Source: Rhodoferax sp. (lineage in GTDB: Bacteria; Pseudomonadota; Gammaproteobacteria; Burkholderiales; Burkholderiaceae_C). Taken from it: a stretch of DNA of 64,000 bases. The position numbers were made by a program, and so were the translations under genes. The stretch is taken from NCBI RefSeq assembly GCF_030646845.1, contig NZ_JAUSLE010000069.1, forward strand, positions 1-64,000, read 5' to 3'. Below the pieces are notes generated by a model, which had not been told where the DNA came from, ran no database searches, and saw only the letters and a list, made by a program, of their open reading frames with translations. How positions within the stretch are numbered: position 1 is the first letter of the stretch; each line of letters starts with the position of its first letter. This document shows, one piece after another, positions 1-64,000 of the stretch.

Positions 1-64
1 TGAGGTAATTCCTTCAAAGCCGGGGAACATTCCCCAGTTCGAAGGCTTCTCCTGCCTCGCCTCA
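1..64. other. Nested inverted repeats, possible structured RNA
   Basis: Three nested complementary arms are visible: TGAGG (1-5) with CCTCA (60-64), CCTTC (11-15) with GAAGG (41-45), and GGGGAA (22-27) with TTCCCC (30-35). This could fold as one long hairpin. On the minus strand it lies downstream of the terminator at 85-123, so it would belong to another transcript, possibly the leader of a gene left of the window. An ATG lies on the minus strand at about 31, but too little remains to call a gene. I do not recognise the RNA. Confidence 0.3.
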
Positions 65-84
65 AATGCAAGCCACCCACCAAC

Positions 85-123
85 AAAAAACGCGGTGGCG
101 GCCTGTGAGGACCAACCACCGCG
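85..123 (-). terminator. Rho-independent terminator of the 20-codon gene
   Basis: Read on the minus strand, an 8-bp stem CGCGGTGG/CCACCGCG (116-123 with 91-98) is followed by a run of T (A85-A90 on the plus strand). It begins 13 nt after the stop codon of the small ORF at 137-199. The ORF therefore appears to form a short monocistronic transcript, or an attenuated leader for a gene left of the window. Confidence 0.75.
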
Positions 124-136
124 TCAGCGGTTTAGT

Positions 137-199
137 TCAACTTAATGTATACCGCAAAATCTGCGGAATAATCTGGGCATCGCGGGATAAACTGGTCAT
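137..199 (-). CDS. 20-residue peptide gene, copy A of a two-member leader family
   Basis: The ORF reads MTSLSRDAQIIPQILRYTLS and stop. It has a strong ribosome binding site (AGGAGGA at 204-210) five bases before the ATG. It is homologous to the 20-codon ORF at 39380-39442, with the same length, 11 of 20 identical residues and by my count 47 of 63 identical bases. The RBS context is also shared: both have the word TCTCAGGAGGA just before the start. Several differences are conservative (D/N, A/V, Y/F), which suggests that the peptide is selected. A terminator follows directly. I know of no function. It could be a stand-alone microprotein or an attenuator leader for a gene beyond position 1. Confidence 0.6.
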   Translation of the reverse strand: MTSLSRDAQIIPQILRYTLS

Positions 200-334
200 G
201 AAATCCTCCTGAGAGTGGCTTGTAGCCTTGGTTTGCGCAGTTTTATTGGGTTTTTATACAAGTGTAAAACGTCCGATAAACCCCGCAGATATTTTGAAAT
301 CGATTCTAGGCTTCAAACAAGCTGATTTCTAAAT
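200..334 (-). promoter_or_regulatory. Promoter/5' region of the 20-codon gene
   Basis: No gene is visible here. On the minus strand the tract is AT-rich relative to its surroundings and contains TTTATC, 16 bp, then TATAAA, a plausible sigma-70 pair about 65 bp before the ATG. The word CAAGCCA before the RBS is shared with the region in front of the integron leader ORF (39356 onward). Promoter elements are inferred only. Confidence 0.35.
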
Positions 335-430
335 TTGGGGTGCGTTTCGAAAGGCCGCTCCCGCTGCATCAGAGGCATTCAAGCCCTGCCCAGTTTCCCC
401 TTCATCGACGCCCATCCTTGCCAACCCCTC

Positions 431-467
431 GATGAATTGCCGGGCGACCAGCGCCCGGCAATTCATC
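431..467. terminator. 16-bp perfect inverted repeat after the TrpB2 gene
   Basis: GATGAATTGCCGGGCG (431-446) is perfectly repeated in inverse at 452-467 around a 5-base loop. It starts three bases past the stop codon of the gene at 470-1840. There is no T-run on the minus strand, so it may be a rho-independent-like barrier or a 3'-end stabilising hairpin. Confidence 0.55.
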
Positions 468-469
468 CA

Positions 470-1840
470 TCAGGCCGGTTCCGGCACGCTCGGCAGCCCT
501 TCCAGGGCCATGGCCAGTTCACGTTCGTCATAGCTTTCGTCGGACAGTTCCCCTGCAAAATATTTTTGGTAGGAGGTCATGTCGAAGTGGCCATGGCCGG
601 ACAGGCAGAACAGGATGTTCTCCGCTTTGCCCTCGCGCTTGCAGCGCAGGGCTTCTTCGATGGCGCCCTTGACGGCGTGGTTGGCCTCAGGCGCGGGCAC
701 GATGCCTTCGTTGCGCGCAAACAGCACACCGGCTTCAAAGCACTCCACCTGGTTGTAGGCCACGGCTTCGATCAGGCCCAGTTCCTTGCAGTGCGACACC
801 AGCGCCGCCATGCCGTGGTAGCGCAAGCCGCCGGCATGAAAACCGGGCGGTGTGAACTGGCTGCCCAGGGTGTGCATTTTGGTGAGCGGCGTCATGCCTG
901 CGGTGTCGCCAAAATCATAGGCGTACTTGCCGCGCGTGAGTGACGGACAGGCGGCGGGCTCTACCGCCACAATGCGCGACTTCTCGCCCCCCCGCAAACC
1001 ATGGCCGATGAAGGGGAAGGCAATGCCCGCAAAGTTGGAGCCGCCACCGGCGCAGCCAATGACCACATCCGGCCAGGCGTCGGCCATCTTCATCTGCTCC
1101 ATCGCCTCCTGCCCGATGACGGTCTGGTGCAGCAGCACGTGATTCAGCACCGAGCCCAGTGCGTACTTGGTGTCTTCACGCTGCACAGCCAGCTCCACTG
1201 CTTCGGAAATTGCAATGCCCAGACTGCCGGGATGGTTGGGGTTCTTGGCCAGCACCGAGCGCCCAAATGCTGTCTCATTGGAGGGCGACGCCACACAGCG
1301 TGCACCGTAGGTCTCCATGACGGCGCGCCGGTAAGGCTTCTGGTCATAAGAGACCCGCACCTGGAACACTTCGACCTCCAGACCGTACAGCGAACCGGCA
1401 AACGCCAGCGAGGTACCCCACTGCCCGGCACCGGTCTCAGTGACCAGCCGCTTGACCCCGGCTTCCTTGTTGTAGAAGGCCTGCGGCACAGCCGTGTTGG
1501 GCTTGTGGCTGCCAGCGGGGCTGACACCTTCGTATTTGTAATAGATTTTGGCCGGTGTGCCGAGCGCCTTTTCAAGTCGATGGGCACGGAACAACGGCGC
1601 GGGCCGCCACAGACGATACACATCGCGCACGGGCTCAGGAATCTCGATCTCGCGCTCCTGGCTCACCTCTTGCATGATTAAAGCCATGGGGAAAAGCGGC
1701 GCCAGGTCGTCCGGGCCGACCGGCTGCAAGGTGCCCGGATGCAACACCGCGGGCGCTGCCTTGGGCAAGTCCGCCTGAATGTTGTACCAGAACCGTGGCA
1801 TCTGGTTTTCTTCCAAAAGATACTTCGTCTGCATGCTCAT
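470..1840 (-). CDS. trpB: TrpB2-type tryptophan synthase beta chain (PLP-dependent)
   Basis: The 456-residue product belongs to the long TrpB2 subgroup of the tryptophan synthase beta family, a fold-type II PLP enzyme that joins indole and serine. The PLP-lysine region appears as GVSPAGSHKPNTA, the substrate region as ETGAGQWGTS and the phosphate-binding loop as CAGGGSNFAG. Canonical TrpB is about 400 residues; TrpB2 is longer, as here. The start at 1840 is chosen because GGAG lies seven bases upstream; the frame stays open much further but without family similarity. No trpA is adjacent, so the enzyme may act as a stand-alone indole scavenger or serine deaminase-like enzyme (inference). It is divergent from metY. 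Confidence 0.9.
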   Translation of the reverse strand: MSMQTKYLLEENQMPRFWYNIQADLPKAAPAVLHPGTLQPVGPDDLAPLFPMALIMQEVSQEREIEIPEPVRDVYRLWRPAPLFRAHRLEKALGTPAKIYYKYEGVSPAGSHKPNTAVPQAFYNKEAGVKRLVTETGAGQWGTSLAFAGSLYGLEVEVFQVRVSYDQKPYRRAVMETYGARCVASPSNETAFGRSVLAKNPNHPGSLGIAISEAVELAVQREDTKYALGSVLNHVLLHQTVIGQEAMEQMKMADAWPDVVIGCAGGGSNFAGIAFPFIGHGLRGGEKSRIVAVEPAACPSLTRGKYAYDFGDTAGMTPLTKMHTLGSQFTPPGFHAGGLRYHGMAALVSHCKELGLIEAVAYNQVECFEAGVLFARNEGIVPAPEANHAVKGAIEEALRCKREGKAENILFCLSGHGHFDMTSYQKYFAGELSDESYDERELAMALEGLPSVPEPA

Positions 1841-1962
1841 AAATGCTCCAGAGTGAAATTGAAATGCACGAGGGGATGCCAAAGCGGCGGCACACAGTAT
1901 GCACGAGCGCATGACGGACAGATATGAAGATATGAATTCTCTGTCTATGAAACATGCAGGTT

Positions 1963-1979
1963 GGCAATCTAAGATTGCC
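1963..1979. promoter_or_regulatory. Perfect palindrome GGCAATC-TAA-GATTGCC upstream of metY
   Basis: Two 7-bp arms (1963-1969 and 1973-1979) flank TAA. The palindrome ends 23 bp before the metY ATG, inside the 162-bp divergent region shared with the TrpB2 gene. It could be an operator for a dimeric regulator or a short RNA hairpin in the metY leader. It does not match the MetR or MetJ consensus as I know them. Confidence 0.5.
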
Positions 1980-2002
1980 GCTTTTGAACAGGGAAACATC
2001 TC

Positions 2003-3280
2003 ATGAAAATTGAAACCATTGCCGTGCATGGTGGCTACACGCCTGACCCCACCACCAAAGCCGTGGCGGTGCCGATTTACCAGACCGTCGCCTACGCGTT
2101 TGACAACACGCAGCATGGCGCTGATCTGTTTGACCTGAAAGTGGCAGGCAACATTTACAGCCGCATCATGAACCCCACCAACGCGGTGCTGGAAGCCCGC
2201 GTGGCGGCGATGGAGGGCGGCGTGGGCGCACTGGCTGTGGCCTCGGGCATGTCGGCCATTGCGTATGCCATTCAAACCATCACCGAGGCGGGCGACAACA
2301 TCGTGTCGGCGTCCACACTCTACGGCGGCACTTACAACCTGTTTGCCCACACCTTCCCGCAGATGGGCATTGAGGTGCGCTTTGCAGACTACCGCGACCC
2401 GGCCTCCTTTGCCAAGTTGATTGATGCCCGCACCAAGGCCGTGTTTTGCGAAACCATTGGCAACCCGATGGGCAACATCACGGACCTGGCCGCGCTGGCC
2501 GCTGTGGCCCATGCCCATGGCGTGCCACTGATTGTGGACAACACGGTCGCAAGCCCGTATCTGTGCCGCCCGTTCGAGCATGGCGCCGATATCGTGGTGC
2601 ACTCGCTGACCAAATACCTGGGCGGCCACGGCACCACCCTTGGCGGCATCATTGTTGACTCCGGCAAGTTCCCGTGGGCGGAGCACAAGGAACGCTTCAA
2701 GCGCCTCAACGAACCCGATGTGAGTTACCACGGCGTGGTCTATACCGAAGCACTCGGTGCCGCCGCCTACATCGGGCGGGCCCGCGTGGTGCCCCTGCGC
2801 AACATGGGCGCGGCCTTGAGCCCCATGAATGCATTCCAGATACTGCAGGGCATTGAAACGCTGGCCTTGCGCATGGACCGCATTTGTGACAACGCGCTGC
2901 GTGTGGCAAAACATCTGCAGTCCCACGCCAAAGTGGGCTGGGTCAACTACGCCGGCCTGCCCGACCATGCAGACCATGGCCTGGTGCAGAAATACCTGAG
3001 TGGCCGCGCCTCGGGCATCATCAGTTTCGGTCTCAAGGCCAGCGACAGCCTGGAGGCCGGTGCACGTTTTCAGGATGCGCTCAAGCTGTTCACCCGGCTG
3101 GTCAACATCGGCGACGCCAAATCACTGGCCTGCCATCCAGCGTCCACTACGCACCGCCAGCTCAACCCGGCCGAGCTGGCGAAGGCGGGCGTGAAACCGG
3201 ACATGGTGCGGCTGTCCGTCGGCATCGAACACATTGACGATCTGATTGAAGATCTGGACCAGGCGCTGGCCGCCGTCTGA
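2003..3280 (+). CDS. metY: O-acetylhomoserine sulfhydrylase
   Basis: The 425-residue product is a Cys/Met-metabolism PLP enzyme of the MetY (O-acetylhomoserine aminocarboxypropyltransferase) type, which makes homocysteine directly from O-acetylhomoserine and sulfide in the cytoplasm. The PLP lysine is K204 in HSLTKYLGGHG, and the conserved SRIMNPT and ASGMSA segments are present. The length matches MetY (about 425-430) rather than the shorter MetB/MetC enzymes (about 390). GGGAAA before the ATG serves as RBS. A perfect palindrome lies just upstream and a strong terminator follows at 3365. Confidence 0.93.
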   Translation: MKIETIAVHGGYTPDPTTKAVAVPIYQTVAYAFDNTQHGADLFDLKVAGNIYSRIMNPTNAVLEARVAAMEGGVGALAVASGMSAIAYAIQTITEAGDNIVSASTLYGGTYNLFAHTFPQMGIEVRFADYRDPASFAKLIDARTKAVFCETIGNPMGNITDLAALAAVAHAHGVPLIVDNTVASPYLCRPFEHGADIVVHSLTKYLGGHGTTLGGIIVDSGKFPWAEHKERFKRLNEPDVSYHGVVYTEALGAAAYIGRARVVPLRNMGAALSPMNAFQILQGIETLALRMDRICDNALRVAKHLQSHAKVGWVNYAGLPDHADHGLVQKYLSGRASGIISFGLKASDSLEAGARFQDALKLFTRLVNIGDAKSLACHPASTTHRQLNPAELAKAGVKPDMVRLSVGIEHIDDLIEDLDQALAAV

Positions 3281-3364
3281 GTTCGTGTGACTGTCCAATA
3301 CAGCGCAGGATCAATTTTGGCAAGTCAGATAAGCAACAAACTCAGTGACTGAACCGCACTACGG

Positions 3365-3391
3365 AAAGCCCCTTGACCGGGGCTTTTTTTT
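3365..3391 (+). terminator. Rho-independent terminator after metY
   Basis: AAAGCCCC and GGGGCTTT form an 8-bp stem around TTGACC, followed by an unbroken T-run. It separates metY from the prkA operon. Confidence 0.9.
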
Positions 3392-3498
3392 ATCTTAGAT
3401 TTGTCTGCAACCAATATCCGGAAAAATAATCATAAGACCAGCCGTTTGAGAAAAATCGTTTCACCCCGGTGAGACGCACCAATCAAAGGAGAGTCAAC

Positions 3499-5421
3499 AT
3501 GAATGTCTTCGCGCGGTATCAGGGGCGGTTTGTGGCCGCCCAGGAAGAGGAGATGTCGATCCAGGATTACCTGGAGCTCTGCAAGCGTGATCCTGCCGCC
3601 TATGCCAGCGTGGCCGAACGAATGCTGATGGCCATTGGCGAACCCGAACTGATAGACACCCGCAGCGAACCCCGGCTGTCGCGCATTTTTGCCAACAAGA
3701 TGCTCAGGCGCTATCCCGCTTTTCGCGACCTCTATGGCATGGAGGAAGTCATTGAGCAAATCGTCTCCTACTTCCGGCACGCCGCGCAGGGCCTGGAGGA
3801 AAAAAAACAGATCCTGTACCTGCTCGGCCCGGTCGGTGGCGGCAAGTCGTCGCTGGCGGAAAAGCTCAAGTACCTGATTGAGATGGTGCCGATTTATGCG
3901 ATCAAGGGCTCGCCGGTACACGAATCCCCCCTGGGCCTGTTCAACCCCATGGAAGACGCCCAGTTGCTGGAAGACGACTTCGGAATTCCGCGGCGCTACC
4001 TCGGCACCATCATGAGTCCCTGGGCCGTGAAACGGTTGCATGAGTTTGGGGGCGACATCACTCGTTTTCGGGTGGTCAAGCTGCGCCCGTCCGTCCTCTC
4101 GCAAATCGCGGTGTCCAAAACCGAACCGGGCGACGAGAACAACCAGGACATCTCCTCCCTGGTGGGCAAGATTGACATACGCAAACTGGAAACCTATTCA
4201 CAAAGCGACCCGGACGCGTACTCCTACTCGGGTGGCCTGTGCCTGGCCAATCGTGGTGTGCTGGAATTCGTGGAGATGTTCAAGGCACCCATCAAGGTAC
4301 TGCATCCGTTGCTGACCGCAACGCAGGAGGGCAACTACAAAGGCACCGAAGGGTTCGGTGCGATTCCGTTTGACGGCATGGTGCTGGCCCACTCCAACGA
4401 GGCTGAATGGCTGAGCTTCAAGAACAACCGCAACAACGAAGCGTTTCTTGACCGGATCTACATCGTCAAGGTACCCTACTCCTTGCGTGTATCAGACGAG
4501 ATTCATATCTACGAAAAACTGTTGGCCAACTCCTCGCTGGCCAAGGCCCCTTGCGCACCCGACACGCTCAAGATGATGGCGCAGTTCTCCGTGCTGTCGC
4601 GTTTGAAGGAGCCGGAAAACTCCAGCATCTTCTCCAAGATGCGGGTGTATGACGGCGAGAACCTCAAGGATACCGACCCCAAGGCCAAGAGCTACCAGGA
4701 GTACCGCGATTTCGCAGGCGTCGATGAAGGCATGACGGGGCTGTCTACCCGGTTTGCCTTCAAGATTCTCTCCCGGGTGTTCAACTTTGACCACCGCGAA
4801 GTGGCGGCCAATCCGGTGCACCTGATGTATGTGCTGGAGCAGCAGATTGAGCAGGAGCAGTATCCGGCCGAGGTGGCCGACCGGTACATGCGCTACCTCA
4901 AGGAATACCTCTCGCCCCGTTACGCCGAATTCATCGGCAAGGAAATCCAGACCGCCTACCTGGAGAGCTACTCGGAGTATGGCCAGAACATCTTCGACCG
5001 TTACGTGACCTACGCCGACTTCTGGATTCAGGATCAGGAATACCGCGACACCAACACGGGCGAGATCCTGGACCGTGGCGCACTCAACAGCGAACTCGAA
5101 AAGATCGAGAAACCGGCCGGCATCTCCAACCCGAAAGACTTTCGCAATGAGGTGGTCAACTTCGTGTTGCGTGCCCGGGCCAAGAACGACGGCCAGAACC
5201 CGGCCTGGACCTCTTACGAAAAGCTGCGTGCCGTCATCGAGAAAAAGATGTTCTCCAACACCGAGGAATTGCTGCCGGTTATTTCGTTCACCACCAAGGC
5301 CAGCGGCGACGAGCAGAAGAAGCACAAGGATTTCGTAAACCGCATGATCAGCAAAGGCTATACCGAGAAGCAGGTGCGCCTGCTGTGCGAGTGGTACTTG
5401 CGGGTGCGCAAGTCATCCTAG
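3499..5421 (+). CDS. prkA: PrkA/YeaG AAA+ serine protein kinase
   Basis: The 640-residue product matches the PrkA/YeaG family, an N-terminal AAA+ ATPase module followed by a PrkA kinase-like C-terminal domain. The Walker A motif GPVGGGKSS is at about residues 110-118. In enterobacteria YeaG works with YeaH in stationary-phase and nitrogen-starvation stress, and a protease-like activity has been proposed for the Bacillus protein. The ATG at 3499 is chosen because AAAGGAG lies at the right distance; an in-frame start 30 bases earlier has no RBS. It heads a three-gene operon with yeaH and spoVR. The 200-bp gap upstream after the metY terminator must hold the promoter; I could not identify its sigma class. 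Confidence 0.93.
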   Translation: MNVFARYQGRFVAAQEEEMSIQDYLELCKRDPAAYASVAERMLMAIGEPELIDTRSEPRLSRIFANKMLRRYPAFRDLYGMEEVIEQIVSYFRHAAQGLEEKKQILYLLGPVGGGKSSLAEKLKYLIEMVPIYAIKGSPVHESPLGLFNPMEDAQLLEDDFGIPRRYLGTIMSPWAVKRLHEFGGDITRFRVVKLRPSVLSQIAVSKTEPGDENNQDISSLVGKIDIRKLETYSQSDPDAYSYSGGLCLANRGVLEFVEMFKAPIKVLHPLLTATQEGNYKGTEGFGAIPFDGMVLAHSNEAEWLSFKNNRNNEAFLDRIYIVKVPYSLRVSDEIHIYEKLLANSSLAKAPCAPDTLKMMAQFSVLSRLKEPENSSIFSKMRVYDGENLKDTDPKAKSYQEYRDFAGVDEGMTGLSTRFAFKILSRVFNFDHREVAANPVHLMYVLEQQIEQEQYPAEVADRYMRYLKEYLSPRYAEFIGKEIQTAYLESYSEYGQNIFDRYVTYADFWIQDQEYRDTNTGEILDRGALNSELEKIEKPAGISNPKDFRNEVVNFVLRARAKNDGQNPAWTSYEKLRAVIEKKMFSNTEELLPVISFTTKASGDEQKKHKDFVNRMISKGYTEKQVRLLCEWYLRVRKSS

Positions 5422-5454
5422 GGCAGGGCCGGATGAACTGAACGGGAGCCTCAC

Positions 5455-6723
5455 ATGACGGTGCGGATCATCGACCGCCGGTTCGACAGCAAGCACAAGA
5501 GCTCGGTCAATCGCGGGCGCTTCATTGATCGTTTCAAGGGGCAGATTCGCAAAGCCGTCGCCGACGCCATCAACAAGCGCGGCATTCGCGACATCGAGAA
5601 CGACGAAAAGATTGGCATCCCCGGCAAAGACATCGCAGAGCCCCAGTTTGAACAGGGGCGCGGTGGCGTCTGGGAGACCGTGCGTCCCGGCAATGATCGC
5701 TTCAGCAGCGGCGACCAGGTCGACCGGCCCCAGGGCGGAGCCGGTGGACAGGGCAAGGGACAGGCCAGCCAGGACGGTGAGGGCCTGGACGAGTTCCTCT
5801 TCACCCTGACCAAAGATGAATTTCTGGACATCTTCTTCGATGAGCTGGCCCTGCCGCACCTCGTCAAACAGCATCTGGCCCATGTCGAGCAGTACCGCCG
5901 GGTGCGCGCTGGCTACACGCAGAGCGGCGTGCCCACCAACATCAACCTGGCGCGCACCATGCGCGGGGCCGCAGGACGACGCATTGCGGTGGGCGGCCCG
6001 TATGCAGCCCAGTTGCGCGCGTTGATGGCCGAGCTGGATGAAAAAAAGAACAAGCTGGCTGACGATGACCCCGAGCTGGAACGCCTGCGCCGCGAGATTG
6101 TCCGCCTGCACGCCAAGATGGACAAGGTTCCGTTCGTGGATTCATTCGATCTGCGCTACACCAACCGCATCCGGGTGCCCCAGCCCAGCACGCAGGCGGT
6201 GATGTTCTGCCTGCTCGACGTCTCGGGGTCGATGGACGAGAGCCGCAAGAACATCGCCAAGCGGTTCTTCATGTTGCTCTATCTCTTTCTCACCCGCAAT
6301 TACGAACGCATCGATGTCGTGTTCATCCGCCACCATACCGTGGCCAGCGAGGTCGATGAGGATGAATTCTTCACGTCGCGTGAATCGGGCGGCACCGTCG
6401 TCTCCAGCGCTCTGGAGCTCATGCACAAAATCATCACCGATCGCTATCCGAGCAGCCAGTGGAACATCTATGGGGCACAAGCGTCGGATGGTGACAACTG
6501 GAACGATGACTCCCCACGTTGCCGCGAACTGCTGGAACAAAAGCTGCTGCCGCTCACACAGTACTTTGCCTACATAGAGATCACGGAAGGGCCACCGCAG
6601 AACCTGTGGGAGGAGTACACCAAACTGGAAACCGCCCACGGCGATCACTTTGCGATGCGCCGCATCGCCACGGTGGCCGATATCTACCCCGTGTTTCGCG
6701 ATCTCTTCAAACGACAGGTCTAG
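5455..6723 (+). CDS. yeaH: YeaH/YhbH family protein (DUF444, von Willebrand A-like)
   Basis: The 422-residue protein is the usual partner of PrkA. The N-terminal half is charged and glycine/glutamine-rich. The C-terminal half is a von Willebrand factor A-like domain with the metal-site motif DVSGSMDES near residues 255-263. YeaG and YeaH are functionally linked in E. coli; the biochemical role of YeaH is unsettled. It begins 33 bases after prkA and is followed after 7 bases by spoVR, so the three genes are probably co-transcribed. Confidence 0.92.
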   Translation: MTVRIIDRRFDSKHKSSVNRGRFIDRFKGQIRKAVADAINKRGIRDIENDEKIGIPGKDIAEPQFEQGRGGVWETVRPGNDRFSSGDQVDRPQGGAGGQGKGQASQDGEGLDEFLFTLTKDEFLDIFFDELALPHLVKQHLAHVEQYRRVRAGYTQSGVPTNINLARTMRGAAGRRIAVGGPYAAQLRALMAELDEKKNKLADDDPELERLRREIVRLHAKMDKVPFVDSFDLRYTNRIRVPQPSTQAVMFCLLDVSGSMDESRKNIAKRFFMLLYLFLTRNYERIDVVFIRHHTVASEVDEDEFFTSRESGGTVVSSALELMHKIITDRYPSSQWNIYGAQASDGDNWNDDSPRCRELLEQKLLPLTQYFAYIEITEGPPQNLWEEYTKLETAHGDHFAMRRIATVADIYPVFRDLFKRQV

Positions 6724-6730
6724 GCTCAAC

Positions 6731-8269
6731 ATGGCGCAAAAAAAACCCGCTACCCCCCTGCCGGTCGGGTCCGAGTGGACTTTTTTGGCGCTTGAGCAAT
6801 ACGACAAGGCCATCGGCCGTGTGGCCGCCGACTACCAGCTGGATTGCTATCCCCATCTGCTGGAAGTCATCAGTGCCGAGCAGATGATGGACGCCTACGC
6901 TTCCATTGGCATGCCGGTGTATTACAACCACTGGTCTTTCGGCAAGCATTTTCTGGCCACGGAGAACCGCTACAAGCGCGGCCAGATGGGCCTGGCCTAC
7001 GAAATCGTCATCAATTCCAGCCCCTGCATCGCCTACCTGATGGAGGAGAACACCCTGCCCATGCAGGCACTGGTCATCGCCCATGCCGCCTACGGCCACA
7101 ACTCCTTCTTCAAGGGCAACCACCTGTTCAAACAGTGGACCAGCGCCGATGCCATCATCGACTACCTCGTATTTGCCAAGCAGTTCATCGCCCGCTGCGA
7201 AGAGCAGCACGGTGTGAGGAGCGTAGAGCGATTGCTGGATGCCTGCCATTCCCTGCTGAATCTGGGGGTTGACCGGTTCAAGCGCTCGCCCAAGCTCTCG
7301 TTGGCAAAAGAGGCGCTGCGGCAAAAAGAACGCGCGGACTACCTCCAGGCCCAGGTCAATGACCTGTGGCGAACCCTGCCGCCCCACATGGAGGTGGGTG
7401 AAGCTGAACACGAAACACGGTTTCCGGCGGAACCCGAAGAGAACCTGCTCTACTTCATTGAAAAGAACGCGCCCTTGCTGGAGCCCTGGCAACGGGAAGT
7501 CATCCGCATTGTGCGCAAGATCGGGCAGTACTTCTACCCGCAGCGCCAAACCCAGGTCATGAACGAAGGCTGGGCATGCTTCTGGCATTACACGCTGCTC
7601 AACACGCTCTATGACGAGGGCGCGCTGTCAGACGGCTTCATGCTGGAGTTCCTGCAGTCGCACACCAATGTGGTGTACCAGCCGCCCTACAACAGCCCCC
7701 ACTACTCAGGCATCAACCCTTACGCGCTGGGGTTTGCCATGTGGCGGGACATTCGCCGCATCTGCGAACAACCCAGCGCTGAAGACCGCGAGTGGTTTCC
7801 CGACATCGCCGGCTCAGACTGGCGTGAGACCTTTGAGTTTGCCATGCAGAACTTCAAGGACGAGAGCTTCATCGCCCAGTATCTCTCGCCCCAGCTGATG
7901 CGCGAGTTCCGCTTCTTCTCGGTGCTTGACGACGACGCCCGCGAGAAGCTGCAGATACAGGCGATTCATGACGACAGCGGCTACCGGGCCTTGCGCCTCC
8001 AGCTCTCTGACCAGTACAACCTGGGCAGTCGCGAACCCAATATCCAGGTCTGGAACGTGGACCTGCGCGGCGACCGGTCCTTGACCCTGCGCCACTATGC
8101 CCACCTGCGCCGGCCACTGGATGAATCCAGCAAAGCGGTGCTGGAGCACGTGGCCTACCTGTGGGGTTTCACGGTGCGACTGGAGAGCGAAGACAACGAC
8201 GGCCGGGTCACCCTGATTGCCGAGCGCATGCGCGAAAGGCGCACCGGCCACGCGGGAGCCGGCCCCTGA
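6731..8269 (+). CDS. spoVR: SpoVR family protein (YcgB)
   Basis: The 512-residue product is a full-length SpoVR/YcgB homologue. In Bacillus the family affects spore cortex formation; in non-sporing proteobacteria it is a stress protein of unknown activity, usually encoded with prkA and yeaH as here. Family hallmarks visible are the EVIRIVRKIGQYFYPQ and MNEGWACFWHYTL segments and the SPHYSGINPYALG stretch. The ATG at 6731 follows the yeaH stop by seven bases with only a weak RBS, which suggests translational coupling. An upstream in-frame extension overlaps yeaH and is rejected. Confidence 0.92.
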   Translation: MAQKKPATPLPVGSEWTFLALEQYDKAIGRVAADYQLDCYPHLLEVISAEQMMDAYASIGMPVYYNHWSFGKHFLATENRYKRGQMGLAYEIVINSSPCIAYLMEENTLPMQALVIAHAAYGHNSFFKGNHLFKQWTSADAIIDYLVFAKQFIARCEEQHGVRSVERLLDACHSLLNLGVDRFKRSPKLSLAKEALRQKERADYLQAQVNDLWRTLPPHMEVGEAEHETRFPAEPEENLLYFIEKNAPLLEPWQREVIRIVRKIGQYFYPQRQTQVMNEGWACFWHYTLLNTLYDEGALSDGFMLEFLQSHTNVVYQPPYNSPHYSGINPYALGFAMWRDIRRICEQPSAEDREWFPDIAGSDWRETFEFAMQNFKDESFIAQYLSPQLMREFRFFSVLDDDAREKLQIQAIHDDSGYRALRLQLSDQYNLGSREPNIQVWNVDLRGDRSLTLRHYAHLRRPLDESSKAVLEHVAYLWGFTVRLESEDNDGRVTLIAERMRERRTGHAGAGP

Positions 8270-8283
8270 GGGGACTGTCAAGA

Positions 8284-8438
8284 TGCAGACCGGCACCTCG
8301 CTGCTGCACATTCCGTACCGCGGTACCGCAACGGCTGGCGGTGCTGCCCGATGTACCCACGGTGGCCGCAAGCTGATTCAGCGCGAGATCGAGCGCTGGA
8401 AACCTGTGATTCAATCGGGGCGCGTGAAGGCAGATTGA
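8284..8438 (+). pseudogene. Collapsed remnant of a Bug/TctC-type binding protein gene
   Basis: Three short pieces of a tripartite-tricarboxylate/Bug periplasmic binding protein survive in family order but in different frames. They are TGTSLLHIPYRGTA (8284-8330), then RLAVLPDVPTVA (about 8332-8368), then LIQREIERWKPVIQSGRVKAD-type C-terminal residues ending at the stop 8436-8438. An intact family member in this window (10263-11240) has the corresponding segments IVPFNGTP, AAILPDVPT and LASEIKRWGDVI. About 250 residues are missing, so at least two internal deletions occurred. It cannot make a working protein. Confidence 0.8.
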
Positions 8439-8467
8439 GAAGAATCAACAAAGGCGCTAGCGAGAAA

Positions 8468-9295
8468 ATGACAAACCCGAAAACAGTCCTCATCACGGGC
8501 TGCTCCAGCGGCATTGGGGAAGCTCTGGCCCAGGAGTTTCATCGGCGCGGGCATCGCGTGATCGCCACGGCACGCCGCATCGAATCGCTGCAGGCACTGG
8601 CCAAGCTGGGCGTGCTTACGCTGGCACTGGACGTCAATGACAGCGCCAGCATTGCCGCCGCCCTGACCGCCCTGCAAGGCGAGGTGGAGCACATCGACAT
8701 CCTGATCAACAACGCGGGCTACGGCCAGTTTGGTGCGGTCATGGACGCTGAGCCAGACGACCTGCGTCGTCAGTTTGAAACCAATGTGTTTGCGCCAGTG
8801 GCGTTGTCACGGGCAGCCTTGCCACTGCTGCGAAAACGCGGCAGTGCATGCATTGCCAACATGGGCAGCATCTCCGGTATCGTGACAACGCCATTTGCAG
8901 GCGTCTATTGCGCCAGCAAAGCGGCCTTGCATGCCTTGTCGGACGCGATGCGCATGGAGCTGGCACCCCTGGGCGTGCGCGTCGTCACCATTCAGCCAGG
9001 TGGCATTGCCTCCAAGTTTGGTGCCACCGGTGAGGCCCAGGTCAAGCTGCCCCAAGGCTCGCTCTACGCGCCCATTTCACGTTTTGTCATGGGACGCGCC
9101 AAGGCTTCACAGCGGGGGGCGACACCGGTCGATGCGTTCGCCCGGGAGGTTGCCAGCCATTTGCTGCAGGCCGACCCCATGGCGGTTTGCCGCACAGGCG
9201 CCCAGAGCACACGACTGCCGCTCCTCAAACGCTGGCTGCCCACGCGCATGCTGGACCAAAAAATGCAAAAGCTTTTTGGGCTGGACCAGCTCTGA
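8468..9295 (+). CDS. Short-chain dehydrogenase/reductase
   Basis: The 275-residue product is a classical SDR. The nucleotide-binding motif TGCSSGIGE is near residues 10-18, NNAGYG follows at about residue 80, and the catalytic YCASK pair is near residue 150. The substrate is unknown; the sequence resembles the broad group of NADP-dependent oxidoreductases close to retinol-type or YbbO-like enzymes. The ATG at 8468 gives a normal SDR N-terminus; the RBS is poor (GCGAG). It is convergent with the gene at 9311 with only 15 bases between them. The collapsed Bug remnant lies just upstream. Confidence 0.88.
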   Translation: MTNPKTVLITGCSSGIGEALAQEFHRRGHRVIATARRIESLQALAKLGVLTLALDVNDSASIAAALTALQGEVEHIDILINNAGYGQFGAVMDAEPDDLRRQFETNVFAPVALSRAALPLLRKRGSACIANMGSISGIVTTPFAGVYCASKAALHALSDAMRMELAPLGVRVVTIQPGGIASKFGATGEAQVKLPQGSLYAPISRFVMGRAKASQRGATPVDAFAREVASHLLQADPMAVCRTGAQSTRLPLLKRWLPTRMLDQKMQKLFGLDQL

Positions 9296-9310
9296 CAGGG
9301 CAGCTACAAG

Positions 9311-10216
9311 TTACAACCGGCTTTTGCTGAGCAAGCGATCCGCATACTGCTGCCAGCTGGCGTCTTTTGGCAGATCGTCAAACACACCATCACGGCTTTG
9401 TTGTGCCACCCAGTCGTGTTTCCCGGCGATCGCCGTTGCCATCCACGGCTCGAAACCCGCCTCGCGCACGGTATTGGCCGCCTCCCGCATTTCCTCGGCG
9501 CGACGCTTGCCATGCTGGGCCACGCGGCTGAAAAAATAGGCGCCGGTCTTCTCCCAGTCGATGGACGGAAAGGTCTCGGCCAGGGTGGGCAACACATGGT
9601 CTTCCACACCATAGGCGCGGGCCGTGGTGTAACTCTCAATCACCAGCGCCTCCAGCCCCTTGATCATCACGCTGCGGGACATCTTGATGGCTGAAGCCAC
9701 GCCGATCGCGGTGGCAACAGCCTTGGTGTCCATGCCAAAACCGCGCAGTTTGTCTGCCAGCGCCTCCGCCTGTGCACCACCCAGCAACATGGGAACCCGA
9801 ATCCCGTAGGGCGGCACCGAGGTCATGACACCCGCTTCCACGTAATGGGCACCGGCCGCGTCAATGAGTTGCGCGGCCTGTTGCTTGGTGCCGGGGGATG
9901 CCGAATTGAGATCCAGAAAAATGGCGCCGGGGCGAATATGCGGTGCTGCCGCCTGCGCCACGGCCAGCGTGTTGGAGGCGGTAACGGCCGAGATCACCAA
10001 GTCCGCGCCCGCGCATACGGCTTGCATCGAAAGACATGCCTGCACGCCAGCCTGGGCCGCATGGGCCAGCTCGGCGTCACGCACCGCAGCCGACGCAACG
10101 GCGGCGTCAAACTTGAGGTCCCACGCGCTCACGCCAGTGACGCTGGGCTTGAGCCCGGCGGCGAAGATCTTGCCCACCTCGCCGTAGCCCACCATGCCGA
10201 TGTGTTCCAGCTTCAT
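9311..10216 (-). CDS. 6-phosphogluconate dehydrogenase-like NAD(P)-binding protein (DUF1932)
   Basis: The 301-residue product has an N-terminal Rossmann fold of the beta-hydroxyacid dehydrogenase type (GMVGYGEVGK near residues 7-16). The C-terminal half resembles the DUF1932 helical domain found in uncharacterised 6PGDH/3-hydroxyisobutyrate dehydrogenase-like proteins. The interior NSASPGTKQQ segment aligns with the substrate loop of that superfamily. It follows the Bug binding-protein gene at 10263 by 46 bases on the same strand, so the two may share a catabolic role. The actual substrate cannot be told. Confidence 0.8.
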   Translation of the reverse strand: MKLEHIGMVGYGEVGKIFAAGLKPSVTGVSAWDLKFDAAVASAAVRDAELAHAAQAGVQACLSMQAVCAGADLVISAVTASNTLAVAQAAAPHIRPGAIFLDLNSASPGTKQQAAQLIDAAGAHYVEAGVMTSVPPYGIRVPMLLGGAQAEALADKLRGFGMDTKAVATAIGVASAIKMSRSVMIKGLEALVIESYTTARAYGVEDHVLPTLAETFPSIDWEKTGAYFFSRVAQHGKRRAEEMREAANTVREAGFEPWMATAIAGKHDWVAQQSRDGVFDDLPKDASWQQYADRLLSKSRL

Positions 10217-10262
10217 TGCACGCCCTTCTCGAGAGTTGATCTGCCGGCTTGTTGTTGAAGGC

Positions 10263-11240
10263 CTATTGCTTCGGGATCTTGGCGCGGGTGATCACGTCAC
10301 CCCAGCGCTTGATTTCGCTGGCCAGCAATTCGGACGCCTGCTCAGGCGAGCTGGAGCGCGCCTCCACGTTCAGGTCGTGCAGTTTCTTCTTCACGTCGGG
10401 GGCGTTGACAGCGGCGGTCACTTCCTTGTTCAGGCGCGCGATCACGTCCTTCGGCGTTTTGGCCGGGGCAGCCAGCGCGTTCCAGCTCGCCGCCACGTAG
10501 GTAGGCAGGCCACTTTCCTTCGCAGTCGGCACGTCGGGCAGGATGGCCGCGCGTTTGTCACCGGTGACGGCGAGTGCGCGCAGGGCTTTGGCATTGATCT
10601 GCGGCAGGACCGGGCCCAGGATTTCGACAGCGGCGTCGATCTGCCCACCGCGCAACGCGGTGATCACGGCCGGGGTGCCGTTGAACGGCACGATCTGCAC
10701 GTCTGCACCGGAGCTGCTCTTGAACAGCTCAGCCGCCAGGTTTTGCGTGCTGCCGATGTTGATGCTGCCCACATTGAGCTTGCCGGGATTGGCCCGGGCA
10801 TTGGCCAGCAACTCGCCCAATGTCTTGAATTTCGAATCGGCGGGGACGACGATGGCGATGTCAAAAAAGCCCAGGGTCGACACCGGGGCGAAATCGCGCA
10901 CGGGGTCAAATGGCAGGGACTTGAACAGGCCGGCACTGACCGCCGTGCCATTGGACATCAGCAGCAAGGTGTGGCCATCAGGCTCCGCCTTGGCCACCGT
11001 GTCCCCCGCCACCACACCGCCCGCGCCGGGCTTGTTTTCGATCACCACGGGTTGCCCGAGCGATTCGCTGAGCTTTTGTGCGACGGTGCGCGCGGTCAGG
11101 TCGGCCACGCCACCGGCGCCGAAGGGCACCACGATCCTGATGGCTTTGGTGGGAAACGCCGGCGTTGTGGTCTGGGCCGTGGCAGCGTGGGCCGCCAGCA
11201 AGGCAACAGCCAGGCTGGCTATGAAAGACTTGATGTTCAT
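10263..11240 (-). CDS. Bug/TctC family periplasmic binding protein
   Basis: The 325-residue product begins with a clear Sec signal peptide (hydrophobic core SLAVALLAAHAATA, cleavage before QTTT). It then shows the Bug-family signature: RIVVPFGAGGVADLTAR, NKPGAGGVVAGD, LPDVPTAKE and the C-terminal IKRWGDVI. Such proteins capture carboxylates, sometimes for tripartite transporters, but TctA and TctB are not nearby, as is common for the many orphan Bug genes in Burkholderiales. A dispersed repeat lies between it and livF at 11334, so it may be a separate unit from the importer. Confidence 0.9.
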   Translation of the reverse strand: MNIKSFIASLAVALLAAHAATAQTTTPAFPTKAIRIVVPFGAGGVADLTARTVAQKLSESLGQPVVIENKPGAGGVVAGDTVAKAEPDGHTLLLMSNGTAVSAGLFKSLPFDPVRDFAPVSTLGFFDIAIVVPADSKFKTLGELLANARANPGKLNVGSINIGSTQNLAAELFKSSSGADVQIVPFNGTPAVITALRGGQIDAAVEILGPVLPQINAKALRALAVTGDKRAAILPDVPTAKESGLPTYVAASWNALAAPAKTPKDVIARLNKEVTAAVNAPDVKKKLHDLNVEARSSSPEQASELLASEIKRWGDVITRAKIPKQ

Positions 11241-11279
11241 GGTGTGGTCCCTGCAAATAAATATGGAAGAAATTGGCCT

Positions 11280-11323
11280 CTAGCCCCCGTCGAATAAGCC
11301 TAATACGCTATCAATTCAGGAGC
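11280..11323 (+). repeat. Dispersed ~45-bp repeat, full copy R1
   Basis: It starts with CTAGCCCCCGTCGAATAAGC and ends with the palindromic core GCTATCAATTCAGGAGC. The same architecture (CTAGCCC..CGT..AATA, then about 10 bases, then GCTA..AATT..TAGC) recurs at 27075, 39084, 47688 and 53961. It sits between the Bug gene and livF. Confidence 0.6.
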
Positions 11324-11333
11324 ACCCGGAAAA

Positions 11334-12059
11334 CTACCGCGCAACACCCAGCAGTTTGTCCAGCAGCGCGGGCTGATCCTGCAAGCTGCTGGCCGTACCG
11401 GAGTACACCACCGTGCCACGGTCCAGCACTGCCGCCGTGTCAGAGATCGCCAGAATCGCCTGAGGGTGTTGTTCCACGATGATGGCCGAGAGGCCCTCCT
11501 CGCGCGTAATACGTCGAATGGCGCGCAGCAACTCCTGCACGATGATCGGGGCCAGCCCCTCGCAGGGTTCGTCCAGCAACAGCAAGGTCGGGTTCAACAC
11601 GAGGGCGCGGCCCAGGGCCAGCATCTGCTGTTCACCGCCGGACAGTTGCGTACCCAGGTTGGTCTTGCGCTCGGCCAGCCTTGGAAACAACTCGTACACG
11701 CGCTCAGGGGTCCAGGGACTCGATGTGCGGCCTTTCCTGGCCGGTCGCGCCACGGCCGTGAGGTTTTCATGCACGGTGAGCGACTTGAAAATATTGCGCT
11801 CCTGCGGCACCCAGCCTATGCCCGCCGCCGCCCGCTCATGCGACGGCAGCTTGTGCAGCGCCACGCCACCCAGCGTGATGCTGCCGCCATGCTGGCGCGT
11901 GGCACCGGCCAGTGTGTTGATCAATGTGGTCTTGCCGGTGCCGTTGCGCCCGAGCAAGGCCAGGGTCTTGCCTTCATCGAGCGAGAGCGACACGTCATGC
12001 AGCACCACGGCCTCACCGTAGCCGGCGCTCAAGGTTTGTACTTTAAGCAAATCAGACAT
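11334..12059 (-). CDS. Branched-chain-type ABC transporter ATPase, LivF-like
   Basis: The 241-residue ATPase has Walker A GRNGTGKTT, signature LSGGEQQ and Walker B LLLLDEP, with the short length typical of LivF. It energises the inner-membrane importer encoded just upstream. The ATG at 12059 overlaps the stop of the LivG-like gene (12052-12054) by eight bases, indicating coupling. The ligand is unknown. It is the last gene of a five-gene minus-strand unit starting at the binding protein (15937). Confidence 0.92.
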   Translation of the reverse strand: MSDLLKVQTLSAGYGEAVVLHDVSLSLDEGKTLALLGRNGTGKTTLINTLAGATRQHGGSITLGGVALHKLPSHERAAAGIGWVPQERNIFKSLTVHENLTAVARPARKGRTSSPWTPERVYELFPRLAERKTNLGTQLSGGEQQMLALGRALVLNPTLLLLDEPCEGLAPIIVQELLRAIRRITREEGLSAIIVEQHPQAILAISDTAAVLDRGTVVYSGTASSLQDQPALLDKLLGVAR

Positions 12060-12840
12060 TTGAAATCTCGTCACCGTGGCCCAGATACACCGCCTTGACC
12101 CGAGGGTCGTTGGCGATCGTGTCCGGGTCGCCTTCCGTCAAAACGGTGCCGTTGACCAGCACGGTCATGCGTTTGGCAAAACTGAACACCAGGTCCATGT
12201 CGTGCTCAATCAGCAAGATCGACACATCGGCCGGCAGTGCCGCCACTGTTTGCAGCAGCTCTTCGCGCTCGCCCGCCGGCACACCAGCCACGGGCTCGTC
12301 CAGCAGCAACACGCGCGGCTCGCAGGCCAGGGCAATCGCGATTTCCAGCAGACGGCGCTTGCCATAGGCCAGCACACGGGTTTCCTGCGACATGACCGCG
12401 GTCAGGTGAAACTGCTCCAGCAACTGCTCGCAACGTTCGGTCACGCCCTTGCGTGCGCCCAGGGCCTGCCACCATTTACCGCCCAGTCCCTGATGCTGTG
12501 ACACCGTCATCGCCAGCGTCTCCAGCGGCGTGAGCGTGTCAAACAACTGGTTGATCTGGAAGGTGCGCACCATACCGCGGCGTACCCGCTGGTAGGGAGC
12601 CAGCTCCGTGATGTCCTGCCCTTCCAGAATGATTGACCCGGAAGTGGGCTGCAGCACGCCGGTCAGCAGGTTTATGAGTGTTGTCTTGCCCGCCCCATTG
12701 GGGCCGATCAAGGCATGGCGTGCGCCTTTTTTGAGGTCGAGCGTCACGTTGTTGGTGGCCGTGATGCCGCCAAAGCGCATGACCAGTCCCTGCGCAGACA
12801 GCACGGTGTCTGCCGCGCCTGAATGAGTGGCGCCGCTCAT
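12052..12840 (-). CDS. Branched-chain-type ABC transporter ATPase, LivG-like
   Basis: The 262-residue ATPase carries Walker A GPNGAGKTT, Walker B VLLLDEP and, in place of LSGGQ, the LAYGKRR variant typical of LivG proteins. The D-loop region reads VAGVPAGE where LivG usually has PAAGLNPxE, a small oddity. The gene overlaps the permease gene upstream by four bases (ATGA) and livF downstream. Confidence 0.92.
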   Translation of the reverse strand: MSGATHSGAADTVLSAQGLVMRFGGITATNNVTLDLKKGARHALIGPNGAGKTTLINLLTGVLQPTSGSIILEGQDITELAPYQRVRRGMVRTFQINQLFDTLTPLETLAMTVSQHQGLGGKWWQALGARKGVTERCEQLLEQFHLTAVMSQETRVLAYGKRRLLEIAIALACEPRVLLLDEPVAGVPAGEREELLQTVAALPADVSILLIEHDMDLVFSFAKRMTVLVNGTVLTEGDPDTIANDPRVKAVYLGHGDEISNV

Positions 12841-13805
12841 GATTTACTCCCGCGAGTTCCCCAGGTCCAGGGGCGGATGAGACGTTCACGCCCCACCAGT
12901 ACCAGCACCACTAAAAACAGACCGATCCAGAAGGTCCAGTACTGCGGCGTGATGCTGGAAATTGCATCCTGCATCAGCTTGAACACAATGGCACCGGCCA
13001 CGCCACCATACAACCAGCCCACACCACCAATCACCAGGATCAGCATCACATCGGCCGAACGGTGAAACTCGAACACATCCAGCGACGCAAAACCCGTAGT
13101 TTGCGCCAGCAACGCACCCGCGGCACCCGCCAGTGCGGCCGCCACCGTGTACACGACGGCCAGACGACTGGCGACAGGAATGCCGATGGCCATGGCACGC
13201 AACCGGTTGTCGCGGATGGCCTTGAGCGTGGCGCCAAAAGGCGAGTTCACAAAACGGCGCGCCAGCACAAAAACCAGCAGCAGGACGGTCAGTGAATACC
13301 AGGCCGCGGTACGACCGCTCAGATCAAACTCAAACTTGCCCAGCAGCGGCCCCATCACCACGCCCTGCAGCCCGTCGGCGCCGCCCGTGAGCCAGTCCAG
13401 CTTGTTGGCCAGCTCCATCAGAATCAGGCCGACGCCGAGCGTGACCATGAGCCGGGTGAGATCGGTGCCGCGCAGGATGGTGGCGCTGCACAGCGCCCCC
13501 AGGATGCCAGCCGTCGCCACGCCCACCACCAGCCCCAGCAGCGGATCGGGCATCACCAGCTTGGCAAACAGTGCCGCCGAATAGGCGCCCATGCCGAAGA
13601 ATGCAGCGTGCCCCAGCGACACAATGCCGGTGTAACCCAGAATCAGATCCAGCGACAGCGCGAACAGAGCGACGATGGCAATTTCATTGATGATCAGCGC
13701 ATGGCTGGACAGAAGAAAGGGTGAGGCCAGCGCCAGCAACCACAACGCGTACTCCCAGATCTTCCAGCGGCCACTCTTGAGCAGAAGGTTTTGCGAGTCC
13801 GTCAT
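12837..13805 (-). CDS. Branched-chain-type ABC permease, LivM-like
   Basis: The 322-residue polytopic inner-membrane protein has the LivM-family core LGYTGIVSLGHAAFFGMGAY and the cytoplasmic loop SPFGATLKAIRDN. About nine hydrophobic segments are visible. The ATG at 13805 overlaps the stop of the LivH-like gene (ATGA). Longer upstream starts would extend into that gene and are rejected. Confidence 0.92.
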   Translation of the reverse strand: MTDSQNLLLKSGRWKIWEYALWLLALASPFLLSSHALIINEIAIVALFALSLDLILGYTGIVSLGHAAFFGMGAYSAALFAKLVMPDPLLGLVVGVATAGILGALCSATILRGTDLTRLMVTLGVGLILMELANKLDWLTGGADGLQGVVMGPLLGKFEFDLSGRTAAWYSLTVLLLVFVLARRFVNSPFGATLKAIRDNRLRAMAIGIPVASRLAVVYTVAAALAGAAGALLAQTTGFASLDVFEFHRSADVMLILVIGGVGWLYGGVAGAIVFKLMQDAISSITPQYWTFWIGLFLVVLVLVGRERLIRPWTWGTRGSKS

Positions 13806-14677
13806 GACTTGCCCCCCTGGCGCACAAACAGGCCTTGCGGGCGCCAGACCAGAATCACGATCATCAGGCCGTATACGATGAAGCCACCCATCTTGGGGAT
13901 GTAGTACTTGCCCGCCACATCGGCGATGCCCAGCAGCAGGGCCGCCAGCAGCGGACCGGTGATGGAAGACGTGCCGCCCACCGCCACCACGATCAGGAAG
14001 TAAATCATGAATTTCAATGGAAAGCTGGGGTCCAGGCCCAATACCTCGGCCCCGAGCGCACCGCCCAGGCCGGCCAGACCGGAACCGACTGCGAAGGTGC
14101 CCAGGAACACCATGTTCACATTGATGCCCAACCCGGCCGCCACGCGTTGATCGTCCACCGAGGCGCGCAAGCGGCTGCCGAAGCGGGTCTTGGCGAGTAC
14201 ATACTGCAGAGCCACCGTGAGCGCCGCGCACACCGCAATAATGAACAGCCGGTAATGCCCCATGCCCAGCATCCAGGCGCCTTCACCCAGCTCGGTACGG
14301 CCCTTGAGCCATTCGGGTAGCTGAACATTCTGCTGGCTGGAGCCAATGAAGTAATCGACGCTGGCCACCGCCATGAAGGTCAACCCAATGGAAAACAGAA
14401 CCTGGTCCAGGTGGGGCTTGTGGTACAGCGGACGGTACAGCGTGCGCTCCAGCACGCCCCCCAATAACGCAGAGCCGAGAAACGCCAGCGGCAGGCACAC
14501 CAGAAAGGGCACGTCCAGGCGTTGCATCAGCAACACGGTGATGTAGCCGCCCACCATGGCGAACGCGCCATGCGCCAGGTTGATGAAGTTCATCAAGCCC
14601 ATGGTCACCGCCAGGCCAACGGCCAGAATGAACAACAACATGCCGTAGGCAATGCCGTCAAAAAGAATGGTCAACAT
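13802..14677 (-). CDS. Branched-chain-type ABC permease, LivH-like
   Basis: The 291-residue polytopic protein has the LivH-type start IAYGMLLFILAVGLAVTMGL and the motif MNFINLAHGAFAMVG. It should pair with the LivM-like permease to form the pore. An inverted repeat at 14701-14732 in the 87-bp gap after the binding-protein gene may reduce read-through. Confidence 0.92.
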   Translation of the reverse strand: MLTILFDGIAYGMLLFILAVGLAVTMGLMNFINLAHGAFAMVGGYITVLLMQRLDVPFLVCLPLAFLGSALLGGVLERTLYRPLYHKPHLDQVLFSIGLTFMAVASVDYFIGSSQQNVQLPEWLKGRTELGEGAWMLGMGHYRLFIIAVCAALTVALQYVLAKTRFGSRLRASVDDQRVAAGLGINVNMVFLGTFAVGSGLAGLGGALGAEVLGLDPSFPLKFMIYFLIVVAVGGTSSITGPLLAALLLGIADVAGKYYIPKMGGFIVYGLMIVILVWRPQGLFVRQGGKS

Positions 14678-14700
14678 AGTTCTTCTGGCTCACGCCATAG

Positions 14701-14732
14701 CTGGCGCCCGGTCTGCGAAGACCGGACGCCAG
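14701..14732. terminator. Intercistronic hairpin between binding protein and permease genes
   Basis: CTGGCGCCCGGTCT (14701-14714) and AGACCGGACGCCAG (14719-14732) pair with one mismatch around GCGA. There is no T-run. Such hairpins after a binding-protein gene commonly protect its mRNA so that it is made in excess over the permeases; this reading is inference. Confidence 0.6.
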
Positions 14733-14764
14733 TGACTGAAAAGCAATCCCTGCGGGACGCTGAC

Positions 14765-15937
14765 TTATTTGTTTTTGCCCGGATCCTTGACGTCCTTGAT
14801 CACGTCAAATTCCACGTTGTGAAGTTGGCCATTAAGCTTTTCAACCTTGCGCAGATAGATGTTCTGCACCACGTCACGCGTTTGTGCATCAATGAACATC
14901 GGGCCGCGCGGGCTCTCGAAAATCTGGCCTTTCATGGCCGCCAGCAGGGCATCCCCACCGCCTGCACCTTTGGTGATTTTCAGCGCTTCATAAATCACGC
15001 GCATGCCGTCATAGCCGCCAACGGCCATGAAGTTGGGTCGCATGCCCCTGTTTGCCTTGCCGAAGGCTTCCACAAACTTCTTGTTCATGGCCGATGGATG
15101 CGCCGCAGCGTAGTGGTGGGAAGTCACCACACCCAGGGCGCCCTCGCCCATGTCGTTCAACTGATCGTCGTCGGTGATGTCGCCGGTACCGATCAGTTTG
15201 ATGCCCGCCTTGTCCATGCCGCGCTCAAGAAACTGCTTCATGACCGCAGCCCCTGCGCCGGATGGCACAAACACAAACAGCGCGTCGGGCTTGGCGTCCC
15301 GCACTTTTTGCAGGAACGGGGCAAAGTCCGGACCACGCAGCGGCACGCGCAAGGACTCGGTGACTTGACCACCATTGAAGACGAAGCGTTCCTTGAAGTA
15401 TTTCTCGGCGTCAATGCCCGGGCCGTAATCACTGACCAGCGTCACCACTTTCTTGATGCCATTCTTGGGGGCCCAGTCGCCCATTGCGACCGCTGCCTGC
15501 GGCAGCGTGAAGCTGGTGCGAACGATATAGGGAGAAGCTTGTGTGATGCTGCTTGTAGCCGCCGCCATCACTACCATCGGGGTTTTGGACTGCGTGGCAA
15601 TCGGCGCGGTGGCCAGGGCAGAAGGCGTGATGCCAAAACCGGCCAACACATTGACCTTGTCGTTCACCACCAGTTCTTGCGCCATGCGTTTGGTCACGTC
15701 TGGAATGCTGGTGTCGTCCTTGACGATCAGCTCGATCTTCTTGCCAGCGACCGTGTCGCCGTTTTGCGCCATGTAGAGCCGGGCCGCCGCTTCAATCTGG
15801 CGACCGGTGCTTGCCTGCTGCCCGGTCATGGGCAGGATCAGGCCAATTTTGAATTTGTTGTCTTGTGCTACTGAATTCGTAGCAGCCAGTGCAACGATGG
15901 CAAGCGCTGTGGCGTGAAGGAATAGTCGTTTTTGCAT
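14765..15937 (-). CDS. Branched-chain-type ABC transporter periplasmic binding protein
   Basis: The 390-residue protein has a Sec signal peptide (cleavage near VAQ-DNKFKIG) and a type I periplasmic binding fold of the LivK/aromatic-acid-binding class (IGLILPMTGQQASTGR at the mature N-terminus). It is the first gene of the importer and has AGGAG about ten bases before the ATG. Homologues bind amino acids or aromatic acids; proximity to the aromatic island at 17.7-31 kb makes an aromatic ligand possible but unproven. A palindromic core of the dispersed repeat overlaps the signal-peptide codons. Confidence 0.9.
   Translation of the reverse strand: MQKRLFLHATALAIVALAATNSVAQDNKFKIGLILPMTGQQASTGRQIEAAARLYMAQNGDTVAGKKIELIVKDDTSIPDVTKRMAQELVVNDKVNVLAGFGITPSALATAPIATQSKTPMVVMAAATSSITQASPYIVRTSFTLPQAAVAMGDWAPKNGIKKVVTLVSDYGPGIDAEKYFKERFVFNGGQVTESLRVPLRGPDFAPFLQKVRDAKPDALFVFVPSGAGAAVMKQFLERGMDKAGIKLIGTGDITDDDQLNDMGEGALGVVTSHHYAAAHPSAMNKKFVEAFGKANRGMRPNFMAVGGYDGMRVIYEALKITKGAGGGDALLAAMKGQIFESPRGPMFIDAQTRDVVQNIYLRKVEKLNGQLHNVEFDVIKDVKDPGKNK
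15866..15884. repeat. Palindromic core of the dispersed repeat, in a signal-peptide region
   Basis: TGCTAC and GTAGCA arms surround TGAATTC. It matches the core of the ~45-bp repeat family and lies within codons near the signal-peptide cleavage site of the binding protein. The longer flank is absent. Confidence 0.4.
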
Positions 15938-16227
15938 GTCATGTCTCCTGGAGGGTGATCGAATTCAGAACTCTCCACTACTGTGACGGCAAAAGCAACC
16001 CGTCGCAATAGAGATTTCCGACTGCTTGTTATAACAATTTGAAATAACCAGACTCAACGGTGCCGGTTTCAGCAAGTCCCAAAAGTATTTCTCGTTTCCA
16101 GCATTGATCATCCTGCCTTGGCAAGTCGAGACAAGACCTGGCACTTTTCAGAATTGATGAATTCAATGCCATGACAATAACTTGTTCTAACATCCGCCCT
16201 GCAGCATCAACTTTTCCGGAGCCCTTC
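15938..16227. promoter_or_regulatory. Divergent intergenic region with a 12-bp palindrome
   Basis: No gene is visible in these 290 bases. The perfect palindrome TTGTTATAACAA at 16026-16037 is the only notable site. Its half site GTTATA is shared with the palindrome at 18691, so both could be read by related regulators (inference). Promoters for the binding-protein gene and the methyltransferase gene must lie here. Confidence 0.4.
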
Positions 16228-17352
16228 ATGACCCAGCCCATCGTCACGCTACCCGCCCACTACGACCATGTCGGCAGTTTTTTGCGCCCCAAATACCTGC
16301 TGGATGCGCGCGAACAAAAAGCCAGGGGCGAGATCACCCCCGAGCAGCTGCGCCTGGTGGAAGACAAGGCCATCACCGAGATCGTCAAGTTTCAGGAAGA
16401 CGTCGGCCTGAAGAGCATCACGGATGGCGAGTTCCGCCGCACTTACTTTCACATCGACTTCCTGGAGCAGATCGGTGGCGTGAAAACCGACATCCCGGTC
16501 ACCATCATCCGGCCCGATGGTACGCAGGAACTGGCCCCGCCTGTGATGCGCGTGATCGACAAGGTGCGCCACGTCAAAGACATCCAGCTGGCTGATTTTC
16601 AATACCTCAAGAGCCAGGTCAGCCCCGGCAATACACCCAAGGTCACCATCCCCTCGCCCACCATGCTGCACTTTCGTGGCGGACGAGCCGGCATCAGCAA
16701 ACAGCATTACCCTGAGCTTGATCCCGATTTTTACCAGGACGTGGCCAACGCCTATGGCGACGAGCTGCGCTCGCTGGCCGCGGCCGGCTGCACCTATGTG
16801 CAGATGGACGACACCAACCTGGCCTACCTGTGCGACGAAAAAATGCGCGAAGCCGCGCGCCAGCGTGGCGATGACCCCAACGAGCTGCCGCACCGTTACG
16901 CCAAATTCATCAATCTGGTGGTGGCGCAAAAGCCGCCCGGCATGCTGCTGGCCATGCACCTGTGCCGTGGCAACTTCAAAAGCACGCACGCCGCCAGCGG
17001 CAACTACGAGCCGGTGGCCGAGGCGCTGCTCAAGGAGATGGATCTGGATGCCTACTTCATGGAGTACGACGACGTCCGCAGCGGCGACTTCAAACCCCTG
17101 CGCTTCCTGCCCAAAGGCAAGACTGTCGTGCTGGGTCTGGTCACTACCAAGTTTGGCGCTCTGGAGAGCAAGGACGACCTGAAACGCCGCATTGATGAGG
17201 CTGCCCGCTACGCGCCGCTGGAGCAGTTGGCGCTTTCACCGCAGTGCGGCTTCAGCAGCACCGTGCATGGCAACGACATTGCCGTGGAAGCGCAACGGGC
17301 CAAGCTGCGACTCGTGATTGAGACGGCGCAGGAGGTTTGGGGTAATCCCTGA
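16228..17352 (+). CDS. Cobalamin-independent methyltransferase of the MetE C-terminal family
   Basis: The 374-residue protein corresponds to the catalytic (C-terminal) half of MetE without the N-terminal half. The zinc ligands are all recognisable: H244 and C246 in MHLCRG, E279 in FMEYDD and C340 in SPQCGF. Single-domain relatives occur as methionine synthases in archaea and as methyl- or alkyl-transfer enzymes of other substrates in bacteria. It could transfer a methyl group from an unknown donor to a thiol. The ATG at 16228 is chosen for CCGGAG upstream; the 19-residue extension has no RBS. It is monocistronic and divergent from the importer. Confidence 0.8.
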   Translation: MTQPIVTLPAHYDHVGSFLRPKYLLDAREQKARGEITPEQLRLVEDKAITEIVKFQEDVGLKSITDGEFRRTYFHIDFLEQIGGVKTDIPVTIIRPDGTQELAPPVMRVIDKVRHVKDIQLADFQYLKSQVSPGNTPKVTIPSPTMLHFRGGRAGISKQHYPELDPDFYQDVANAYGDELRSLAAAGCTYVQMDDTNLAYLCDEKMREAARQRGDDPNELPHRYAKFINLVVAQKPPGMLLAMHLCRGNFKSTHAASGNYEPVAEALLKEMDLDAYFMEYDDVRSGDFKPLRFLPKGKTVVLGLVTTKFGALESKDDLKRRIDEAARYAPLEQLALSPQCGFSSTVHGNDIAVEAQRAKLRLVIETAQEVWGNP

Positions 17353-17375
17353 GTTGCAGAAGACAAGGCGGGCGG

Positions 17376-17663
17376 TCAGGCCGCCGCACTGCGTTTGGCA
17401 ACGCGCTCCGCGACAAAAGCAAAGGCGAAGGCCAGCGCTTCCGCCATCGATTGCTCAATGGCATGGCGTTCATGCTCGGTCAGGTAGAACATCATGTCTA
17501 CATCATGTCTGACATACCGTGCCGGTAGACGGTTCAATGCAACGCAGGCTACATCGGCGAGCATGTCGTGGGTGAAATCCGGATGTACCGCAGACATGCG
17601 GGCCACGTCCTCCAGCACCAGACGTTCGTAATAGTTGTGAACCTGCTCGAAATTGAAAACCAT
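17376..17663 (-). CDS. ComFB-like small protein
   Basis: The 95-residue product resembles the late-competence protein ComFB family, starting MVFNFEQVHNYYERLVLEDV and containing a CVALNRLPARYVRHDVDM-type segment. ComFB of Bacillus lies in a competence operon, and cyanobacterial relatives have been linked to nucleotide-messenger binding, but here it stands alone. The ATG at 17663 has GGAG seven bases upstream; an 11-residue longer start is less likely. It is convergent with the methyltransferase gene. Confidence 0.72.
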   Translation of the reverse strand: MVFNFEQVHNYYERLVLEDVARMSAVHPDFTHDMLADVACVALNRLPARYVRHDVDMMFYLTEHERHAIEQSMAEALAFAFAFVAERVAKRSAAA

Positions 17664-17756
17664 TTGACACTCCAACAAACAACGCCACCGGGCCATGGGT
17701 CAGCAGGCAACCTTAGCAGTTCCAATGGCCACTGACAAGAAAATTGTGACTGGCTT

Positions 17757-18620
17757 TCAGCCCAAGCCCAGCAACCTCACTGCGTTGTCTTTCAGAATGC
17801 CGGGCATCACCTCCGGCTTGAAGCCGGCGTCCTCAAAATCCTTCATCCAGCGATCGGGCGTGATCAGGGGGTAGTCACTGCCGAACAGGATGCGGTCCTT
17901 GAGCAGCGTATTGGCGTACTGCACCAGTTGCTTCGGAAAATACTTGGGGCTCCAGCCACTCAGGTCAATCCACACATTGGGCTTGTGCGTGGCCACGCTC
18001 AGGGCCTCGTCCTGCCACGGAAAGCTGGGGTGGGCCATGACAATCTGCATGTCGGGGAAGTCAATGGCCACGTCATCCAGATGCATGGGATTGCTGTACT
18101 CCAGACGCAAGCCACCGCCGCAGCGCATGCCGCTGCCAATGCCGCTGTGTCCGGTATGAAAGATGGCCGGCAACTTGTACTCATTGATCACCTCGTAGAT
18201 GGGCCAGGCCATCTTGTCGTAGGGGTGATAGCCCTGCACGGTGGGGTGGAACTTGAAACCCTTGATACCGAATTCTTCGATCAGGCGCCGTGCCTCCCGC
18301 GCGCCCATCTTGCCTTTGTGCGGATCGATGCTGGCAAAGGCCATCATCATGTCCGAGTTGGCCTTGGCCGCCTCGGCGATTTCTTCGTTGGGGATTCGCC
18401 GGCGCCCCATTTGCGCCTCGGCGTCCACCGTGAACATCACCAGGCCGATCTTGCGCTCGCGGTAATAGGCAATGGTCTCCGCGATGGTGGGGCGGCGGCT
18501 GTTGCGAAAGTACTTGTCTGCTGCCCGGTCGTACTCCTCGCCATAGCTGTCAAACGGGTTCCAGCAACTTACCTCCGCGTGGGTGTGGATGTCGATGGCG
18601 ACGAGATTTTTATGGTCCAT
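17757..18620 (-). CDS. Amidohydrolase family 2 protein, CouO-like retro-Claisen hydrolase candidate
   Basis: The 287-residue product is a metal-dependent amidohydrolase of the ACMSD-like family. It shows the HxH metal site (H12 and H14 in IDIHTHAE), further histidines in FKFHPT and IFHTGHSG, and the conserved aspartate in FGSDYPLITPDRW. In Rhodococcus coumarate catabolism the amidohydrolase CouO cleaves the beta-keto-acyl-CoA to the benzoate. The divergent ECH, ligase and SDR genes here match the other enzymes of that route, so the same role is inferred. AGGAGAC precedes the ATG. It shares a 141-bp divergent region with a perfect palindrome. Confidence 0.75.
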   Translation of the reverse strand: MDHKNLVAIDIHTHAEVSCWNPFDSYGEEYDRAADKYFRNSRRPTIAETIAYYRERKIGLVMFTVDAEAQMGRRRIPNEEIAEAAKANSDMMMAFASIDPHKGKMGAREARRLIEEFGIKGFKFHPTVQGYHPYDKMAWPIYEVINEYKLPAIFHTGHSGIGSGMRCGGGLRLEYSNPMHLDDVAIDFPDMQIVMAHPSFPWQDEALSVATHKPNVWIDLSGWSPKYFPKQLVQYANTLLKDRILFGSDYPLITPDRWMKDFEDAGFKPEVMPGILKDNAVRLLGLG

Positions 18621-18690
18621 GAAAGTCTCCTGTGAGTCGTTGGGCGTCTAGGGTAAACACTGAGATAAATAATCAAAAATGCGCTTGAAT

Positions 18691-18709
18691 TGGTTATATT
18701 TTATAACCA
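18691..18709. promoter_or_regulatory. Perfect 8-bp palindromic operator between divergent catabolic genes
   Basis: TGGTTATA and TATAACCA flank TTT. The site is in the AT-rich divergent region between the amidohydrolase gene (start 18620) and the enoyl-CoA hydratase gene (start 18762). Size and symmetry fit a MarR-type operator, and a MarR gene closes the same gene cluster at 30463. Binding is inferred. Confidence 0.6.
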
Positions 18710-18761
18710 TAATCGATTCCATCCGAAAAATCAAATTTTTCCAGAACACCAGCCATTGCCC

Positions 18762-19547
18762 ATGAAAAACACAGACATTATTCACCTCGAACTTCGTGGT
18801 GAGCATAAAGAAATCGCCGTGATCCGCCTGACCCGCAAGGCCAAGCGCAACGCGATCAATGATGCACTGGTCCTGGCCCTGCGCAATCTGTTCGATGGCT
18901 TGCCAGCCACCGTGCGCGCTGCGGTTCTGGACGGCGAAGGCGAGCACTTTTGCGCCGGCCTGGATCTCAGCGAGCTGACGGAACGCGATGCCGGCCAGGG
19001 CCTGCACCATTCCCGCATGTGGCACGCTGCACTGGAGCGGGTGCAGTTTGGCCCGGTGCCGGTGATCGCAGCCCTGCACGGCGCCGTGGTCGGTGGCGGC
19101 CTGGAACTCGCCAGCGCCTGTCATATCCGCGTGGCGGACGACTCCACTTTTTATGCGTTGCCGGAAGGCTCGCGCGGCATTTTTGTCGGCGGCGGTGGCT
19201 CGGTGCGCATCCCCAAGTTGATTGGCGTTGCCCGCATGACCGACATGATGCTCACCGGTCGCGTCTACAACGCCCAAGATGGCGAACGCATCGGGCTGGC
19301 GCAATATCTGGTGCCCCAGGGGCAGGCGTTCGAGAAGGCGTTTGAGCTGGCCGTGCGCGTGACGCAGAATGCGCCCCTCACCAACTATGCGCTGATGCAC
19401 GCCCTGCCCCGCATTGCAGAGCAACCCGCTGACCACGGTCTGTTCACCGAATCCATGATGGCGGCTATTGCGCAGAGCGCGCCGGAAGCCAAGTCACGGG
19501 TGAAGGCCTTCCTCGATGGCAAGGCCGCCAAGGTCAGCAAAGGCTGA
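18762..19547 (+). CDS. Enoyl-CoA hydratase/isomerase family protein, hydroxycinnamoyl-CoA type candidate
   Basis: The 261-residue crotonase-fold protein has oxyanion-hole segments FCAGLDL (64-70) and GAVVGGGLEL (107-116). Both catalytic glutamates of classical hydratases are present (E115 in LELAS and E135 in LPEG). Hydroxycinnamoyl-CoA hydratase-lyases lack the first of these as I recall, so simple hydration followed by oxidation (CouM-like) is more likely here than direct lyase cleavage. The downstream SDR supports that. The ATG at 18762 gives the usual N-terminus; an earlier in-frame start lies in the operator region. It leads the operon with the ligase five bases downstream. Confidence 0.82.
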   Translation: MKNTDIIHLELRGEHKEIAVIRLTRKAKRNAINDALVLALRNLFDGLPATVRAAVLDGEGEHFCAGLDLSELTERDAGQGLHHSRMWHAALERVQFGPVPVIAALHGAVVGGGLELASACHIRVADDSTFYALPEGSRGIFVGGGGSVRIPKLIGVARMTDMMLTGRVYNAQDGERIGLAQYLVPQGQAFEKAFELAVRVTQNAPLTNYALMHALPRIAEQPADHGLFTESMMAAIAQSAPEAKSRVKAFLDGKAAKVSKG

Positions 19548-19552
19548 GCCCC

Positions 19553-21424
19553 ATGAGCGATACCAGCACCATCACGCCGCGCTACCGCCCTGTGAGTTTC
19601 GGCGTCACACGCGTCAGCGTACGCGGCGGCGCCACCGGCGTGCGCTATGTGCAGGCCGAGTTGCCGCTGGGCGCCTACGCCCGGCGCCTGAGCGACTTCC
19701 TGGTGCACTGGGCCGAGACCGAGCCCGACCGCACCTTCATGGCTCGCCGCGACCAGTTGGGCGACGCCCGCACGGGCGACTGGCAGCACATCAGCTACGC
19801 CCAGGCGCTTGAGGCGGCGCGCCGCATCGGGCAGGCCCTACTGGACCGCAAGCTGACAGCCGAGCGTCCGGTGGTGATCCTGAGCGAGAACACGCTGGAG
19901 CATGCGCTGATGTCGCTGGGTTGCCTCTACGCCGGTGTGCCCTACTGCCCGGTTTCGCCCGCCTATGCCACCGTGAGCCAGGACTATGACAAGCTGCGCC
20001 ATGTGCTGGACACGCTGACCCCGGGCCTGGTGTTTGCCGCCGACGGCGCACGCTACGGCCGGGCCATTGCGGCTACAGTCGGCACCGATGTGGAGGTCGT
20101 GCTTGCCCAGGGAACGCTGGCGGATCGCGCGACCACGCCGTTTGACCTTCTACGCAACACCACGGCCACCGCGGCGGTCGACGACGCCATGCACGCGGTG
20201 CGGCCCGACACCATTGCCAAGTTCCTCTTCACCTCGGGCTCGACCAAGATGCCCAAGCCGGTGATCAACACCCACCGCATGTGGTGCGCGAACGTGCAGC
20301 AGATCACGCTGTCCATGCCCGTGCTGACCGAGTCGGCGCCGGTGTTCGTGGACTGGCTGCCCTGGAACCACACCTTCGGTGGCAACCACAACGTCGGCCT
20401 GACGCTGCAACACGGCGGCACGCTTTACATCGACGACGGCAAGCCCACCGCGGCCCTGATCGGCGAAACGCTGCGTAACCTGCGCGAGATCGCGCCGACC
20501 ATCTACTTCAATGTGCCTACCGGCTTCGAGATGATCGCCGAAGCCATGAAGACCGACGCCGAACTGCGCCGCATGCTGCTGTCGCGCGTGCGCATGTTCT
20601 TCTACTCCGGCGCCGGCCTGGCGCAGCCGGTATGGGACAGCCTGCATGCAACGGCCGAGGCGGAAATCGGCGAGCGCATCGTCATGGGCACCGGCCTGGG
20701 CATGACCGAATCCGCCCCGTCCGCCATGTTTGTCAACAGTCCGAACGTGAAGGCCGGCGATATCGGCGTGCCAGTGCCCGGCATGACGCTCAAGCTGGTG
20801 GATGTGGATGGCAAGACCGAGGTGCGCTACCGCGGCCCCAACGTCACGCCGGGCTACTGGCGCTCCGAGCAGGCCACGCGCGACGCCTTCGACGAGGAAG
20901 GCTATCTCTGCACCGGCGACGCTGTGCAATGGATCGACCCGAATGATATTCACCGCGGCCTCAAGTTCGACGGCCGCATCGCGGAAGACTTCAAACTCTC
21001 AACAGGCACATTCGTCAGCGTCGGGCCGATGCGCGCCAAGATCATTGTGACCGGTGCGCCGTATGTCCAGGACGCCGTTCTCACCGGCCTTAACATGAAG
21101 GAAGTCGGCGCGCTGATCTTCCCCTCGCCGGCCTGCCGTGAAGTCAGCGGTCTGGGGGCCGATGCCCCTTGGGAGGCGGTTCTGGCCAGCGCGCCGGTGC
21201 GCCTGCGCATGCAGGCGATCATCAACCAGCTGGCGCGCGAGGCCACTGGCAGCGCTTCCCGCATCGCGCGCGCCCTGCTGCTGGCTGAGCCGCCGTCCAT
21301 CGACAGGGGCGAGCTGACCGACAAGGGCTCGATCAATCAGCGTGCCGTGCTCAAGCACCGGGATGCCCTGGTGCAGGCCTTGCACGACGACACGGCCCCC
21401 AACATCATCAAACCGCAAGTCTGA
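19553..21424 (+). CDS. Acyl-CoA synthetase of the feruloyl-CoA synthetase type
   Basis: The 623-residue product is an AMP-forming ligase. The ATP motif FTSGSTKMPKPV is near residues 223-236 (K replacing the usual G after the second T), with GLGMTES and YLCTGDA following. The long N-terminus RYRPVSFGVTRVSVRGG and the overall length match feruloyl-CoA synthases annotated in Burkholderiales rather than the shorter 4-coumarate ligases. It would activate hydroxycinnamates or their dihydro-derivatives to CoA thioesters. It is flanked by ECH and SDR genes in one operon. Confidence 0.83.
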   Translation: MSDTSTITPRYRPVSFGVTRVSVRGGATGVRYVQAELPLGAYARRLSDFLVHWAETEPDRTFMARRDQLGDARTGDWQHISYAQALEAARRIGQALLDRKLTAERPVVILSENTLEHALMSLGCLYAGVPYCPVSPAYATVSQDYDKLRHVLDTLTPGLVFAADGARYGRAIAATVGTDVEVVLAQGTLADRATTPFDLLRNTTATAAVDDAMHAVRPDTIAKFLFTSGSTKMPKPVINTHRMWCANVQQITLSMPVLTESAPVFVDWLPWNHTFGGNHNVGLTLQHGGTLYIDDGKPTAALIGETLRNLREIAPTIYFNVPTGFEMIAEAMKTDAELRRMLLSRVRMFFYSGAGLAQPVWDSLHATAEAEIGERIVMGTGLGMTESAPSAMFVNSPNVKAGDIGVPVPGMTLKLVDVDGKTEVRYRGPNVTPGYWRSEQATRDAFDEEGYLCTGDAVQWIDPNDIHRGLKFDGRIAEDFKLSTGTFVSVGPMRAKIIVTGAPYVQDAVLTGLNMKEVGALIFPSPACREVSGLGADAPWEAVLASAPVRLRMQAIINQLAREATGSASRIARALLLAEPPSIDRGELTDKGSINQRAVLKHRDALVQALHDDTAPNIIKPQV

Positions 21425-21435
21425 GGAGATGCAGA

Positions 21436-22221
21436 ATGAAAATTGAAGAACATGCTGCACTGGTCACCGGTGGCGCCTCCGGTCTGGGCGAAGCCACCGC
21501 GCGCGAACTGGCTCGTCTGGGCGCCAGGGTAGCGGTACTTGACGTCAACATCGCACTGGCCGAGAAGGTGGCTGCCGACATCAACGCGGAATTGGGTGAC
21601 GACCGTGCCGTCGCCTGCGAATGCGACATCACCAGCACCGACAGCGTCACTGCAGCGTTGGCCAAAGCCGCAGCGGCGCACGGCCCGGCGCGCATTCTCA
21701 TGAATATCGCGGGCATTGGCTCTGCCAAGCGCGTGGTGGCCAAGGACGGCAGCGCCGCCCCACTGGAAGACTTTGCGCGTGTCATCAACGTCAACCTGGT
21801 CGGCAGCTACAACATCAGCCGCCTGTTCGCTGCCGAGTGCGTGAAGCTCGCCCCGCTGGAAGATGGTGAACGCGGCGTGATGATGTTCACCGCCTCCGTC
21901 GCCGCCTTCGACGGCCAGGTCGGCCAGCAAGCCTACAGCGCATCCAAGGGCGGCCTGGTGGGCATGACGCTTCCCATGGCACGTGATCTGGCGCAATACG
22001 GCATCCGGGTCTGCACCGTGGCCCCCGGCCTGTTTGCAACGCCACTCATGAAGCAACTACCCGAGGCGGTGCAAGCGTCGCTGGCGGCCTCCATCCCGTT
22101 TCCGCCACGCCTGGGTAAACCCCAAGAGTTTGCACAGCTGGCATGCCATATCGTTACCAACGGGCACCTCAACGGCGAAGTGATCCGCCTCGATGGCGCC
22201 CTGCGCATGGCACCGCGCTGA
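21436..22221 (+). CDS. SDR family 3-hydroxyacyl-CoA dehydrogenase candidate
   Basis: The 261-residue SDR has TGGASGLGEAT near residues 12-22, NIAGIG in place of NNAG, and YSASKGG as the catalytic pair. It resembles type-2 (HSD10-like) 3-hydroxyacyl-CoA dehydrogenases. Its position after the ligase and ECH suggests oxidation of the beta-hydroxy-phenylpropanoyl-CoA, the CouN step in Rhodococcus. GAGGAG serves as RBS. Confidence 0.82.
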   Translation: MKIEEHAALVTGGASGLGEATARELARLGARVAVLDVNIALAEKVAADINAELGDDRAVACECDITSTDSVTAALAKAAAAHGPARILMNIAGIGSAKRVVAKDGSAAPLEDFARVINVNLVGSYNISRLFAAECVKLAPLEDGERGVMMFTASVAAFDGQVGQQAYSASKGGLVGMTLPMARDLAQYGIRVCTVAPGLFATPLMKQLPEAVQASLAASIPFPPRLGKPQEFAQLACHIVTNGHLNGEVIRLDGALRMAPR

Positions 22222-22253
22222 TTTGTTTTTTTTCACCAACGGAGACATTAAAA

Positions 22254-23387
22254 ATGAAATATTCGAAATCGCTAATCACCATCGCCGTGGCCGCGCTGGC
22301 CACAACATCCGCGCTGGCGGACATCACCATCGGCGTGAGCCTGTCGCTCACCGGTCCGACGTCGGCCCTGGGCATTCCGATCAAGAATGCCATCGCCATG
22401 TGGCCGACCAGCATTGGAGGCGAGAAGCTCAATGTGATCATTCTTGACGACGCGACCGATCCGGCCAATGCCACCAAGAATGCACGCCGCTTTGCCACCG
22501 ACGACAAGGTCGACATCCTGTTGGGCTCCGTTGCCACGCCACCAGCCAATGCGGTCGCCGCTGTGGCGTCGGAAACCGGCACCATGCACCTGGCCTTTGC
22601 GCCGATCGACGTCTCCACCAACAAGGCGCCTTGGTCGTACAACATGCCCCAGTCCACGCTGGTGATGTCGCACGCCATCGTCGCGCACATGAAGAAACAG
22701 GGCGTCAAAACGGTGGGCTTTCTGGGCTATGCCGACGCGTACGGTGAGCTGTTCCTGCGCGACATGAAGGTCAAAATGGCCGGCACCGACCTGAAGTTTG
22801 TATCGGAAGAGCGTTTTGCGCGCACCGACACCAGCGTCACCGGTCAGGCACTCAAAGTCACAGCAGGGGCGCCCGATGCGATCCTGATTGTGGCCTCCGG
22901 CAGCGGCGCCGCGATGCCCCACAAGGCCCTGATTGAGCGCGGCTACAAAGGCAAGATTTACCAGACCCATGGTGCGGCATCGCGCGATCTGATGCGCGTC
23001 GGCGGCAAGGACGTGGAAGGTGCCTTTGTGGTGGCAGGCCCCGGCATGGTGGCTGAGCAACTGCCGGCCAACCACCCCAGCAAAAAGGTCGCCATGGCCC
23101 ACGTGGAAGCCTGGGAAAAGGTCTATGGACCCAATACCCGCAACCCGTTCGCCGCTCATGCCTACGATGCGTCGATCGTTCTGCAGAAAATCATTCCCGT
23201 TGCGCTGAAAACCGCCAAGCCCGGCACCAAGGAATTCCGCGGTGCCCTGAAAGCCGCACTGGAAAACGCCGGCCCGATTCCGCTGTTCCACGGCATCGTG
23301 AATTACACCGCCACCAACCACGCTGGCTACACCGATGAGACCGGCGTGATCATGCGCATCACCAACGGCGACTGGAAGCTGCAATAA
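22254..23387 (+). CDS. Periplasmic binding protein of the second Liv-type importer
   Basis: The 377-residue product has a clear signal peptide ([18 protein letters not shown], cleavage near [10 protein letters not shown]) and a type I binding-protein fold. It heads the importer genes that follow within two bases of each other. Related proteins bind aromatic acids such as hydroxycinnamates or benzoates. The location between the CoA-pathway enzymes and the esterase suggests a phenylpropanoid ligand (inference). ACGGAG precedes the ATG. Confidence 0.88.
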
Positions 23388-23389
23388 GC

Positions 23390-24430
23390 ATGGACTTTTC
23401 AATTGCCAGTATCCTGCTGGTCGACGGACTGACCAATGGCGCAATTTATGCGCTGCTGGGTCTGGCAACTGTGTTGGTGTTCGCGGTTACCCGCGTCATC
23501 TTCATCCCCCAGGGGGAGTTCGTCACCTACGGCGCGCTCACCCTGGCCATTCTGCAAACCGGCAAAGTACCGGGCACCATCTGGCTGCTGCTTCTGCTGG
23601 CCGGCCTGGCGGCCCTGGCCGAGTCTTTTCAGACATGGAAAAGGCATAAATCTGTCGGAGCCGCCACGGTAGCTGGCGTCAGAGTCCTGGTCTTTCCAGT
23701 CGTCATTGCCGCAGTGACGATCTGGGCTGCGCCGCAACAGTTCTCCTTGTTGGTGCAGGCGGTCTTGTCAGTCTGTATCGTGACCTGTTTCGGACCTCTC
23801 GTGTACCGCCTGGCCTATCAGTCGCTGGCAGATGCGACCTCGCTGGTGCTGCTGATTGTGTCGGTCGGCGTGCACTTCGCGCTCACCGGTCTGGGTCTGC
23901 TGTTCTTTGGCGCTGAAGGGTTTCGCAACCCGCCATTCTGGGACGCCCGATTCAGTCTGGGCGCCGTCAACCTTTCCGGGCAGGCCATCATCATTGCATT
24001 GACCTCTACCGCGCTGATCGTGTTGCTCTGGCTCTTCTTTGAGCGCTCCTTGTATGGCAAAGCCCTGCGCGCGACGGCAGTGAATCGCCTGGGCGCACGG
24101 CTCATGGGCATTTCCTCCCAGGTAGCGGGTCAGCTCACGCTGGCCATGGCCGCGCTCATCGGGGCGCTGTCCGGCTTGTTGATTGGCCCAACCACCACGG
24201 TGTTTTTTGATTCAGGTTTTCTGATTGGTTTGAAAGGCTTTGTCGCCGCCGTCATCGGCGGTCTGGTCAGCTATCCCGGTGCGGCCCTGGGCGCCCTGCT
24301 GGTCGGCGTGATTGAAGCTTTTGGTTCGTTCTGGGCCAGCTCATTCAAGGAAGTCATCGTGTTCACCCTGATCCTGCCCGTGCTGTTCTGGCGCTCGCTG
24401 AAGGCGGGCCATTCAGACGAGGAGCACTGA
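23390..24430 (+). CDS. Branched-chain-type ABC permease, LivH-like
   Basis: The 346-residue polytopic permease begins with the LivH pattern [20 protein letters not shown] and ends with a conserved glycine-rich stretch ([20 protein letters not shown]). It is about 50 residues longer than the LivH-like protein at 13802 because of an extra segment around residues 70-115. It starts two bases after the binding-protein stop. Confidence 0.88.
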
Positions 24431-24431
24431 C

Positions 24432-26198
24432 ATGAGCTTGAGACAAATAGGGTGGTTGGGGCTGATCACCAGCATTCTGCTGATCGCCGTGCTGCCGGTG
24501 CCTGAATTCTGGATCACCCAGCTCAATTACATCGGCATCTCCAGCCTGGCGGTACTGGGGCTGATTCTCCTGACCGGTGTGGGCGGTCTCACATCTTTCG
24601 GCCAGGCGGCTTTTGTCGGCATTGGTGCCTACACCTCGGCCTACCTCACGGTGCATGCCGGGCTCTCCCCCTGGCTGACACTGTTCGTTGGTCTGGCACT
24701 GACCGGCGTATGCGCCGTCGTCCTGGGCTGGATCACGTTGCGCATGTCAGGCCACTACCTGCCGCTGGCCACCCTGGCCTGGGGGCTGTCGCTGTACTAC
24801 ATCATGGGCAATCTGGAAGCGCTGGGCAAATACGACGGCATTCTGGATGTCACTGGCCTGTCGCTGTTCGGCTGGGATCTGGGGCACGGTCGCGTTTTCT
24901 TTGTCATGACCTGGGCCCTGGTGTTGCTGGGCACGCTGGCCATGATCCACCTGCTGGATTCCCGCGTCGGTCGGGCCATACGCTCGCTCAAAACCGGCTC
25001 GCAAATGGCCGAGTCCATGGGCATTGACACCCTGAGGTTCAAGATTGGCATCTTCCTGATCTCGGCCTTGCTGGCCAGCGTGTCGGGCTGGCTGTATGCG
25101 CATTTTCAACGCGCCGTGAACCCCTCCCCGTTCGGCGTGCACGTTGGCATCGAATACCTGTTCATGGCGGTATTGGGTGGCGCCGGGCATGTGTGGGGCG
25201 CCATCACCGGCGTGACCATCACCAAATTGCTGGCGGACCAGTTGCAGGTGCTGTTGCCCAAGCTCATCGGCACCAGTGGCAGCTATGAAATCATCGTTTT
25301 CGGCGTGCTGTTGGTGCTCACGCTGAAGTACGCGCCTGAAGGCATCTGGGCGTTTGTCGACCGCAAGCTCCCCAAGCCGCCGCGCAAGGTCGATTGGCAA
25401 AATGCATCCGCCCTGCCCCATCGGAGCAAGCCTGCACCAGGCGAAGTGGTGCTGCAGGCCACCGATATCCGCAAGGAATTCGGTGGACTGGTGGCCGTCA
25501 ACAACATCAACTTCGCCGTGCAGTCCGGCCAGATTGTGGGTTTGATCGGGCCCAACGGCGCCGGCAAATCCACCACCTTCAACCTGATCACCGGCGTGTT
25601 GGGGCTCACCAGCGGAAGCATCACCTTCCGGGGCGAAGACATCAGTGGCCTGGCATCGCGGGAAATCGCCAAACGGGGTATTTCGCGCACGTTCCAGCAC
25701 GTCAAGATGATCGCCGACATGACGGTACTGGAAAACGTGGCACTGGGCGCCCATCTGCGCGGCAACCGGGGGGCGGTTTCCGCCATGCTGCACCTGGACC
25801 GCACCGAAGAGCAAAGCCTATTTCGTGAAGCCGAGTTTCAACTCCGGCGCGTCGGTATGGGCGAGTACCTGCATGAACTGGCGGGCAACCTGGCCATGGG
25901 TCCGCAACGGCTGCTGGAAATTGCCCGCGCCCTCTGCAATGACCCGGCGCTGCTGCTGCTGGACGAACCCGCCGCCGGCTTGCGCCATAAAGAAAAGCAG
26001 GCGCTGGCCGATGTCCTGCGCCAGCTCAAGTCCGAGGGCTTGAGTATTTTGCTGGTCGAGCACGACATGGATCTGGTTATGCAAGTCACCGACCGCATTG
26101 TCGTGATGGAATTCGGCACCCGCCTGATCGAAGGCACGCCGGAGGAAATCCAGGCCAGCCCTGAGGTGCGCGCGGCCTACCTCGGCACCGAGCACTGA
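24432..26198 (+). CDS. Fused permease-ATPase (LivM-LivG)
   Basis: The 588-residue protein joins a LivM-like membrane domain (about residues 1-315, with [22 protein letters not shown]) to a LivG-like ATPase (about 335-588). The ATPase has Walker [10 protein letters not shown] near 373-381, the [12 protein letters not shown] signature variant and Walker B LLLLDEP. Fusions of this type are known among aromatic-acid importers. One base separates it from the LivH-like gene. There is no frameshift; the linker is a natural proline-rich stretch near residues 318-328. Confidence 0.9.
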
Positions 26199-26211
26199 GA
26201 AAGCCACATTC

Positions 26212-26961
26212 ATGTCAGTACCCATCCTCAAAGTGCAGGGACTTCACGCAGGCTACGGCAAGGCGGAAGTACTGCGCGGCATCAACCTCGAAGCGGCCCC
26301 CGGCAGCATCATCACCGTCATCGGCCCCAATGGCGCCGGCAAATCAACCCTGCTGAATTCCTTGATGGGGGTTCTGCCGTCCACGGGCACCATTGAATAC
26401 GCCGGCGAATCCATCGCCAGTCTGCCACTCGAAGAACGTGTGATGCTGGGCATTGCCCTGGTGCCGGAACGGCGCGAGCTGTTCAGCAGCATGTCGGTTG
26501 AAGACAATCTGGTGCTGGGCGCCTACCGCCAGGTCAGGCAGCACAACAAACTGTGGCGCGAGCAGATGGCTGTGGTGTTTGAGCTTTTTCCACGCCTCAA
26601 GGAGCGCCGCACGCAGGAAGCCGGCACCTTGTCCGGTGGCGAGCGACAGATGCTGGCCGTCGGCCGTGCGCTGATGTCACGCCCTTCCCTGCTGATGCTG
26701 GACGAACCCAGTCTGGGTCTGGCGCCGCTGATTGTGAAGGAGATATTTCGCACGATTGACGCGTTGCGCAAGACCGGCGTGACCACTCTGCTGGTGGAAC
26801 AAAACGCCCGGGCAGCACTGGAAACCGCCGACTACGGCTATGTGCTGGAAATGGGCGAAATCGCCTTGCAGGGACGCGCCTCGGAACTGGCCACCGACCC
26901 CCGCGTGATCGACACTTATCTGGGTGCCGCCCGGAAGAACGCGGATCCCGCAAACGCCTGA
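26212..26961 (+). CDS. Branched-chain-type ABC transporter ATPase, LivF-like
   Basis: The 249-residue ATPase has Walker [10 protein letters not shown], signature LSGGERQ and Walker B LLMLDEP, with the LivF-specific GIALVPERRELFSSMSVEDN region. It completes the second importer. It starts 13 bases after the fused permease-ATPase gene and is followed 17 bases later by the esterase gene. Confidence 0.92.
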   Translation: MSVPILKVQGLHAGYGKAEVLRGINLEAAPGSIITVIGPNGAGKSTLLNSLMGVLPSTGTIEYAGESIASLPLEERVMLGIALVPERRELFSSMSVEDNLVLGAYRQVRQHNKLWREQMAVVFELFPRLKERRTQEAGTLSGGERQMLAVGRALMSRPSLLMLDEPSLGLAPLIVKEIFRTIDALRKTGVTTLLVEQNARAALETADYGYVLEMGEIALQGRASELATDPRVIDTYLGAARKNADPANA

Positions 26962-26978
26962 TATCTCTGGAGACGTGA

Positions 26979-28709
26979 ATGATCCATCTACGCCACACCA
27001 CCATGACGGGTGCCGTGACCGTGCTTCTGGCCGCCTGCACCACCTCTTCCAACCATGTCGATAAGAATGTGCCTCCAGCCCCCGTGGAATGTGCGCAGAT
27101 AGCTACTAAATTTATAGCAACAGGTACACGCATCACGGCGACCGAGTCGGTGCCGGCCGGCCTGACCGTGGCCGGCATGGCCCAGCCCTACCCGATGCCT
27201 GCGCACTGCAAGGTCACGGGCAAGATGAACGAGCGCACCGGAGTGGATGGCAAGCCCTACGCCATTGGTTTCGACATGCGGTTGCCGGTCAATTGGTCGG
27301 GGCGCTTCCTGTTCCAGGCCAACGGCGGCGCCGACGGTGTGGTGCAGCCGGCGTTTGGCAACGTCGTGTCCGGCGGCGCCGCCACCAATGCACTGATGCA
27401 GGGCTTTGCCGTATTGTCCAGCGATGCCGGACACACGGCAGAGTCCGGTCCGGCGGTGGGGCTGGTGGGCGGCAACCTGTTCGGCATGGACCCGCAGGCG
27501 CGACTGGACTACGGCTACCAGGCCAACGGGGCCCTGGCACCCATGGCCAAAAAACTGATCACCACCCATTACGGCCAGGCACCCAAAACCTCCTACATGA
27601 TGGGTTGCTCGAACGGGGGACGCCATGCCATGGTGGCCGCGTCGCGCTATGCCGATCAGTTCGACGGCGTGATTGCGGGCAACCCCGGCTTCAACCTGCC
27701 CAAGGCCGCGGTGCAGCATGCCTGGGACATTCAGGCCTTCAGCGCCGTCAACCCCGACATCAAGGCCGCGTTCCCACCGGCCGACATGAAGCTGCTGGCC
27801 GACAAGGTGCTGGACACATGCGATGCGCTGGACGGCGTGGCGGACGCCATGGTGAACAACCTCGCCGCCTGCCAGAAGGTCTTCGACATCAAGGCCCTGC
27901 AGTGCGCTGGCGACAAGACCGCGCAGTGCCTGAGCCAACCCCAGGTCACGGCTTTGCAGAAAGTCTTTGCCGGCCCTAGCAACAGCAAGGGCGAACCGCT
28001 CTACAGCGACTGGCCGTGGGACGCGGGCGTGGGTGCCTCGCAAATCGGTTTTGGCAGCTGGCGCGCCTGGAAGCTGCAAGGCCCGATCGCGGGCCTGCCC
28101 ATCATTGGCGCCCTGGGGGCGGGCTCGGTGGCCTACACCTTCTCCACACCGCCCAAGCCGGTGGCTGGCAATCCGCCGGCGCTCATCAAATACCTGCTCG
28201 ACTACAACTTCGACACCGACGCCGCCACGATTTTTGCTGCCAGCGGGATCTTCAAGGAATCAAGCGTGCAATTCATGACGCCACCCAATGCCACGGACCT
28301 CTCGGCCTTCAAGACCCATGGCGGCAAGATGATCGTCTACCACGGTACCAGTGACCCGGTGTTTTCGTTCAACGACACACGCAACTGGTATGAAGCCCTG
28401 GACAAGAACCACGCGGGCAATGCGGCCAGTTTTGCCCGCCTGTTCCCTGTGCCGGGCATGAACCACTGCCAGGGCGGCCCCGCCACCGAACAGTTCGACA
28501 TGCTGAGCACACTGGTGAACTGGGTCGAGAAAGGCCGGGCGCCCGAGCAGGTCATTGCCACCGCCCGTACCGGCATCAATCCCGATGTACCCGCCGACTG
28601 GATCAGCAAGGGGCTGCCCCGCAGCCGCCCACTGTGCCCGTATCCGAAGCAGGCCCGATACCGCGGCGTCGGTGACATCAACGAGGCAGCGAACTTCAGT
28701 TGCCAGTAA
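26979..28709 (+). CDS. Tannase/feruloyl esterase family lipoprotein
   Basis: The 576-residue protein is a serine esterase of the tannase/feruloyl esterase family, which hydrolyses esters of gallic or hydroxycinnamic acids. The nucleophile motif GCSNGGR is near residue 210, the acid HGTSDPVF is in the C-terminal third and the base is in GMNHCQGG. The Cys-Ser and His-Cys pairs reproduce the CS-D-HC disulfide-linked triad of the family. The N-terminus has a lipobox-like LLAAC at residue 20, so it is probably membrane-anchored outside the cytoplasm. Codons around residues 33-47 derive from a dispersed repeat. Its place after the importer fits release and uptake of phenolic acids. Confidence 0.87.
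   Translation: MIHLRHTTMTGAVTVLLAACTTSSNHVDKNVPPAPVECAQIATKFIATGTRITATESVPAGLTVAGMAQPYPMPAHCKVTGKMNERTGVDGKPYAIGFDMRLPVNWSGRFLFQANGGADGVVQPAFGNVVSGGAATNALMQGFAVLSSDAGHTAESGPAVGLVGGNLFGMDPQARLDYGYQANGALAPMAKKLITTHYGQAPKTSYMMGCSNGGRHAMVAASRYADQFDGVIAGNPGFNLPKAAVQHAWDIQAFSAVNPDIKAAFPPADMKLLADKVLDTCDALDGVADAMVNNLAACQKVFDIKALQCAGDKTAQCLSQPQVTALQKVFAGPSNSKGEPLYSDWPWDAGVGASQIGFGSWRAWKLQGPIAGLPIIGALGAGSVAYTFSTPPKPVAGNPPALIKYLLDYNFDTDAATIFAASGIFKESSVQFMTPPNATDLSAFKTHGGKMIVYHGTSDPVFSFNDTRNWYEALDKNHAGNAASFARLFPVPGMNHCQGGPATEQFDMLSTLVNWVEKGRAPEQVIATARTGINPDVPADWISKGLPRSRPLCPYPKQARYRGVGDINEAANFSCQ
27075..27118 (+). repeat. Dispersed ~45-bp repeat, full copy R2, inside the esterase gene
   Basis: It begins CCAGCCCCCGTGGAATG, continues TGCGCAGATAG and ends in the core GCTACTAAATTTATAGC. 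It is translated in frame between the lipoprotein signal and the catalytic domain, where extra linker residues are tolerable. Confidence 0.65.
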
Positions 28710-28720
28710 GACACCTGCCC

Positions 28721-30457
28721 ATGAATTACCAGCCACCTCTGGAAGACATCCACTTCATTCTTCATGAGGTGCTCAAAGCCCCGGCGCAACTGCAGTCCCT
28801 GCCACCCTTTGCAGACTCCGATGCCGAGCTGATGCGCCAGGTTGTGGATGAAGCGGGCAAATTCATCGCCCAGGAAGTGGCACCGCTGCAAGGTGTTGGT
28901 GACAGCATCGGCTGCAAGTTTGTCAATGGCAAGGTCATCACGCCGCCCGGCTTCAAGGACGCCTACCAGGCCTTCTGGCAAGCGGGGTGGCCCGCACTGG
29001 CGTGCGCACCGGAAGACGGCGGCCAGGGCCTGCCCGCTGTGCTCGAAGCCGTGCTGTTCGAGATGCTCAGCGGCGCGAACCACGGCTGGACCATGGCACC
29101 CGGCCTGTTGCATGGTGCCTACGAGTGCATCAAACACCACGGCAGCGAGGCGCTCAAGGCGGGCTATCTCGAAAAAGTCGCCACTGGCGAATGGCTGGCC
29201 ACCATGTGCCTGACCGAACCGCATGCGGGCAGCGACCTGGGGCTGGTGCGAACCCGGGCACTGCCCCAGACCGACGGAAGCTACCGCCTCAGTGGCACCA
29301 AAATCTTCATCTCGGGCGGTGAACACGACCTGACCGACAACATTGTCCATCTGGTGCTCGCACGGTTGCCGGATGCACCCGCCGGGCCCAAAGGCCTCTC
29401 CTTGTTCCTCGCGCCCAAGGTGCGGCCCGATGGCACGCCCAACGCCATTCACTGCGAACGCATCGAAGAAAAAATGGGCCTGCACGGCAGCCCCACCTGT
29501 GTGATGCGCTTCGACGAGGCCACCGGCTGGATGATCGGCGAACCCCATCGCGGGCTCAACGCCATGTTTGTGATGATGAACGCCGCCCGGCTGCATGTGG
29601 GTCTGCAGGGCATTGGCCTGCTGGAAGCGGCCTGGCAAAAGGCCGACGCCTACGCCAAAGAACGTCGGCAGATGCGCGCGCCCAAGCCGAAGATGAGCAG
29701 CACGCCCGACCCCATCGCGGAGCACCCGGCGATGCGGCGCATTCTGGCCACGCAACGCGCCTGGATAGACGGTGGCCGCGTGCTGGCCTACCGCACCGCC
29801 ATTGAACTCGACATCGCCAAACGCCATCCTGATGCCGCCCGCAAGCACACCGCGCAACAGTGGTGCAGTCTGGTCACGCCCGTGCTGAAAGCCGCCTGGA
29901 CGGCCCAGGCCTTTCATGGAAGCAGTGATTGTCTGCAGGTGTTTGGCGGGCATGGCTATGTGCGTGAATGGGGTATCGAGCAAATCGTGCGGGACGCGCG
30001 CGTCACCATGATTTACGAAGGCACCAATGAGATACAGGCCATTGACCTGTTGGTACGCAAGGTGATGCCGGACGGTGGCGCAGGTTTGTCCGCCATGTTG
30101 CAGACGCTGTGTGATGGACTCGACAAGCAGCTTGCGGCGCACGCCCAATTCATGCGTCAGGTGGCCGAGCTTGGACAGCTCACCAGCACCCTGGTGGAGG
30201 CGAGCAAAGCAGATCAGGAACTTGCCTACTGGGTGGCGGATGACTACCTTCGTGCCGTGGCCCTGACCCTGCTGGCCTGGGCCTGGCTGCGAATCAGCGA
30301 CGTGGTCAATCCAGACACCTTGAACAGCAATCCCGCACGCTGGACCGCAGCCGCCAGTGCCATGCGTCACTGGGTTCTGCCGGAGTTCGACATGCGCCTG
30401 GGCATCATCAAAGGGCGTCTGGCAGAGATTGCGATGCGCCCACCCTATTCTTCCTGA
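28721..30457 (+). CDS. Acyl-CoA dehydrogenase, long C-terminal-extended type
   Basis: The 578-residue product belongs to the large acyl-CoA dehydrogenases with an N-terminal extension and an extra C-terminal domain (DmdC-like group, about 580-600 residues). Flavin-binding segments MCLTEPHAGSDLG and ISGGEHDLTDNIVHLVLAR are visible, and VFGGHGYVREWGIEQ is typical of the C-terminal half. In this cluster it could desaturate dihydro-hydroxycinnamoyl-CoA (phenylpropanoyl-CoA) to feed the ECH step. The ATG at 28721 is preferred over one 21 bases earlier. The MarR gene begins five bases after its stop. Confidence 0.87.
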   Translation: MNYQPPLEDIHFILHEVLKAPAQLQSLPPFADSDAELMRQVVDEAGKFIAQEVAPLQGVGDSIGCKFVNGKVITPPGFKDAYQAFWQAGWPALACAPEDGGQGLPAVLEAVLFEMLSGANHGWTMAPGLLHGAYECIKHHGSEALKAGYLEKVATGEWLATMCLTEPHAGSDLGLVRTRALPQTDGSYRLSGTKIFISGGEHDLTDNIVHLVLARLPDAPAGPKGLSLFLAPKVRPDGTPNAIHCERIEEKMGLHGSPTCVMRFDEATGWMIGEPHRGLNAMFVMMNAARLHVGLQGIGLLEAAWQKADAYAKERRQMRAPKPKMSSTPDPIAEHPAMRRILATQRAWIDGGRVLAYRTAIELDIAKRHPDAARKHTAQQWCSLVTPVLKAAWTAQAFHGSSDCLQVFGGHGYVREWGIEQIVRDARVTMIYEGTNEIQAIDLLVRKVMPDGGAGLSAMLQTLCDGLDKQLAAHAQFMRQVAELGQLTSTLVEASKADQELAYWVADDYLRAVALTLLAWAWLRISDVVNPDTLNSNPARWTAAASAMRHWVLPEFDMRLGIIKGRLAEIAMRPPYSS

Positions 30458-30462
30458 GCACC

Positions 30463-30918
30463 ATGGACGCCAAGACCCTGACCCCTTTCGTTGAAGGAGT
30501 TGACACCAGCTACCTTGAAGGCCTGGTGGGTTACAACTCGCGCCGGGCGGCGCTGGTCATCATTGAGGTATTCCTGGAACGAATGGCCAAATATGACTTG
30601 CGCATTGTTGATTTCTCCGTGTTGTCGCTCGTCACGCACAATCCCGGCATCACGTCACGCCAGTTGTGCAACACATTGGGCATTCTGGCGCCCAATCTGG
30701 TCGGCATGGTGAATGCGATGGAAAAACGCACACTGATTACCCGACGGCCCCATCCCCATGACGGCAGAGCCATGGGACTGCACCCGACCGCCGAAGGCAA
30801 AAAAATGATGCGGGACGCGGAAAAAACAGCCGCCGAACTTGAGATGGAAGCAACCTCCCGCTTGAGTGCCGCCGAGCGCAAGACCTTGATGCAGCTGCTG
30901 AAAAAGATCTATAAATAG
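30463..30918 (+). CDS. MarR family transcriptional regulator
   Basis: The 151-residue protein has the winged-helix layout of MarR regulators: helix-turn-helix around NPGITSRQLCNTLGI, then the wing RRPHPHDGRAMGLHPTAEG and C-terminal dimer helices. Hydroxycinnamate operons are often repressed by MarR proteins that bind the CoA thioester (CouR, FerR). Being the last gene of the putative operon, it probably regulates the palindrome at 18691 (inference). Confidence 0.85.
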   Translation: MDAKTLTPFVEGVDTSYLEGLVGYNSRRAALVIIEVFLERMAKYDLRIVDFSVLSLVTHNPGITSRQLCNTLGILAPNLVGMVNAMEKRTLITRRPHPHDGRAMGLHPTAEGKKMMRDAEKTAAELEMEATSRLSAAERKTLMQLLKKIYK

Positions 30919-30980
30919 CCACGTGCGAAGTCCGGCGCGACCTTATTGTTCGTTTTTCACACGTATTGCGCGGACTGACA

Positions 30981-30997
30981 GCTATGAAACTTGTAGC
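30981..30997. repeat. Palindromic core of the dispersed repeat
   Basis: GCTATGAAACTTGTAGC, preceded by TGCGCGGACTGACA, resembles the TGCGCAG..GCTA half of the ~45-bp repeat. It lies in the 198-bp gap between the MarR gene and the HxlR-like gene, which otherwise holds only promoter-like sequence. Confidence 0.4.
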
Positions 30998-31116
30998 AGT
31001 CCGAAATCTGCGATATAGTTTCGAGTCGCGCCGGAGAACTGCAGGTATCAATGACCGATACCGCGTAAAAGTCAGAACGCCTGGCGATCAACCAAAGCTT
31101 TGAGGAGAGCCGTTTA

Positions 31117-31428
31117 ATGAGTTCCAAAGAAAATGCCGCAATCGGGCAATTGCTGGGTCTGCTGGAGTCCCGTTACGCCATTCGCGTACTGTGGGCCTTG
31201 AAAGATGGCCACGCCCAGACCTTTCGGCTGTTGCAGGACAGCGTTGGCGGCATTACACCCAACACGCTGAACACGCGAATCAAGGAATTGCGCGAAGCGG
31301 GTTTGGTCAATCATGGCAACGAAGGCTATGTCGTCACGTCGTTGGGGGCGGATCTGCTCAAGCGGCTGGCAGACCTCCCGGCATTTGCCACCAAATGGGC
31401 GGCCAACCAGGCCAAAAAAACCACTTAA
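31117..31428 (+). CDS. HxlR-like winged-helix regulator
   Basis: The 103-residue protein is all winged helix: a helix near LLGLLESRYAIRVLWALKDG, a recognition region TPNTLNTRIKELREAGL and a wing before EGYVVTSLGADLLKRL. This is the HxlR-type arrangement, though the conserved N-terminal cysteine of redox- or aldehyde-sensing members is missing. GAGGAG precedes the ATG and a terminator follows, so it is monocistronic. Its target is unknown. Confidence 0.75.
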   Translation: MSSKENAAIGQLLGLLESRYAIRVLWALKDGHAQTFRLLQDSVGGITPNTLNTRIKELREAGLVNHGNEGYVVTSLGADLLKRLADLPAFATKWAANQAKKTT

Positions 31429-31488
31429 GCGCACTGTCGGCCACGGCGCCACTCTCCCGGGTGGCAGGCCTGGCCCGGCATCCGGAAT

Positions 31489-31514
31489 AGACAGGCCAGG
31501 CCTGTCTTTTTTTT
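31489..31514 (+). terminator. Rho-independent terminator after the HxlR-like gene
   Basis: GACAGGCC and GGCCTGTC form a stem directly followed by eight T residues. It lies about 60 bases after the stop codon. Confidence 0.9.
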
Positions 31515-31633
31515 GAGGCTGCTCTTCAGGCCACTGCCCCTGCGCATGCACCACCCGTATAAATGGGATGTGGTGGTCAACTGGCATAATTTCAGGTTTT
31601 CTGGGTGTTGCCCTTGTCAAGCGAGCGCACCCA

Positions 31634-31650
31634 GCTATCTATTTAATAGC
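31634..31650. repeat. Palindromic core of the dispersed repeat upstream of the FKBP gene
   Basis: GCTATCTATTTAATAGC, preceded by GCGCACCCA, matches the TGCGCA..GCTA half of the ~45-bp repeat. It ends 16 bases before the FKBP start codon and so lies in its 5' untranslated region. Confidence 0.45.
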
Positions 31651-31666
31651 ACACAAGGATTGCATC

Positions 31667-32020
31667 ATGACTACCACCCCCTCCGGCCTGCAATATGAAG
31701 ACACTGTTATCGGCACTGGTGCCGAAGCAACCAAGGGCAAAAGCGTCACCGTTCACTACACCGGCTGGCTCTACAACGACGGCGTTCAAGGCGCCAAGTT
31801 TGACTCCAGCAAAGACCGTGGCGATCCGTTTGTCTTTTCGCTTGGCGCCGGTATGGTGATTCGCGGTTGGGACGAAGGCGTGGCAGGCATGCTGGTTGGC
31901 GGCGCGCGCACCCTGATCATTCCGGCCGCACTGGGCTATGGCGCTCGCGGCGCGGGCGGTGTGATCCCCCCCAACGCAACCTTGAAGTTCGACGTCGAGC
32001 TGCTCGGCGTAGCCGGCTGA
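31667..32020 (+). CDS. FKBP-type peptidyl-prolyl isomerase
   Basis: The 117-residue product is a single FKBP domain with no signal peptide, so it is cytoplasmic. Conserved FKBP elements are [44 protein letters not shown] and the C-terminal [13 protein letters not shown]. The start at 31667 has AAGGA upstream. It directly precedes the heat-shock operon. Confidence 0.93.
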
Positions 32021-32086
32021 ACGTCCCCGCTGACTTCTTCCCCAGATAAGCGCGTCTCCAGTCGCCCGGATTCCTGTCCGGGTGCA

Positions 32087-32114
32087 CTTGAATTGCCATC
32101 GTATGCCCCCATTT
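32087..32114 (+). promoter_or_regulatory. Sigma-32 (heat-shock) promoter of grpE
   Basis: CTTGAA at 32087-32092 and CCCCATTT at 32107-32114 are separated by 14 bases. This matches the RpoH consensus (CTTGAAA, 13-15 bases, CCCCATnT) almost perfectly. It is 35 bases before the grpE ATG. Confidence 0.85.
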
Positions 32115-32148
32115 CGGTGGCGTACAACTTGAAATTTGGCTCACTAGC

Positions 32149-32709
32149 ATGTCTGAAACCAATCCAAACCAAACCAACCCAATGCCTGCGGGCTACCAGA
32201 GCACCGAGGAAATGGTCGCGGCCCAGGCGATGAACGAGTCCGACGCCCTGTCAAAAGCGCAGGCCGATCTGGCTGAATTGCAGGCCAAAAGCGCCGAGCT
32301 GGCCGACCAGTTCCTTCGGGCCAAGGCCGAGGCCGACAACGCCCGCCGCCGCGCCGAAGAAGAAATCTCGAAGGCCCGCAAATTTGCGGTGGAGAGCTTC
32401 GCTGAAAGCCTGCTGCCCGTGGCGGACAGTCTGGAAGCCGGCCTGGTGATCAAGGACGCCACCATCGAGCAGATCCGCGAAGGCGCGCAAGCCACCCTGC
32501 GTCAACTGGTCGCGGCGCTGGAGCGCAACAAGGTGATCGTCATCAACCCGGCCGCTGGCACCAAGTTCGACCCGCATCAACATCAGGCCATCAGCGTGGT
32601 GCCGTCGGAGCACGAAGCCAACACGGTGGTCACGGTGCTGCAAAAAGGCTATTCGATCGCGGACCGCACGCTGCGTCCGGCCCTCGTCACGGTAGCCGCG
32701 CCGAAATAA
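32149..32709 (+). CDS. grpE: Nucleotide exchange factor GrpE
   Basis: The 186-residue protein has the GrpE plan: a polar N-terminus, a long coiled coil of helices (about residues 35-85, [20 protein letters not shown]) and a beta-rich domain ending in [17 protein letters not shown]. It releases ADP from DnaK in the cytoplasm. It is the first gene of grpE-dnaK-dnaJ. Confidence 0.95.
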
Positions 32710-32721
32710 TCACTATTGCGA

Positions 32722-32737
32722 CTTGAAATATTTCGAG
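32722..32737. promoter_or_regulatory. Near-perfect palindrome upstream of dnaK
   Basis: CTTGAAATATTTCGAG is symmetric except for one pair and lies in the 68-bp grpE-dnaK gap. Its left half looks like a sigma-32 minus-35 element, but no CCCCAT follows at the right distance, so I cannot call a promoter. It does not match the CIRCE element. Confidence 0.3.
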
Positions 32738-32777
32738 TTATCCACAAGTTCAAAACATCTAAAAACTGGAGTAAATC

Positions 32778-34727
32778 ATGGGAAGAATTATCGGTATTGA
32801 TCTGGGCACCACCAACAGCTGCGTGGCCATCATGGAGGGCAACACGCCCAAGGTCATCGAGAACTCTGAAGGTGCGCGCACGACGCCGTCCATCATTGCT
32901 TATCAGGAAGACGGGGAAGTGCTGGTCGGTGCATCGGCCAAGCGCCAGGCCGTGACCAACCCCAAGAACACGCTGTACGCGGTGAAGCGCCTGATTGGTC
33001 GCAAGTTCGCCGAAAAGGAAGTCCAGAAAGACATCGATCTGATGCCCTACAAGATCGCCGCCGCTGACAATGGCGATGCCTGGGTCGAAGTGCGCGGCAA
33101 CCGCATGGCCCCCCAGCAGGTCAGCGCCGACGTGCTGCGCAAGATGAAGAAGACCGCCGAAGACTATCTCGGCGAAGAAGTGACTGAAGCCGTCATCACG
33201 GTGCCGGCCTATTTCAACGACGCGCAGCGTCAGGCTACCAAAGATGCCGGCCGAATTGCCGGCCTGGATGTCAAGCGCATCATCAACGAGCCGACCGCCG
33301 CAGCCTTGGCCTACGGTATGGACAAGAATGAAAAGGGTGACCGGAAGATCGCCGTTTATGACTTGGGCGGCGGCACGTTTGACGTGTCCATCATCGAGAT
33401 CGCCGACGTTGACGGCGAGAAGCAGTTCGAAGTGCTCTCCACCAACGGCGACACATTCCTGGGTGGCGAAGACTTTGACCAACGCGTCATCGACTACATC
33501 ATTGCCGAGTTCAAGAAAGAGCAAGGCGTTGATCTGGGCAAGGACGTGCTGGCCCTGCAGCGCCTGAAGGAAGCCGCTGAAAAAGCCAAGATCGAGCTGT
33601 CCAGCAGCGCGCAGACTGACATCAACCTGCCCTACGTGACCGCTGATGCCTCTGGTCCCAAGCACTTGAACATCAAGCTGACTCGCGCCAAGCTGGAGTC
33701 CCTGGTTGAAGAGCTGATCGAGCGCACGATTGCTCCGATCCGCACCGCGCTCAAGGACGCCGGTGTCAGCGCATCTGACATTGATGACGTCATTCTGGTC
33801 GGCGGCATGACCCGCATGCCCAAGGTGCAGGAGAAGGTCAAAGAGTTGTTTGGCAAAGAGCCGCGCAAGGACGTGAACCCCGACGAAGCCGTGGCCGTGG
33901 GCGCCGCCATTCAAGGCCAGGTGCTGTCCGGTGACCGCAAGGACGTGTTGCTGCTCGACGTGACGCCTCTGAGCCTGGGTATTGAAACCATGGGCGGTGT
34001 CATGACCAAGATGATCACCAAGAACACCACAATCCCGACCAAGTTTGCACAGACCTTCTCGACGGCTGAAGACAACCAGCCCGCTGTGACGATCAAGGTG
34101 TTCCAGGGTGAGCGCGAAATCGCCGCCGGCAACAAGATGCTGGGCGAGTTCAACCTGGAAGGCATTCCGCCATCTGCCCGCGGCACGCCACAAATTGAAG
34201 TGTCGTTTGACATCGACGCCAACGGCATCTTGCATGTCGGCGCCAAGGACAAGGGCACCGGCAAGGAAAACAAGATCACCATCAAGGCGAACTCCGGTTT
34301 GACCGAAGCTGAAATCCAGCAAATGGTGAAGGATGCCGAACTCAACTCGGCCGAAGACAAGAAGAAGCTGGAACTGGTACAGGCCAAAAACCAGGCGGAC
34401 GCCAGCTTGCACAGCGTCAAGAAGAGCCTGACCGAATACGGCGACAAGCTCGAAGGCGACGAGAAAGCCAAGATCGAAGAGGCGATCAAGCATCTCGAGG
34501 AAGCCATCAAGGGCGACGACAAGGCGCACATTGACGAAAAGAGCACCGCTCTGATGACGGTCAGCCAGAAGCTGGGCGAGAAGATGTATGCCGATCAGCA
34601 AGCCAAGGAAGCCGCGGCGGCTGGCGCTGGCGATGCGGGTGCCGCAGGCGCCGCGCAGGGGGCTTCTGCCCAAGCCGATGACGACAACGTGGTCGACGCG
34701 GAAGTGAAAGAAGTGAAGAAGGGCTAA
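32778..34727 (+). CDS. dnaK: Chaperone DnaK (Hsp70)
   Basis: The 649-residue protein is a full-length Hsp70. [16 protein letters not shown] is at the N-terminus, [16 protein letters not shown] is the second phosphate motif, and the interdomain linker reads [15 protein letters not shown]. The C-terminus has the acidic [15 protein letters not shown] tail after an alanine/glycine-rich stretch. It folds and protects cytoplasmic proteins with DnaJ and GrpE. Confidence 0.97.
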
Positions 34728-34767
34728 GCCCTTGCGCTAAACACTGTTCTGAACACTGTTATCAGGC

Positions 34768-34800
34768 GCCGCGTTGAACACCTCAAATGTTCAACGCGGC
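34768..34800. terminator. 13-bp perfect hairpin between dnaK and dnaJ
   Basis: GCCGCGTTGAACA and TGTTCAACGCGGC pair perfectly around CCTCAAA and are followed only by GTTTG. It may partly terminate transcription so that dnaK exceeds dnaJ, or may protect the dnaK mRNA. Confidence 0.65.
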
Positions 34801-34830
34801 GTTTGTATTGAAACCGGGCACTGAGAGACC

Positions 34831-35964
34831 ATGGCTAAAAGAGACTATTACGAAGTTTTGGGTGTTCCCAAGAACGCCTCGGACGAAGAGATCAAAAAGG
34901 CCTATCGCAAACATGCGATGAAGCATCACCCTGACCGAAATCAGGGCGAGTCCTCCAAAGCGGCCGAGGAGAAATTCAAGGAGTCCAAGGAAGCCTACGA
35001 GATGCTGTCGGACCCGCAAAAGCGCGCGGCCTACGACCAGCACGGCCATGCCGGTGTCGACCCCAACATGCGGGGCGGACCGGGCGGCGAAGGCTACGGT
35101 GGATTCGCGGAAGCCTTTGGTGACATTTTTGGTGACATGTTTGGTCAGCAGCGCGGTCGCGCCGGGGGCGGACGACAAGTGTTTCGTGGCGGCGACCTGA
35201 GCTATGCCATGGAGGTCACGCTGGAAGAAGCCGCCCGGGGCAAGGATGCCCAGATCCGCATCCCCAGCTGGGACGCGTGCGACACCTGCCACGGCAGTGG
35301 CGCCAAACCGGGCACCCAGGCCAAGACCTGTGGCACCTGCAGCGGCTCGGGCGCGGTACAGATGCGCCAGGGGTTTTTCAGTGTGCAGCAAACCTGTCCC
35401 ACCTGCCGCGGAACCGGCAAGGTGATTCCCGAGCCCTGTACGGCATGCCAGGGGCAAGGCAAGATCAAAAAACAGAAAACCCTGGAAGTCAAGATCCCCG
35501 CCGGCATCGATGGCGGCATGCGCATTCGCAGCGCCGGCAACGGCGAGCCTGGCACCAATGGCGGCCCGGCGGGTGACCTGTACATCGAAATCCGCCTCAA
35601 GAAACACGACATCTTTGAGCGCGATGGCGACGACATCCATTGCTCGGTGCCCATCAGCATCGTCGCCGCCTCCCTGGGTGGCGAAATTGAGGTGCCCACA
35701 CTGGCCGGCAAAGCCGCCATCGATATCCCTGAAGGCACACAAACCGGCAAGCAATTCCGGCTGCGTGGCAAAGGCATCAAGGGTGTGCGCTCCAGCTATC
35801 CCGGTGATCTGTACTGCCACATTTCGGTGGAGACACCCGTCAAACTGACCGAGCACCAGCGCAAGCTGCTGCGCGAGCTTGACGAATCCCTTAAAAAGGG
35901 CGGTAGCAAGCATTCGCCCAGTGGCGACAGCTGGACCAATCGGTTGAAGAGCTTTTTCAGTTGA
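34831..35964 (+). CDS. dnaJ: Chaperone DnaJ (Hsp40)
   Basis: The 377-residue protein is a type I DnaJ. The J domain has HPD in HHPDRNQG near residue 34. A glycine-rich linker follows, then four zinc-finger repeats ([32 protein letters not shown]) and the C-terminal substrate-binding domains. It stimulates the DnaK ATPase and delivers clients. Confidence 0.97.
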
Positions 35965-36001
35965 CGAATGTCACGTAGCGTCAGAAAAAGTGACGCCCAG
36001 G

Positions 36002-36042
36002 AATGCCGCGAAGAATTTAAACGACTTCGCGGCATTTTTTTT
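36002..36042 (+). terminator. Rho-independent terminator after dnaJ
   Basis: AATGCCGCGAAG (36002-36013) and CTTCGCGGCATT (36024-36035) form a 12-bp stem followed by a T-run to 36042. It ends the heat-shock operon. Confidence 0.93.
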
Positions 36043-36086
36043 GTGCATCATGGCGCCATGACATCAATAAAACGAAATCTATCAGC

Positions 36087-37451
36087 ATGAGCGTCAGCAT
36101 TACCTTTCTGGGCGGCACCGGCACCGTCACTGGCTCCAAGTATCTAGTGCGCCACGATGGCAAGTGCCTGCTGGTGGACTGCGGCCTGTTCCAGGGCTAC
36201 AAACTGCTTCGCCTGCGCAACTGGACCCCGTTGCCGATCGCGCCGGACCAGATTGACGCAGTCCTGCTGACCCACGCCCATCTGGACCACAGCGGCTACC
36301 TGCCCCTGCTCGCCAAAGAGGGCTTCTCGCGCCATGTGTACGCCACCCCCGGCACGCGGGACCTGTGCCGCATCCTGCTGCCCGACAGCGGGCACATTCA
36401 GGAAGAAGATGCAGAGTTTGCCAACCGCCACGGCTTCTCCAAACACGCGCCCGCCCTGCCCCTGTATACACGGCAAGATGCGCTGGATTGCCTGCACTTG
36501 TTGAAGGCGGTTGAGGTCGGCAAAAGCTTTGCGCCCATCCCGGGCTGGCGGGCCACCTTCTCGTCCGCCGGGCACATCCTGGGCGCGGCCAGTGTGCTGC
36601 TGGAAGTGGCCGGACGACGCATTCTGTTCTCGGGCGATCTGGGCCGGCCCGATGACCTGATCATGAATCCGCCCGACGATGCCCCGGCGGCGGACACCGT
36701 ATTGATCGAGTCCACCTATGGCGACCGCGAGCATCCCGAGGAAGATGTGCTTGCCGAGTTGGGGCCCGCCCTGAAGAAAGTGGCCAAGCGCGGCGGCGTG
36801 GCGGTAGTCCCGGTGTTTGCGGTGGGACGCGCGCAGGCCCTGCTGCATGCCATCCGCCTGCTGAAAGCCCGTGGCGATCTGCCCAAGTCGCTCCCCGTCT
36901 TTCTGGACAGTCCCATGGCGGTCAACACCACCCATTTGTTTGAACACCATCTGGGAGAGCACCGGCTCAACAAGAGGGATGCGCAGGCACTGACGCGCTC
37001 GGCCACCATGGTCAGCAGTACCGATGAGTCGCGTGCCCTGGCACAGCGGCACGGGCCCATGGTGATTCTGTCAGCCAGCGGCATGGCCACCGGCGGGCGC
37101 GTGTTGCATCACCTCGCCCTCTACGCCGGCGATCACCGCAACATGATCATCCTGACCGGCTTCCAGGCGCCTGGCACACGCGGCGCTACCCTGGCCAGTG
37201 GCGAGAAATCCGTGCGCATTCATGGGCGGGATGTGGAGGTCAACGCCGAAGTCGTGCAGTTGCAGTCGGCCTCAGCGCACGCCGATGCCAGCCAGGTCCT
37301 GGCGTGGCTGCGCACCATGCCCCAGGCGCCCGACCAGGTCTATGTGGTTCACGGTGAAATGGGCGCCGCTGATGAACTCCGCAAGCGCATCAAGCATCAA
37401 CTGGGCTGGCGCGCCACAGTGCCGGAACACGGATCCACCTGGCCCACCTGA
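36087..37451 (+). CDS. Metallo-beta-lactamase/beta-CASP RNA-processing nuclease homologue
   Basis: The 454-residue protein has the metallo-beta-lactamase motif THAHLDHSGYLP near residues 68-79, a beta-CASP insert with SASGMATGGRVLHHL, and the C-terminal SAHAD and VVHGE motifs. This is the CPSF-73-like/YsH1 family, whose members cleave RNA; bacterial members such as Thermus TTHA0252 are endo/exoribonucleases. All metal ligands look intact. It is probably co-transcribed with the small membrane-protein gene six bases downstream. Confidence 0.9.
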   Translation: MSVSITFLGGTGTVTGSKYLVRHDGKCLLVDCGLFQGYKLLRLRNWTPLPIAPDQIDAVLLTHAHLDHSGYLPLLAKEGFSRHVYATPGTRDLCRILLPDSGHIQEEDAEFANRHGFSKHAPALPLYTRQDALDCLHLLKAVEVGKSFAPIPGWRATFSSAGHILGAASVLLEVAGRRILFSGDLGRPDDLIMNPPDDAPAADTVLIESTYGDREHPEEDVLAELGPALKKVAKRGGVAVVPVFAVGRAQALLHAIRLLKARGDLPKSLPVFLDSPMAVNTTHLFEHHLGEHRLNKRDAQALTRSATMVSSTDESRALAQRHGPMVILSASGMATGGRVLHHLALYAGDHRNMIILTGFQAPGTRGATLASGEKSVRIHGRDVEVNAEVVQLQSASAHADASQVLAWLRTMPQAPDQVYVVHGEMGAADELRKRIKHQLGWRATVPEHGSTWPT

Positions 37452-37457
37452 GGCAAC

Positions 37458-37985
37458 ATGAATAAATTTTTCCGGAAATACTTCGAGTTTGCCGCCGGTA
37501 CTACGCCGCTGATCGTCACCTTCATCGGTGTCGTGGTCATGATGCTGCTGGTGTTTCCGGCGCTACCGGTCAACGGCGAGTTGATCGATCTGAAGCTGCA
37601 ATACACCCTGGCCGATATCCAGGTGGCAATGCTGCAATACGGCGCAGAAGGCCGCGCCGTCTACGCGCTGGCCAGCCCCACCGTGGACACCCTGTTTCCT
37701 GTGCTGTACGTGACTTTTTTTGCCGGCCTGATCTACCGCTTTCGCCCCGCAGAGCGCCTGTGGGTCATGGCATTCATCCCGGTTTTTGCGGGCCTCTGGG
37801 ATCTGTGTGAGAACGCACAAATCACCGCGATGCTGCTGCAGTTCCCGGACATCTCGGCCAGCCAGGTGGGCGTGGCGTCTTTCTTCACCACCGTCAAACA
37901 CATCCTGAGTGCGGTCTACGAACTGACCGCCGTGGTGTTTTTGCTCATGTTCCTGGTACGCCGCCTCAAAAAGGGCTTTGTCTAG
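37458..37985 (+). CDS. Membrane protein of unknown function, about four TM segments
   Basis: The 175-residue product has four hydrophobic segments, near residues 15-35, 75-92, 100-118 and 147-167, and a basic C-terminus (RRLKKGFV). I recognise no family. It starts six bases after the nuclease gene. Its last four bases overlap the 3' end of the convergent radical SAM gene at 37982. Confidence 0.75.
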   Translation: MNKFFRKYFEFAAGTTPLIVTFIGVVVMMLLVFPALPVNGELIDLKLQYTLADIQVAMLQYGAEGRAVYALASPTVDTLFPVLYVTFFAGLIYRFRPAERLWVMAFIPVFAGLWDLCENAQITAMLLQFPDISASQVGVASFFTTVKHILSAVYELTAVVFLLMFLVRRLKKGFV

Positions 37986-39070
37986 AACAGGTCGCCCTGC
38001 CCGGCCAATAGCGCGCTGCGAAACTGGCTCACATCGAGCTCCACCCGTTCCCGGTTCATGCCCAGCCGGGCGCAGGTCTTCTCAAAACGCTGCCGAATCA
38101 GATCGGCCCACAGCCCGTGGCCTTTCATGCGCGAGGCAAAGTCGCTGTCGTAATCTTTGCCGCCACGCATCTCCTGGATGCGCGCCATTACCCGCGCGGC
38201 ACGCTGCGGGTAATGCAAGGCCAGCCATTCCTGAAACAAGGGGTTCAGCTCCCAGGGCAGGCGCAGCACCGTGTAGAAAGCGCTGCGCGCACCGGCCTCG
38301 TAAGCGGCTGCCAGCACCTGCTCCATGTCATCATTGATGAACGGGATTTGCGGAGCCACACTCACGCCCACCGGCACACCGGCCGCCGCCAGCGTGCGAA
38401 TGATGCGCAGGCGCCGGTGCGGTGCCGCAGCTCGCGGCTCCAGCTTGCGGGCCAGCTCGCCATCCAGTGTGGTGATGGTGACGTAAACCGCGGCCAGCTT
38501 GCGCGCGGCCATTGGCGCCAACAAGTCCAGATCACGCTCGACGCCACTGCCTTTGGTCACCAGCGCCAGCGGGTGATGGCAACTGTGCAGAAGCTCCAGT
38601 ACGCTGCGGGTGATGCGCAGCTCGCGCTCCAGCGGTTGATAGGCATCAGTGGCCGAGCCAATGACGATTTGCTTGGGCACATAGCTGCGCGCACTCAACT
38701 CACGTGCCAGCACGGCAGCCAGATTGCGCTTGGCGATGATCTTGGTTTCAAAGTCCAGCCCGGGAGACAAGTTCAGGTAACTGTGCGTCGGCCGCGCGTA
38801 GCAGTACACACAACCATGCTCGCAACCCCGGTACGGATTGAGCCCGTAGTCAAAGTGAATGTCGGGCGAGTCGTTGCGGGAGATGGCGCTTTTGGCATCT
38901 TCCAGCGTCACCTCGGTGGCCAGGGGCTGCGGCCCATCGGGCGTGAATTCTTGCAGCGTGCCCCAGCCATCGTCAAACGCGTCGCGCTCCACCGATTCGA
39001 ATCGATGCGCCAGGCGCGTGGCGGCACCCCGGCCTTTGATGGCATGGAGGGGGATGGCCGTTACGTTCAT
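37982..39070 (-). CDS. PA0069-type radical SAM protein (spore photoproduct lyase-like)
   Basis: The 362-residue protein has the radical SAM cluster motif CEHGCVYCYARP (CxxxCxxC) and the following SPGLDFETKI segment typical of PA0069 and Rv2578c-type SPL-like proteins. The function is unknown; DNA repair is sometimes assumed. The ATG at 39070 starts a normal N-terminus (MNVTAIPLHAIKGRGA). A TTG 27 bases upstream reaches the dispersed repeat and is rejected. Confidence 0.87.
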   Translation of the reverse strand: MNVTAIPLHAIKGRGAATRLAHRFESVERDAFDDGWGTLQEFTPDGPQPLATEVTLEDAKSAISRNDSPDIHFDYGLNPYRGCEHGCVYCYARPTHSYLNLSPGLDFETKIIAKRNLAAVLARELSARSYVPKQIVIGSATDAYQPLERELRITRSVLELLHSCHHPLALVTKGSGVERDLDLLAPMAARKLAAVYVTITTLDGELARKLEPRAAAPHRRLRIIRTLAAAGVPVGVSVAPQIPFINDDMEQVLAAAYEAGARSAFYTVLRLPWELNPLFQEWLALHYPQRAARVMARIQEMRGGKDYDSDFASRMKGHGLWADLIRQRFEKTCARLGMNRERVELDVSQFRSALLAGQGDLF

Positions 39071-39083
39071 AAGAAATCTGCCG

Positions 39084-39127
39084 CTAGCCCACGTCAAATA
39101 TGCCTAGTTAGCTACTAAACCAATAGC
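39084..39127 (+). repeat. Dispersed ~45-bp repeat, full copy R3, at the integron edge
   Basis: It begins CTAGCCCACGTCAAATATGC and ends with GCTACTAAACCAATAGC. It sits between the radical SAM gene and the surviving integrase fragment, exactly where integrase similarity stops. Confidence 0.65.
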
Positions 39128-39303
39128 AAACTGGTTGTATCCCTGATGCTGCAATTGGCCATTGCGCCCTGACCAGCCAATGTAAGAACGTACCCAATAC
39201 ACGTAGCCCTACTCGGTGCTGAAGCTATAGTGCAGGTACGAATGGGTTCGCGAACCTGATCCATCAGGCGGACAGAGCGCAACGGGGCAGTGCCGGGTTT
39301 CAT
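39128..39303 (-). pseudogene. intI: Truncated, frameshifted integron integrase (intI) fragment
   Basis: From the ATG at 39303 the minus strand reads MKPGTAPLRSVRLMDQVREP and then IR, close to the N-terminus of IntI-type tyrosine recombinases (IntI1 has [21 protein letters not shown]). A one-base shift then gives LHYSFSTE, a stop codon where glutamine is expected, then GYVYWVRSYIGW. IntI1 has [20 protein letters not shown] at the same place. Similarity ends before the repeat at 39084-39127, so about 270 C-terminal residues with all catalytic residues are missing. There is one frameshift, one nonsense mutation and one large deletion. Confidence 0.85.
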
Positions 39304-39316
39304 GGTTTGCTTATAC

Positions 39317-39332
39317 CTGTATTTTTGTACAG
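39317..39332. promoter_or_regulatory. LexA (SOS) box of the integrase promoter
   Basis: CTGTATTTTTGTACAG is a perfect CTGT-N8-ACAG site. It lies 14 bases upstream of the dead integrase start codon, as in integrons whose integrase is SOS-regulated. Because it lies in the divergent region it may also affect transcription toward the cassettes. Confidence 0.8.
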
Positions 39333-39379
39333 TATATTTGATGCCAATCCAAACTGCAAGCCATTCTCAGGAGGAATTC

Positions 39380-39442
39380 ATGACCGTCTTATCCCGCAAC
39401 GTCCAGATTAATTCGCAAGATTTGCGGTTTGAATTACGTTAA
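39380..39442 (+). CDS. 20-residue leader peptide at attI, copy B of the leader family
   Basis: The ORF reads MTVLSRNVQINSQDLRFELR and stop, with AGGAGGA at 39370-39376 as RBS. It is homologous to the ORF at 137-199. Its last codons and stop (CGT TAA) overlap the recombination core GTTAAC at 39438, so ribosomes terminate at the crossover and could restart at the first cassette ATG five bases later (39448). Class 1 integrons have a comparable short ORF in attI1 that boosts translation of the first cassette. Here the parallel is inferred. Confidence 0.65.
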   Translation: MTVLSRNVQINSQDLRFELR

Positions 39443-39446
39443 CTGG
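39434..39446 (+). other. attI-type core site, start of cassette 1
   Basis: TACGTTAACTGGC contains the GTT crossover (39438-39440). The first cassette starts TTAACTGG after G39438, and its attC begins with AGTTAAC, the expected complement. The core departs slightly from GTTRRRY. Confidence 0.6.
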
Positions 39447-39447
39447 C

Positions 39448-39747
39448 ATGAAGAAAGCTCTATGGCCCACGATCTGGTTGTCGGCAGTCGCATTACTCGC
39501 GGCGGGCCTTGCCTCAATTTCGAAAATGGGCTTCTGGTGGTCTTTCTTGATCGTGGCAGGTGCAATCCTCATCAACGGATGGGTTGCGACTTTTGAAGAT
39601 GACCTACCGGGCGGTTTCAACAATCCCGATGGGACCAGTACGCCACGTTACGCGATTGTTGCGAGCTGGGGCCTTCGGGTACTAGGCGGTGAACTTGCGC
39701 TCCTCTGCATTGGTATGCTGGCCCTTCATTTTTTCGGGACACCATGA
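39448..39747 (+). CDS. Cassette 1: small membrane protein
   Basis: The 99-residue protein has three hydrophobic stretches, near residues 7-24, 28-46 and 72-96, and a loop FEDDLPGGFNNPDGTSTP between the second and third. I recognise no family. It is the first cassette, five bases after the leader ORF stop, and so the one most likely to be expressed from the upstream promoter. Confidence 0.7.
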   Translation: MKKALWPTIWLSAVALLAAGLASISKMGFWWSFLIVAGAILINGWVATFEDDLPGGFNNPDGTSTPRYAIVASWGLRVLGGELALLCIGMLALHFFGTP

Positions 39748-39756
39748 CGGCATTGC

Positions 39757-39842
39757 TAGTTAACAGGTTGCTCGGCTCGGACACGCAGCCGCAGAATGCC
39801 GCTTCGCGGCGCTGGCTGCGTGCCGGGCAGCGCCAACGTTAT
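39757..39842 (+). other. attC site of cassette 1
   Basis: The left core is TAGTTAAC and the right core ACGTTAT (crossover after G39838). Between them are strong inner arms, including GCCGCTTCGCGGC. It has the imperfect-palindrome form of attC sites. Confidence 0.7.
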
Positions 39843-39847
39843 CCCTC

Positions 39848-40354
39848 ATGAGCGAAGGCCGCGACGTCATCATGCAGCTGTTCGCGCAGCGTGTGAGCAA
39901 TCCTGCGGCGTGGTTCAGAAACGCGCGAGCGCTCTTTGCAGCAGCACGAGCCGCGAAGGAGCGATGTCTGCATCCGATCGATCCTCTCGACCGCATGGAC
40001 ATGGACCGTGTGGTCTCAATGCTCTATGGCTTCGGTCTTGAGTGTCTGTTGAAGGCGTTGATCGTCTTAGAAGACTTCGGCGATCCACATTCGCCTGACT
40101 GGACTCCGGAAGCTGTGTTTCCGAAGAAGCTTGGAACACATGACCTAGAGAAGCTCGCCACCATGGTTGATCCGGAGTTAGCGACCGAGCAGCAGTGGGC
40201 GCTGAGGTACTTCACTGAGGCCGCCGTTTGGATGGGCCGGTATCCTTGCTCAAAGGATGGAGAAGAAGGTGGCATCTTCATTGACCCGCGCTTGTTCTCT
40301 GTAGCCGAAGAGATTTATGCAAAGTATTCCCAGCGTTTTTCGATCTCTGGGTAG
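39848..40354 (+). CDS. Cassette 2: HEPN-like protein
   Basis: The 168-residue helical protein contains GFGLECLLKALIV followed by KKLGTHDLEKLATMV, the pattern of HEPN-type domains in which a helix with (E)CxLKA precedes a Gly-THxL segment. HEPN proteins are often RNases in toxin-antitoxin or defence systems, but the canonical Rx4-6H motif is not obvious here. No partner antitoxin or nucleotidyltransferase gene is in the same cassette. The function is therefore open. Confidence 0.55.
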   Translation: MSEGRDVIMQLFAQRVSNPAAWFRNARALFAAARAAKERCLHPIDPLDRMDMDRVVSMLYGFGLECLLKALIVLEDFGDPHSPDWTPEAVFPKKLGTHDLEKLATMVDPELATEQQWALRYFTEAAVWMGRYPCSKDGEEGGIFIDPRLFSVAEEIYAKYSQRFSISG

Positions 40355-40365
40355 GTGCCGTCCAT

Positions 40366-40458
40366 GAGGGATAACATGTCGTTCAACACGGACGCCTTGC
40401 GGCGTCCGCGCGCTGTGCGCGCTCCTGGCGCAAGTCGCCGGTTACCTTCACGTTATAG
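40366..40458 (+). other. attC site of cassette 2
   Basis: The left core GAGGGATAAC (40366-40375) is a perfect 10-base complement of the start of its own cassette, GTTATCCCTC (39838-39847). The right core is CACGTTATAG with the crossover after G40452. Inner arms GGACGCC and GGCGTCC pair. Confidence 0.85.
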
Positions 40459-40466
40459 GGCAGAGC

Positions 40467-40793
40467 ATGCGTTGGCTTGAACTCGGAATTGCAGTGGGAG
40501 TAGGCGCTTTGGTCGTGGCGTTTCAGGCGCTGCCGCGCGCTTGGTGTGAGGCACTGAGTGTGCGGGTACTAGCTGCCCTTGTAGTGGGGATCGCGACCCT
40601 CGCATATATCCATCTGGTGGATACAGATAGACGTGGAGCAACAGCAGGCCATCGCATGCTCGCTGGTGCTATCGGTGGTTTGGCAATAGCTGCAATAAAC
40701 GCCGCGCCGACAGAGGGGTACGGGCTTGCGCTGCTGCTTGGCGGAGCGGCGGGATATTTCGGCCGGTATGTGACGAACTATGTCCGGATATAG
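40467..40793 (+). CDS. Cassette 3: small membrane protein
   Basis: The 108-residue product has hydrophobic segments near residues 5-18, 28-48, 63-78 and 82-100. It ends in GYFGRYVTNYVRI. I do not recognise a family. Its stop codon overlaps the first base of the attC left core, so the cassette is compact. Confidence 0.65.
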   Translation: MRWLELGIAVGVGALVVAFQALPRAWCEALSVRVLAALVVGIATLAYIHLVDTDRRGATAGHRMLAGAIGGLAIAAINAAPTEGYGLALLLGGAAGYFGRYVTNYVRI

Positions 40794-40853
40794 CCCTATA
40801 ACAGGCCGCTGCATCCGATCGCCTTTGGCGTCGGCTGAGCGGCGACGTTATTA
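40793..40853 (+). other. attC site of cassette 3
   Basis: The left core GCCCTATAAC (40793-40802) is a perfect 10-base complement of the cassette start GTTATAGGGC. The right core is GACGTTATTAG with the crossover after G40847. The site is about 61 bases, in the size range of class 1-type attC sites. Confidence 0.85.
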
Positions 40854-40859
40854 GAGATC

Positions 40860-41246
40860 ATGAAACCCGTCCTGAGAACAATCTTAATCGTCGGGGTGGC
40901 AGTGGTCGCCACGTTCATCGCCACAGCCGCCTACTACAACCAGCGCGTGAGCAAGCAAGTCCTTTCGCTCATGATCGCTGAGGCAGTCCAAATGGAGGCG
41001 TACAACGATATAGGACGAGTGGAAGCGTATGACACAGTGGAGGACTTCATTCGCCGAGGGTGCGTGAAAGAGGCACTCCAGCTCGTTCAGGTGCAGCAAA
41101 GCTTGCTTCTTGGAGGCATCGCGTATCGCATGGGCGAAAGCGATGACGTCCAGAAAATCGTTCTCGCTAGGAGTGCCGCGGTCGCGGAACGGGCTCGCGC
41201 TCAAGCAGCACAGCGCCGAACGCCAGATGTGCCGCGGTGCTCATGA
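40860..41246 (+). CDS. Cassette 4: signal-anchored protein of unknown function
   Basis: The 128-residue product has one N-terminal hydrophobic segment (ILIVGVAVVATFIATAAYY) and then a soluble helical region ending in an Arg/Ala/Gln-rich tail. It probably faces the periplasm. No family is recognised. Confidence 0.65.
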   Translation: MKPVLRTILIVGVAVVATFIATAAYYNQRVSKQVLSLMIAEAVQMEAYNDIGRVEAYDTVEDFIRRGCVKEALQLVQVQQSLLLGGIAYRMGESDDVQKIVLARSAAVAERARAQAAQRRTPDVPRCS

Positions 41247-41248
41247 TT

Positions 41249-41334
41249 TCTAACATGCCAGTCGACGCGGATCCACAACAGCAGGCGGCGACTTCGCCGC
41301 GAGTGTTGTTGGCCCGGTCATCTTTACGTTAAGC
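41249..41334 (+). other. attC site of cassette 4
   Basis: The left core is TCTAAC; the cassette starts GTTATTAGA, so the match is partial. The right core is TTACGTTAAGCC with the crossover after G41328. The interior hairpin GGCGGCGACTTCGCCGC is strong. Confidence 0.65.
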
Positions 41335-41375
41335 CTCACACAAATACTTCTCGCGGCCCACGCGGTTGATCACAA

Positions 41376-41882
41376 ATGCCACTCTCTAAACCTACGACAG
41401 CGCCCTCCGACTTCGACTTCATCATCGGAGAGTGGCAAGTACGACATCGTCGTCTCAATTCAAGGATGACCGGTTGTAACGATTGGACCGAATTCATGGG
41501 CACGTCCTGTACACGCAAGATCCTTGGTGGCTTTGGAAATGTCGAGGACAACGTCCTGTACTTGCCCGATGGCGAGGTCAAAGCTGCGGCCTTCCGTTCC
41601 TTCGACGAAACCTCACGGAAGTGGGCCATCTGGTGGCTTGACGGTCGGGCCCCACACAACCTTGATGTACCCGTGGTGGGTAGCTTCTCGGGTCCCGTTG
41701 GCACATTCTTTGCCAATGACAGTCTGGATGGGAAACCAATCACCGTTCGCTTCATTTGGCACGCCAATCCGGGCAATAACCCAGTCTGGGAGCAGGCATT
41801 CTCGGCGGACGGCGGCAAGACTTGGGAGACGAACTGGGTCATGGAGTTTGTGCGCCAGTGGAAAGAACCCATGGTGGGGTGA
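41376..41882 (+). CDS. Cassette 5: DUF1579-like protein
   Basis: The 168-residue soluble protein starts with FDFIIGEWQVRHRRL and has repeated Trp/Gly beta-strand patterns ending WETNWVMEF. This resembles small lipocalin-like domains annotated DUF1579. No catalytic residues can be named. The 47 bases before the ATG carry no clear RBS. Confidence 0.55.
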   Translation: MPLSKPTTAPSDFDFIIGEWQVRHRRLNSRMTGCNDWTEFMGTSCTRKILGGFGNVEDNVLYLPDGEVKAAAFRSFDETSRKWAIWWLDGRAPHNLDVPVVGSFSGPVGTFFANDSLDGKPITVRFIWHANPGNNPVWEQAFSADGGKTWETNWVMEFVRQWKEPMVG

Positions 41883-41897
41883 CGATTCGCAGTGACG

Positions 41898-41928
41898 CCC
41901 AACCCTTCCATCAAGAGGACGTTGGGCC
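41898..41928 (+). other. Collapsed attC site between cassettes 5 and 6
   Basis: GCCCAAC (41898-41904) and GTTGGGC (41922-41928) flank only 17 bases, too few for a normal attC. The left core complements the start of the following cassette (GTTGGGCC) rather than of cassette 5 (GTTAAGCC). It looks like a deletion product in which the interior of the site was lost. Confidence 0.55.
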
Positions 41929-41963
41929 TAAAGAAAACCACTCTCAGATAAAGTGGAGAACTC

Positions 41964-42368
41964 ATGTTGCTAAAAACATATCGCGGAAGTTGTCATTGCG
42001 GTGCTGTAACTTTCGAGGCCGACCTTGACCTGACCCAAAGCTCATTCCGTTGCAACTGCTCCATATGTCGGCGCACTCGCTTCTGGCCGGCTGTAGTCAA
42101 GCCCGAAAACTTTCGTTTACTTACTGGCGAGTCTGAGCTGACACAGTATTTGTTCAACACCAAGAAAAACCATCACTATTTTTGCAGGCACTGCGGCGTT
42201 CGCTGCTTTGGCGTCGGCAATGAAACGCCCATCGGCAAAATGTATGGCGTCAATCTTGGGTGTCTCACCGATGTCACAGACGAGGAGCTTGCAAAAGTCC
42301 CCATCACTTACGTTGACGGGCTGCATGACAAATGGCAAAGCGAACCGGCATTCTTTAGCCACCTATGA
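41964..42368 (+). CDS. Cassette 6a: GFA/CENP-V domain protein
   Basis: The 134-residue protein has the GFA (glutathione-dependent formaldehyde-activating-like) zinc fold: GSCHCGAVTF with C10 and C12, CNCSICRR with C32 and C35, and FCRHCG later. Cysteine spacing is intact, so zinc binding is expected. The substrate is unknown; glutathione adducts are bound by characterised members. AGTGGAG precedes the ATG. It overlaps the next ORF by four bases, giving a rare two-gene cassette. Confidence 0.85.
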   Translation: MLLKTYRGSCHCGAVTFEADLDLTQSSFRCNCSICRRTRFWPAVVKPENFRLLTGESELTQYLFNTKKNHHYFCRHCGVRCFGVGNETPIGKMYGVNLGCLTDVTDEELAKVPITYVDGLHDKWQSEPAFFSHL

Positions 42369-42817
42369 GCGACTCCCCGAATCGCATGACAGAACCCGGA
42401 AACGCGCCAACTGCCTCTGCCGTTGCCGACTGGGTTGGCAACGATGCATATAAATACTGGGAAAAAATCACGCAACTGATAGAGCAGAACTACCCAGGCG
42501 TTTTCACCCCTGAATGGCTCTACGGCGGAAAGAAACACGGCTGGTCTCTAAGGTACAAAAAGAGCAAATCTTTCTGTACCTTGGTCCCTGAGAAGAAGCG
42601 TTTGGCTCTGCTAATAGTTTTCGGAGCAGAAGACCGAGAGAAGGTTGAATCCCTTCGGAAGGGCCTGGCAAAGAAAACCCAAAATGAATACGACCAGGCC
42701 ACCACCTATCATGACGGAAAATGGCTGCTCCTCGAAATTGACACCGATAGCGTCGTAAAGGATGCCATGCTGCTTCTAGCGGCGAAACGCAGGCCAAAAA
42801 ATGGAAAAAAAGCATAG
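42365..42817 (+). CDS. Cassette 6b: DUF3788 family protein
   Basis: The 150-residue product matches the DUF3788 pattern: a WEKITQLIEQ helix, GWSLRYKKSKSFCTLVPEK, LLIVFGAEDREKVESL and a C-terminal YHDGKWLLLEI. The function of this YdhG-like fold family is unknown. It starts inside the GFA gene (ATGAGC overlap) and ends exactly at the attC left core. Confidence 0.75.
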   Translation: MSDSPNRMTEPGNAPTASAVADWVGNDAYKYWEKITQLIEQNYPGVFTPEWLYGGKKHGWSLRYKKSKSFCTLVPEKKRLALLIVFGAEDREKVESLRKGLAKKTQNEYDQATTYHDGKWLLLEIDTDSVVKDAMLLLAAKRRPKNGKKA

Positions 42818-42868
42818 CCCTCCAACCCACCGAACGGCTCACAGCCGCCGGTGATCGGCACGTTCAGC
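42817..42868 (+). other. attC site of cassette 6
   Basis: The left core GCCCTCCAAC nearly complements the cassette start GTTGGGCC. The right core is GCACGTTCAG with the crossover after G42862. The site is short (about 52 bases). Confidence 0.55.
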
Positions 42869-42878
42869 CGCCAGTCCA

Positions 42879-43160
42879 ATGCTCACAGTCGACAAACTGA
42901 GAATCTACGAACAGTTCGGTGGTGACATCGATGCTTGGGCACGCGCTTCACGCGGCCAGGCAACCACCGGCATGACGGACGAAGACTGGTATCTCATCGA
43001 TGAGCTGCTCATGGGTCTGGCCGCAGTCAAGACCGGAGTGGCATCGCCGTCGTATGCCCAGCAGGTGGAACAGCGACTACTCGCCATTACGAGCGACCAG
43101 GCTACCCGTAACATCCTGCATGAACTCGCCACACGCCGAGGCTCGCACGATGCGGCCTGA
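42879..43160 (+). CDS. Cassette 7: small protein of unknown function
   Basis: The 93-residue acidic helical product (FGGDIDAWARAS, MTDEDWYLIDELLMGLAAVKTG) has no motif I recognise. The whole cassette is only about 325 bases. Confidence 0.65.
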   Translation: MLTVDKLRIYEQFGGDIDAWARASRGQATTGMTDEDWYLIDELLMGLAAVKTGVASPSYAQQVEQRLLAITSDQATRNILHELATRRGSHDAA

Positions 43161-43193
43161 CCCTTCGCACGCGGCTGGGCTCAAACGTTAACC
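43153..43193 (+). other. Short attC-like site of cassette 7
   Basis: GCGGCCTGACC on the left and AAACGTTAACC on the right (crossover after G43187) enclose few bases. The left core is degenerate, so this site is probably poor or inactive. It overlaps the last codons of the preceding ORF. Confidence 0.45.
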
Positions 43194-43198
43194 GTCAC

Positions 43199-43819
43199 AT
43201 GCCCATCTCCGTGCTCCTCTACACACTCGATCTTTTTGGCGTCGCGGTCTTTGCGGCCAGCGGAGCTCTCGCGGGGGTTGCAGCCCAGCTCGATCTGCTG
43301 GGCGTGCTCGTGCTCGCATCCATAACTGCTGTTGGCGGCGGCACCATTCGTGATGTGTTGCTCAGCAGACATCCCATCTTCTGGATCAATGACTCGGGGC
43401 CCATCTACACGATCGTTGCTGCGACCACGGTCACTCTTGTCTGGGTCCACTTTCTGCCCATCCCAAGGGATGCCCTGCTCATCGCAGATGCACTTGGTCT
43501 TGCCCTGTTTGCCATCTCTGGCGCACAGGTCGCGGAGAAGGCTGGGTGCCGGGCGTTGGTCATTGTTCTGATGGGCACGCTAACCGGCGCAGGCGGCGGA
43601 GTTCTCCGTGATCTCTTGTCTGCAAAGGTTCCGCTGATCCTCCGCCAAGATATCTACGCCACTGCGGCCATCGCAGGCATCGCCGTGTACCTCTTGTTGC
43701 GAGCGGCAAAGGCACCCACCGCTGGGGCGTTTGCCGCAGGGGTGGTCACGGTGGCAAGCACCCGCCTCGCGGCAATCGCCTTTGAACTAAAGCTCCCCGT
43801 CTTCTCTCTGCCCTTGTGA
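43199..43819 (+). CDS. Cassette 8: TRIC/UPF0126 membrane channel-like protein
   Basis: The 206-residue inner-membrane protein has two tandem three-helix units, each with the conserved glycine-rich loop: VGGGTIRDVLL near residue 42 and GAGGGVLRDLL near residue 128. This is the bacterial TRIC (YicG/UPF0126) family; characterised members are trimeric cation channels. It is the last cassette. Confidence 0.85.
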   Translation: MPISVLLYTLDLFGVAVFAASGALAGVAAQLDLLGVLVLASITAVGGGTIRDVLLSRHPIFWINDSGPIYTIVAATTVTLVWVHFLPIPRDALLIADALGLALFAISGAQVAEKAGCRALVIVLMGTLTGAGGGVLRDLLSAKVPLILRQDIYATAAIAGIAVYLLLRAAKAPTAGAFAAGVVTVASTRLAAIAFELKLPVFSLPL

Positions 43820-43838
43820 CGCCTGACCCTTCCTATAG
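43820..43838 (+). other. Truncated attC end of the array
   Basis: CGCCTGACCCTTCC repeats the left part of the previous site (GGCCTGACCCTTCGC), but no right core follows before the aminotransferase stop codon (43833-43835). The array is therefore cut off here. Confidence 0.45.
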
Positions 43839-45032
43839 GGCCTGCCCCAACCGTGCAATGCCCTCCTCGATCTTCGCTACATCCGCCGTAGCGAAACTCA
43901 GGCGCAGGGTGGCGGTATCCGGGTTGCTGGCGTAAAACGGCGCGCCGGGCACGAAGGCCACGCCTTTTTCAATCGCCCGTTTGGCAAATTCGCCCGCATC
44001 TTTGAGTTTGCCGTTGGCGCCCGTGAGGCGCGCCCAGAAGAACAGGCCGCCGCCGGGCTGGGTGAATTCAATCGCATCACCCAGTTCGCGTTTGAGCGCC
44101 TGGCCCATGGCCTGCGCGCGCTCGGCGTACACCTGGCGCACATGGGCCAGCGTGGCGGGCATGCGGCCGGCCTTGAGGTATTGCGCGGCCGTGGCCTGGG
44201 CGAAGGTGCTGGTGTGGGCATCGCTGAACTGCTTGCACATGGTGGCACGGGCCAGCAACTCGGGCGGGGCAATCATCCAGCCCACGCGCAGGCCGGGGCT
44301 CAACACCTTGCTCAAACTGCCGCAGTGCACCAGCCAGTCGCGACTGCCACTGACCTGGCTGCTCAGCGCCAGGATGCTCGGGGGCGGTGCATCGCCAAAG
44401 TACAGGTCACCATAGGGGTCATCTTCCACCACGGGGGTTTTGTACTTGACGGCCAGCGCGAGCACTTTCTTGCGCCGTTCCAGGCTCAGCGTGGCGCCGC
44501 TGGGGTTGCCGAACGTGGGGATGAGGTAGACGAACTTGGGCTTGTGCTCGGCGATGAGCTTTTCCAGCTCGTCCACCTTGACGCCGTGTTCGTCGATCGG
44601 CGCGCCGATCACCTGCGCGCCATACAGGCGAAAGCACTGGATGGTGGCCAGAAAGGTGGGGGCTTCAACAATCACCTTGTCGCCGGGGTTGATCATGGTC
44701 TTGCCGATCAGGTCCAGCGCCTGCTGGCTGCCGGTGGTGACGATCAGGCCCTCTGGCGCGACCGTGACGCCTTTACCGCCCATGAAGGCGGCCAGTTGTT
44801 CGCGCAAGGGGTTGTAGCCTTCGGTGGCGCCGTATTGCAGCGCGGCACCGGGCTCCTCGGTCAGCGCCTTGTTGGCGGCTTCCGTGATGCCGGCCACGTC
44901 AAACATGGCGGAATCGGGAAAACCGCCGGCAAAGCTGATGATGCCGGGCTTGCCCAGCAGCTTGAAGAGTTCGCGGATGGCGGAGGTTTCGACGTTGTTC
45001 AGGCGGTCAGCGAATTGCATGGGGTCTTTCAT
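43833..45032 (-). CDS. PLP-dependent class I/II aminotransferase
   Basis: The 399-residue protein is a fold-type I aminotransferase of the 2-aminoadipate/MocR-effector-like subgroup (LysN-like). ISFAGGFPDSAMF marks the N-terminus, PTFGNPSGATLSLERR and VEDDPYGDLYF line the cofactor site, and the PLP lysine is in GSLSKVLSPGLRVGW. The amino donor cannot be told. The ATG at 45032 is preferred over a GTG 15 bases earlier because GGGGAA precedes it. Its 3' end borders the cassette array. It is divergent from nth. Confidence 0.88.
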   Translation of the reverse strand: MKDPMQFADRLNNVETSAIRELFKLLGKPGIISFAGGFPDSAMFDVAGITEAANKALTEEPGAALQYGATEGYNPLREQLAAFMGGKGVTVAPEGLIVTTGSQQALDLIGKTMINPGDKVIVEAPTFLATIQCFRLYGAQVIGAPIDEHGVKVDELEKLIAEHKPKFVYLIPTFGNPSGATLSLERRKKVLALAVKYKTPVVEDDPYGDLYFGDAPPPSILALSSQVSGSRDWLVHCGSLSKVLSPGLRVGWMIAPPELLARATMCKQFSDAHTSTFAQATAAQYLKAGRMPATLAHVRQVYAERAQAMGQALKRELGDAIEFTQPGGGLFFWARLTGANGKLKDAGEFAKRAIEKGVAFVPGAPFYASNPDTATLRLSFATADVAKIEEGIARLGQAL

Positions 45033-45116
45033 TTCTTTTTTCCCCACCCGACGATTGGCAGGGAGCTTGCGGTTGTCTTGCCATTATTATTCAGACTGCG
45101 TACACCAGAAAGATGC

Positions 45117-45770
45117 ATGAAACCCGCCGATATTGAAGGCTTTTTTGCCACCCTCAAGGCCGCCAACCCGATGCCGGTGACCGAGCTGGAGTACACCTCG
45201 GTCTTTGAGTTGCTGGCTGCGGTGTTGCTGTCGGCGCAGGCGACCGACGTCAGTGTCAACAAGGCCACGCGCCGCCTGTTTCCGGTGGCCAACACGCCGC
45301 AAAAAATGCTGGCGCTCGGGCTGGACGGCCTGGAGGGCTATATCAAGACCATCGGCCTGTTCCGCAGCAAGGCGCGGCACCTGATGCAGACCTGCCAGAT
45401 TCTGGTCGAGCAGCATGGCGGCGTGGTGCCGCGCACCCGCGAAGCGCTGCAGGCCCTGCCGGGCGTGGGGCGCAAAACGGCCAACGTCATTCTCAACGTC
45501 GCCTTTGGCGAGCCCACCATGGCGGTGGACACCCACCTCTTTCGCCTGGGCAATCGCACCGGCCTGGCGCCGGGCAAAACGCCGCTGGAAGTGGAGCACA
45601 AACTGCTCAAGCGCATCCCGCGCGAATATCTGGTGGACGCCCACCACTGGCTCATCCTGCATGGGCGCTATGTGTGTCTGGCGCGCAAACCCTTGTGCTG
45701 GCAATGCGCGGTGAGCCAGTATTGCGACTTCAAGGCCAAAACGGTTCGCGAAACGACGCCATCGCGCTGA
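45117..45770 (+). CDS. nth: Endonuclease III
   Basis: The 217-residue DNA glycosylase/AP lyase has the helix-hairpin-helix LPGVGRKTANVIL with its catalytic lysine, the catalytic aspartate in AVDTHLFR, and the C-terminal Fe-S cluster cysteines in CLARKPLCWQCAVSQYC. It removes oxidised pyrimidines from DNA. The ATG at 45117 gives the family-normal N-terminus; the frame is open far upstream without homology. Confidence 0.95.
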   Translation: MKPADIEGFFATLKAANPMPVTELEYTSVFELLAAVLLSAQATDVSVNKATRRLFPVANTPQKMLALGLDGLEGYIKTIGLFRSKARHLMQTCQILVEQHGGVVPRTREALQALPGVGRKTANVILNVAFGEPTMAVDTHLFRLGNRTGLAPGKTPLEVEHKLLKRIPREYLVDAHHWLILHGRYVCLARKPLCWQCAVSQYCDFKAKTVRETTPSR

Positions 45771-45785
45771 ACGCTGAGCTTGCCC

Positions 45786-46928
45786 ATGGCCCCGATCGAC
45801 CCCCGTACCGTCATTTTGCTGGCCGCTGTCATGAGCGGCCTGATGGCACTGGTGTTGTATTCGCTCAAGCGCAATTTCCCGGCCTCCATCAAAGGCCTGA
45901 GCGAATGGGCCGGGGCGCTGCTCGTGCTCCTGCTCGGGGCCCTGCTGGTGGCCGGACGCGGCAGGTTGCCTGATTTCCTCTCCACCTCGATTTCCAGCTT
46001 TCTGCTCTGGTCCGGGCTTTATGTGGCTTATGTTGGCAGCCAGCGCTTTTTGGGTGTCCCGTCGCGCATGGTGCCCTGGATGGTGTTGATCACCGGGGCG
46101 CTGCTGGCACAGATCTGGTTCACCTCGGTCGCGCCGAGTTACCACATACGCCTGATTGTGACGACTGTGATGATGGCCTGCCTGTCCGGGGCGCATGCCT
46201 GGCTGATATTCAGGCGCGGTTCGATCACGTCTTCCCGGGCGCTGGCTATTGGCGTGTTGCTGTTCCTGTTTGCGGCGCAGATCATGCGCCTGGTGACATC
46301 CTTCTCCGAGAACTTTCCGGCTGATGCCGAATTTTTTGACACATCGGCCATGCAGCTGGTCTACATCACCAGCTTTGCTTTTGCCGCTTTGCTGTTCTCC
46401 ATCAGCATGGTGCTGATGGCCACTGATCAATTGCGCATCGAGCTGGAGCACCTGGCCAACCACGACTCGCTCACCAATGCCCTGACGCGCCGCCATATGG
46501 ACGAGGCTTGCCGGGGCGAGCTGGAACGTTGCCGCCGCCATGGCCGCAGCATGGCCCTGCTGCTGATGGACATGGACAACTTCAAGGCCGTGAACGACAC
46601 CTACGGCCATCAGGCCGGCGACCGGGTGCTGGTCGACTTTGTCACCCGGGTCAAGGCCTTGCTGCGCGAGCCGGACCAGCTGGGGCGTTTTGGTGGCGAG
46701 GAGTTCATGGCCTTGTTGCCCGAGACCTCGCTGGAAGAAGCCATTCATGTGGCGGAGCGGATTCGCGAACTCTTTGCCGAGGCCAGCGACAAGCCGCATT
46801 GCACCGTGAGCATTGGCATCACCACCAACCAGAAAGACACCGATACCGTGGACACGCTGCTGGCGCGCGCCGACGCGGCCCTGTACCGCGCCAAGGCCAA
46901 CGGACGCAACCGGGTGGAATCCGCTTGA
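45786..46928 (+). CDS. Diguanylate cyclase with N-terminal membrane domain
   Basis: The 380-residue protein has about seven hydrophobic segments in residues 1-210 and then a GGDEF domain. The active-site sequence GGEEF is competent, and REPD five residues before it forms a product-inhibition I-site. It should make c-di-GMP at the membrane in response to an unknown signal. It follows nth by 15 bases and is convergent with cobC. Confidence 0.9.
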   Translation: MAPIDPRTVILLAAVMSGLMALVLYSLKRNFPASIKGLSEWAGALLVLLLGALLVAGRGRLPDFLSTSISSFLLWSGLYVAYVGSQRFLGVPSRMVPWMVLITGALLAQIWFTSVAPSYHIRLIVTTVMMACLSGAHAWLIFRRGSITSSRALAIGVLLFLFAAQIMRLVTSFSENFPADAEFFDTSAMQLVYITSFAFAALLFSISMVLMATDQLRIELEHLANHDSLTNALTRRHMDEACRGELERCRRHGRSMALLLMDMDNFKAVNDTYGHQAGDRVLVDFVTRVKALLREPDQLGRFGGEEFMALLPETSLEEAIHVAERIRELFAEASDKPHCTVSIGITTNQKDTDTVDTLLARADAALYRAKANGRNRVESA

Positions 46929-46938
46929 CGAGGCCGGC

Positions 46939-47484
46939 TCAGGCCTGAAGTTCGCTCCAGCCGCCAAACGCCGGTGCCTCACGCGGCCACTGCGCCGCCT
47001 GCTCCAGCTGGCGCACACCCTGCGCCAACAAGGATGCGGCCCGAATCACACCGGCATGGGTGATCCACACCGCATCAAGCCCCACGTGGCGGGTCTCGTC
47101 CCAGGCACTGGCGATCCGTTGCATGAACTCATGCACGCTCTCCCGGCCGCCAAACCGATGCTCGCCAAACGCGACCATCCAGCGGTCATAGTCGGCTTGC
47201 GGGATGGCGTCCCAACGTTGACCCTCAAAGCAGCCAAAGTCCATCTCCACCAGGCGCGCATCGATTCTATAAGCCAAATCAGGCCGCAGCCCCCGTAAAC
47301 AGTGCGCCAGGCGCTCACATCTTTGTAGCGTCGACGAAACGACAGCAACACCGTTGGGCAGCGCCTGCGCCAATGCCTGGGCCGCCTGCAGCGTGGCCTG
47401 CGGCTCGGCCGCCACATCGGTGGCGCCGTAGCAGACACCCGGGGCGATCAGGGGTTGCGCATGGCGCACCAGCCACAGTTTCAT
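46939..47484 (-). CDS. cobC: Alpha-ribazole phosphatase-like histidine phosphatase
   Basis: The 181-residue product is a phosphoglycerate-mutase-fold phosphatase with the catalytic LVRHAQP at residues 5-11, EMDFGCFEGQRW and a C-terminal THAGVIR histidine. Together with the neighbouring cobalamin genes this fits CobC, which removes phosphate from alpha-ribazole-5'-phosphate or the cobalamin phosphate. It is the last gene of the B12 unit. Confidence 0.88.
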   Translation of the reverse strand: MKLWLVRHAQPLIAPGVCYGATDVAAEPQATLQAAQALAQALPNGVAVVSSTLQRCERLAHCLRGLRPDLAYRIDARLVEMDFGCFEGQRWDAIPQADYDRWMVAFGEHRFGGRESVHEFMQRIASAWDETRHVGLDAVWITHAGVIRAASLLAQGVRQLEQAAQWPREAPAFGGWSELQA

Positions 47485-47500
47485 GAACGCATCTCCAGCG

Positions 47501-48352
47501 TCAGAGGCTCACGGCCAGCCCGAGGTAAAACGCCAGTTCACACACCTGTTGCGTGGCGCCCAGGCAGTCGCCGGTAAAGCCCTGCAGACGCCGCCAAAAC
47601 CAGCGCCCCATCAGCCCCCAGGCCACGGCAGACAACGCCAGTGCCGAGACCAGCGCTTGCAGCAGCACCGTCCCCGGCATCGCAATCGCTATCAAATCAG
47701 TAGCTACCTGCGCATATACCACGAGGGCTAGAGCCATAAAGCACCATATAAAGGCGGTGAACAGGCTGACCCCACTGATCTGATCGGCCAGCGGTTTCGA
47801 TTTGGACCCAGCCGCATCGCCCACATGCGGCATGAGGCGAATCAGCAGCAACGGCCAGGTGCGCGACACCACGTGCGCCAGGAAGAGCGCGCTGCACAGC
47901 AGCACAGGGCTCACCGAACCCAGCAGCGCCAGCAATGACACTTTGGCCAGCAGCACCAGCATGAGGGCCATCGCGCCAAACGCCCCCACCCGCGAGTCCT
48001 TCATGATGATCAGCGCCCGCTCGCGCTCCGGGCTGCCGCCCAGCCCGTCAAAAACATCGGCCAGGCCATCCTCATGAAACGCGCCCGTCAGCAACACGCC
48101 AAATGCGGTACTCCACACGGCGACCACCAGCGGTGAATAGCCGCCCGCGGGCAGGCCCGCCATCAGCAGCGCGGCAAAGCCGGCGACCAGGGCACCCACC
48201 AGCCAGCCCACGCCCGGAAAATGCCCGGCACTGGCGCGCAGCATGGCCGGGCTGTAGCCGACCCAGTCGGCCAGCCGCCCGGTCACCGGGATGCGGGTGA
48301 AGAACTGCAATGACAGCAGGTAATGCCGACAGGACTGGCGCAAAAAGCTCAT
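47501..48352 (-). CDS. cobS: Cobalamin-5'-phosphate synthase
   Basis: The 283-residue polytopic membrane protein has the CobS signature FHEDGLADVFDGLGG with a following ERALIIMKDSRVGAFG, where metal-binding acidic residues join adenosyl-GDP-cobinamide to alpha-ribazole. It overlaps cobT by four bases. Codons for the stretch FMALALVVYAQVATDLI derive from a dispersed repeat inserted in the gene without breaking the frame. Confidence 0.94.
   Translation of the reverse strand: MSFLRQSCRHYLLSLQFFTRIPVTGRLADWVGYSPAMLRASAGHFPGVGWLVGALVAGFAALLMAGLPAGGYSPLVVAVWSTAFGVLLTGAFHEDGLADVFDGLGGSPERERALIIMKDSRVGAFGAMALMLVLLAKVSLLALLGSVSPVLLCSALFLAHVVSRTWPLLLIRLMPHVGDAAGSKSKPLADQISGVSLFTAFIWCFMALALVVYAQVATDLIAIAMPGTVLLQALVSALALSAVAWGLMGRWFWRRLQGFTGDCLGATQQVCELAFYLGLAVSL
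47688..47731 (-). repeat. Dispersed ~45-bp repeat, full copy R4, inside cobS
   Basis: On the minus strand it begins CTAGCCCTCGTGGTATATGC and ends GTAGCTACTGATTTGATAGC. It is read in frame as a hydrophobic stretch in a membrane segment. Confidence 0.65.
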
Positions 48353-49428
48353 GCTGCGGTGGTGTCCGTGGCCGATTTTTCTGACACCCCGGCGGACTCA
48401 AAACTGGCCATCTCGCGCAGGATGGTGCAGGCCGACTGCAACAGCGGCCAGGCCAGTGCCGCGCCCGAGCCTTCGCCCAGACGCAGGCCCAGATCCAGCA
48501 AGGCCTGCACACCCAGGTGCTGCAGCATGAATTCATGACCGCGCTCGCCCGAACGGTGCGCAAACACGCAGCGCTGCAGCACCAGCGGCTGCAAGGCGTG
48601 CGCCACCAGCACGGCCGAGGTGGCGATAAAGCCATCCACCAGCACCACGCGGCGTTCGGCAGCGGCTTGCAGCACGGCCCCCACCATCGTGGCAATCTCG
48701 AAACCACCGAGGGCCGCCAGCGCCTCCAGCGGCGCGGTGGCCGACGGATGGCGCGCCAGCACCTCGCGCAGCACCGCGGTTTTGCGTTGTACGGCGGGCG
48801 CGTCCAAGCCAGTGCCGGCGCCGGTGCAGACCTCAATGTCCAGCCCGGTCAGGCGGGCCAGCAGCAGCGAAGCGGCCGAGGTGTTGCCAATGCCCATTTC
48901 ACCCAGCAGCAGTGCGTTGCCGGGCAAGCCTTTGACGATGTCCTGCCCGTTTTGCAGCGCCTGCCGGCATTGCGCTGCGGTCATGGCGGGCTGCATTGAA
49001 GAGTCTGCGGTGCCGTTCGCCACCTTGCGCACCAGCAGGCCCGGGCGCTGCGTGCCGGTGGGCAGCCCGGCCAGAAAGTCATGGTTCACGCCGCAATCGA
49101 CCACCGTGAGGCTGATGCCGTTCTGGCGCGCCAGCACGCTCACGGCGGCGCCACCGGCCAGAAAGTTCTCCACCATCTGCCAGCTCACATCGCTGGGAAA
49201 CGCCGAGATGCCGCGCGCCGTCAGGCCGTGGTCACCGGCGAACACGACCAGCTGCGGCTGCTCCAGCGCGGGCGACTCGGTGCCCAGAATCTCGCCCAGT
49301 TGCAGCGCCAGGGACTCGATCCGACCGAGCGAGCCCAGGGGCTTGGTCTTGTGGTCCAGCTTGTGCTGCAGCGCCTGGGTGAGCACGGGGTTGCGGATGT
49401 CAGCCAGGATGGGCAAGGAAGTGGTCAT
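48349..49428 (-). CDS. cobT: Nicotinate-nucleotide-dimethylbenzimidazole phosphoribosyltransferase
   Basis: The 359-residue product is full-length CobT, which makes alpha-ribazole-5'-phosphate from dimethylbenzimidazole. VVFAGDHGLTARGISAFP, GEMGIGNTSAAS and the C-terminal catalytic-glutamate region GEGSGAALAWPLLQSA are all present. The ATG at 49428 starts a standard N-terminus; upstream in-frame starts lie in the cobQ-cobT spacer. The 103-bp spacer shows no obvious hairpin. Confidence 0.95.
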   Translation of the reverse strand: MTTSLPILADIRNPVLTQALQHKLDHKTKPLGSLGRIESLALQLGEILGTESPALEQPQLVVFAGDHGLTARGISAFPSDVSWQMVENFLAGGAAVSVLARQNGISLTVVDCGVNHDFLAGLPTGTQRPGLLVRKVANGTADSSMQPAMTAAQCRQALQNGQDIVKGLPGNALLLGEMGIGNTSAASLLLARLTGLDIEVCTGAGTGLDAPAVQRKTAVLREVLARHPSATAPLEALAALGGFEIATMVGAVLQAAAERRVVLVDGFIATSAVLVAHALQPLVLQRCVFAHRSGERGHEFMLQHLGVQALLDLGLRLGEGSGAALAWPLLQSACTILREMASFESAGVSEKSATDTTAA

Positions 49429-49531
49429 GGGGATGGCTTGGTTAGAGGTTGCGAGCTGGTGATCTTGATGAACGAAAGCGTGAGAAGGAAGACGGTGCGT
49501 TTGTACAGAAAGTGGGATTGAAGGCGGGCGA

Positions 49532-51043
49532 TCACGCAATCAAGGCCGACAAAACGCCCGGCTCGAAATGCTGTTCAATGAAATCGGCCAGTCCGTCAAA
49601 GACCGAATCCAGCGTCGGTACCGGACCGCCCAGACTCGCGCCAAACAGGGCCTGCAAGGCGGCGGCGTCTTCAAACAGACCATGCAGGTACAAGCCCAAC
49701 ACATTGCCGGCGCCGTTCTGCCAGGCCAGGCCGGCCGGCATGGCAACGCGGGCCACATCGCCGGCTTTCGCCATCGCGGGATGCTGCTGCGTCTGGCCGT
49801 GGTGAATTTCGTAGCCGGCCACCTGCACGCCGGCCAGTGCGGCCCACGGATTAGTGGCAGAGGCTAGAGTGCCGGGCTTTGCCATGTCGGCATCGAAGCG
49901 TGCCAGCGTGTGCTGCACGGTCTTGTCGGCATCGAACACCGTCACCAAAGGCAACAGCCCCAGGCCGGGTCCGTTGCCGTCAATGCCGTGCGGGTCAATC
50001 AATGCCTCGCCCAGCATCTGCAGACCACCGCAAATGCCGAGTACCGCCCCACCCTGCCCGGCGTGGCGGGCTATTGCCGCGTCCAGCCCCTGCTGGCGCA
50101 GCCACGCCAGGTCACCGCTGGTGTGCTTGGAGCCCGGCAGGATGATCCAGTCCGCAGGCGCCAGACCGGCCAGTTCAGAAGGACTGCGCACCCATTGCAG
50201 CCGCAGGCCGGGGATGTTTTTGAGCGGCTGGAATTCGTCCAGGTTGCTGATGCGCGGGTAGGCGATGACGGCCACCGTGAGCTTGACGGTGCCTGCCACC
50301 GTGCTGCGGTCATCAAAAATACCGTCCTCTTCCGGCAGGCCGTGCTGCCACCACATCGGCAGCGTCGCGACCGTGGGCACGCCGGTCAGGTCTCGCAGCA
50401 TCTGCGGCGCCGGTGCCAGCAAACTCGCATCGCCGCGAAACTTGTTCAACACATAGCCCTTGATCAAGGCGCGCTCGTTTTCGGGCAGCAACGCCCAGGT
50501 GCCGTACAGGTGGGCAAAGGCGCCGCCGCGGTCGATGTCGGTCACCAGCAGACAGGCCGCCTTGCTGTGCAACGCCACCCGCATGTTGACGATGTCGCTG
50601 TCGTGCAGGTTGATCTCGGCCGGCGAGCCGGCGCCTTCGATCACCACCACGTCGTTCTCGGCCATCAATTCATCGAGTGCAGCGGAAATCACCGGCCACA
50701 CGCTGGCGCTGCGGCCACGCCACGCCATTTGGGACAGGGCCTCGTCCACCTGCCCCATCAACACCACCTGGCTGTGGGTGTCGCGCTCGGGCTTGAGCAG
50801 CAGCGGATTCATGCGCACGTCCGGGATCGCGTTCGCGGCCAGGGACTGAAAGTATTGGGCGCTGCCAATTTCGCCCTGCCCATTGACCGAGGCAACAACC
50901 CGTGCGTTGTTGCTCATGTTCTGCGCCTTGAACGGCGCCACTTTAAGCCCTTGGCGCGCGTAGTAGCGGCACAGGGCGGTGGTGAGCCAGCTTTTGCCGG
51001 CGCCACTGGTGGTGCCCAGCACCATTACACATTTGGCGGTCAT
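49532..51043 (-). CDS. cobQ: Cobyric acid synthase
   Basis: The 503-residue amidotransferase has the P-loop GTTSGAGKSWL at residues 10-20, an N-terminal synthetase domain and a C-terminal triad glutaminase domain (cysteine in LGICGGLQMLG, histidine in YEIHHGQT). It adds four amide groups to adenosylcobyrinate diamide. Its ATG lies two bases after the btuD stop. Confidence 0.95.
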   Translation of the reverse strand: MTAKCVMVLGTTSGAGKSWLTTALCRYYARQGLKVAPFKAQNMSNNARVVASVNGQGEIGSAQYFQSLAANAIPDVRMNPLLLKPERDTHSQVVLMGQVDEALSQMAWRGRSASVWPVISAALDELMAENDVVVIEGAGSPAEINLHDSDIVNMRVALHSKAACLLVTDIDRGGAFAHLYGTWALLPENERALIKGYVLNKFRGDASLLAPAPQMLRDLTGVPTVATLPMWWQHGLPEEDGIFDDRSTVAGTVKLTVAVIAYPRISNLDEFQPLKNIPGLRLQWVRSPSELAGLAPADWIILPGSKHTSGDLAWLRQQGLDAAIARHAGQGGAVLGICGGLQMLGEALIDPHGIDGNGPGLGLLPLVTVFDADKTVQHTLARFDADMAKPGTLASATNPWAALAGVQVAGYEIHHGQTQQHPAMAKAGDVARVAMPAGLAWQNGAGNVLGLYLHGLFEDAAALQALFGASLGGPVPTLDSVFDGLADFIEQHFEPGVLSALIA

Positions 51044-51044
51044 G

Positions 51045-51842
51045 TCAGGTTCTCGAACTGTGGCTCAGCTTTGGCAAGGCAACCCATTGGTCACCCAGCG
51101 CATGAATGGCGATGCGCCCTTCGAACACATCTTCCAGCGCGCGGTGCGTCGCCGTGTCAGCACACGGGCCTTGATGACTGACGCGCCCCTGGCGCAGGAT
51201 GACCATCTCCTGCGCATGCAGCGCCATGGAAATCTCATGCAGCACACTCACCACCGTTCTGCCCTGCTGGATGAGCCCATGGACCACCGCCAGCCAGTCG
51301 GCCTGGTGCGGCGGGTCCAGGTTGGCCAGCGGTTCGTCCATCAGCAGCACCTGCGCCTGCACCGCGAGCGCCCGCGCCAGCAGCGCACGCTGACGCTCGC
51401 CGCCCGAGAGTTGGCCCAGGCTACGGGCGCGCCAGTCCCAGGCCTGGGTCGCGCGCAGGGCCTGCTCCACGGCGACGTGGTCGGCGGCACTGGGCGGAGC
51501 GAGCCAGGCCTGATGCGGCAGCCGGCCCAGCATGGCCACATCCCACACGGTCAAATCATCACCGGTGGCTTCGTTCTGCCCCAGCCAGGCCAGTTGCTGC
51601 GCGCGCAGCCGTCCCGGCATGGTGGCCAGCGGCTGGCCCAGCAGGGTGACCTGCCCCGTGTGGGGCAGCAGTCCGGCCAGCACCTTCAGCAGGGTCGATT
51701 TGCCGGCGCCGTTGGGACCCACGATGCTGGTCCAGCGCCCCGCCGGCAAGGCCAGGTCGATGCCGTGCAATACGGGCACATTTCCCAAGCTCGCCGTTAT
51801 GGAATGGGCGTTGATTGCTATTGAATGCATAGCGTCTGTCAC
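51045..51842 (-). CDS. btuD: Vitamin B12 ABC importer ATPase
   Basis: The 265-residue ATPase has Walker [10 protein letters not shown], signature LSGGERQRALLARAL and Walker B VLLMDEP, typical of iron/B12-type importers. The start is probably the GTG at 51842, which overlaps the btuC stop (GTGA) with GAGG eight bases before; the ATG at 51830 is the alternative. A palindromic core of the dispersed repeat covers its first codons. Confidence 0.9.
   Translation of the reverse strand: MTDAMHSIAINAHSITASLGNVPVLHGIDLALPAGRWTSIVGPNGAGKSTLLKVLAGLLPHTGQVTLLGQPLATMPGRLRAQQLAWLGQNEATGDDLTVWDVAMLGRLPHQAWLAPPSAADHVAVEQALRATQAWDWRARSLGQLSGGERQRALLARALAVQAQVLLMDEPLANLDPPHQADWLAVVHGLIQQGRTVVSVLHEISMALHAQEMVILRQGRVSHQGPCADTATHRALEDVFEGRIAIHALGDQWVALPKLSHSSRT
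51817..51833. repeat. Palindromic core of the dispersed repeat at the btuD start
   Basis: GCTATTGAATGCATAGC matches the repeat core and overlaps the codons MHSIAI near the start of btuD. The longer flank is absent. Confidence 0.4.
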
Positions 51843-52861
51843 AGGCCTCCCCTTGAGGATGCACGCGTGTTGCGGTGCATCAGCCACAGCAGATAGCCGC
51901 CACCCAGCACGGCGGTCAACACGCCCACCGGCAGTTCCTGCGGCGCCATCAGGCCGCGTGCCAGCATGTCGGCGGCCATCAGCAAGGCGCCGCCCATCAG
52001 GCTGGACAGCAGGATCAGGCGGCCATGCGTGGTCTTGGTGACCGAGCGCACCAGATGCGGTGCCGCCAGACCGACAAAGGCAATCAGCCCGGTCTGCGCC
52101 ACGGCCGTGCCGGTGGCCAGCGCCAGCACCGCCACCAGCGCGGCACGCAACTGGGGCAGGGGCAACCCGAGGCTGGCCGCCGTGGCCTCACCGAGCGAGA
52201 GGCCGTCCAGCACATGGCTGAGCATCCAGGCGACCACCATGCAGACCAGCCACACGACCGCCATCACGGCGCAGGCGGTCCAGCCGACATAGCCGGTGCT
52301 GCCAAGCATGAAGGCCTGCATGGCCTGCATCACCTCGGGCACCATCAGCATGGTGAGTGACGCCAATGCGCCCAGCACCACGCCCACAATGACCCCGGCC
52401 AGCAGCAGGCGCAGCGTGTGCTGTACGCCCTGGGCCAGCACCAGTGTCAGCAGCACGGCACCGACCGCACCGGCGAATGCCGCACCGGTCAGCCCCAGGC
52501 GCACCAGCCATTGCGTCGCAAAAGGCGACACGCCAAAGAACACCAGGGCCAGGGCCACCCCCAGTGAGGCGCCCGACGCACTGCCCAACAAATAGGGATC
52601 CGCCAGCGGGTTGCGAAAAAGCCCTTGCGCCACGGCGCCGGCCAGGCCCAGCAAGGCACCCGCCGCCCAGGCGCCCAGGGTGCGCGGCAGGCGAATGTCC
52701 CACACGATCTGCAGCGCCACCGGATCGCTCCAGGCGTTAAAAACGCTCTCCAGTCCGGTGCTTCCCACCAGAACACCCAGGACCAGCAGCGCCACGCTGG
52801 CCAGCAACAGGCCCACGCCCAGCCAGGAGGCGATCCGTTGCTGGCGGAGGATCTCGGTCAC
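51839..52861 (-). CDS. btuC: Vitamin B12 ABC importer permease
   Basis: The 340-residue protein is a FecCD-type permease with about ten TM segments. Family motifs are RLPRTLGAWAAGALLGLAGAVAQGLFRNPLADP-like (residues about 53-85), LGSASGASLGV and the C-terminal GLAAPHLVR. The GTG at 52861 overlaps the btuF stop (GTGA). An in-frame ATG further upstream is inside btuF and is rejected. Confidence 0.92.
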   Translation of the reverse strand: MTEILRQQRIASWLGVGLLLASVALLVLGVLVGSTGLESVFNAWSDPVALQIVWDIRLPRTLGAWAAGALLGLAGAVAQGLFRNPLADPYLLGSASGASLGVALALVFFGVSPFATQWLVRLGLTGAAFAGAVGAVLLTLVLAQGVQHTLRLLLAGVIVGVVLGALASLTMLMVPEVMQAMQAFMLGSTGYVGWTACAVMAVVWLVCMVVAWMLSHVLDGLSLGEATAASLGLPLPQLRAALVAVLALATGTAVAQTGLIAFVGLAAPHLVRSVTKTTHGRLILLSSLMGGALLMAADMLARGLMAPQELPVGVLTAVLGGGYLLWLMHRNTRASSRGGL

Positions 52862-53760
52862 GGCGTGCGGCCCGCCATCTCTTGCAGGCACTGCGCCATG
52901 ATGCGGGCGCCCTCTGCCATGCGCGGGCCAGGCCGCACCAGCGCATCGGACTGGGCCGCGCTGAAGACACACACCCGGCGCTCCCGGATGGCGCGCATGC
53001 CGGACCAGCCGGGGCGACCGTCCATCCCAGCGTAGTTGCGGTCGCCGACCATGATCACATCAGGGTTGGCGCGCACCACGAATTCGGGGTTGAGTTTGGG
53101 GAACGGCCCCAGATGGCCGGGCACAATATTCCGGGCACCCAGGCGCGTCAGGGTCTCGCCGATGAAGGACGCCGCACCGGCGGCATAGGGTGCGCTGTTG
53201 ACTTCAAAATACACCCGCGTCTGCTTGACGCTGGCGGGCAGCGATTGCGCTGCCGCCAGCACGCCGGCATCAATCACCCGCCAGACCTGTTGGGCATCTG
53301 GCACTTCCAGCAGTTGGCCAAGCGTCTGCAGCACGCGCTTCACATCGGCATGGCTCATGGGCTCCAGCGCCACCACCTTGATGCCCAGCGACTGCAATCG
53401 GTCGCCGACCCGTGACGACGTGGCCATCAGCACCACGTCGGGCTTCAGTGCCACGATGGCTTCAATGTTCGGGTCCAGCCCGCCGCCCACCTGCGGCAAG
53501 CTGCGCACACTAAGGGGGAAGTCGGAATAGCGGTCCACCCCGACCAGCCGCTGGCATTGTCCCAGGGCACACACGGTCTCGGTCAGCGACGGCAGCAGAC
53601 TGACAATGCGCTGCGGCGGCTGGGCAAACGTGACAGTCACGCCGCGCTCATCCGTGACTTGCAGGGCGTGCGCAACGCCGGCACCCGTCACAGCGGTGAA
53701 TACCGTGAGGGCAACCAGGGTGACCCAGCGCGGCAACCGTTTGCGGCCCAGCATCTTCAT
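52858..53760 (-). CDS. btuF: Vitamin B12 periplasmic binding protein
   Basis: The 300-residue product has a basic N-terminus and hydrophobic signal (VTLVALTVFTAVTGAGVAHA), then the helical-backbone binding fold with RIVSLLPSLTETVCALG and VGVDRYSDFP, typical of BtuF. It delivers B12 or cobinamide to BtuC. The ATG at 53760 overlaps the cobU stop. Confidence 0.92.
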   Translation of the reverse strand: MKMLGRKRLPRWVTLVALTVFTAVTGAGVAHALQVTDERGVTVTFAQPPQRIVSLLPSLTETVCALGQCQRLVGVDRYSDFPLSVRSLPQVGGGLDPNIEAIVALKPDVVLMATSSRVGDRLQSLGIKVVALEPMSHADVKRVLQTLGQLLEVPDAQQVWRVIDAGVLAAAQSLPASVKQTRVYFEVNSAPYAAGAASFIGETLTRLGARNIVPGHLGPFPKLNPEFVVRANPDVIMVGDRNYAGMDGRPGWSGMRAIRERRVCVFSAAQSDALVRPGPRMAEGARIMAQCLQEMAGRTP

Positions 53761-54353
53761 TCGGCATCTTTCAAATTGAGTGGCAAACCGGCCACCATCA
53801 GGGTGACGCGCTGACACACGCGGGCCACGTCCTGGTTGAGCCGACCCAATGCGTCAACAAACGCCCGCACTTGCGCTCCCATCGGAATCACGCCCATGCC
53901 GATCTCGTTGCCCACCAGCACCACGGGGCCGGGTGCTTGGGTAATTGCTTCCAAAAGCATAGCTACTGGCGCACTATTGACGGGGGCTAGAGGCTGATTT
54001 GATTCAAACTCCTGGTTCACGGGCATAAGCTGGTTGGTCAGCCACAAGGTCAGACAATCCACCACCACCAGCGTGTCGGCGCGACTGTATTGCGTCATGG
54101 TTTGAGCGAGCGCCAGCGGTTCCTCCACCGTTTCCATGCCCGGCACCCGCAGGGCCCGGTCCGCCTGATGGCGATGGATGCGCTGGCGCATCTCCTCATC
54201 GCCGGGCTGGCCCGTGGCAATCAGCACGGCCCGGTGGCTGGCCGATGTCCCCAGCCAGGTTTGTGCCAGCAACTCGGCACGGCGCGACTTGCCGCTTCTC
54301 TGGCCGCCCAGAATCAGCTCGCTGTACGCCAGTTGCAGTTCGGTGTTATCCAT
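53757..54353 (-). CDS. cobU: Adenosylcobinamide kinase/guanylyltransferase
   Basis: The 198-residue product has the P-loop LILGGQRSGKSR near its N-terminus, HRHQADR with the histidine region, and VVVDCLTLWLTN. It phosphorylates adenosylcobinamide and attaches GMP. Residues NQPLAPVNSAPVAMLLEA come from a dispersed repeat copy and replace what is normally a short linker. The start overlaps the upstream gene by eight bases. Confidence 0.93.
   Translation of the reverse strand: MDNTELQLAYSELILGGQRSGKSRRAELLAQTWLGTSASHRAVLIATGQPGDEEMRQRIHRHQADRALRVPGMETVEEPLALAQTMTQYSRADTLVVVDCLTLWLTNQLMPVNQEFESNQPLAPVNSAPVAMLLEAITQAPGPVVLVGNEIGMGVIPMGAQVRAFVDALGRLNQDVARVCQRVTLMVAGLPLNLKDAE
53961..53990 (-). repeat. 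Dispersed repeat, copy R5, inside cobU
   Basis: On the minus strand it begins CTAGCCCCCGTCAATAGTGC, then GCCAGTAGCT and ATGC. The right part of the core is diverged. It is read in frame. Confidence 0.6.
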
Positions 54354-55170
54354 GCGCAAGACTCCAATCCATCACGATGCGGTGCAGTTGTGCCACGCCG
54401 TCCGTCAGCGCGGCGGGGCCTGGCTGCAGAATATCGGCCGACTTGATTTCAAACAGTTGCCGGTTTTTGACCGCATTCACGGTTTCCCACCCCGGGCGTA
54501 CCGCCACCTTCTCGGGCCGGAATTTCTTGCCGCACCAGGAGCCGATGATGATGTCGGGGTTGCGCCGCACGATCTCGGCGCCATCGGCAATGATGCGGTT
54601 CTTGCCCAGGGACTGGGTTGCGAGTTCAGGAAAGCAATCGTCGCCGCCCGCGATGCCCATCAGCTCGGACACCCAGCGGATGGCGCTGATGTGGGGTTCG
54701 TCCCATTCCTCGAAGAAGATTTTGGGCCGGCGCGCCAAGGCAGCCGCGGCACGCTGAATGTCAGCCAGTTGCTGCTGCATCTCCTTGATCAGCACCAATC
54801 CGCGCTCGCCCTGCCCCACCATGGCCGCTACCTGGTACAGCATGGAAAAAATCTCGGCCACGCTGCGCTGGTTGAACACGGTCACCTGCACACCGTGGCG
54901 AATCAGCGCGGCAGCGATGTCGGCCTGCAGGTCGGAAAAGCCGAACACGCAATCCGGCTCGAGCGCCAGGATCTTGTCGATCTTTGCGCTCAAAAATGCA
55001 CTGACCCGTGGCTTCTCTGTCCGGGCCCGCGCCGGTCGCACCGTGTAGCCAGAGATGCCCACGATGCGCCGCTCCTCGCCCAGCAAATACAGCCACTCAG
55101 TCGTTTCCTCGGTCAGGCAGACGATGCGCTGCGGGCCCAGACTTGCCGTAGACATTTCATCGCCTGCCAT
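54346..55170 (-). CDS. BtuF-like cobalamin-binding protein without signal peptide
   Basis: The 274-residue protein has the class III binding-protein fold (RIVCLTEETTEWLYLLGEERRIVGISGYT) similar to BtuF, but no recognisable signal peptide. Conserved WDEPHISAIRWVSELMGIAGG matches a Burkholderiales group annotated as cobalamin-binding proteins. It may be cytoplasmic or use another export route. Its place between btuB and cobU supports a corrinoid role. GGAAGG precedes the ATG. Confidence 0.8.
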   Translation of the reverse strand: MAGDEMSTASLGPQRIVCLTEETTEWLYLLGEERRIVGISGYTVRPARARTEKPRVSAFLSAKIDKILALEPDCVFGFSDLQADIAAALIRHGVQVTVFNQRSVAEIFSMLYQVAAMVGQGERGLVLIKEMQQQLADIQRAAAALARRPKIFFEEWDEPHISAIRWVSELMGIAGGDDCFPELATQSLGKNRIIADGAEIVRRNPDIIIGSWCGKKFRPEKVAVRPGWETVNAVKNRQLFEIKSADILQPGPAALTDGVAQLHRIVMDWSLAHG

Positions 55171-55213
55171 ATTTGACCTTCCGTGACTTTTATGTGCGGC
55201 TTTGTCACCCGCC

Positions 55214-57172
55214 TTAGAACTTGACCCTTACCGACGCCGTGACGGTCCGACCAGGCTCCGGATAAATGGACGTGGTGACACCCGCGGTACAGCCATAAGC
55301 CTGGGTGTAGTACTTTTCATCGGTCAGATTCGCAACACCCACTGCGAACTCGGCATTGCGATACTGGTAGGCATAACGCAGGTCCACCGTTGCATAGCTG
55401 GGCATTTTGCAGGCGTTGGCAAAGTCAGGGCTCTGCTCGGCCACCCAGTTCACGCCGCCGTCCAGCGTATGCCCTGGCGCCGGACGCCAGTTCGCTCTTG
55501 CCCCAATGGTTTGGCCGGGCACCAGCGCCATGTCCTTGCCCGCGTAGGCGCCTGCGGTGAACGTGGCCTGCCGCAGGGCAGCGTTCAAACGCACGTCCAG
55601 TGAAGGGCTGAGCGCCTGCTTGACTTCCAGTTCCAGCCCCTGTCTTTGTGTTGGGTCGAAGTTGATATTGGCGCCGTAGGGGCCATAGGGGCCGAATGCT
55701 GTGGGGTCATATCCAATCTCATTGGTGAGGTCATGGCGATACCAGCGAACGTCCACCCCGCCCGCGGCCAGCTTCCAGCGCGCGCCCAACTCAAAATCCC
55801 TTGAAGTCTGGGCCTTCAGAGGCACACCCGGCGTGCTGAACGAAAACTCGTCCACGTTGGCCAGCCGAAAGCTGCTGCCCACGCGGCCGTAGACCGTCAC
55901 ATTCCTGGTCACCGGCTGACTCACACCCACATCCCATGCGTTCTGACGCTCATCCAATGCGGTCACGGACGAGGCTTCTGTCTTCTTCATCCCTTCGCTG
56001 CGCCAGCCCACGCTCAGCCGCGTACCCGTCGAAGCAAAGGTCAGGTCGTCTTTCAGGTAATACGCCGACGATCGGGCCGTTGCCAGGGTGCCAACTGGGG
56101 TGAAGGTGGACTGCGTGATCGTCCTGTCCCAGGCACCGTCGTCGTACCCGATCACGAAGACATTGGCATCAGCGCCAAACTTCCCTTCGTGCCGGGCTCG
56201 CAAACTGTAATTCGATGCATCCACGTTGTAAGAATACGGGCTTGCATAGTTGACGCTCACAAGCTCTTTGGAACGCTGGTTGGCGTCACCCGCCAATTGC
56301 CAACTGCCCAAAGTGGCCTCGAAAAAAACGCCGGCGTTTTCTTTCTTGGTGGAGACATGGTCAGTCCTGGAACTGGCCCGACTCGGATCCGCCTGATACG
56401 GATCGGCGGCGTATGCCGCAGCCGACAACGCGCCCGGCAAACCACTCTCCATCGAATTTCGACCCGCCCGGGCCCCCAGGCGCAACCATGCGTTGCTCCA
56501 TTGGCCCGTCGCCGCCAGGCTGTCGGAGCTGGATGCGAAATTCTGCCGGTGCCCGTCGCTGCGGCGATCATCGGCCGACACGTCCATCGAAAAGCCACCT
56601 GAGGCCAGCACCGCACTGGCGCGGAGGTCCTGCAGACCGTTGCTGCCGGCAGCACCATACAGCCGGGCGGAATTGACTCTTTGCGCGGCCGTTGCCGCTT
56701 TGGTCGTCACGACGATGACGCCCCCTGTCGCGCCTTCTCCGTACAACACAGCGCCGGTACCGCGCAAGACCTCAATCTTGTCCACCGACTCAATCGGAAT
56801 GGAGGCCAGTCCGGCACTCGAAAGGTCTGCTTCGTTGAGACGCAAACCATCAACAATCACAAGCTGATTGCTGTTGGCCGTCACGCCAAAGCCGCGCAGA
56901 TCCAGTGTGTAGTTATTGCCGCCCGAGGTATCCAGGCGTCCGGGAACACCCAGCAGCTTCATCACCGCCTCATTGACAGAGTTGACGCCCGAGGCCTGGA
57001 TCTCGTCAGCGGAAATCACGCTGACGCCGAACGGCAGCGAGGCAGCCGGCTCCGCGAAACGGGTTGCCGTCACCACGACATCTTTGAGTTGGGTTTGGGC
57101 AAACGAAGGAAATGCAGCGGCCAAGGCCAGGGGAAGTACCGCGAGGCGTGCACAGCTAAGACTAGTTTTCAT
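55214..57172 (-). CDS. btuB: TonB-dependent vitamin B12 receptor
   Basis: The 652-residue outer-membrane protein has a signal peptide (LAVLPLALAAAFPSFA, cleavage before QTQ), a TonB box DVVVTATR, a plug with LRGFGVTANSNQLVIVDGLRL and a beta-barrel ending in the terminal phenylalanine (VTASVRVKF). A cobalamin riboswitch lies just upstream, which identifies the substrate class. It is the first gene of the B12 unit. Confidence 0.93.
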   Translation of the reverse strand: MKTSLSCARLAVLPLALAAAFPSFAQTQLKDVVVTATRFAEPAASLPFGVSVISADEIQASGVNSVNEAVMKLLGVPGRLDTSGGNNYTLDLRGFGVTANSNQLVIVDGLRLNEADLSSAGLASIPIESVDKIEVLRGTGAVLYGEGATGGVIVVTTKAATAAQRVNSARLYGAAGSNGLQDLRASAVLASGGFSMDVSADDRRSDGHRQNFASSSDSLAATGQWSNAWLRLGARAGRNSMESGLPGALSAAAYAADPYQADPSRASSRTDHVSTKKENAGVFFEATLGSWQLAGDANQRSKELVSVNYASPYSYNVDASNYSLRARHEGKFGADANVFVIGYDDGAWDRTITQSTFTPVGTLATARSSAYYLKDDLTFASTGTRLSVGWRSEGMKKTEASSVTALDERQNAWDVGVSQPVTRNVTVYGRVGSSFRLANVDEFSFSTPGVPLKAQTSRDFELGARWKLAAGGVDVRWYRHDLTNEIGYDPTAFGPYGPYGANINFDPTQRQGLELEVKQALSPSLDVRLNAALRQATFTAGAYAGKDMALVPGQTIGARANWRPAPGHTLDGGVNWVAEQSPDFANACKMPSYATVDLRYAYQYRNAEFAVGVANLTDEKYYTQAYGCTAGVTTSIYPEPGRTVTASVRVKF

Positions 57173-57233
57173 GGGTAAAAGTACTATCAACAAAAAGCCC
57201 TCACCGTCGTCCCCGACAGTGCATGAGCGTCAC

Positions 57234-57255
57234 GGCTGCACGCAGGCGTGCAGCC
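57234..57255 (-). promoter_or_regulatory. Hairpin in the riboswitch expression platform
   Basis: GGCTGCACGC and GCGTGCAGCC pair perfectly around AG, between the aptamer and btuB. No T-run follows, so control is more likely at translation or by rho than by an intrinsic terminator. Confidence 0.6.
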
Positions 57256-57445
57256 ACCTTGTTGGCCGGTATCCGGGCTGGTGGAACAACCTCCATCGCC
57301 TTCCCAAGCGCGTGTTCAAAACGCTCAGTGGCCGTGATGGAAGCGGAATCGCGGGGGATTCGTCCACTTACCGTTGCGGGGGCAGCGCAGGTTAGGTCAG
57401 CTGTTGCCAGCATCACCCTCCTGCTTCCCGTTGAACTGCGGCGTG
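57255..57445 (-). ncRNA. Cobalamin riboswitch upstream of btuB
   Basis: On the minus strand the hallmark blocks occur in order: GGGAAGCAGG, GCTGCCCCCGCAACGGTAAG, GCCACTG, GGGAAGGCGATGG and the B12 box AGCCCGGATACCGGCC (about 57265-57280). These define the adenosylcobalamin-type aptamer. High B12 should repress btuB and probably the following genes. Confidence 0.95.
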
Positions 57446-57517
57446 TGAACCACACCGCGAGCACCAACCCGGCGATTTTACAGCCGTTCGCTTTCGCAAA
57501 CCCTACAATGCGGGGCT

Positions 57518-57748
57518 ATGTCGAACCAGTCCCAAATCGACCAAATTGCCGAGCGTGTCGAGCGTCTGCTCGTGCGCTATGAAGAGTTGCAGCGCACCAA
57601 CGCATTGCTCAGCGCGCAGGTCGAATCCCTTTCCCAGGAACGCGATTCCCTCAAATCCCGGCTCGGTGCGGCGCGCGCACGGGTCGATGCGCTGCTGGAG
57701 CGCCTGCCTGACGCGACGGGCCGCAGCACGCATAAAGGCAATGTATGA
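57518..57748 (+). CDS. Small coiled-coil protein, ZapB-like (TIGR02449 type)
   Basis: The 76-residue product is almost entirely coiled coil: IDQIAERVERLLVRYEELQR followed by TNALLSAQVESLSQERD. Genes of this kind sit directly before zapA in beta- and gammaproteobacteria and are thought to assist Z-ring assembly. It overlaps zapA by four bases. Confidence 0.85.
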   Translation: MSNQSQIDQIAERVERLLVRYEELQRTNALLSAQVESLSQERDSLKSRLGAARARVDALLERLPDATGRSTHKGNV

Positions 57749-58098
57749 AACAACTCGAAGTACAAATCATGGGGCAAAGCTATCTGCTGGGTTGCCCCGA
57801 TGGCGGAGACTCCCGCCTGCTGGAAGCCGTCGAACGCGTGGACACCGCCATGTGCAAAATCCGGGATGGGGGCAAAGTCAGGGCACGTGACCGCATTGCC
57901 GTGCTGGCCGCGCTGAATCTGGCATTTGATCTGGCAGACCGTGGGACCACCGCACCGCAGGCACCCGCCCCAGCGCACTCCCGAAGCCTGCAGTCTGAGG
58001 CGGCAAATGACCAGCCGCCAGCAGACAACGACGTGCTGCTCACTTCCCTGCTGGAACGCCTGGATGTTGCCTTGGGCGAGGACGGCCGGCTGATCTAG
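57745..58098 (+). CDS. zapA: Cell division protein ZapA
   Basis: The 117-residue protein has the ZapA N-terminal fold (KQLEVQIMGQSYLLGCPDGG, then LLEAVERVDTAMCKI and ARDRIAVLAALNLAFDL) and a variable C-terminal helix. It binds FtsZ and stabilises the Z-ring. The 114 bases after it hold no recognisable gene. Confidence 0.92.
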   Translation: MKQLEVQIMGQSYLLGCPDGGDSRLLEAVERVDTAMCKIRDGGKVRARDRIAVLAALNLAFDLADRGTTAPQAPAPAHSRSLQSEAANDQPPADNDVLLTSLLERLDVALGEDGRLI

Positions 58099-58212
58099 CC
58101 AAGGCATTGGCCGGGCGCAAAACCAGGTAGTCAGCCCATGCGTTGATGCAAGTCAATGCACTACAGGGCCAGAGGCCCGAAGCTGTGATTTCACATCTTT
58201 GGGGGGATCGCC

Positions 58213-59082
58213 ATGCCATGCAAAAAAACGACCTTTCTCCAGTGCACGGCATGGGCACTGGCTGTCGTTTTGACACACAGCGACGCCACCGCACAGACAC
58301 TCCCTTATTCAAGACAGACTTTCTGGGAAGACACCCGGGCCGTCAAGTGGGAGACCGGCCTGCTGTTTGGTGGCGCCATCGTCTTTGGCTCAAAGAACTG
58401 GAATTGGGGCAGCAGCCACTCGTTCAGAACCACCTCCGAGGGATGGTTCGGACCCGACACCGAGTCGGGGGGCGCCGACAAACTGGGGCATGCCTTTTCC
58501 GCCTACCTGATCACCAATGGTCTTACCGAGCAGTTGCTGCGCCAGGGACGAAGTCCCGAACGCGGCGCGCTGACCGCCGTCGTCATCACCCAGGCGTTGA
58601 TGCTTGGGGTGGAGATTCTTGACGGCTATTCGGTAGACCACGGCTGGTCCACGGAAGACGTCGTGATGAACATGCTGGGCTCGGGCACGGCGTACTGGCG
58701 TCAGGTGACGCCGGGCGTACGTGACAAACTGGATTTCCGGCTGGAATACACGCCAACAGGGTACAAGGGCGGCAACCCGATTTCGGACTACGCTGGTCAC
58801 AAGTACGTGCTGGCGCTGAAACTCGCCGGCTTCAATGGGACGCGAGACACGCCGTTGCGTTACCTTGAGTTGCAGACAGGCTACTACACGCGCGGATTCA
58901 GCCGGGAGGAGCAGCTTGACGGCGTGGGCCGTAGCCGTCGCGGCTTCATAGGCATTGGGCTGAATCTGTCCGAGCTGCTGTTCGGTCAGCGCGCAAGCAA
59001 CGAAAGTGGCGCGCTGCGCGGCGGGCGATTTTTTCTCGAGCACATTCAATTGCCCGCGACAGCGACTCGTTCAGAGTGGTGA
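58213..59082 (+). CDS. DUF2279-like periplasmic/outer-membrane protein
   Basis: The 289-residue product has a signal peptide (CTAWALAVVLTHSDATA, cleavage before QTLPYS) and the family segment GGADKLGHAFSAYLITN near residue 88, followed by GVEILDGYSVDHGWSTEDVV. The C-terminal half is rich in alternating aromatic residues, suggesting beta strands. The function is unknown. Confidence 0.75.
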   Translation: MPCKKTTFLQCTAWALAVVLTHSDATAQTLPYSRQTFWEDTRAVKWETGLLFGGAIVFGSKNWNWGSSHSFRTTSEGWFGPDTESGGADKLGHAFSAYLITNGLTEQLLRQGRSPERGALTAVVITQALMLGVEILDGYSVDHGWSTEDVVMNMLGSGTAYWRQVTPGVRDKLDFRLEYTPTGYKGGNPISDYAGHKYVLALKLAGFNGTRDTPLRYLELQTGYYTRGFSREEQLDGVGRSRRGFIGIGLNLSELLFGQRASNESGALRGGRFFLEHIQLPATATRSEW

Positions 59083-59132
59083 AAAACTCACGTGGGAGTT
59101 TCCTCCCCGAGGCAAAGCGAGCCGCCAGCGCC

Positions 59133-59138
59133 TACAAT
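59133..59138 (+). promoter_or_regulatory. Minus-10 element of the 6S RNA promoter
   Basis: TACAAT ends eight bases before the inferred 5' end of 6S RNA at 59146. No convincing minus-35 element is seen 17 bases upstream. Confidence 0.5.
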
Positions 59139-59145
59139 CTCTTTT

Positions 59146-59316
59146 GTCTGCAGTGCTCGCCGGGCTTTATATTTCCTTGAACCAATGCTCTTAGAGCCCG
59201 GGCTTGGAACATTGCTGGTCAAGCGTGACCATCTCGCGTCAGATGGACCCAATGTCCAGTTGACCTCGCCCACCTGAACCCCGGTTCAGGATGCCGGTCC
59301 GGTGGCACTTGCAGAC
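59146..59316 (+). ncRNA. ssrS: 6S RNA
   Basis: The closing stem pairs GTCTGCAGTGC (59146 onward) with GGCACTTGCAGAC (ending 59316). Inside are TTCCTTGAACC on the 5' side and CACCTGAACC-CC-GGTTCAGG near 59270-59290, the signature hairpin of proteobacterial 6S RNA, plus a long imperfect stem with a central bubble. Length is about 171 nt. 6S RNA binds sigma-70 RNA polymerase in stationary phase. It lies between the DUF2279 gene and the TauE gene, near zapA as in many proteobacteria. Confidence 0.85.
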
Positions 59317-59342
59317 ACCTAATTCCTTCTCCCCCGGCCGCT

Positions 59343-60161
59343 ATGACCTTTGAACCCCTGCTGATCATTCAACTCGCCCTGCTGGGCCTGGGCACCGGCT
59401 TTCTGGCGGGTCTGCTGGGCATTGGCGGAGGCATGATCATGGTGCCCTTCATCACCATCATCTTGTCCGGCCGTGGCGTCGATCCGGACCTGGCGGTAAA
59501 GATGGCGATAGCCACCTCGATGGCCACCATCATCTTCACGTCAGTGTCCAGCGTGCGCGCCCACCACAAACGCGGCCTGGTGCGCTGGGATCTGGTCAAG
59601 GGCCTGGCGCCAGGCATCGTTCTTGGCGGCGCTCTGGCCAGCATGGGTGTTTTTGCCCTGCTCAAGGGCTCGTGGCTGGCCCTGTTTTTTGCGGCCTTCG
59701 TGAGTTTCTCTGCCACCCAGATGTTCCTGGACAAGAAGCCCGCCCCGACGCGGCAGGTGCCTGGTACGGGTGGCCTCATCGGCGCGGGTGGTGTGATCGG
59801 TTTTCTGTCCGGACTGGTGGGTGCCGGTGGCGGCTTTGTGAGCGTGCCTTTCATGACCTGGTGCAACGTTGCCATACACAACGCGGTGGCCACCTCTGCG
59901 GCGCTCGGCTTTCCCATTGCGCTGGCCAACGTGGTTGGCTACGTCATCAGTGGCCAGGGTTTGCAGCACTTGCCACCCTACTCCTTCGGCTACATCTGGC
60001 TGCCCGCACTGGCCGTGATAGCGACCTGCAGCGTGCTGACCGCACCGCTGGGCGCGCGGGCGGCGCACCTGCTTCCGGTCAAACAACTCAAGCGCGTGTT
60101 TGCCAGCATTCTGTACCTGTTGGCCGCCTACATGCTGTACAAAGGTATTGTCAGTGCGTGA
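59343..60161 (+). CDS. TauE/SafE family sulfite exporter-like permease
   Basis: The 272-residue polytopic protein has the two homologous halves of the TauE/SafE family: LGTGFLAGLLGIGGGMIMVPF near residues 16-36 and GFLSGLVGAGGGFVSVPF near residues 149-166. Members move sulfite, sulfoacetate or other small anions. The start codon has no clear RBS and lies 26 bases past the 6S RNA. Confidence 0.87.
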   Translation: MTFEPLLIIQLALLGLGTGFLAGLLGIGGGMIMVPFITIILSGRGVDPDLAVKMAIATSMATIIFTSVSSVRAHHKRGLVRWDLVKGLAPGIVLGGALASMGVFALLKGSWLALFFAAFVSFSATQMFLDKKPAPTRQVPGTGGLIGAGGVIGFLSGLVGAGGGFVSVPFMTWCNVAIHNAVATSAALGFPIALANVVGYVISGQGLQHLPPYSFGYIWLPALAVIATCSVLTAPLGARAAHLLPVKQLKRVFASILYLLAAYMLYKGIVSA

Positions 60162-60209
60162 AGCCGGGCACCTGCAACCTGAGCGGCCTGCCGGAGTCTC
60201 GCAAGGCGA

Positions 60210-62618
60210 CTAGCCTCGAGGCAGCGTCTGCATCAGCAGTTCAAACTCGTCTGCAGGCAAGCCGGGTGAGCACAGATAACCCTGAAAAGATTCGCAATCC
60301 AACGCGGCCAGGTAGTCTTTTTGCGCGATGGTTTCCACACCCTCTGCGACTACTTTCAGTTTGAGGCCGCGTGCCATGCCAATGGTTGCACTCACAATCG
60401 CGCGATCGCTCTCGTCTTCAGGCAAGCCCATCACAAATGATCGATCGATCTTGAGTTTGGAGATGGGAAATTTCTTCAGGTACGCCAGGCTGGAATAGCC
60501 GGTTCCGAAGTCATCGATGGACATGACCACGCCGAGATCGGCCAACGCATGCAGACGCTCAAGTGCCTCGTTGGCGTCCCGGACCAGAATGGACTCGGTC
60601 AACTCCAATTCCAGAAGCTGCGCAGCCAGACCCGAGCCCCGGAGCACGGCTGCGACGATCTCGACAAAATCAGATTGCTGAAACTGCAGTGCTGACACGT
60701 TAATCGACACCGTCACGGGCGTCCCGCGGTTTTGCCAGACCACCGCTTGCCGCACAGCCTCCTGCAGCACCCAATTGCCAATCGTGATGATGAAACCCGA
60801 CTCTTCAGCCAATGGAATGAACAGTGCTGGCGATACATTGCCGAGTTCAGAGTCAGACCAGCGAATCAAGGCTTCGGCACCGAGCAACTCTCCCGTGGCC
60901 AGCGAAATCTGGGGCTGGTAATGCAACCGGAACAAGCCCTGTTCCATGGCCTGGCGCATGGCGTGATCCATCTTCATGCGGGACAGCAAATCGACGTTCA
61001 TCTGCGGTTGATAGAAGCGAAAACTTCCGCGCCCGCGCTCCTTGACCAGGTACATCGCGGCGTCAGCACATCTGATCAGCTCATCCAGAGACTTTCCATC
61101 TTCCGGATACAGCGCGATGCCGATGCTGCAGCCTACGGAAAAACTCATGTCGTCGATCTGGAATGGTCGCCCGATGACTTCAAGGACCCGGCGCGCCAGC
61201 ACCTCGGCACAGTGAGCATCAATCTCCTGCAAAAAGATGACGAACTCGTCGCCGCCAAGACGGCACAAGGTATCGACTTCACGCAGACAACGCTTGATGC
61301 GCTCCGCCACTTCCACCAGAACCCGATCGCCGAACGTGCGGCCCATCGAATCGTTAATATTTTTGAAACGGTCCAGGTCAAGATAGAAAACACCAAACTC
61401 GCTGCCGTTTCTCTCCGCCAGACGCAAGGAATAAGCCACCCGCTGAGACAGCAGCAGCCGGTTCGGCAAACCGGTCAATACATCGCTGTAAGCCAGTTGT
61501 TCAATACGTTTCTGGGCCGCCAGTTCTTCCGTCAGGTCTTTGAAGAAACAGATGGTGTGCAAAACATCGCCCTGATCGTCGCGCAACAGGACCCAGGAAA
61601 CCTGGACGGCACAGGCTGCGCGATTTTCTCTCTTGAGCCAGAGCTGGCCGCGCCAAAATCCGTCGTCAGTGAGCTTCTGCGCCAGACGGGAAATGAACTC
61701 GGGGTCCTGCGGATCCTGGAACAAATCGTTGGGTGAAGCCCCTGTCAATTGCGCCTGGGGGCTTTCCGTCAGGCGTTCACACACAGGATTGACAGCAAGG
61801 ATGACAAAGCCAGGGTCCGTGATGAAAATGGCATCCAGACTCGATTCAAAAACCTTCGCCGCCAGACGAAGCCTGGACTCGGCATCCATGCTCTGCGTGA
61901 TATCGCGAAAGGAAAACACCCGCCCAGTGGGTTGACCTCTGCTGTACAGCGGTCGTGTCACCCGCTCCAGCATGCGTCCGGTGATCAGGACCAAGACATC
62001 GGAGGTCTCGACCAGGGGACTCTGGGCAATCTCAAGAAGACGCTTTTCGTAAGGCCCTGAATCAACCACAAGGCTGGCGAGATGGGTGTACAACGCCCTG
62101 TCATTTCGTTTCAACAACAGGTCTTCAGGCACCTCCCAGAGCGCGGCGAAATGGCGGTTGTAGTTCCGGATGTCGCCGTTCAGGTCAGTGACCAGAATGC
62201 CATCGGCTGTTGACTCCAGGGTGGCCCGCAGTTCTGCCAGCAGCCTTTCAAGCTCGTCCTCGGCGTGGCGCTGCTGACGCAAATCCCGCAGGGCGACCAC
62301 ATACACCGCGCGATCAGGTTCAGGCCAAACCCGACTGACACGGCGTTCTACCGGCACGGCAATCCCATCGGCACCACGCAACAGGGTCTGCGAGTGAATG
62401 CCAGCGATCAGACCCGCGGCGATATCTTCCCAAAAGAACTGGTCTTCCGGCGTCGCGGTCAACTCGATGGCCGGCTTGCCGACCAGATCATCAGACGCAA
62501 GACCGAGCAAGTCACCCGCCGCGCGATTGACAGCAAGGATGCGAAGACTTACCGGATCAACCAGCCAGACGGCCTCCAGCAAGCCTTCGAGGAGAGGGCC
62601 CCACTCAGGGGACTTCAC
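60210..62618 (-). CDS. PAS-PAS-PAS-GGDEF-EAL c-di-GMP signalling protein
   Basis: The 802-residue protein has three PAS-like domains (about residues 8-120, 130-240 and 250-370). A GGDEF domain follows with intact LGGDEF and an I-site (REVD five residues earlier), then an EAL domain. The EAL motif EALIRW, SINVSALQF, LELTES, DDFGTGYSS, KIDRSF and EGVET are all present, so both synthesis and hydrolysis look possible. No TM segments are seen. The start is a GTG overlapping the stop of the HD-GYP gene (GTGA). Confidence 0.92.
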   Translation of the reverse strand: MKSPEWGPLLEGLLEAVWLVDPVSLRILAVNRAAGDLLGLASDDLVGKPAIELTATPEDQFFWEDIAAGLIAGIHSQTLLRGADGIAVPVERRVSRVWPEPDRAVYVVALRDLRQQRHAEDELERLLAELRATLESTADGILVTDLNGDIRNYNRHFAALWEVPEDLLLKRNDRALYTHLASLVVDSGPYEKRLLEIAQSPLVETSDVLVLITGRMLERVTRPLYSRGQPTGRVFSFRDITQSMDAESRLRLAAKVFESSLDAIFITDPGFVILAVNPVCERLTESPQAQLTGASPNDLFQDPQDPEFISRLAQKLTDDGFWRGQLWLKRENRAACAVQVSWVLLRDDQGDVLHTICFFKDLTEELAAQKRIEQLAYSDVLTGLPNRLLLSQRVAYSLRLAERNGSEFGVFYLDLDRFKNINDSMGRTFGDRVLVEVAERIKRCLREVDTLCRLGGDEFVIFLQEIDAHCAEVLARRVLEVIGRPFQIDDMSFSVGCSIGIALYPEDGKSLDELIRCADAAMYLVKERGRGSFRFYQPQMNVDLLSRMKMDHAMRQAMEQGLFRLHYQPQISLATGELLGAEALIRWSDSELGNVSPALFIPLAEESGFIITIGNWVLQEAVRQAVVWQNRGTPVTVSINVSALQFQQSDFVEIVAAVLRGSGLAAQLLELELTESILVRDANEALERLHALADLGVVMSIDDFGTGYSSLAYLKKFPISKLKIDRSFVMGLPEDESDRAIVSATIGMARGLKLKVVAEGVETIAQKDYLAALDCESFQGYLCSPGLPADEFELLMQTLPRG

Positions 62619-63922
62619 AGCGCTTCCTGTGCAACCGACGGATCAATCGCCCTCTCGAAAAAGTAACAGATCCGCTGTCGGGGCGACAGGTAGTCCATGG
62701 CCGCCCTGGGCAGACTGGCGGGTTTGACGCTGCGGCGAATACCAACCGCGGGCGCCTGTTCGAGATCGAGAATCAGAGCCTCATGTTTTGAAACACCCGG
62801 CTCATACACGACAAGCCGGGGCTTTAAGGGCCGCGAGGAGTTGACCGACACCACGATGGCAAATCTCTCATCCACCAGTTGCACGATCGAACCCGGCGGA
62901 TACACCCCCATCATGCGAATAAAGGCGCTGAGCGCCACGCTGTCAAAACGCGTTTTCAATTGGGCAAAGATGAGCGACAAAGCTTCATGTGGCGTGATGG
63001 CGGCAGCTGGTCGGCCCGGATTGCACAGGTTCTCATACCGATTTACCAACGCCAATATTTTGGCGGACATTGACAGACTGTCGCCCCTGAGGCGCGCGGG
63101 GAAACCGCTACCGTCAATCAATTCATGATGCTGGCCGATGGCCTGCAACGCCCCGGCAGTCAACTCCATGCGCTGCCCCAGCCTGACACTCTGCCCAACA
63201 TGTTCCTGGTATAGCTTGTACTCAGCCGACGAGAAGTTTTCTTCCAGCCAGCGAACCCGGTCGGGCAATTCAGTTTTACCAATGTCATGCAGGAACGCCG
63301 CCATCCCCAGATCGACCATGTCTGACTGCGCCAGACCCAGGGACTTCCCCAGTAGCAGGGAAATAATTGTCACATTCACCGGATGCATGGAGGCCTTGTC
63401 CCCCATGCCGTCAGACAGCAGCCGAATGGCCGATTCACCGTCTCCCAAGATCTCGGAGACAAACCTGTTGACCATTCCAACACACTGCTCCATGGCCAGG
63501 CGGGGTTTTGTGTTGACCTGCTCCACGGTCAGCTTGTACTGGCGAATGGCCTCACCAAACCGGCGCTCACAGATGGCCATGCCGCGCTCCTGCGCGCTCA
63601 ACAAATCGCTTCTCTGCTTTCGACGGCGAAGCTCCTCGGCTGCCGCGTTGGCCCGCTCCAGGTCAGCCCCACCGTTCAGGTCACGGCCCGGCTCGGGTTC
63701 GCCCGCCCCGGCAGCGGACGATCCTGGCGCGAGGTCGCTCTTTGCCGGCACATAACGAACGCGATCAAGACCAAGTCCCCGAATAATCTCAATCTGTTTG
63801 TCGGATGAGATTTTGAAACTCCCCTTGGGAAAAGGGTGCGACATCCAGCCCAGTTCAAGCTCGATGAACATGCCGATTCGCAATTGGCTGAGATCAATAA
63901 GTTCGGAGAGAGATTCGTTCAT
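62615..63922 (-). CDS. HD-GYP domain c-di-GMP phosphodiesterase-like protein
   Basis: The 435-residue protein has an N-terminal DUF3391-like region (LSQLRIGMFIELELGWMSHPF), a charged linker around residues 80-120 and an HD-GYP domain with HDIGKTELPD and HHELIDGSGFP. The third signature residue set reads GSGFP where GYP is typical, a conservative Tyr-to-Phe change. The ATG at 63922 is chosen because the family N-terminus begins there; a further in-frame start near 63991 lacks homology. Confidence 0.9.
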   Translation of the reverse strand: MNESLSELIDLSQLRIGMFIELELGWMSHPFPKGSFKISSDKQIEIIRGLGLDRVRYVPAKSDLAPGSSAAGAGEPEPGRDLNGGADLERANAAAEELRRRKQRSDLLSAQERGMAICERRFGEAIRQYKLTVEQVNTKPRLAMEQCVGMVNRFVSEILGDGESAIRLLSDGMGDKASMHPVNVTIISLLLGKSLGLAQSDMVDLGMAAFLHDIGKTELPDRVRWLEENFSSAEYKLYQEHVGQSVRLGQRMELTAGALQAIGQHHELIDGSGFPARLRGDSLSMSAKILALVNRYENLCNPGRPAAAITPHEALSLIFAQLKTRFDSVALSAFIRMMGVYPPGSIVQLVDERFAIVVSVNSSRPLKPRLVVYEPGVSKHEALILDLEQAPAVGIRRSVKPASLPRAAMDYLSPRQRICYFFERAIDPSVAQEAL

Positions 63923-64000
63923 ACGTCTTTGAATGGAGAAGCCCAGCCTACCATGACCCCGATGGTATTTGCCGCAGGAACTCCCATGCAATTGCGTTCA

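Follow-up and report, generated by a model that had tools for sequence, protein, structure and literature searches.

Two short reading frames of a Rhodoferax genome as probable attI sites overlaid by a leader with a cassette-supplied stop

The stretch of DNA analysed here (the window) comprises 64,000 nucleotides of a Rhodoferax sp. contig and contains two homologous open reading frames of 20 codons, one (copy 2) at the head of an integron cassette array and the other (copy 1) apparently alone. The question is what such a pair of frames represents. An earlier note on this DNA proposed either an undescribed peptide or leader family or a host promoter-RBS-leader module recruited by the integron to drive its cassettes. 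The reading favoured here, with a probability of about three in four, is that both frames are attI sites of one family, in which the DNA recognised by the integrase is overlaid by a translated leader whose peptide is dispensable.

Two frames ending at a recombination crossover

Copy 1 is located at 137..199 on the minus strand and copy 2 at 39380..39442 on the plus strand, their translations being MTSLSRDAQIIPQILRYTLS and MTVLSRNVQINSQDLRFELR, each followed by a stop. The two agree at 47 of 63 bases and 11 of 20 residues and have a common ribosome-binding site, with the Shine-Dalgarno sequence CAGGAGGA at 204..211 (minus) in copy 1 and at 39368..39375 (plus) in copy 2, so that the homology and the common RBS described earlier stand. 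Among 2000 random 63-mers of the window, compared on one strand and ungapped, the best had 28 bases in common with copy 1. Copy 1 with its upstream sequence, used as a DNA query against its own draft genome (4,348,213 bases), retrieved copy 2 with E = 1.1e-15, and the common RBS context followed by ATG occurs exactly twice in that genome in a pattern search. The R1 model matches both copies, at 139-268 (minus, 100.6 bits) and at 39311-39440 (plus, 88.2 bits). The hexamer TAGAAT at 303..308 (minus) is a candidate -10 of a Pc promoter for copy 1, and alignments place it in many class B relatives. A search of the window against Rfam gave no family at either frame; its two matches elsewhere in the window were a cobalamin riboswitch and a 6S RNA, at 57247-57483 (minus) and 59142-59321 (plus).

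In well-preserved copies of this sequence the frame reads into ...ATTACG^TT, beyond which the sequence varies from copy to copy. Copy 1 ends in the core GTTGAAC at 135..141 (minus), with G^TT at 141-139, and this core gives the stop TGA; in copy 2 the crossover falls within the last sense codon, CG^T, and the stop TAA is contributed by the cassette. Since each frame ends at the cassette crossover G^TT, the stop codon is supplied by the cassette core GTTRRRY. A GTT was identified at the expected place in 122 of 144 sites with a 58-nt spacing, and a stop made by the cassette in 91 of these 122 junctions, the other 31 having none. The 51 solitary junctions with GTT follow GTTRRRY closely (R in 47, 43 and 43, Y in 45). 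Cassettes join at G^TT with GTTRRRY, and intI adjoins the site in intact platforms, as it does at neither window copy. By this geometry both frames are identified as attI sites of one homologous family. The earlier placement of copy 2 at an integron attI is borne out, and copy 1, which had been taken for a separate solitary gene, appears to be an attI site as well.

Each frame contains two direct repeats and one inverted repeat, probable IntI-binding sites, at 152..188 (minus) in copy 1 and at 39394..39427 (plus) in copy 2. The three repeats covary among the 144 sites, being CC/CC/CC in 43 and GA/GA/GA in 28, and 12 of the 15 best covarying column pairs fall among the six repeat positions (by mutual information, which ignores kinship), as would happen if one protein bound at all three. 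On the best explanation, the DNA within the frame owes its conservation mainly to recognition by the integrase, at a site formed by the three repeats and ending at G^TT. A reading of CCGCA...TGCGG as an RNA hairpin was set aside, the upstream direct repeat changing with both arms as binding sites would. Two loci (L049, 6030-6140, and L074, 6679-6788) present a frame shortened from 58 to 39 nt, which looks like a deletion of the DNA between the direct repeats.

The repeat types may correspond to residues of the integrase. In an alignment of 21 IntI, all five adjacent to GA-type sites carry Y and D at two nearby columns and six of the eight adjacent to CC-type sites carry F and E at the same columns (the other two being gapped), in a small sample where four of the five GA-type IntI belong to one clade. 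Two further columns also separate the groups. The pairing was seen at L045, L065, L046, L143, L150, L228, L237 and other loci, and a recognition code in which F..E and Y..D follow CC and GA repeats is possible.

Distribution of the family and of its integrases

The further homologues in related genomes on which the earlier note had made its proposal depend were found. Copy 1 as a DNA query gave matches in 31 of 148 genomes, its own included. A sequence model of 130 positions, derived from 33 copies, matched 52 of 89 genomes of the genus (E <= 0.01), at least 95 of 399 genomes and at least 52 of 141 genera of the taxonomic family (E <= 0.001), and 5 of 300 sampled genomes of the order (E <= 1e-5), one of the latter being the own genome and the other four weak. 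Among the matches listed there are up to seven in one genome (G039 in the genus, G388 and G469 in the family), and the matches of one genome may lie far apart on a single large contig, as in contig C1 of G370. The fetched part of the matches came from 168 sources and comprised 107 and 69 sites, 176 in all, of which one duplicate was removed to leave 175. The relatives include a Burkholderiales metagenome-assembled genome.

Copy 1 with its upstream sequence, compared by blastn with 72,556 plasmids, matched one record, Polaromonas sp. JS666. This site lies at 4990-5099 of locus L207 on the conjugative plasmid 1 (NC_007949.1), with no annotated feature beneath it and the next gene beginning shortly after. 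Some loci contain two or three sites in tandem, in the same orientation and 1.2 to 2.2 kb apart: L197 (2796-2927, 4295-4424, 6455-6584), L196 (8016-8146, 9253-9380) and L260 (977-1109, 2766-2897).

Four sites with a short upstream sequence were left out, and the remaining 171 were classified as having a whole-length intI (14), a partial one (41) or none detectable (116), where a site was scored as having none if no tblastn hit at 1e-3 had its end within 320 nt; by this definition the intI-start motif is still seen in 5 of the 116. Where present, intI is divergent and starts slightly upstream of the frame. The whole-length genes are free of stops and at least 900 nt long in 13 cases, the other (L047) having an internal deletion, and three adjoining IntI reach 444 to 451 bits with TIGR02249, for which the cut-off is 265. 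An intI above this cut-off was identified in 16 of 89 genomes of the genus; of 27 family genomes picked mainly for having several sites, 12 contained one and 15 did not. The partial matches begin within the first three aligned residues in 33 of 41 cases, and the visible direction is therefore decay from integron to solitary site.

CTG-N10-CAG was identified in 11 of 14 sites with full intI, 23 of 41 with partial intI and 24 of 116 with none; a Pc-like -10, under a loose definition, in 14 of 14, 32 of 41 and 74 of 116. A frame open from ATG or GTG to the junction is present in 14 of 14 sites beside intI and in 73 of 116 solitary ones, so some solitary sites are decaying. Contexts shorter than 1200 bases were excluded from the attC counts. 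The attC test is symmetric, so that the reverse strand provides no control, and the upstream stretch served as one. Within 2.5 kb downstream, at threshold 9, an attC was found in 31 of 102 solitary sites (38 attC over the 102), 17 of 37 with partial intI and 6 of 11 with full intI, versus 0 of 56, 1 of 22 and 0 of 6 upstream. Thresholds 8 and 10 gave 36 and 23 of 102 solitary sites downstream, and 1 and 0 of 56 upstream. The remaining 71 of the 102 solitary sites had no attC within 2.5 kb by this home-made finder at threshold 9.

The upstream flanks form 77 clusters for 101 sites (the first 107 sites were used), the largest being intI itself. Among 15 aligned solitary sites the most related subset is homologous over about 230 bases upstream of the start, where the homology breaks off. 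Downstream, six sites (L141, L148, L167, L191, L059 and L169) continue into one common sequence that starts at the attI junction or close to it and may be a further element targeting the site.

Leader, peptide or bare recombination site

The distance from start to crossover is 58 nt in 144 of 175 sites, and the coding counts were made on these, the other 31 being left out. An ATG or GTG start was identified in 129 of the 144 and an SD-like motif in 123, a motif that a control stretch shows in 4 of 144. In frame, stops interrupt 8 of the sequences, compared with 62 and 32 in the two alternative frames. A first ORF with a length of 60 residues or more starts no further than 30 nt from the junction at 126 of 168 sites, compared with 54 of 130 at a control position. 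The constant length may instead reflect the spacing of binding sites.

Under a tree-aware null that keeps the column profiles about 32 sequences with stops in frame would be expected, the other frames being unremarkable, and the P value for a frame kept open was 0.055 or 0.005 depending on the rate setting (143 ORFs, one identical ORF being excluded) and 0.08 for the first 90. The two settings bracket the observed Fitch total of 959, giving 824-911 and 1107-1144 in three simulations each. Retention of the start codon in 90 ORFs was not above this null, into which the start-codon profile is already built. Codon positions 1, 2 and 3 vary alike, with entropies of 0.935, 1.006 and 0.935 in the 144 homologues and Fitch changes of 283, 334 and 306 in the 143 distinct ORFs. 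Because of these P values and this equal variation, the evidence for a frame kept open is moderate, and nothing speaks for selection on its residues.

The best surviving alternative is a pure attI site, the ORF being a by-product of site and RBS with no use in the translation of cassettes. The covarying repeats account for much of the conservation, codon-position bias is absent and stop avoidance is borderline in one null setting, all as this alternative would have it. The frequent SD-like motif and start codon and the scarcity of in-frame stops count against it, because a recombination site alone needs none of them, and it is considered rather improbable.

A true family of peptides or leader peptides, under selection for their residues, is much less probable still. 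The 11 identical residues of the window copies and recurrent residues such as Q9, V14, L15 and T18 in 90 ORFs would agree with it. The substitutions between the copies, described earlier as protein-like, do not: codon positions 1, 2 and 3 take 6, 6 and 3 of the 15 differences, and of the 10 codons that differ all but one change the residue. The frame moreover terminates at a recombination crossover. Of the proposed peptide or leader family the homologues are real, and as a peptide family it fails by a refuting condition that the earlier note itself had set, given the equal codon-position variation of the 144 homologues.

Recruitment of a host gene by the integron is very improbable: the 116 sites without detectable intI make a solitary origin imaginable, but solitary copies likewise end at GTTRRRY-like junctions, 31 of 102 are followed by attC, the partial intI mostly retain their beginning and the upstream flanks are diverse. 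The leader lies inside the recombination site and 13 of 171 sites adjoin a stop-free intI, while the earlier wording of a promoter-RBS-leader module driving cassettes remains a fair description.

The reading of attI sites overlaid by a leader would work as follows. A Pc-like promoter, a strong Shine-Dalgarno sequence and an ATG or GTG would be overlaid on the recombination site, and the leader frame would be phased so that the GTTRRRY of an incoming cassette gives the stop (T+RR, core bases 3-5). Ribosomes loaded on the leader would then stop at the cassette edge and might begin again there on the gene of the first cassette, the leader peptide itself being dispensable.

The two loci and the platforms without integrase

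At copy 2 a frame-broken 5' remnant of intI is present at 39093..39303 (minus), with its start codon at 39303; by tblastn it matches IntI residues 11-55 (47 bits), and the three-frame view contains stops. Between remnant and leader lies a LexA-like box, CTGTATTTTTGTACAG, at 39317..39332 (plus), the LexA consensus being CTGT-N8-ACAG. The first three gene cassettes occupy 39438..40847 (plus) with attC ends at 39838, 40452 and 40847 and finder scores of 14, 11 and 10; a finder with strict GTTRRRY gave none in the window and its replacement gave these three. The array seems, by eye, to extend beyond 41,300. The own genome has no TIGR02249 match above the cut-off of 265, the best being 79.5 bits. 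The best explanation is that copy 2 still heads a cassette array though its intI has decayed.

At copy 1 the DNA beyond the core belongs to another element. Window positions 1..134 (minus) align with the end of an IS91-family element in locus L055, 117 of 132 aligned bases being identical, and the genes of that element match Phage_integrase, Zn_Tnp_IS91 and Y2_Tnp. As in IS91-family elements in general, genes for a Y2 transposase and a zinc-binding domain stand behind the shared element end in L055; unlike in them, the transposase is preceded by a tyrosine recombinase gene, and GTTGAA(C/T), in the present case the attI core, stands before the element end. The assignment thus comes from L055, the window ending inside the element, which is truncated at copy 1 because the contig itself starts with the first base of the window. 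General knowledge of IS91 and ISCR elements, like the idea of a Pc promoter, is taken here as background.

The same element end is found at an attI in L160 and away from any attI in L100, and L038 has clearly in common with it only the hairpin part. It comes after GTTGAA(C/T) in L055 (6164), L100 (1348), L045 (3564) and L160, at attI and away from it; this motif could be the chosen target or part of the element. The terminator that copy 1 had been credited with exists as a hairpin (91-123), which matches the end of the IS91-family element, and an attenuator formed by leader and terminator was dropped on that account. Because 1..134 matches the element end in L055, what had looked like a solitary gene with its terminator is an attI into which an IS91-family element has inserted, and the best explanation of copy 1 is an attI that lacks an integrase and is broken at its crossover.

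The nearest known counterpart is ORF-11 of the class 1 attI1. According to the review PMC8876359, this is a short ORF with its own SD that overlaps the crossover and takes its stop from positions 3-5 of the cassette GTTRRRY; SD and start matter and the residues hardly. The window frames would be an ORF-11-like leader of chromosomal integrons: they too have their own SD and start in or just before attI, a cassette-supplied stop and a peptide that the sequence pattern suggests is unimportant. They differ in having 20 codons instead of 11, in an unrelated sequence and in occupying chromosomal sites mostly without an adjoining intI. No homology to attI1 was found, the sole record matched by copy 1 among the 72,556 plasmids being no class 1 integron.

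With three attC and intI reduced to a remnant, the copy 2 array might qualify as a CALIN (at least two attC without a nearby intI). CALINs are cassettes without a nearby integrase, and mobilisation in trans has been proposed for them in PMC12444791; attC alone defines them, whereas the sites described here retain an attI at their head, together with a leader and a Pc-like promoter. The layout agrees with that of sedentary chromosomal integrons: intI divergent from attI, a LexA-like box between them and cassettes behind. The textbook view of these, as given in PMC9024848, assigns a single attI to each integrase, unlike the several sites per genome, among the matches listed, and few integrases found here. 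The same paper describes attI outside class 1 as poorly described and undetected by IntegronFinder 2.0.

The abundance of attI platforms without integrase was unexpected and is the new point over the known ORF-11-type leader; no description of dispersed solitary attI sites was found in searches of an open-access library. Tentatively, and at somewhat less than even odds, integrase-free Pc-attI platforms would form a dispersed network in many genomes of this Burkholderiales family, with as many as seven in a genome; each would be able to dock and express cassettes with an integrase acting in trans, now or in the past, and would have its leader stop completed by the cassette; at least two types of repeat specificity would track integrase residues (F..E versus Y..D).

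Such sites can be located with a profile for one widespread attI family, and the ORF-11 arrangement, on the sequence pattern, also occurs outside class 1, in a family where most sites have no adjoining integrase. Cassettes without an integrase gain a testable origin and route of expression, and the family as a whole provides a data set for the recognition code between integrase and attI.
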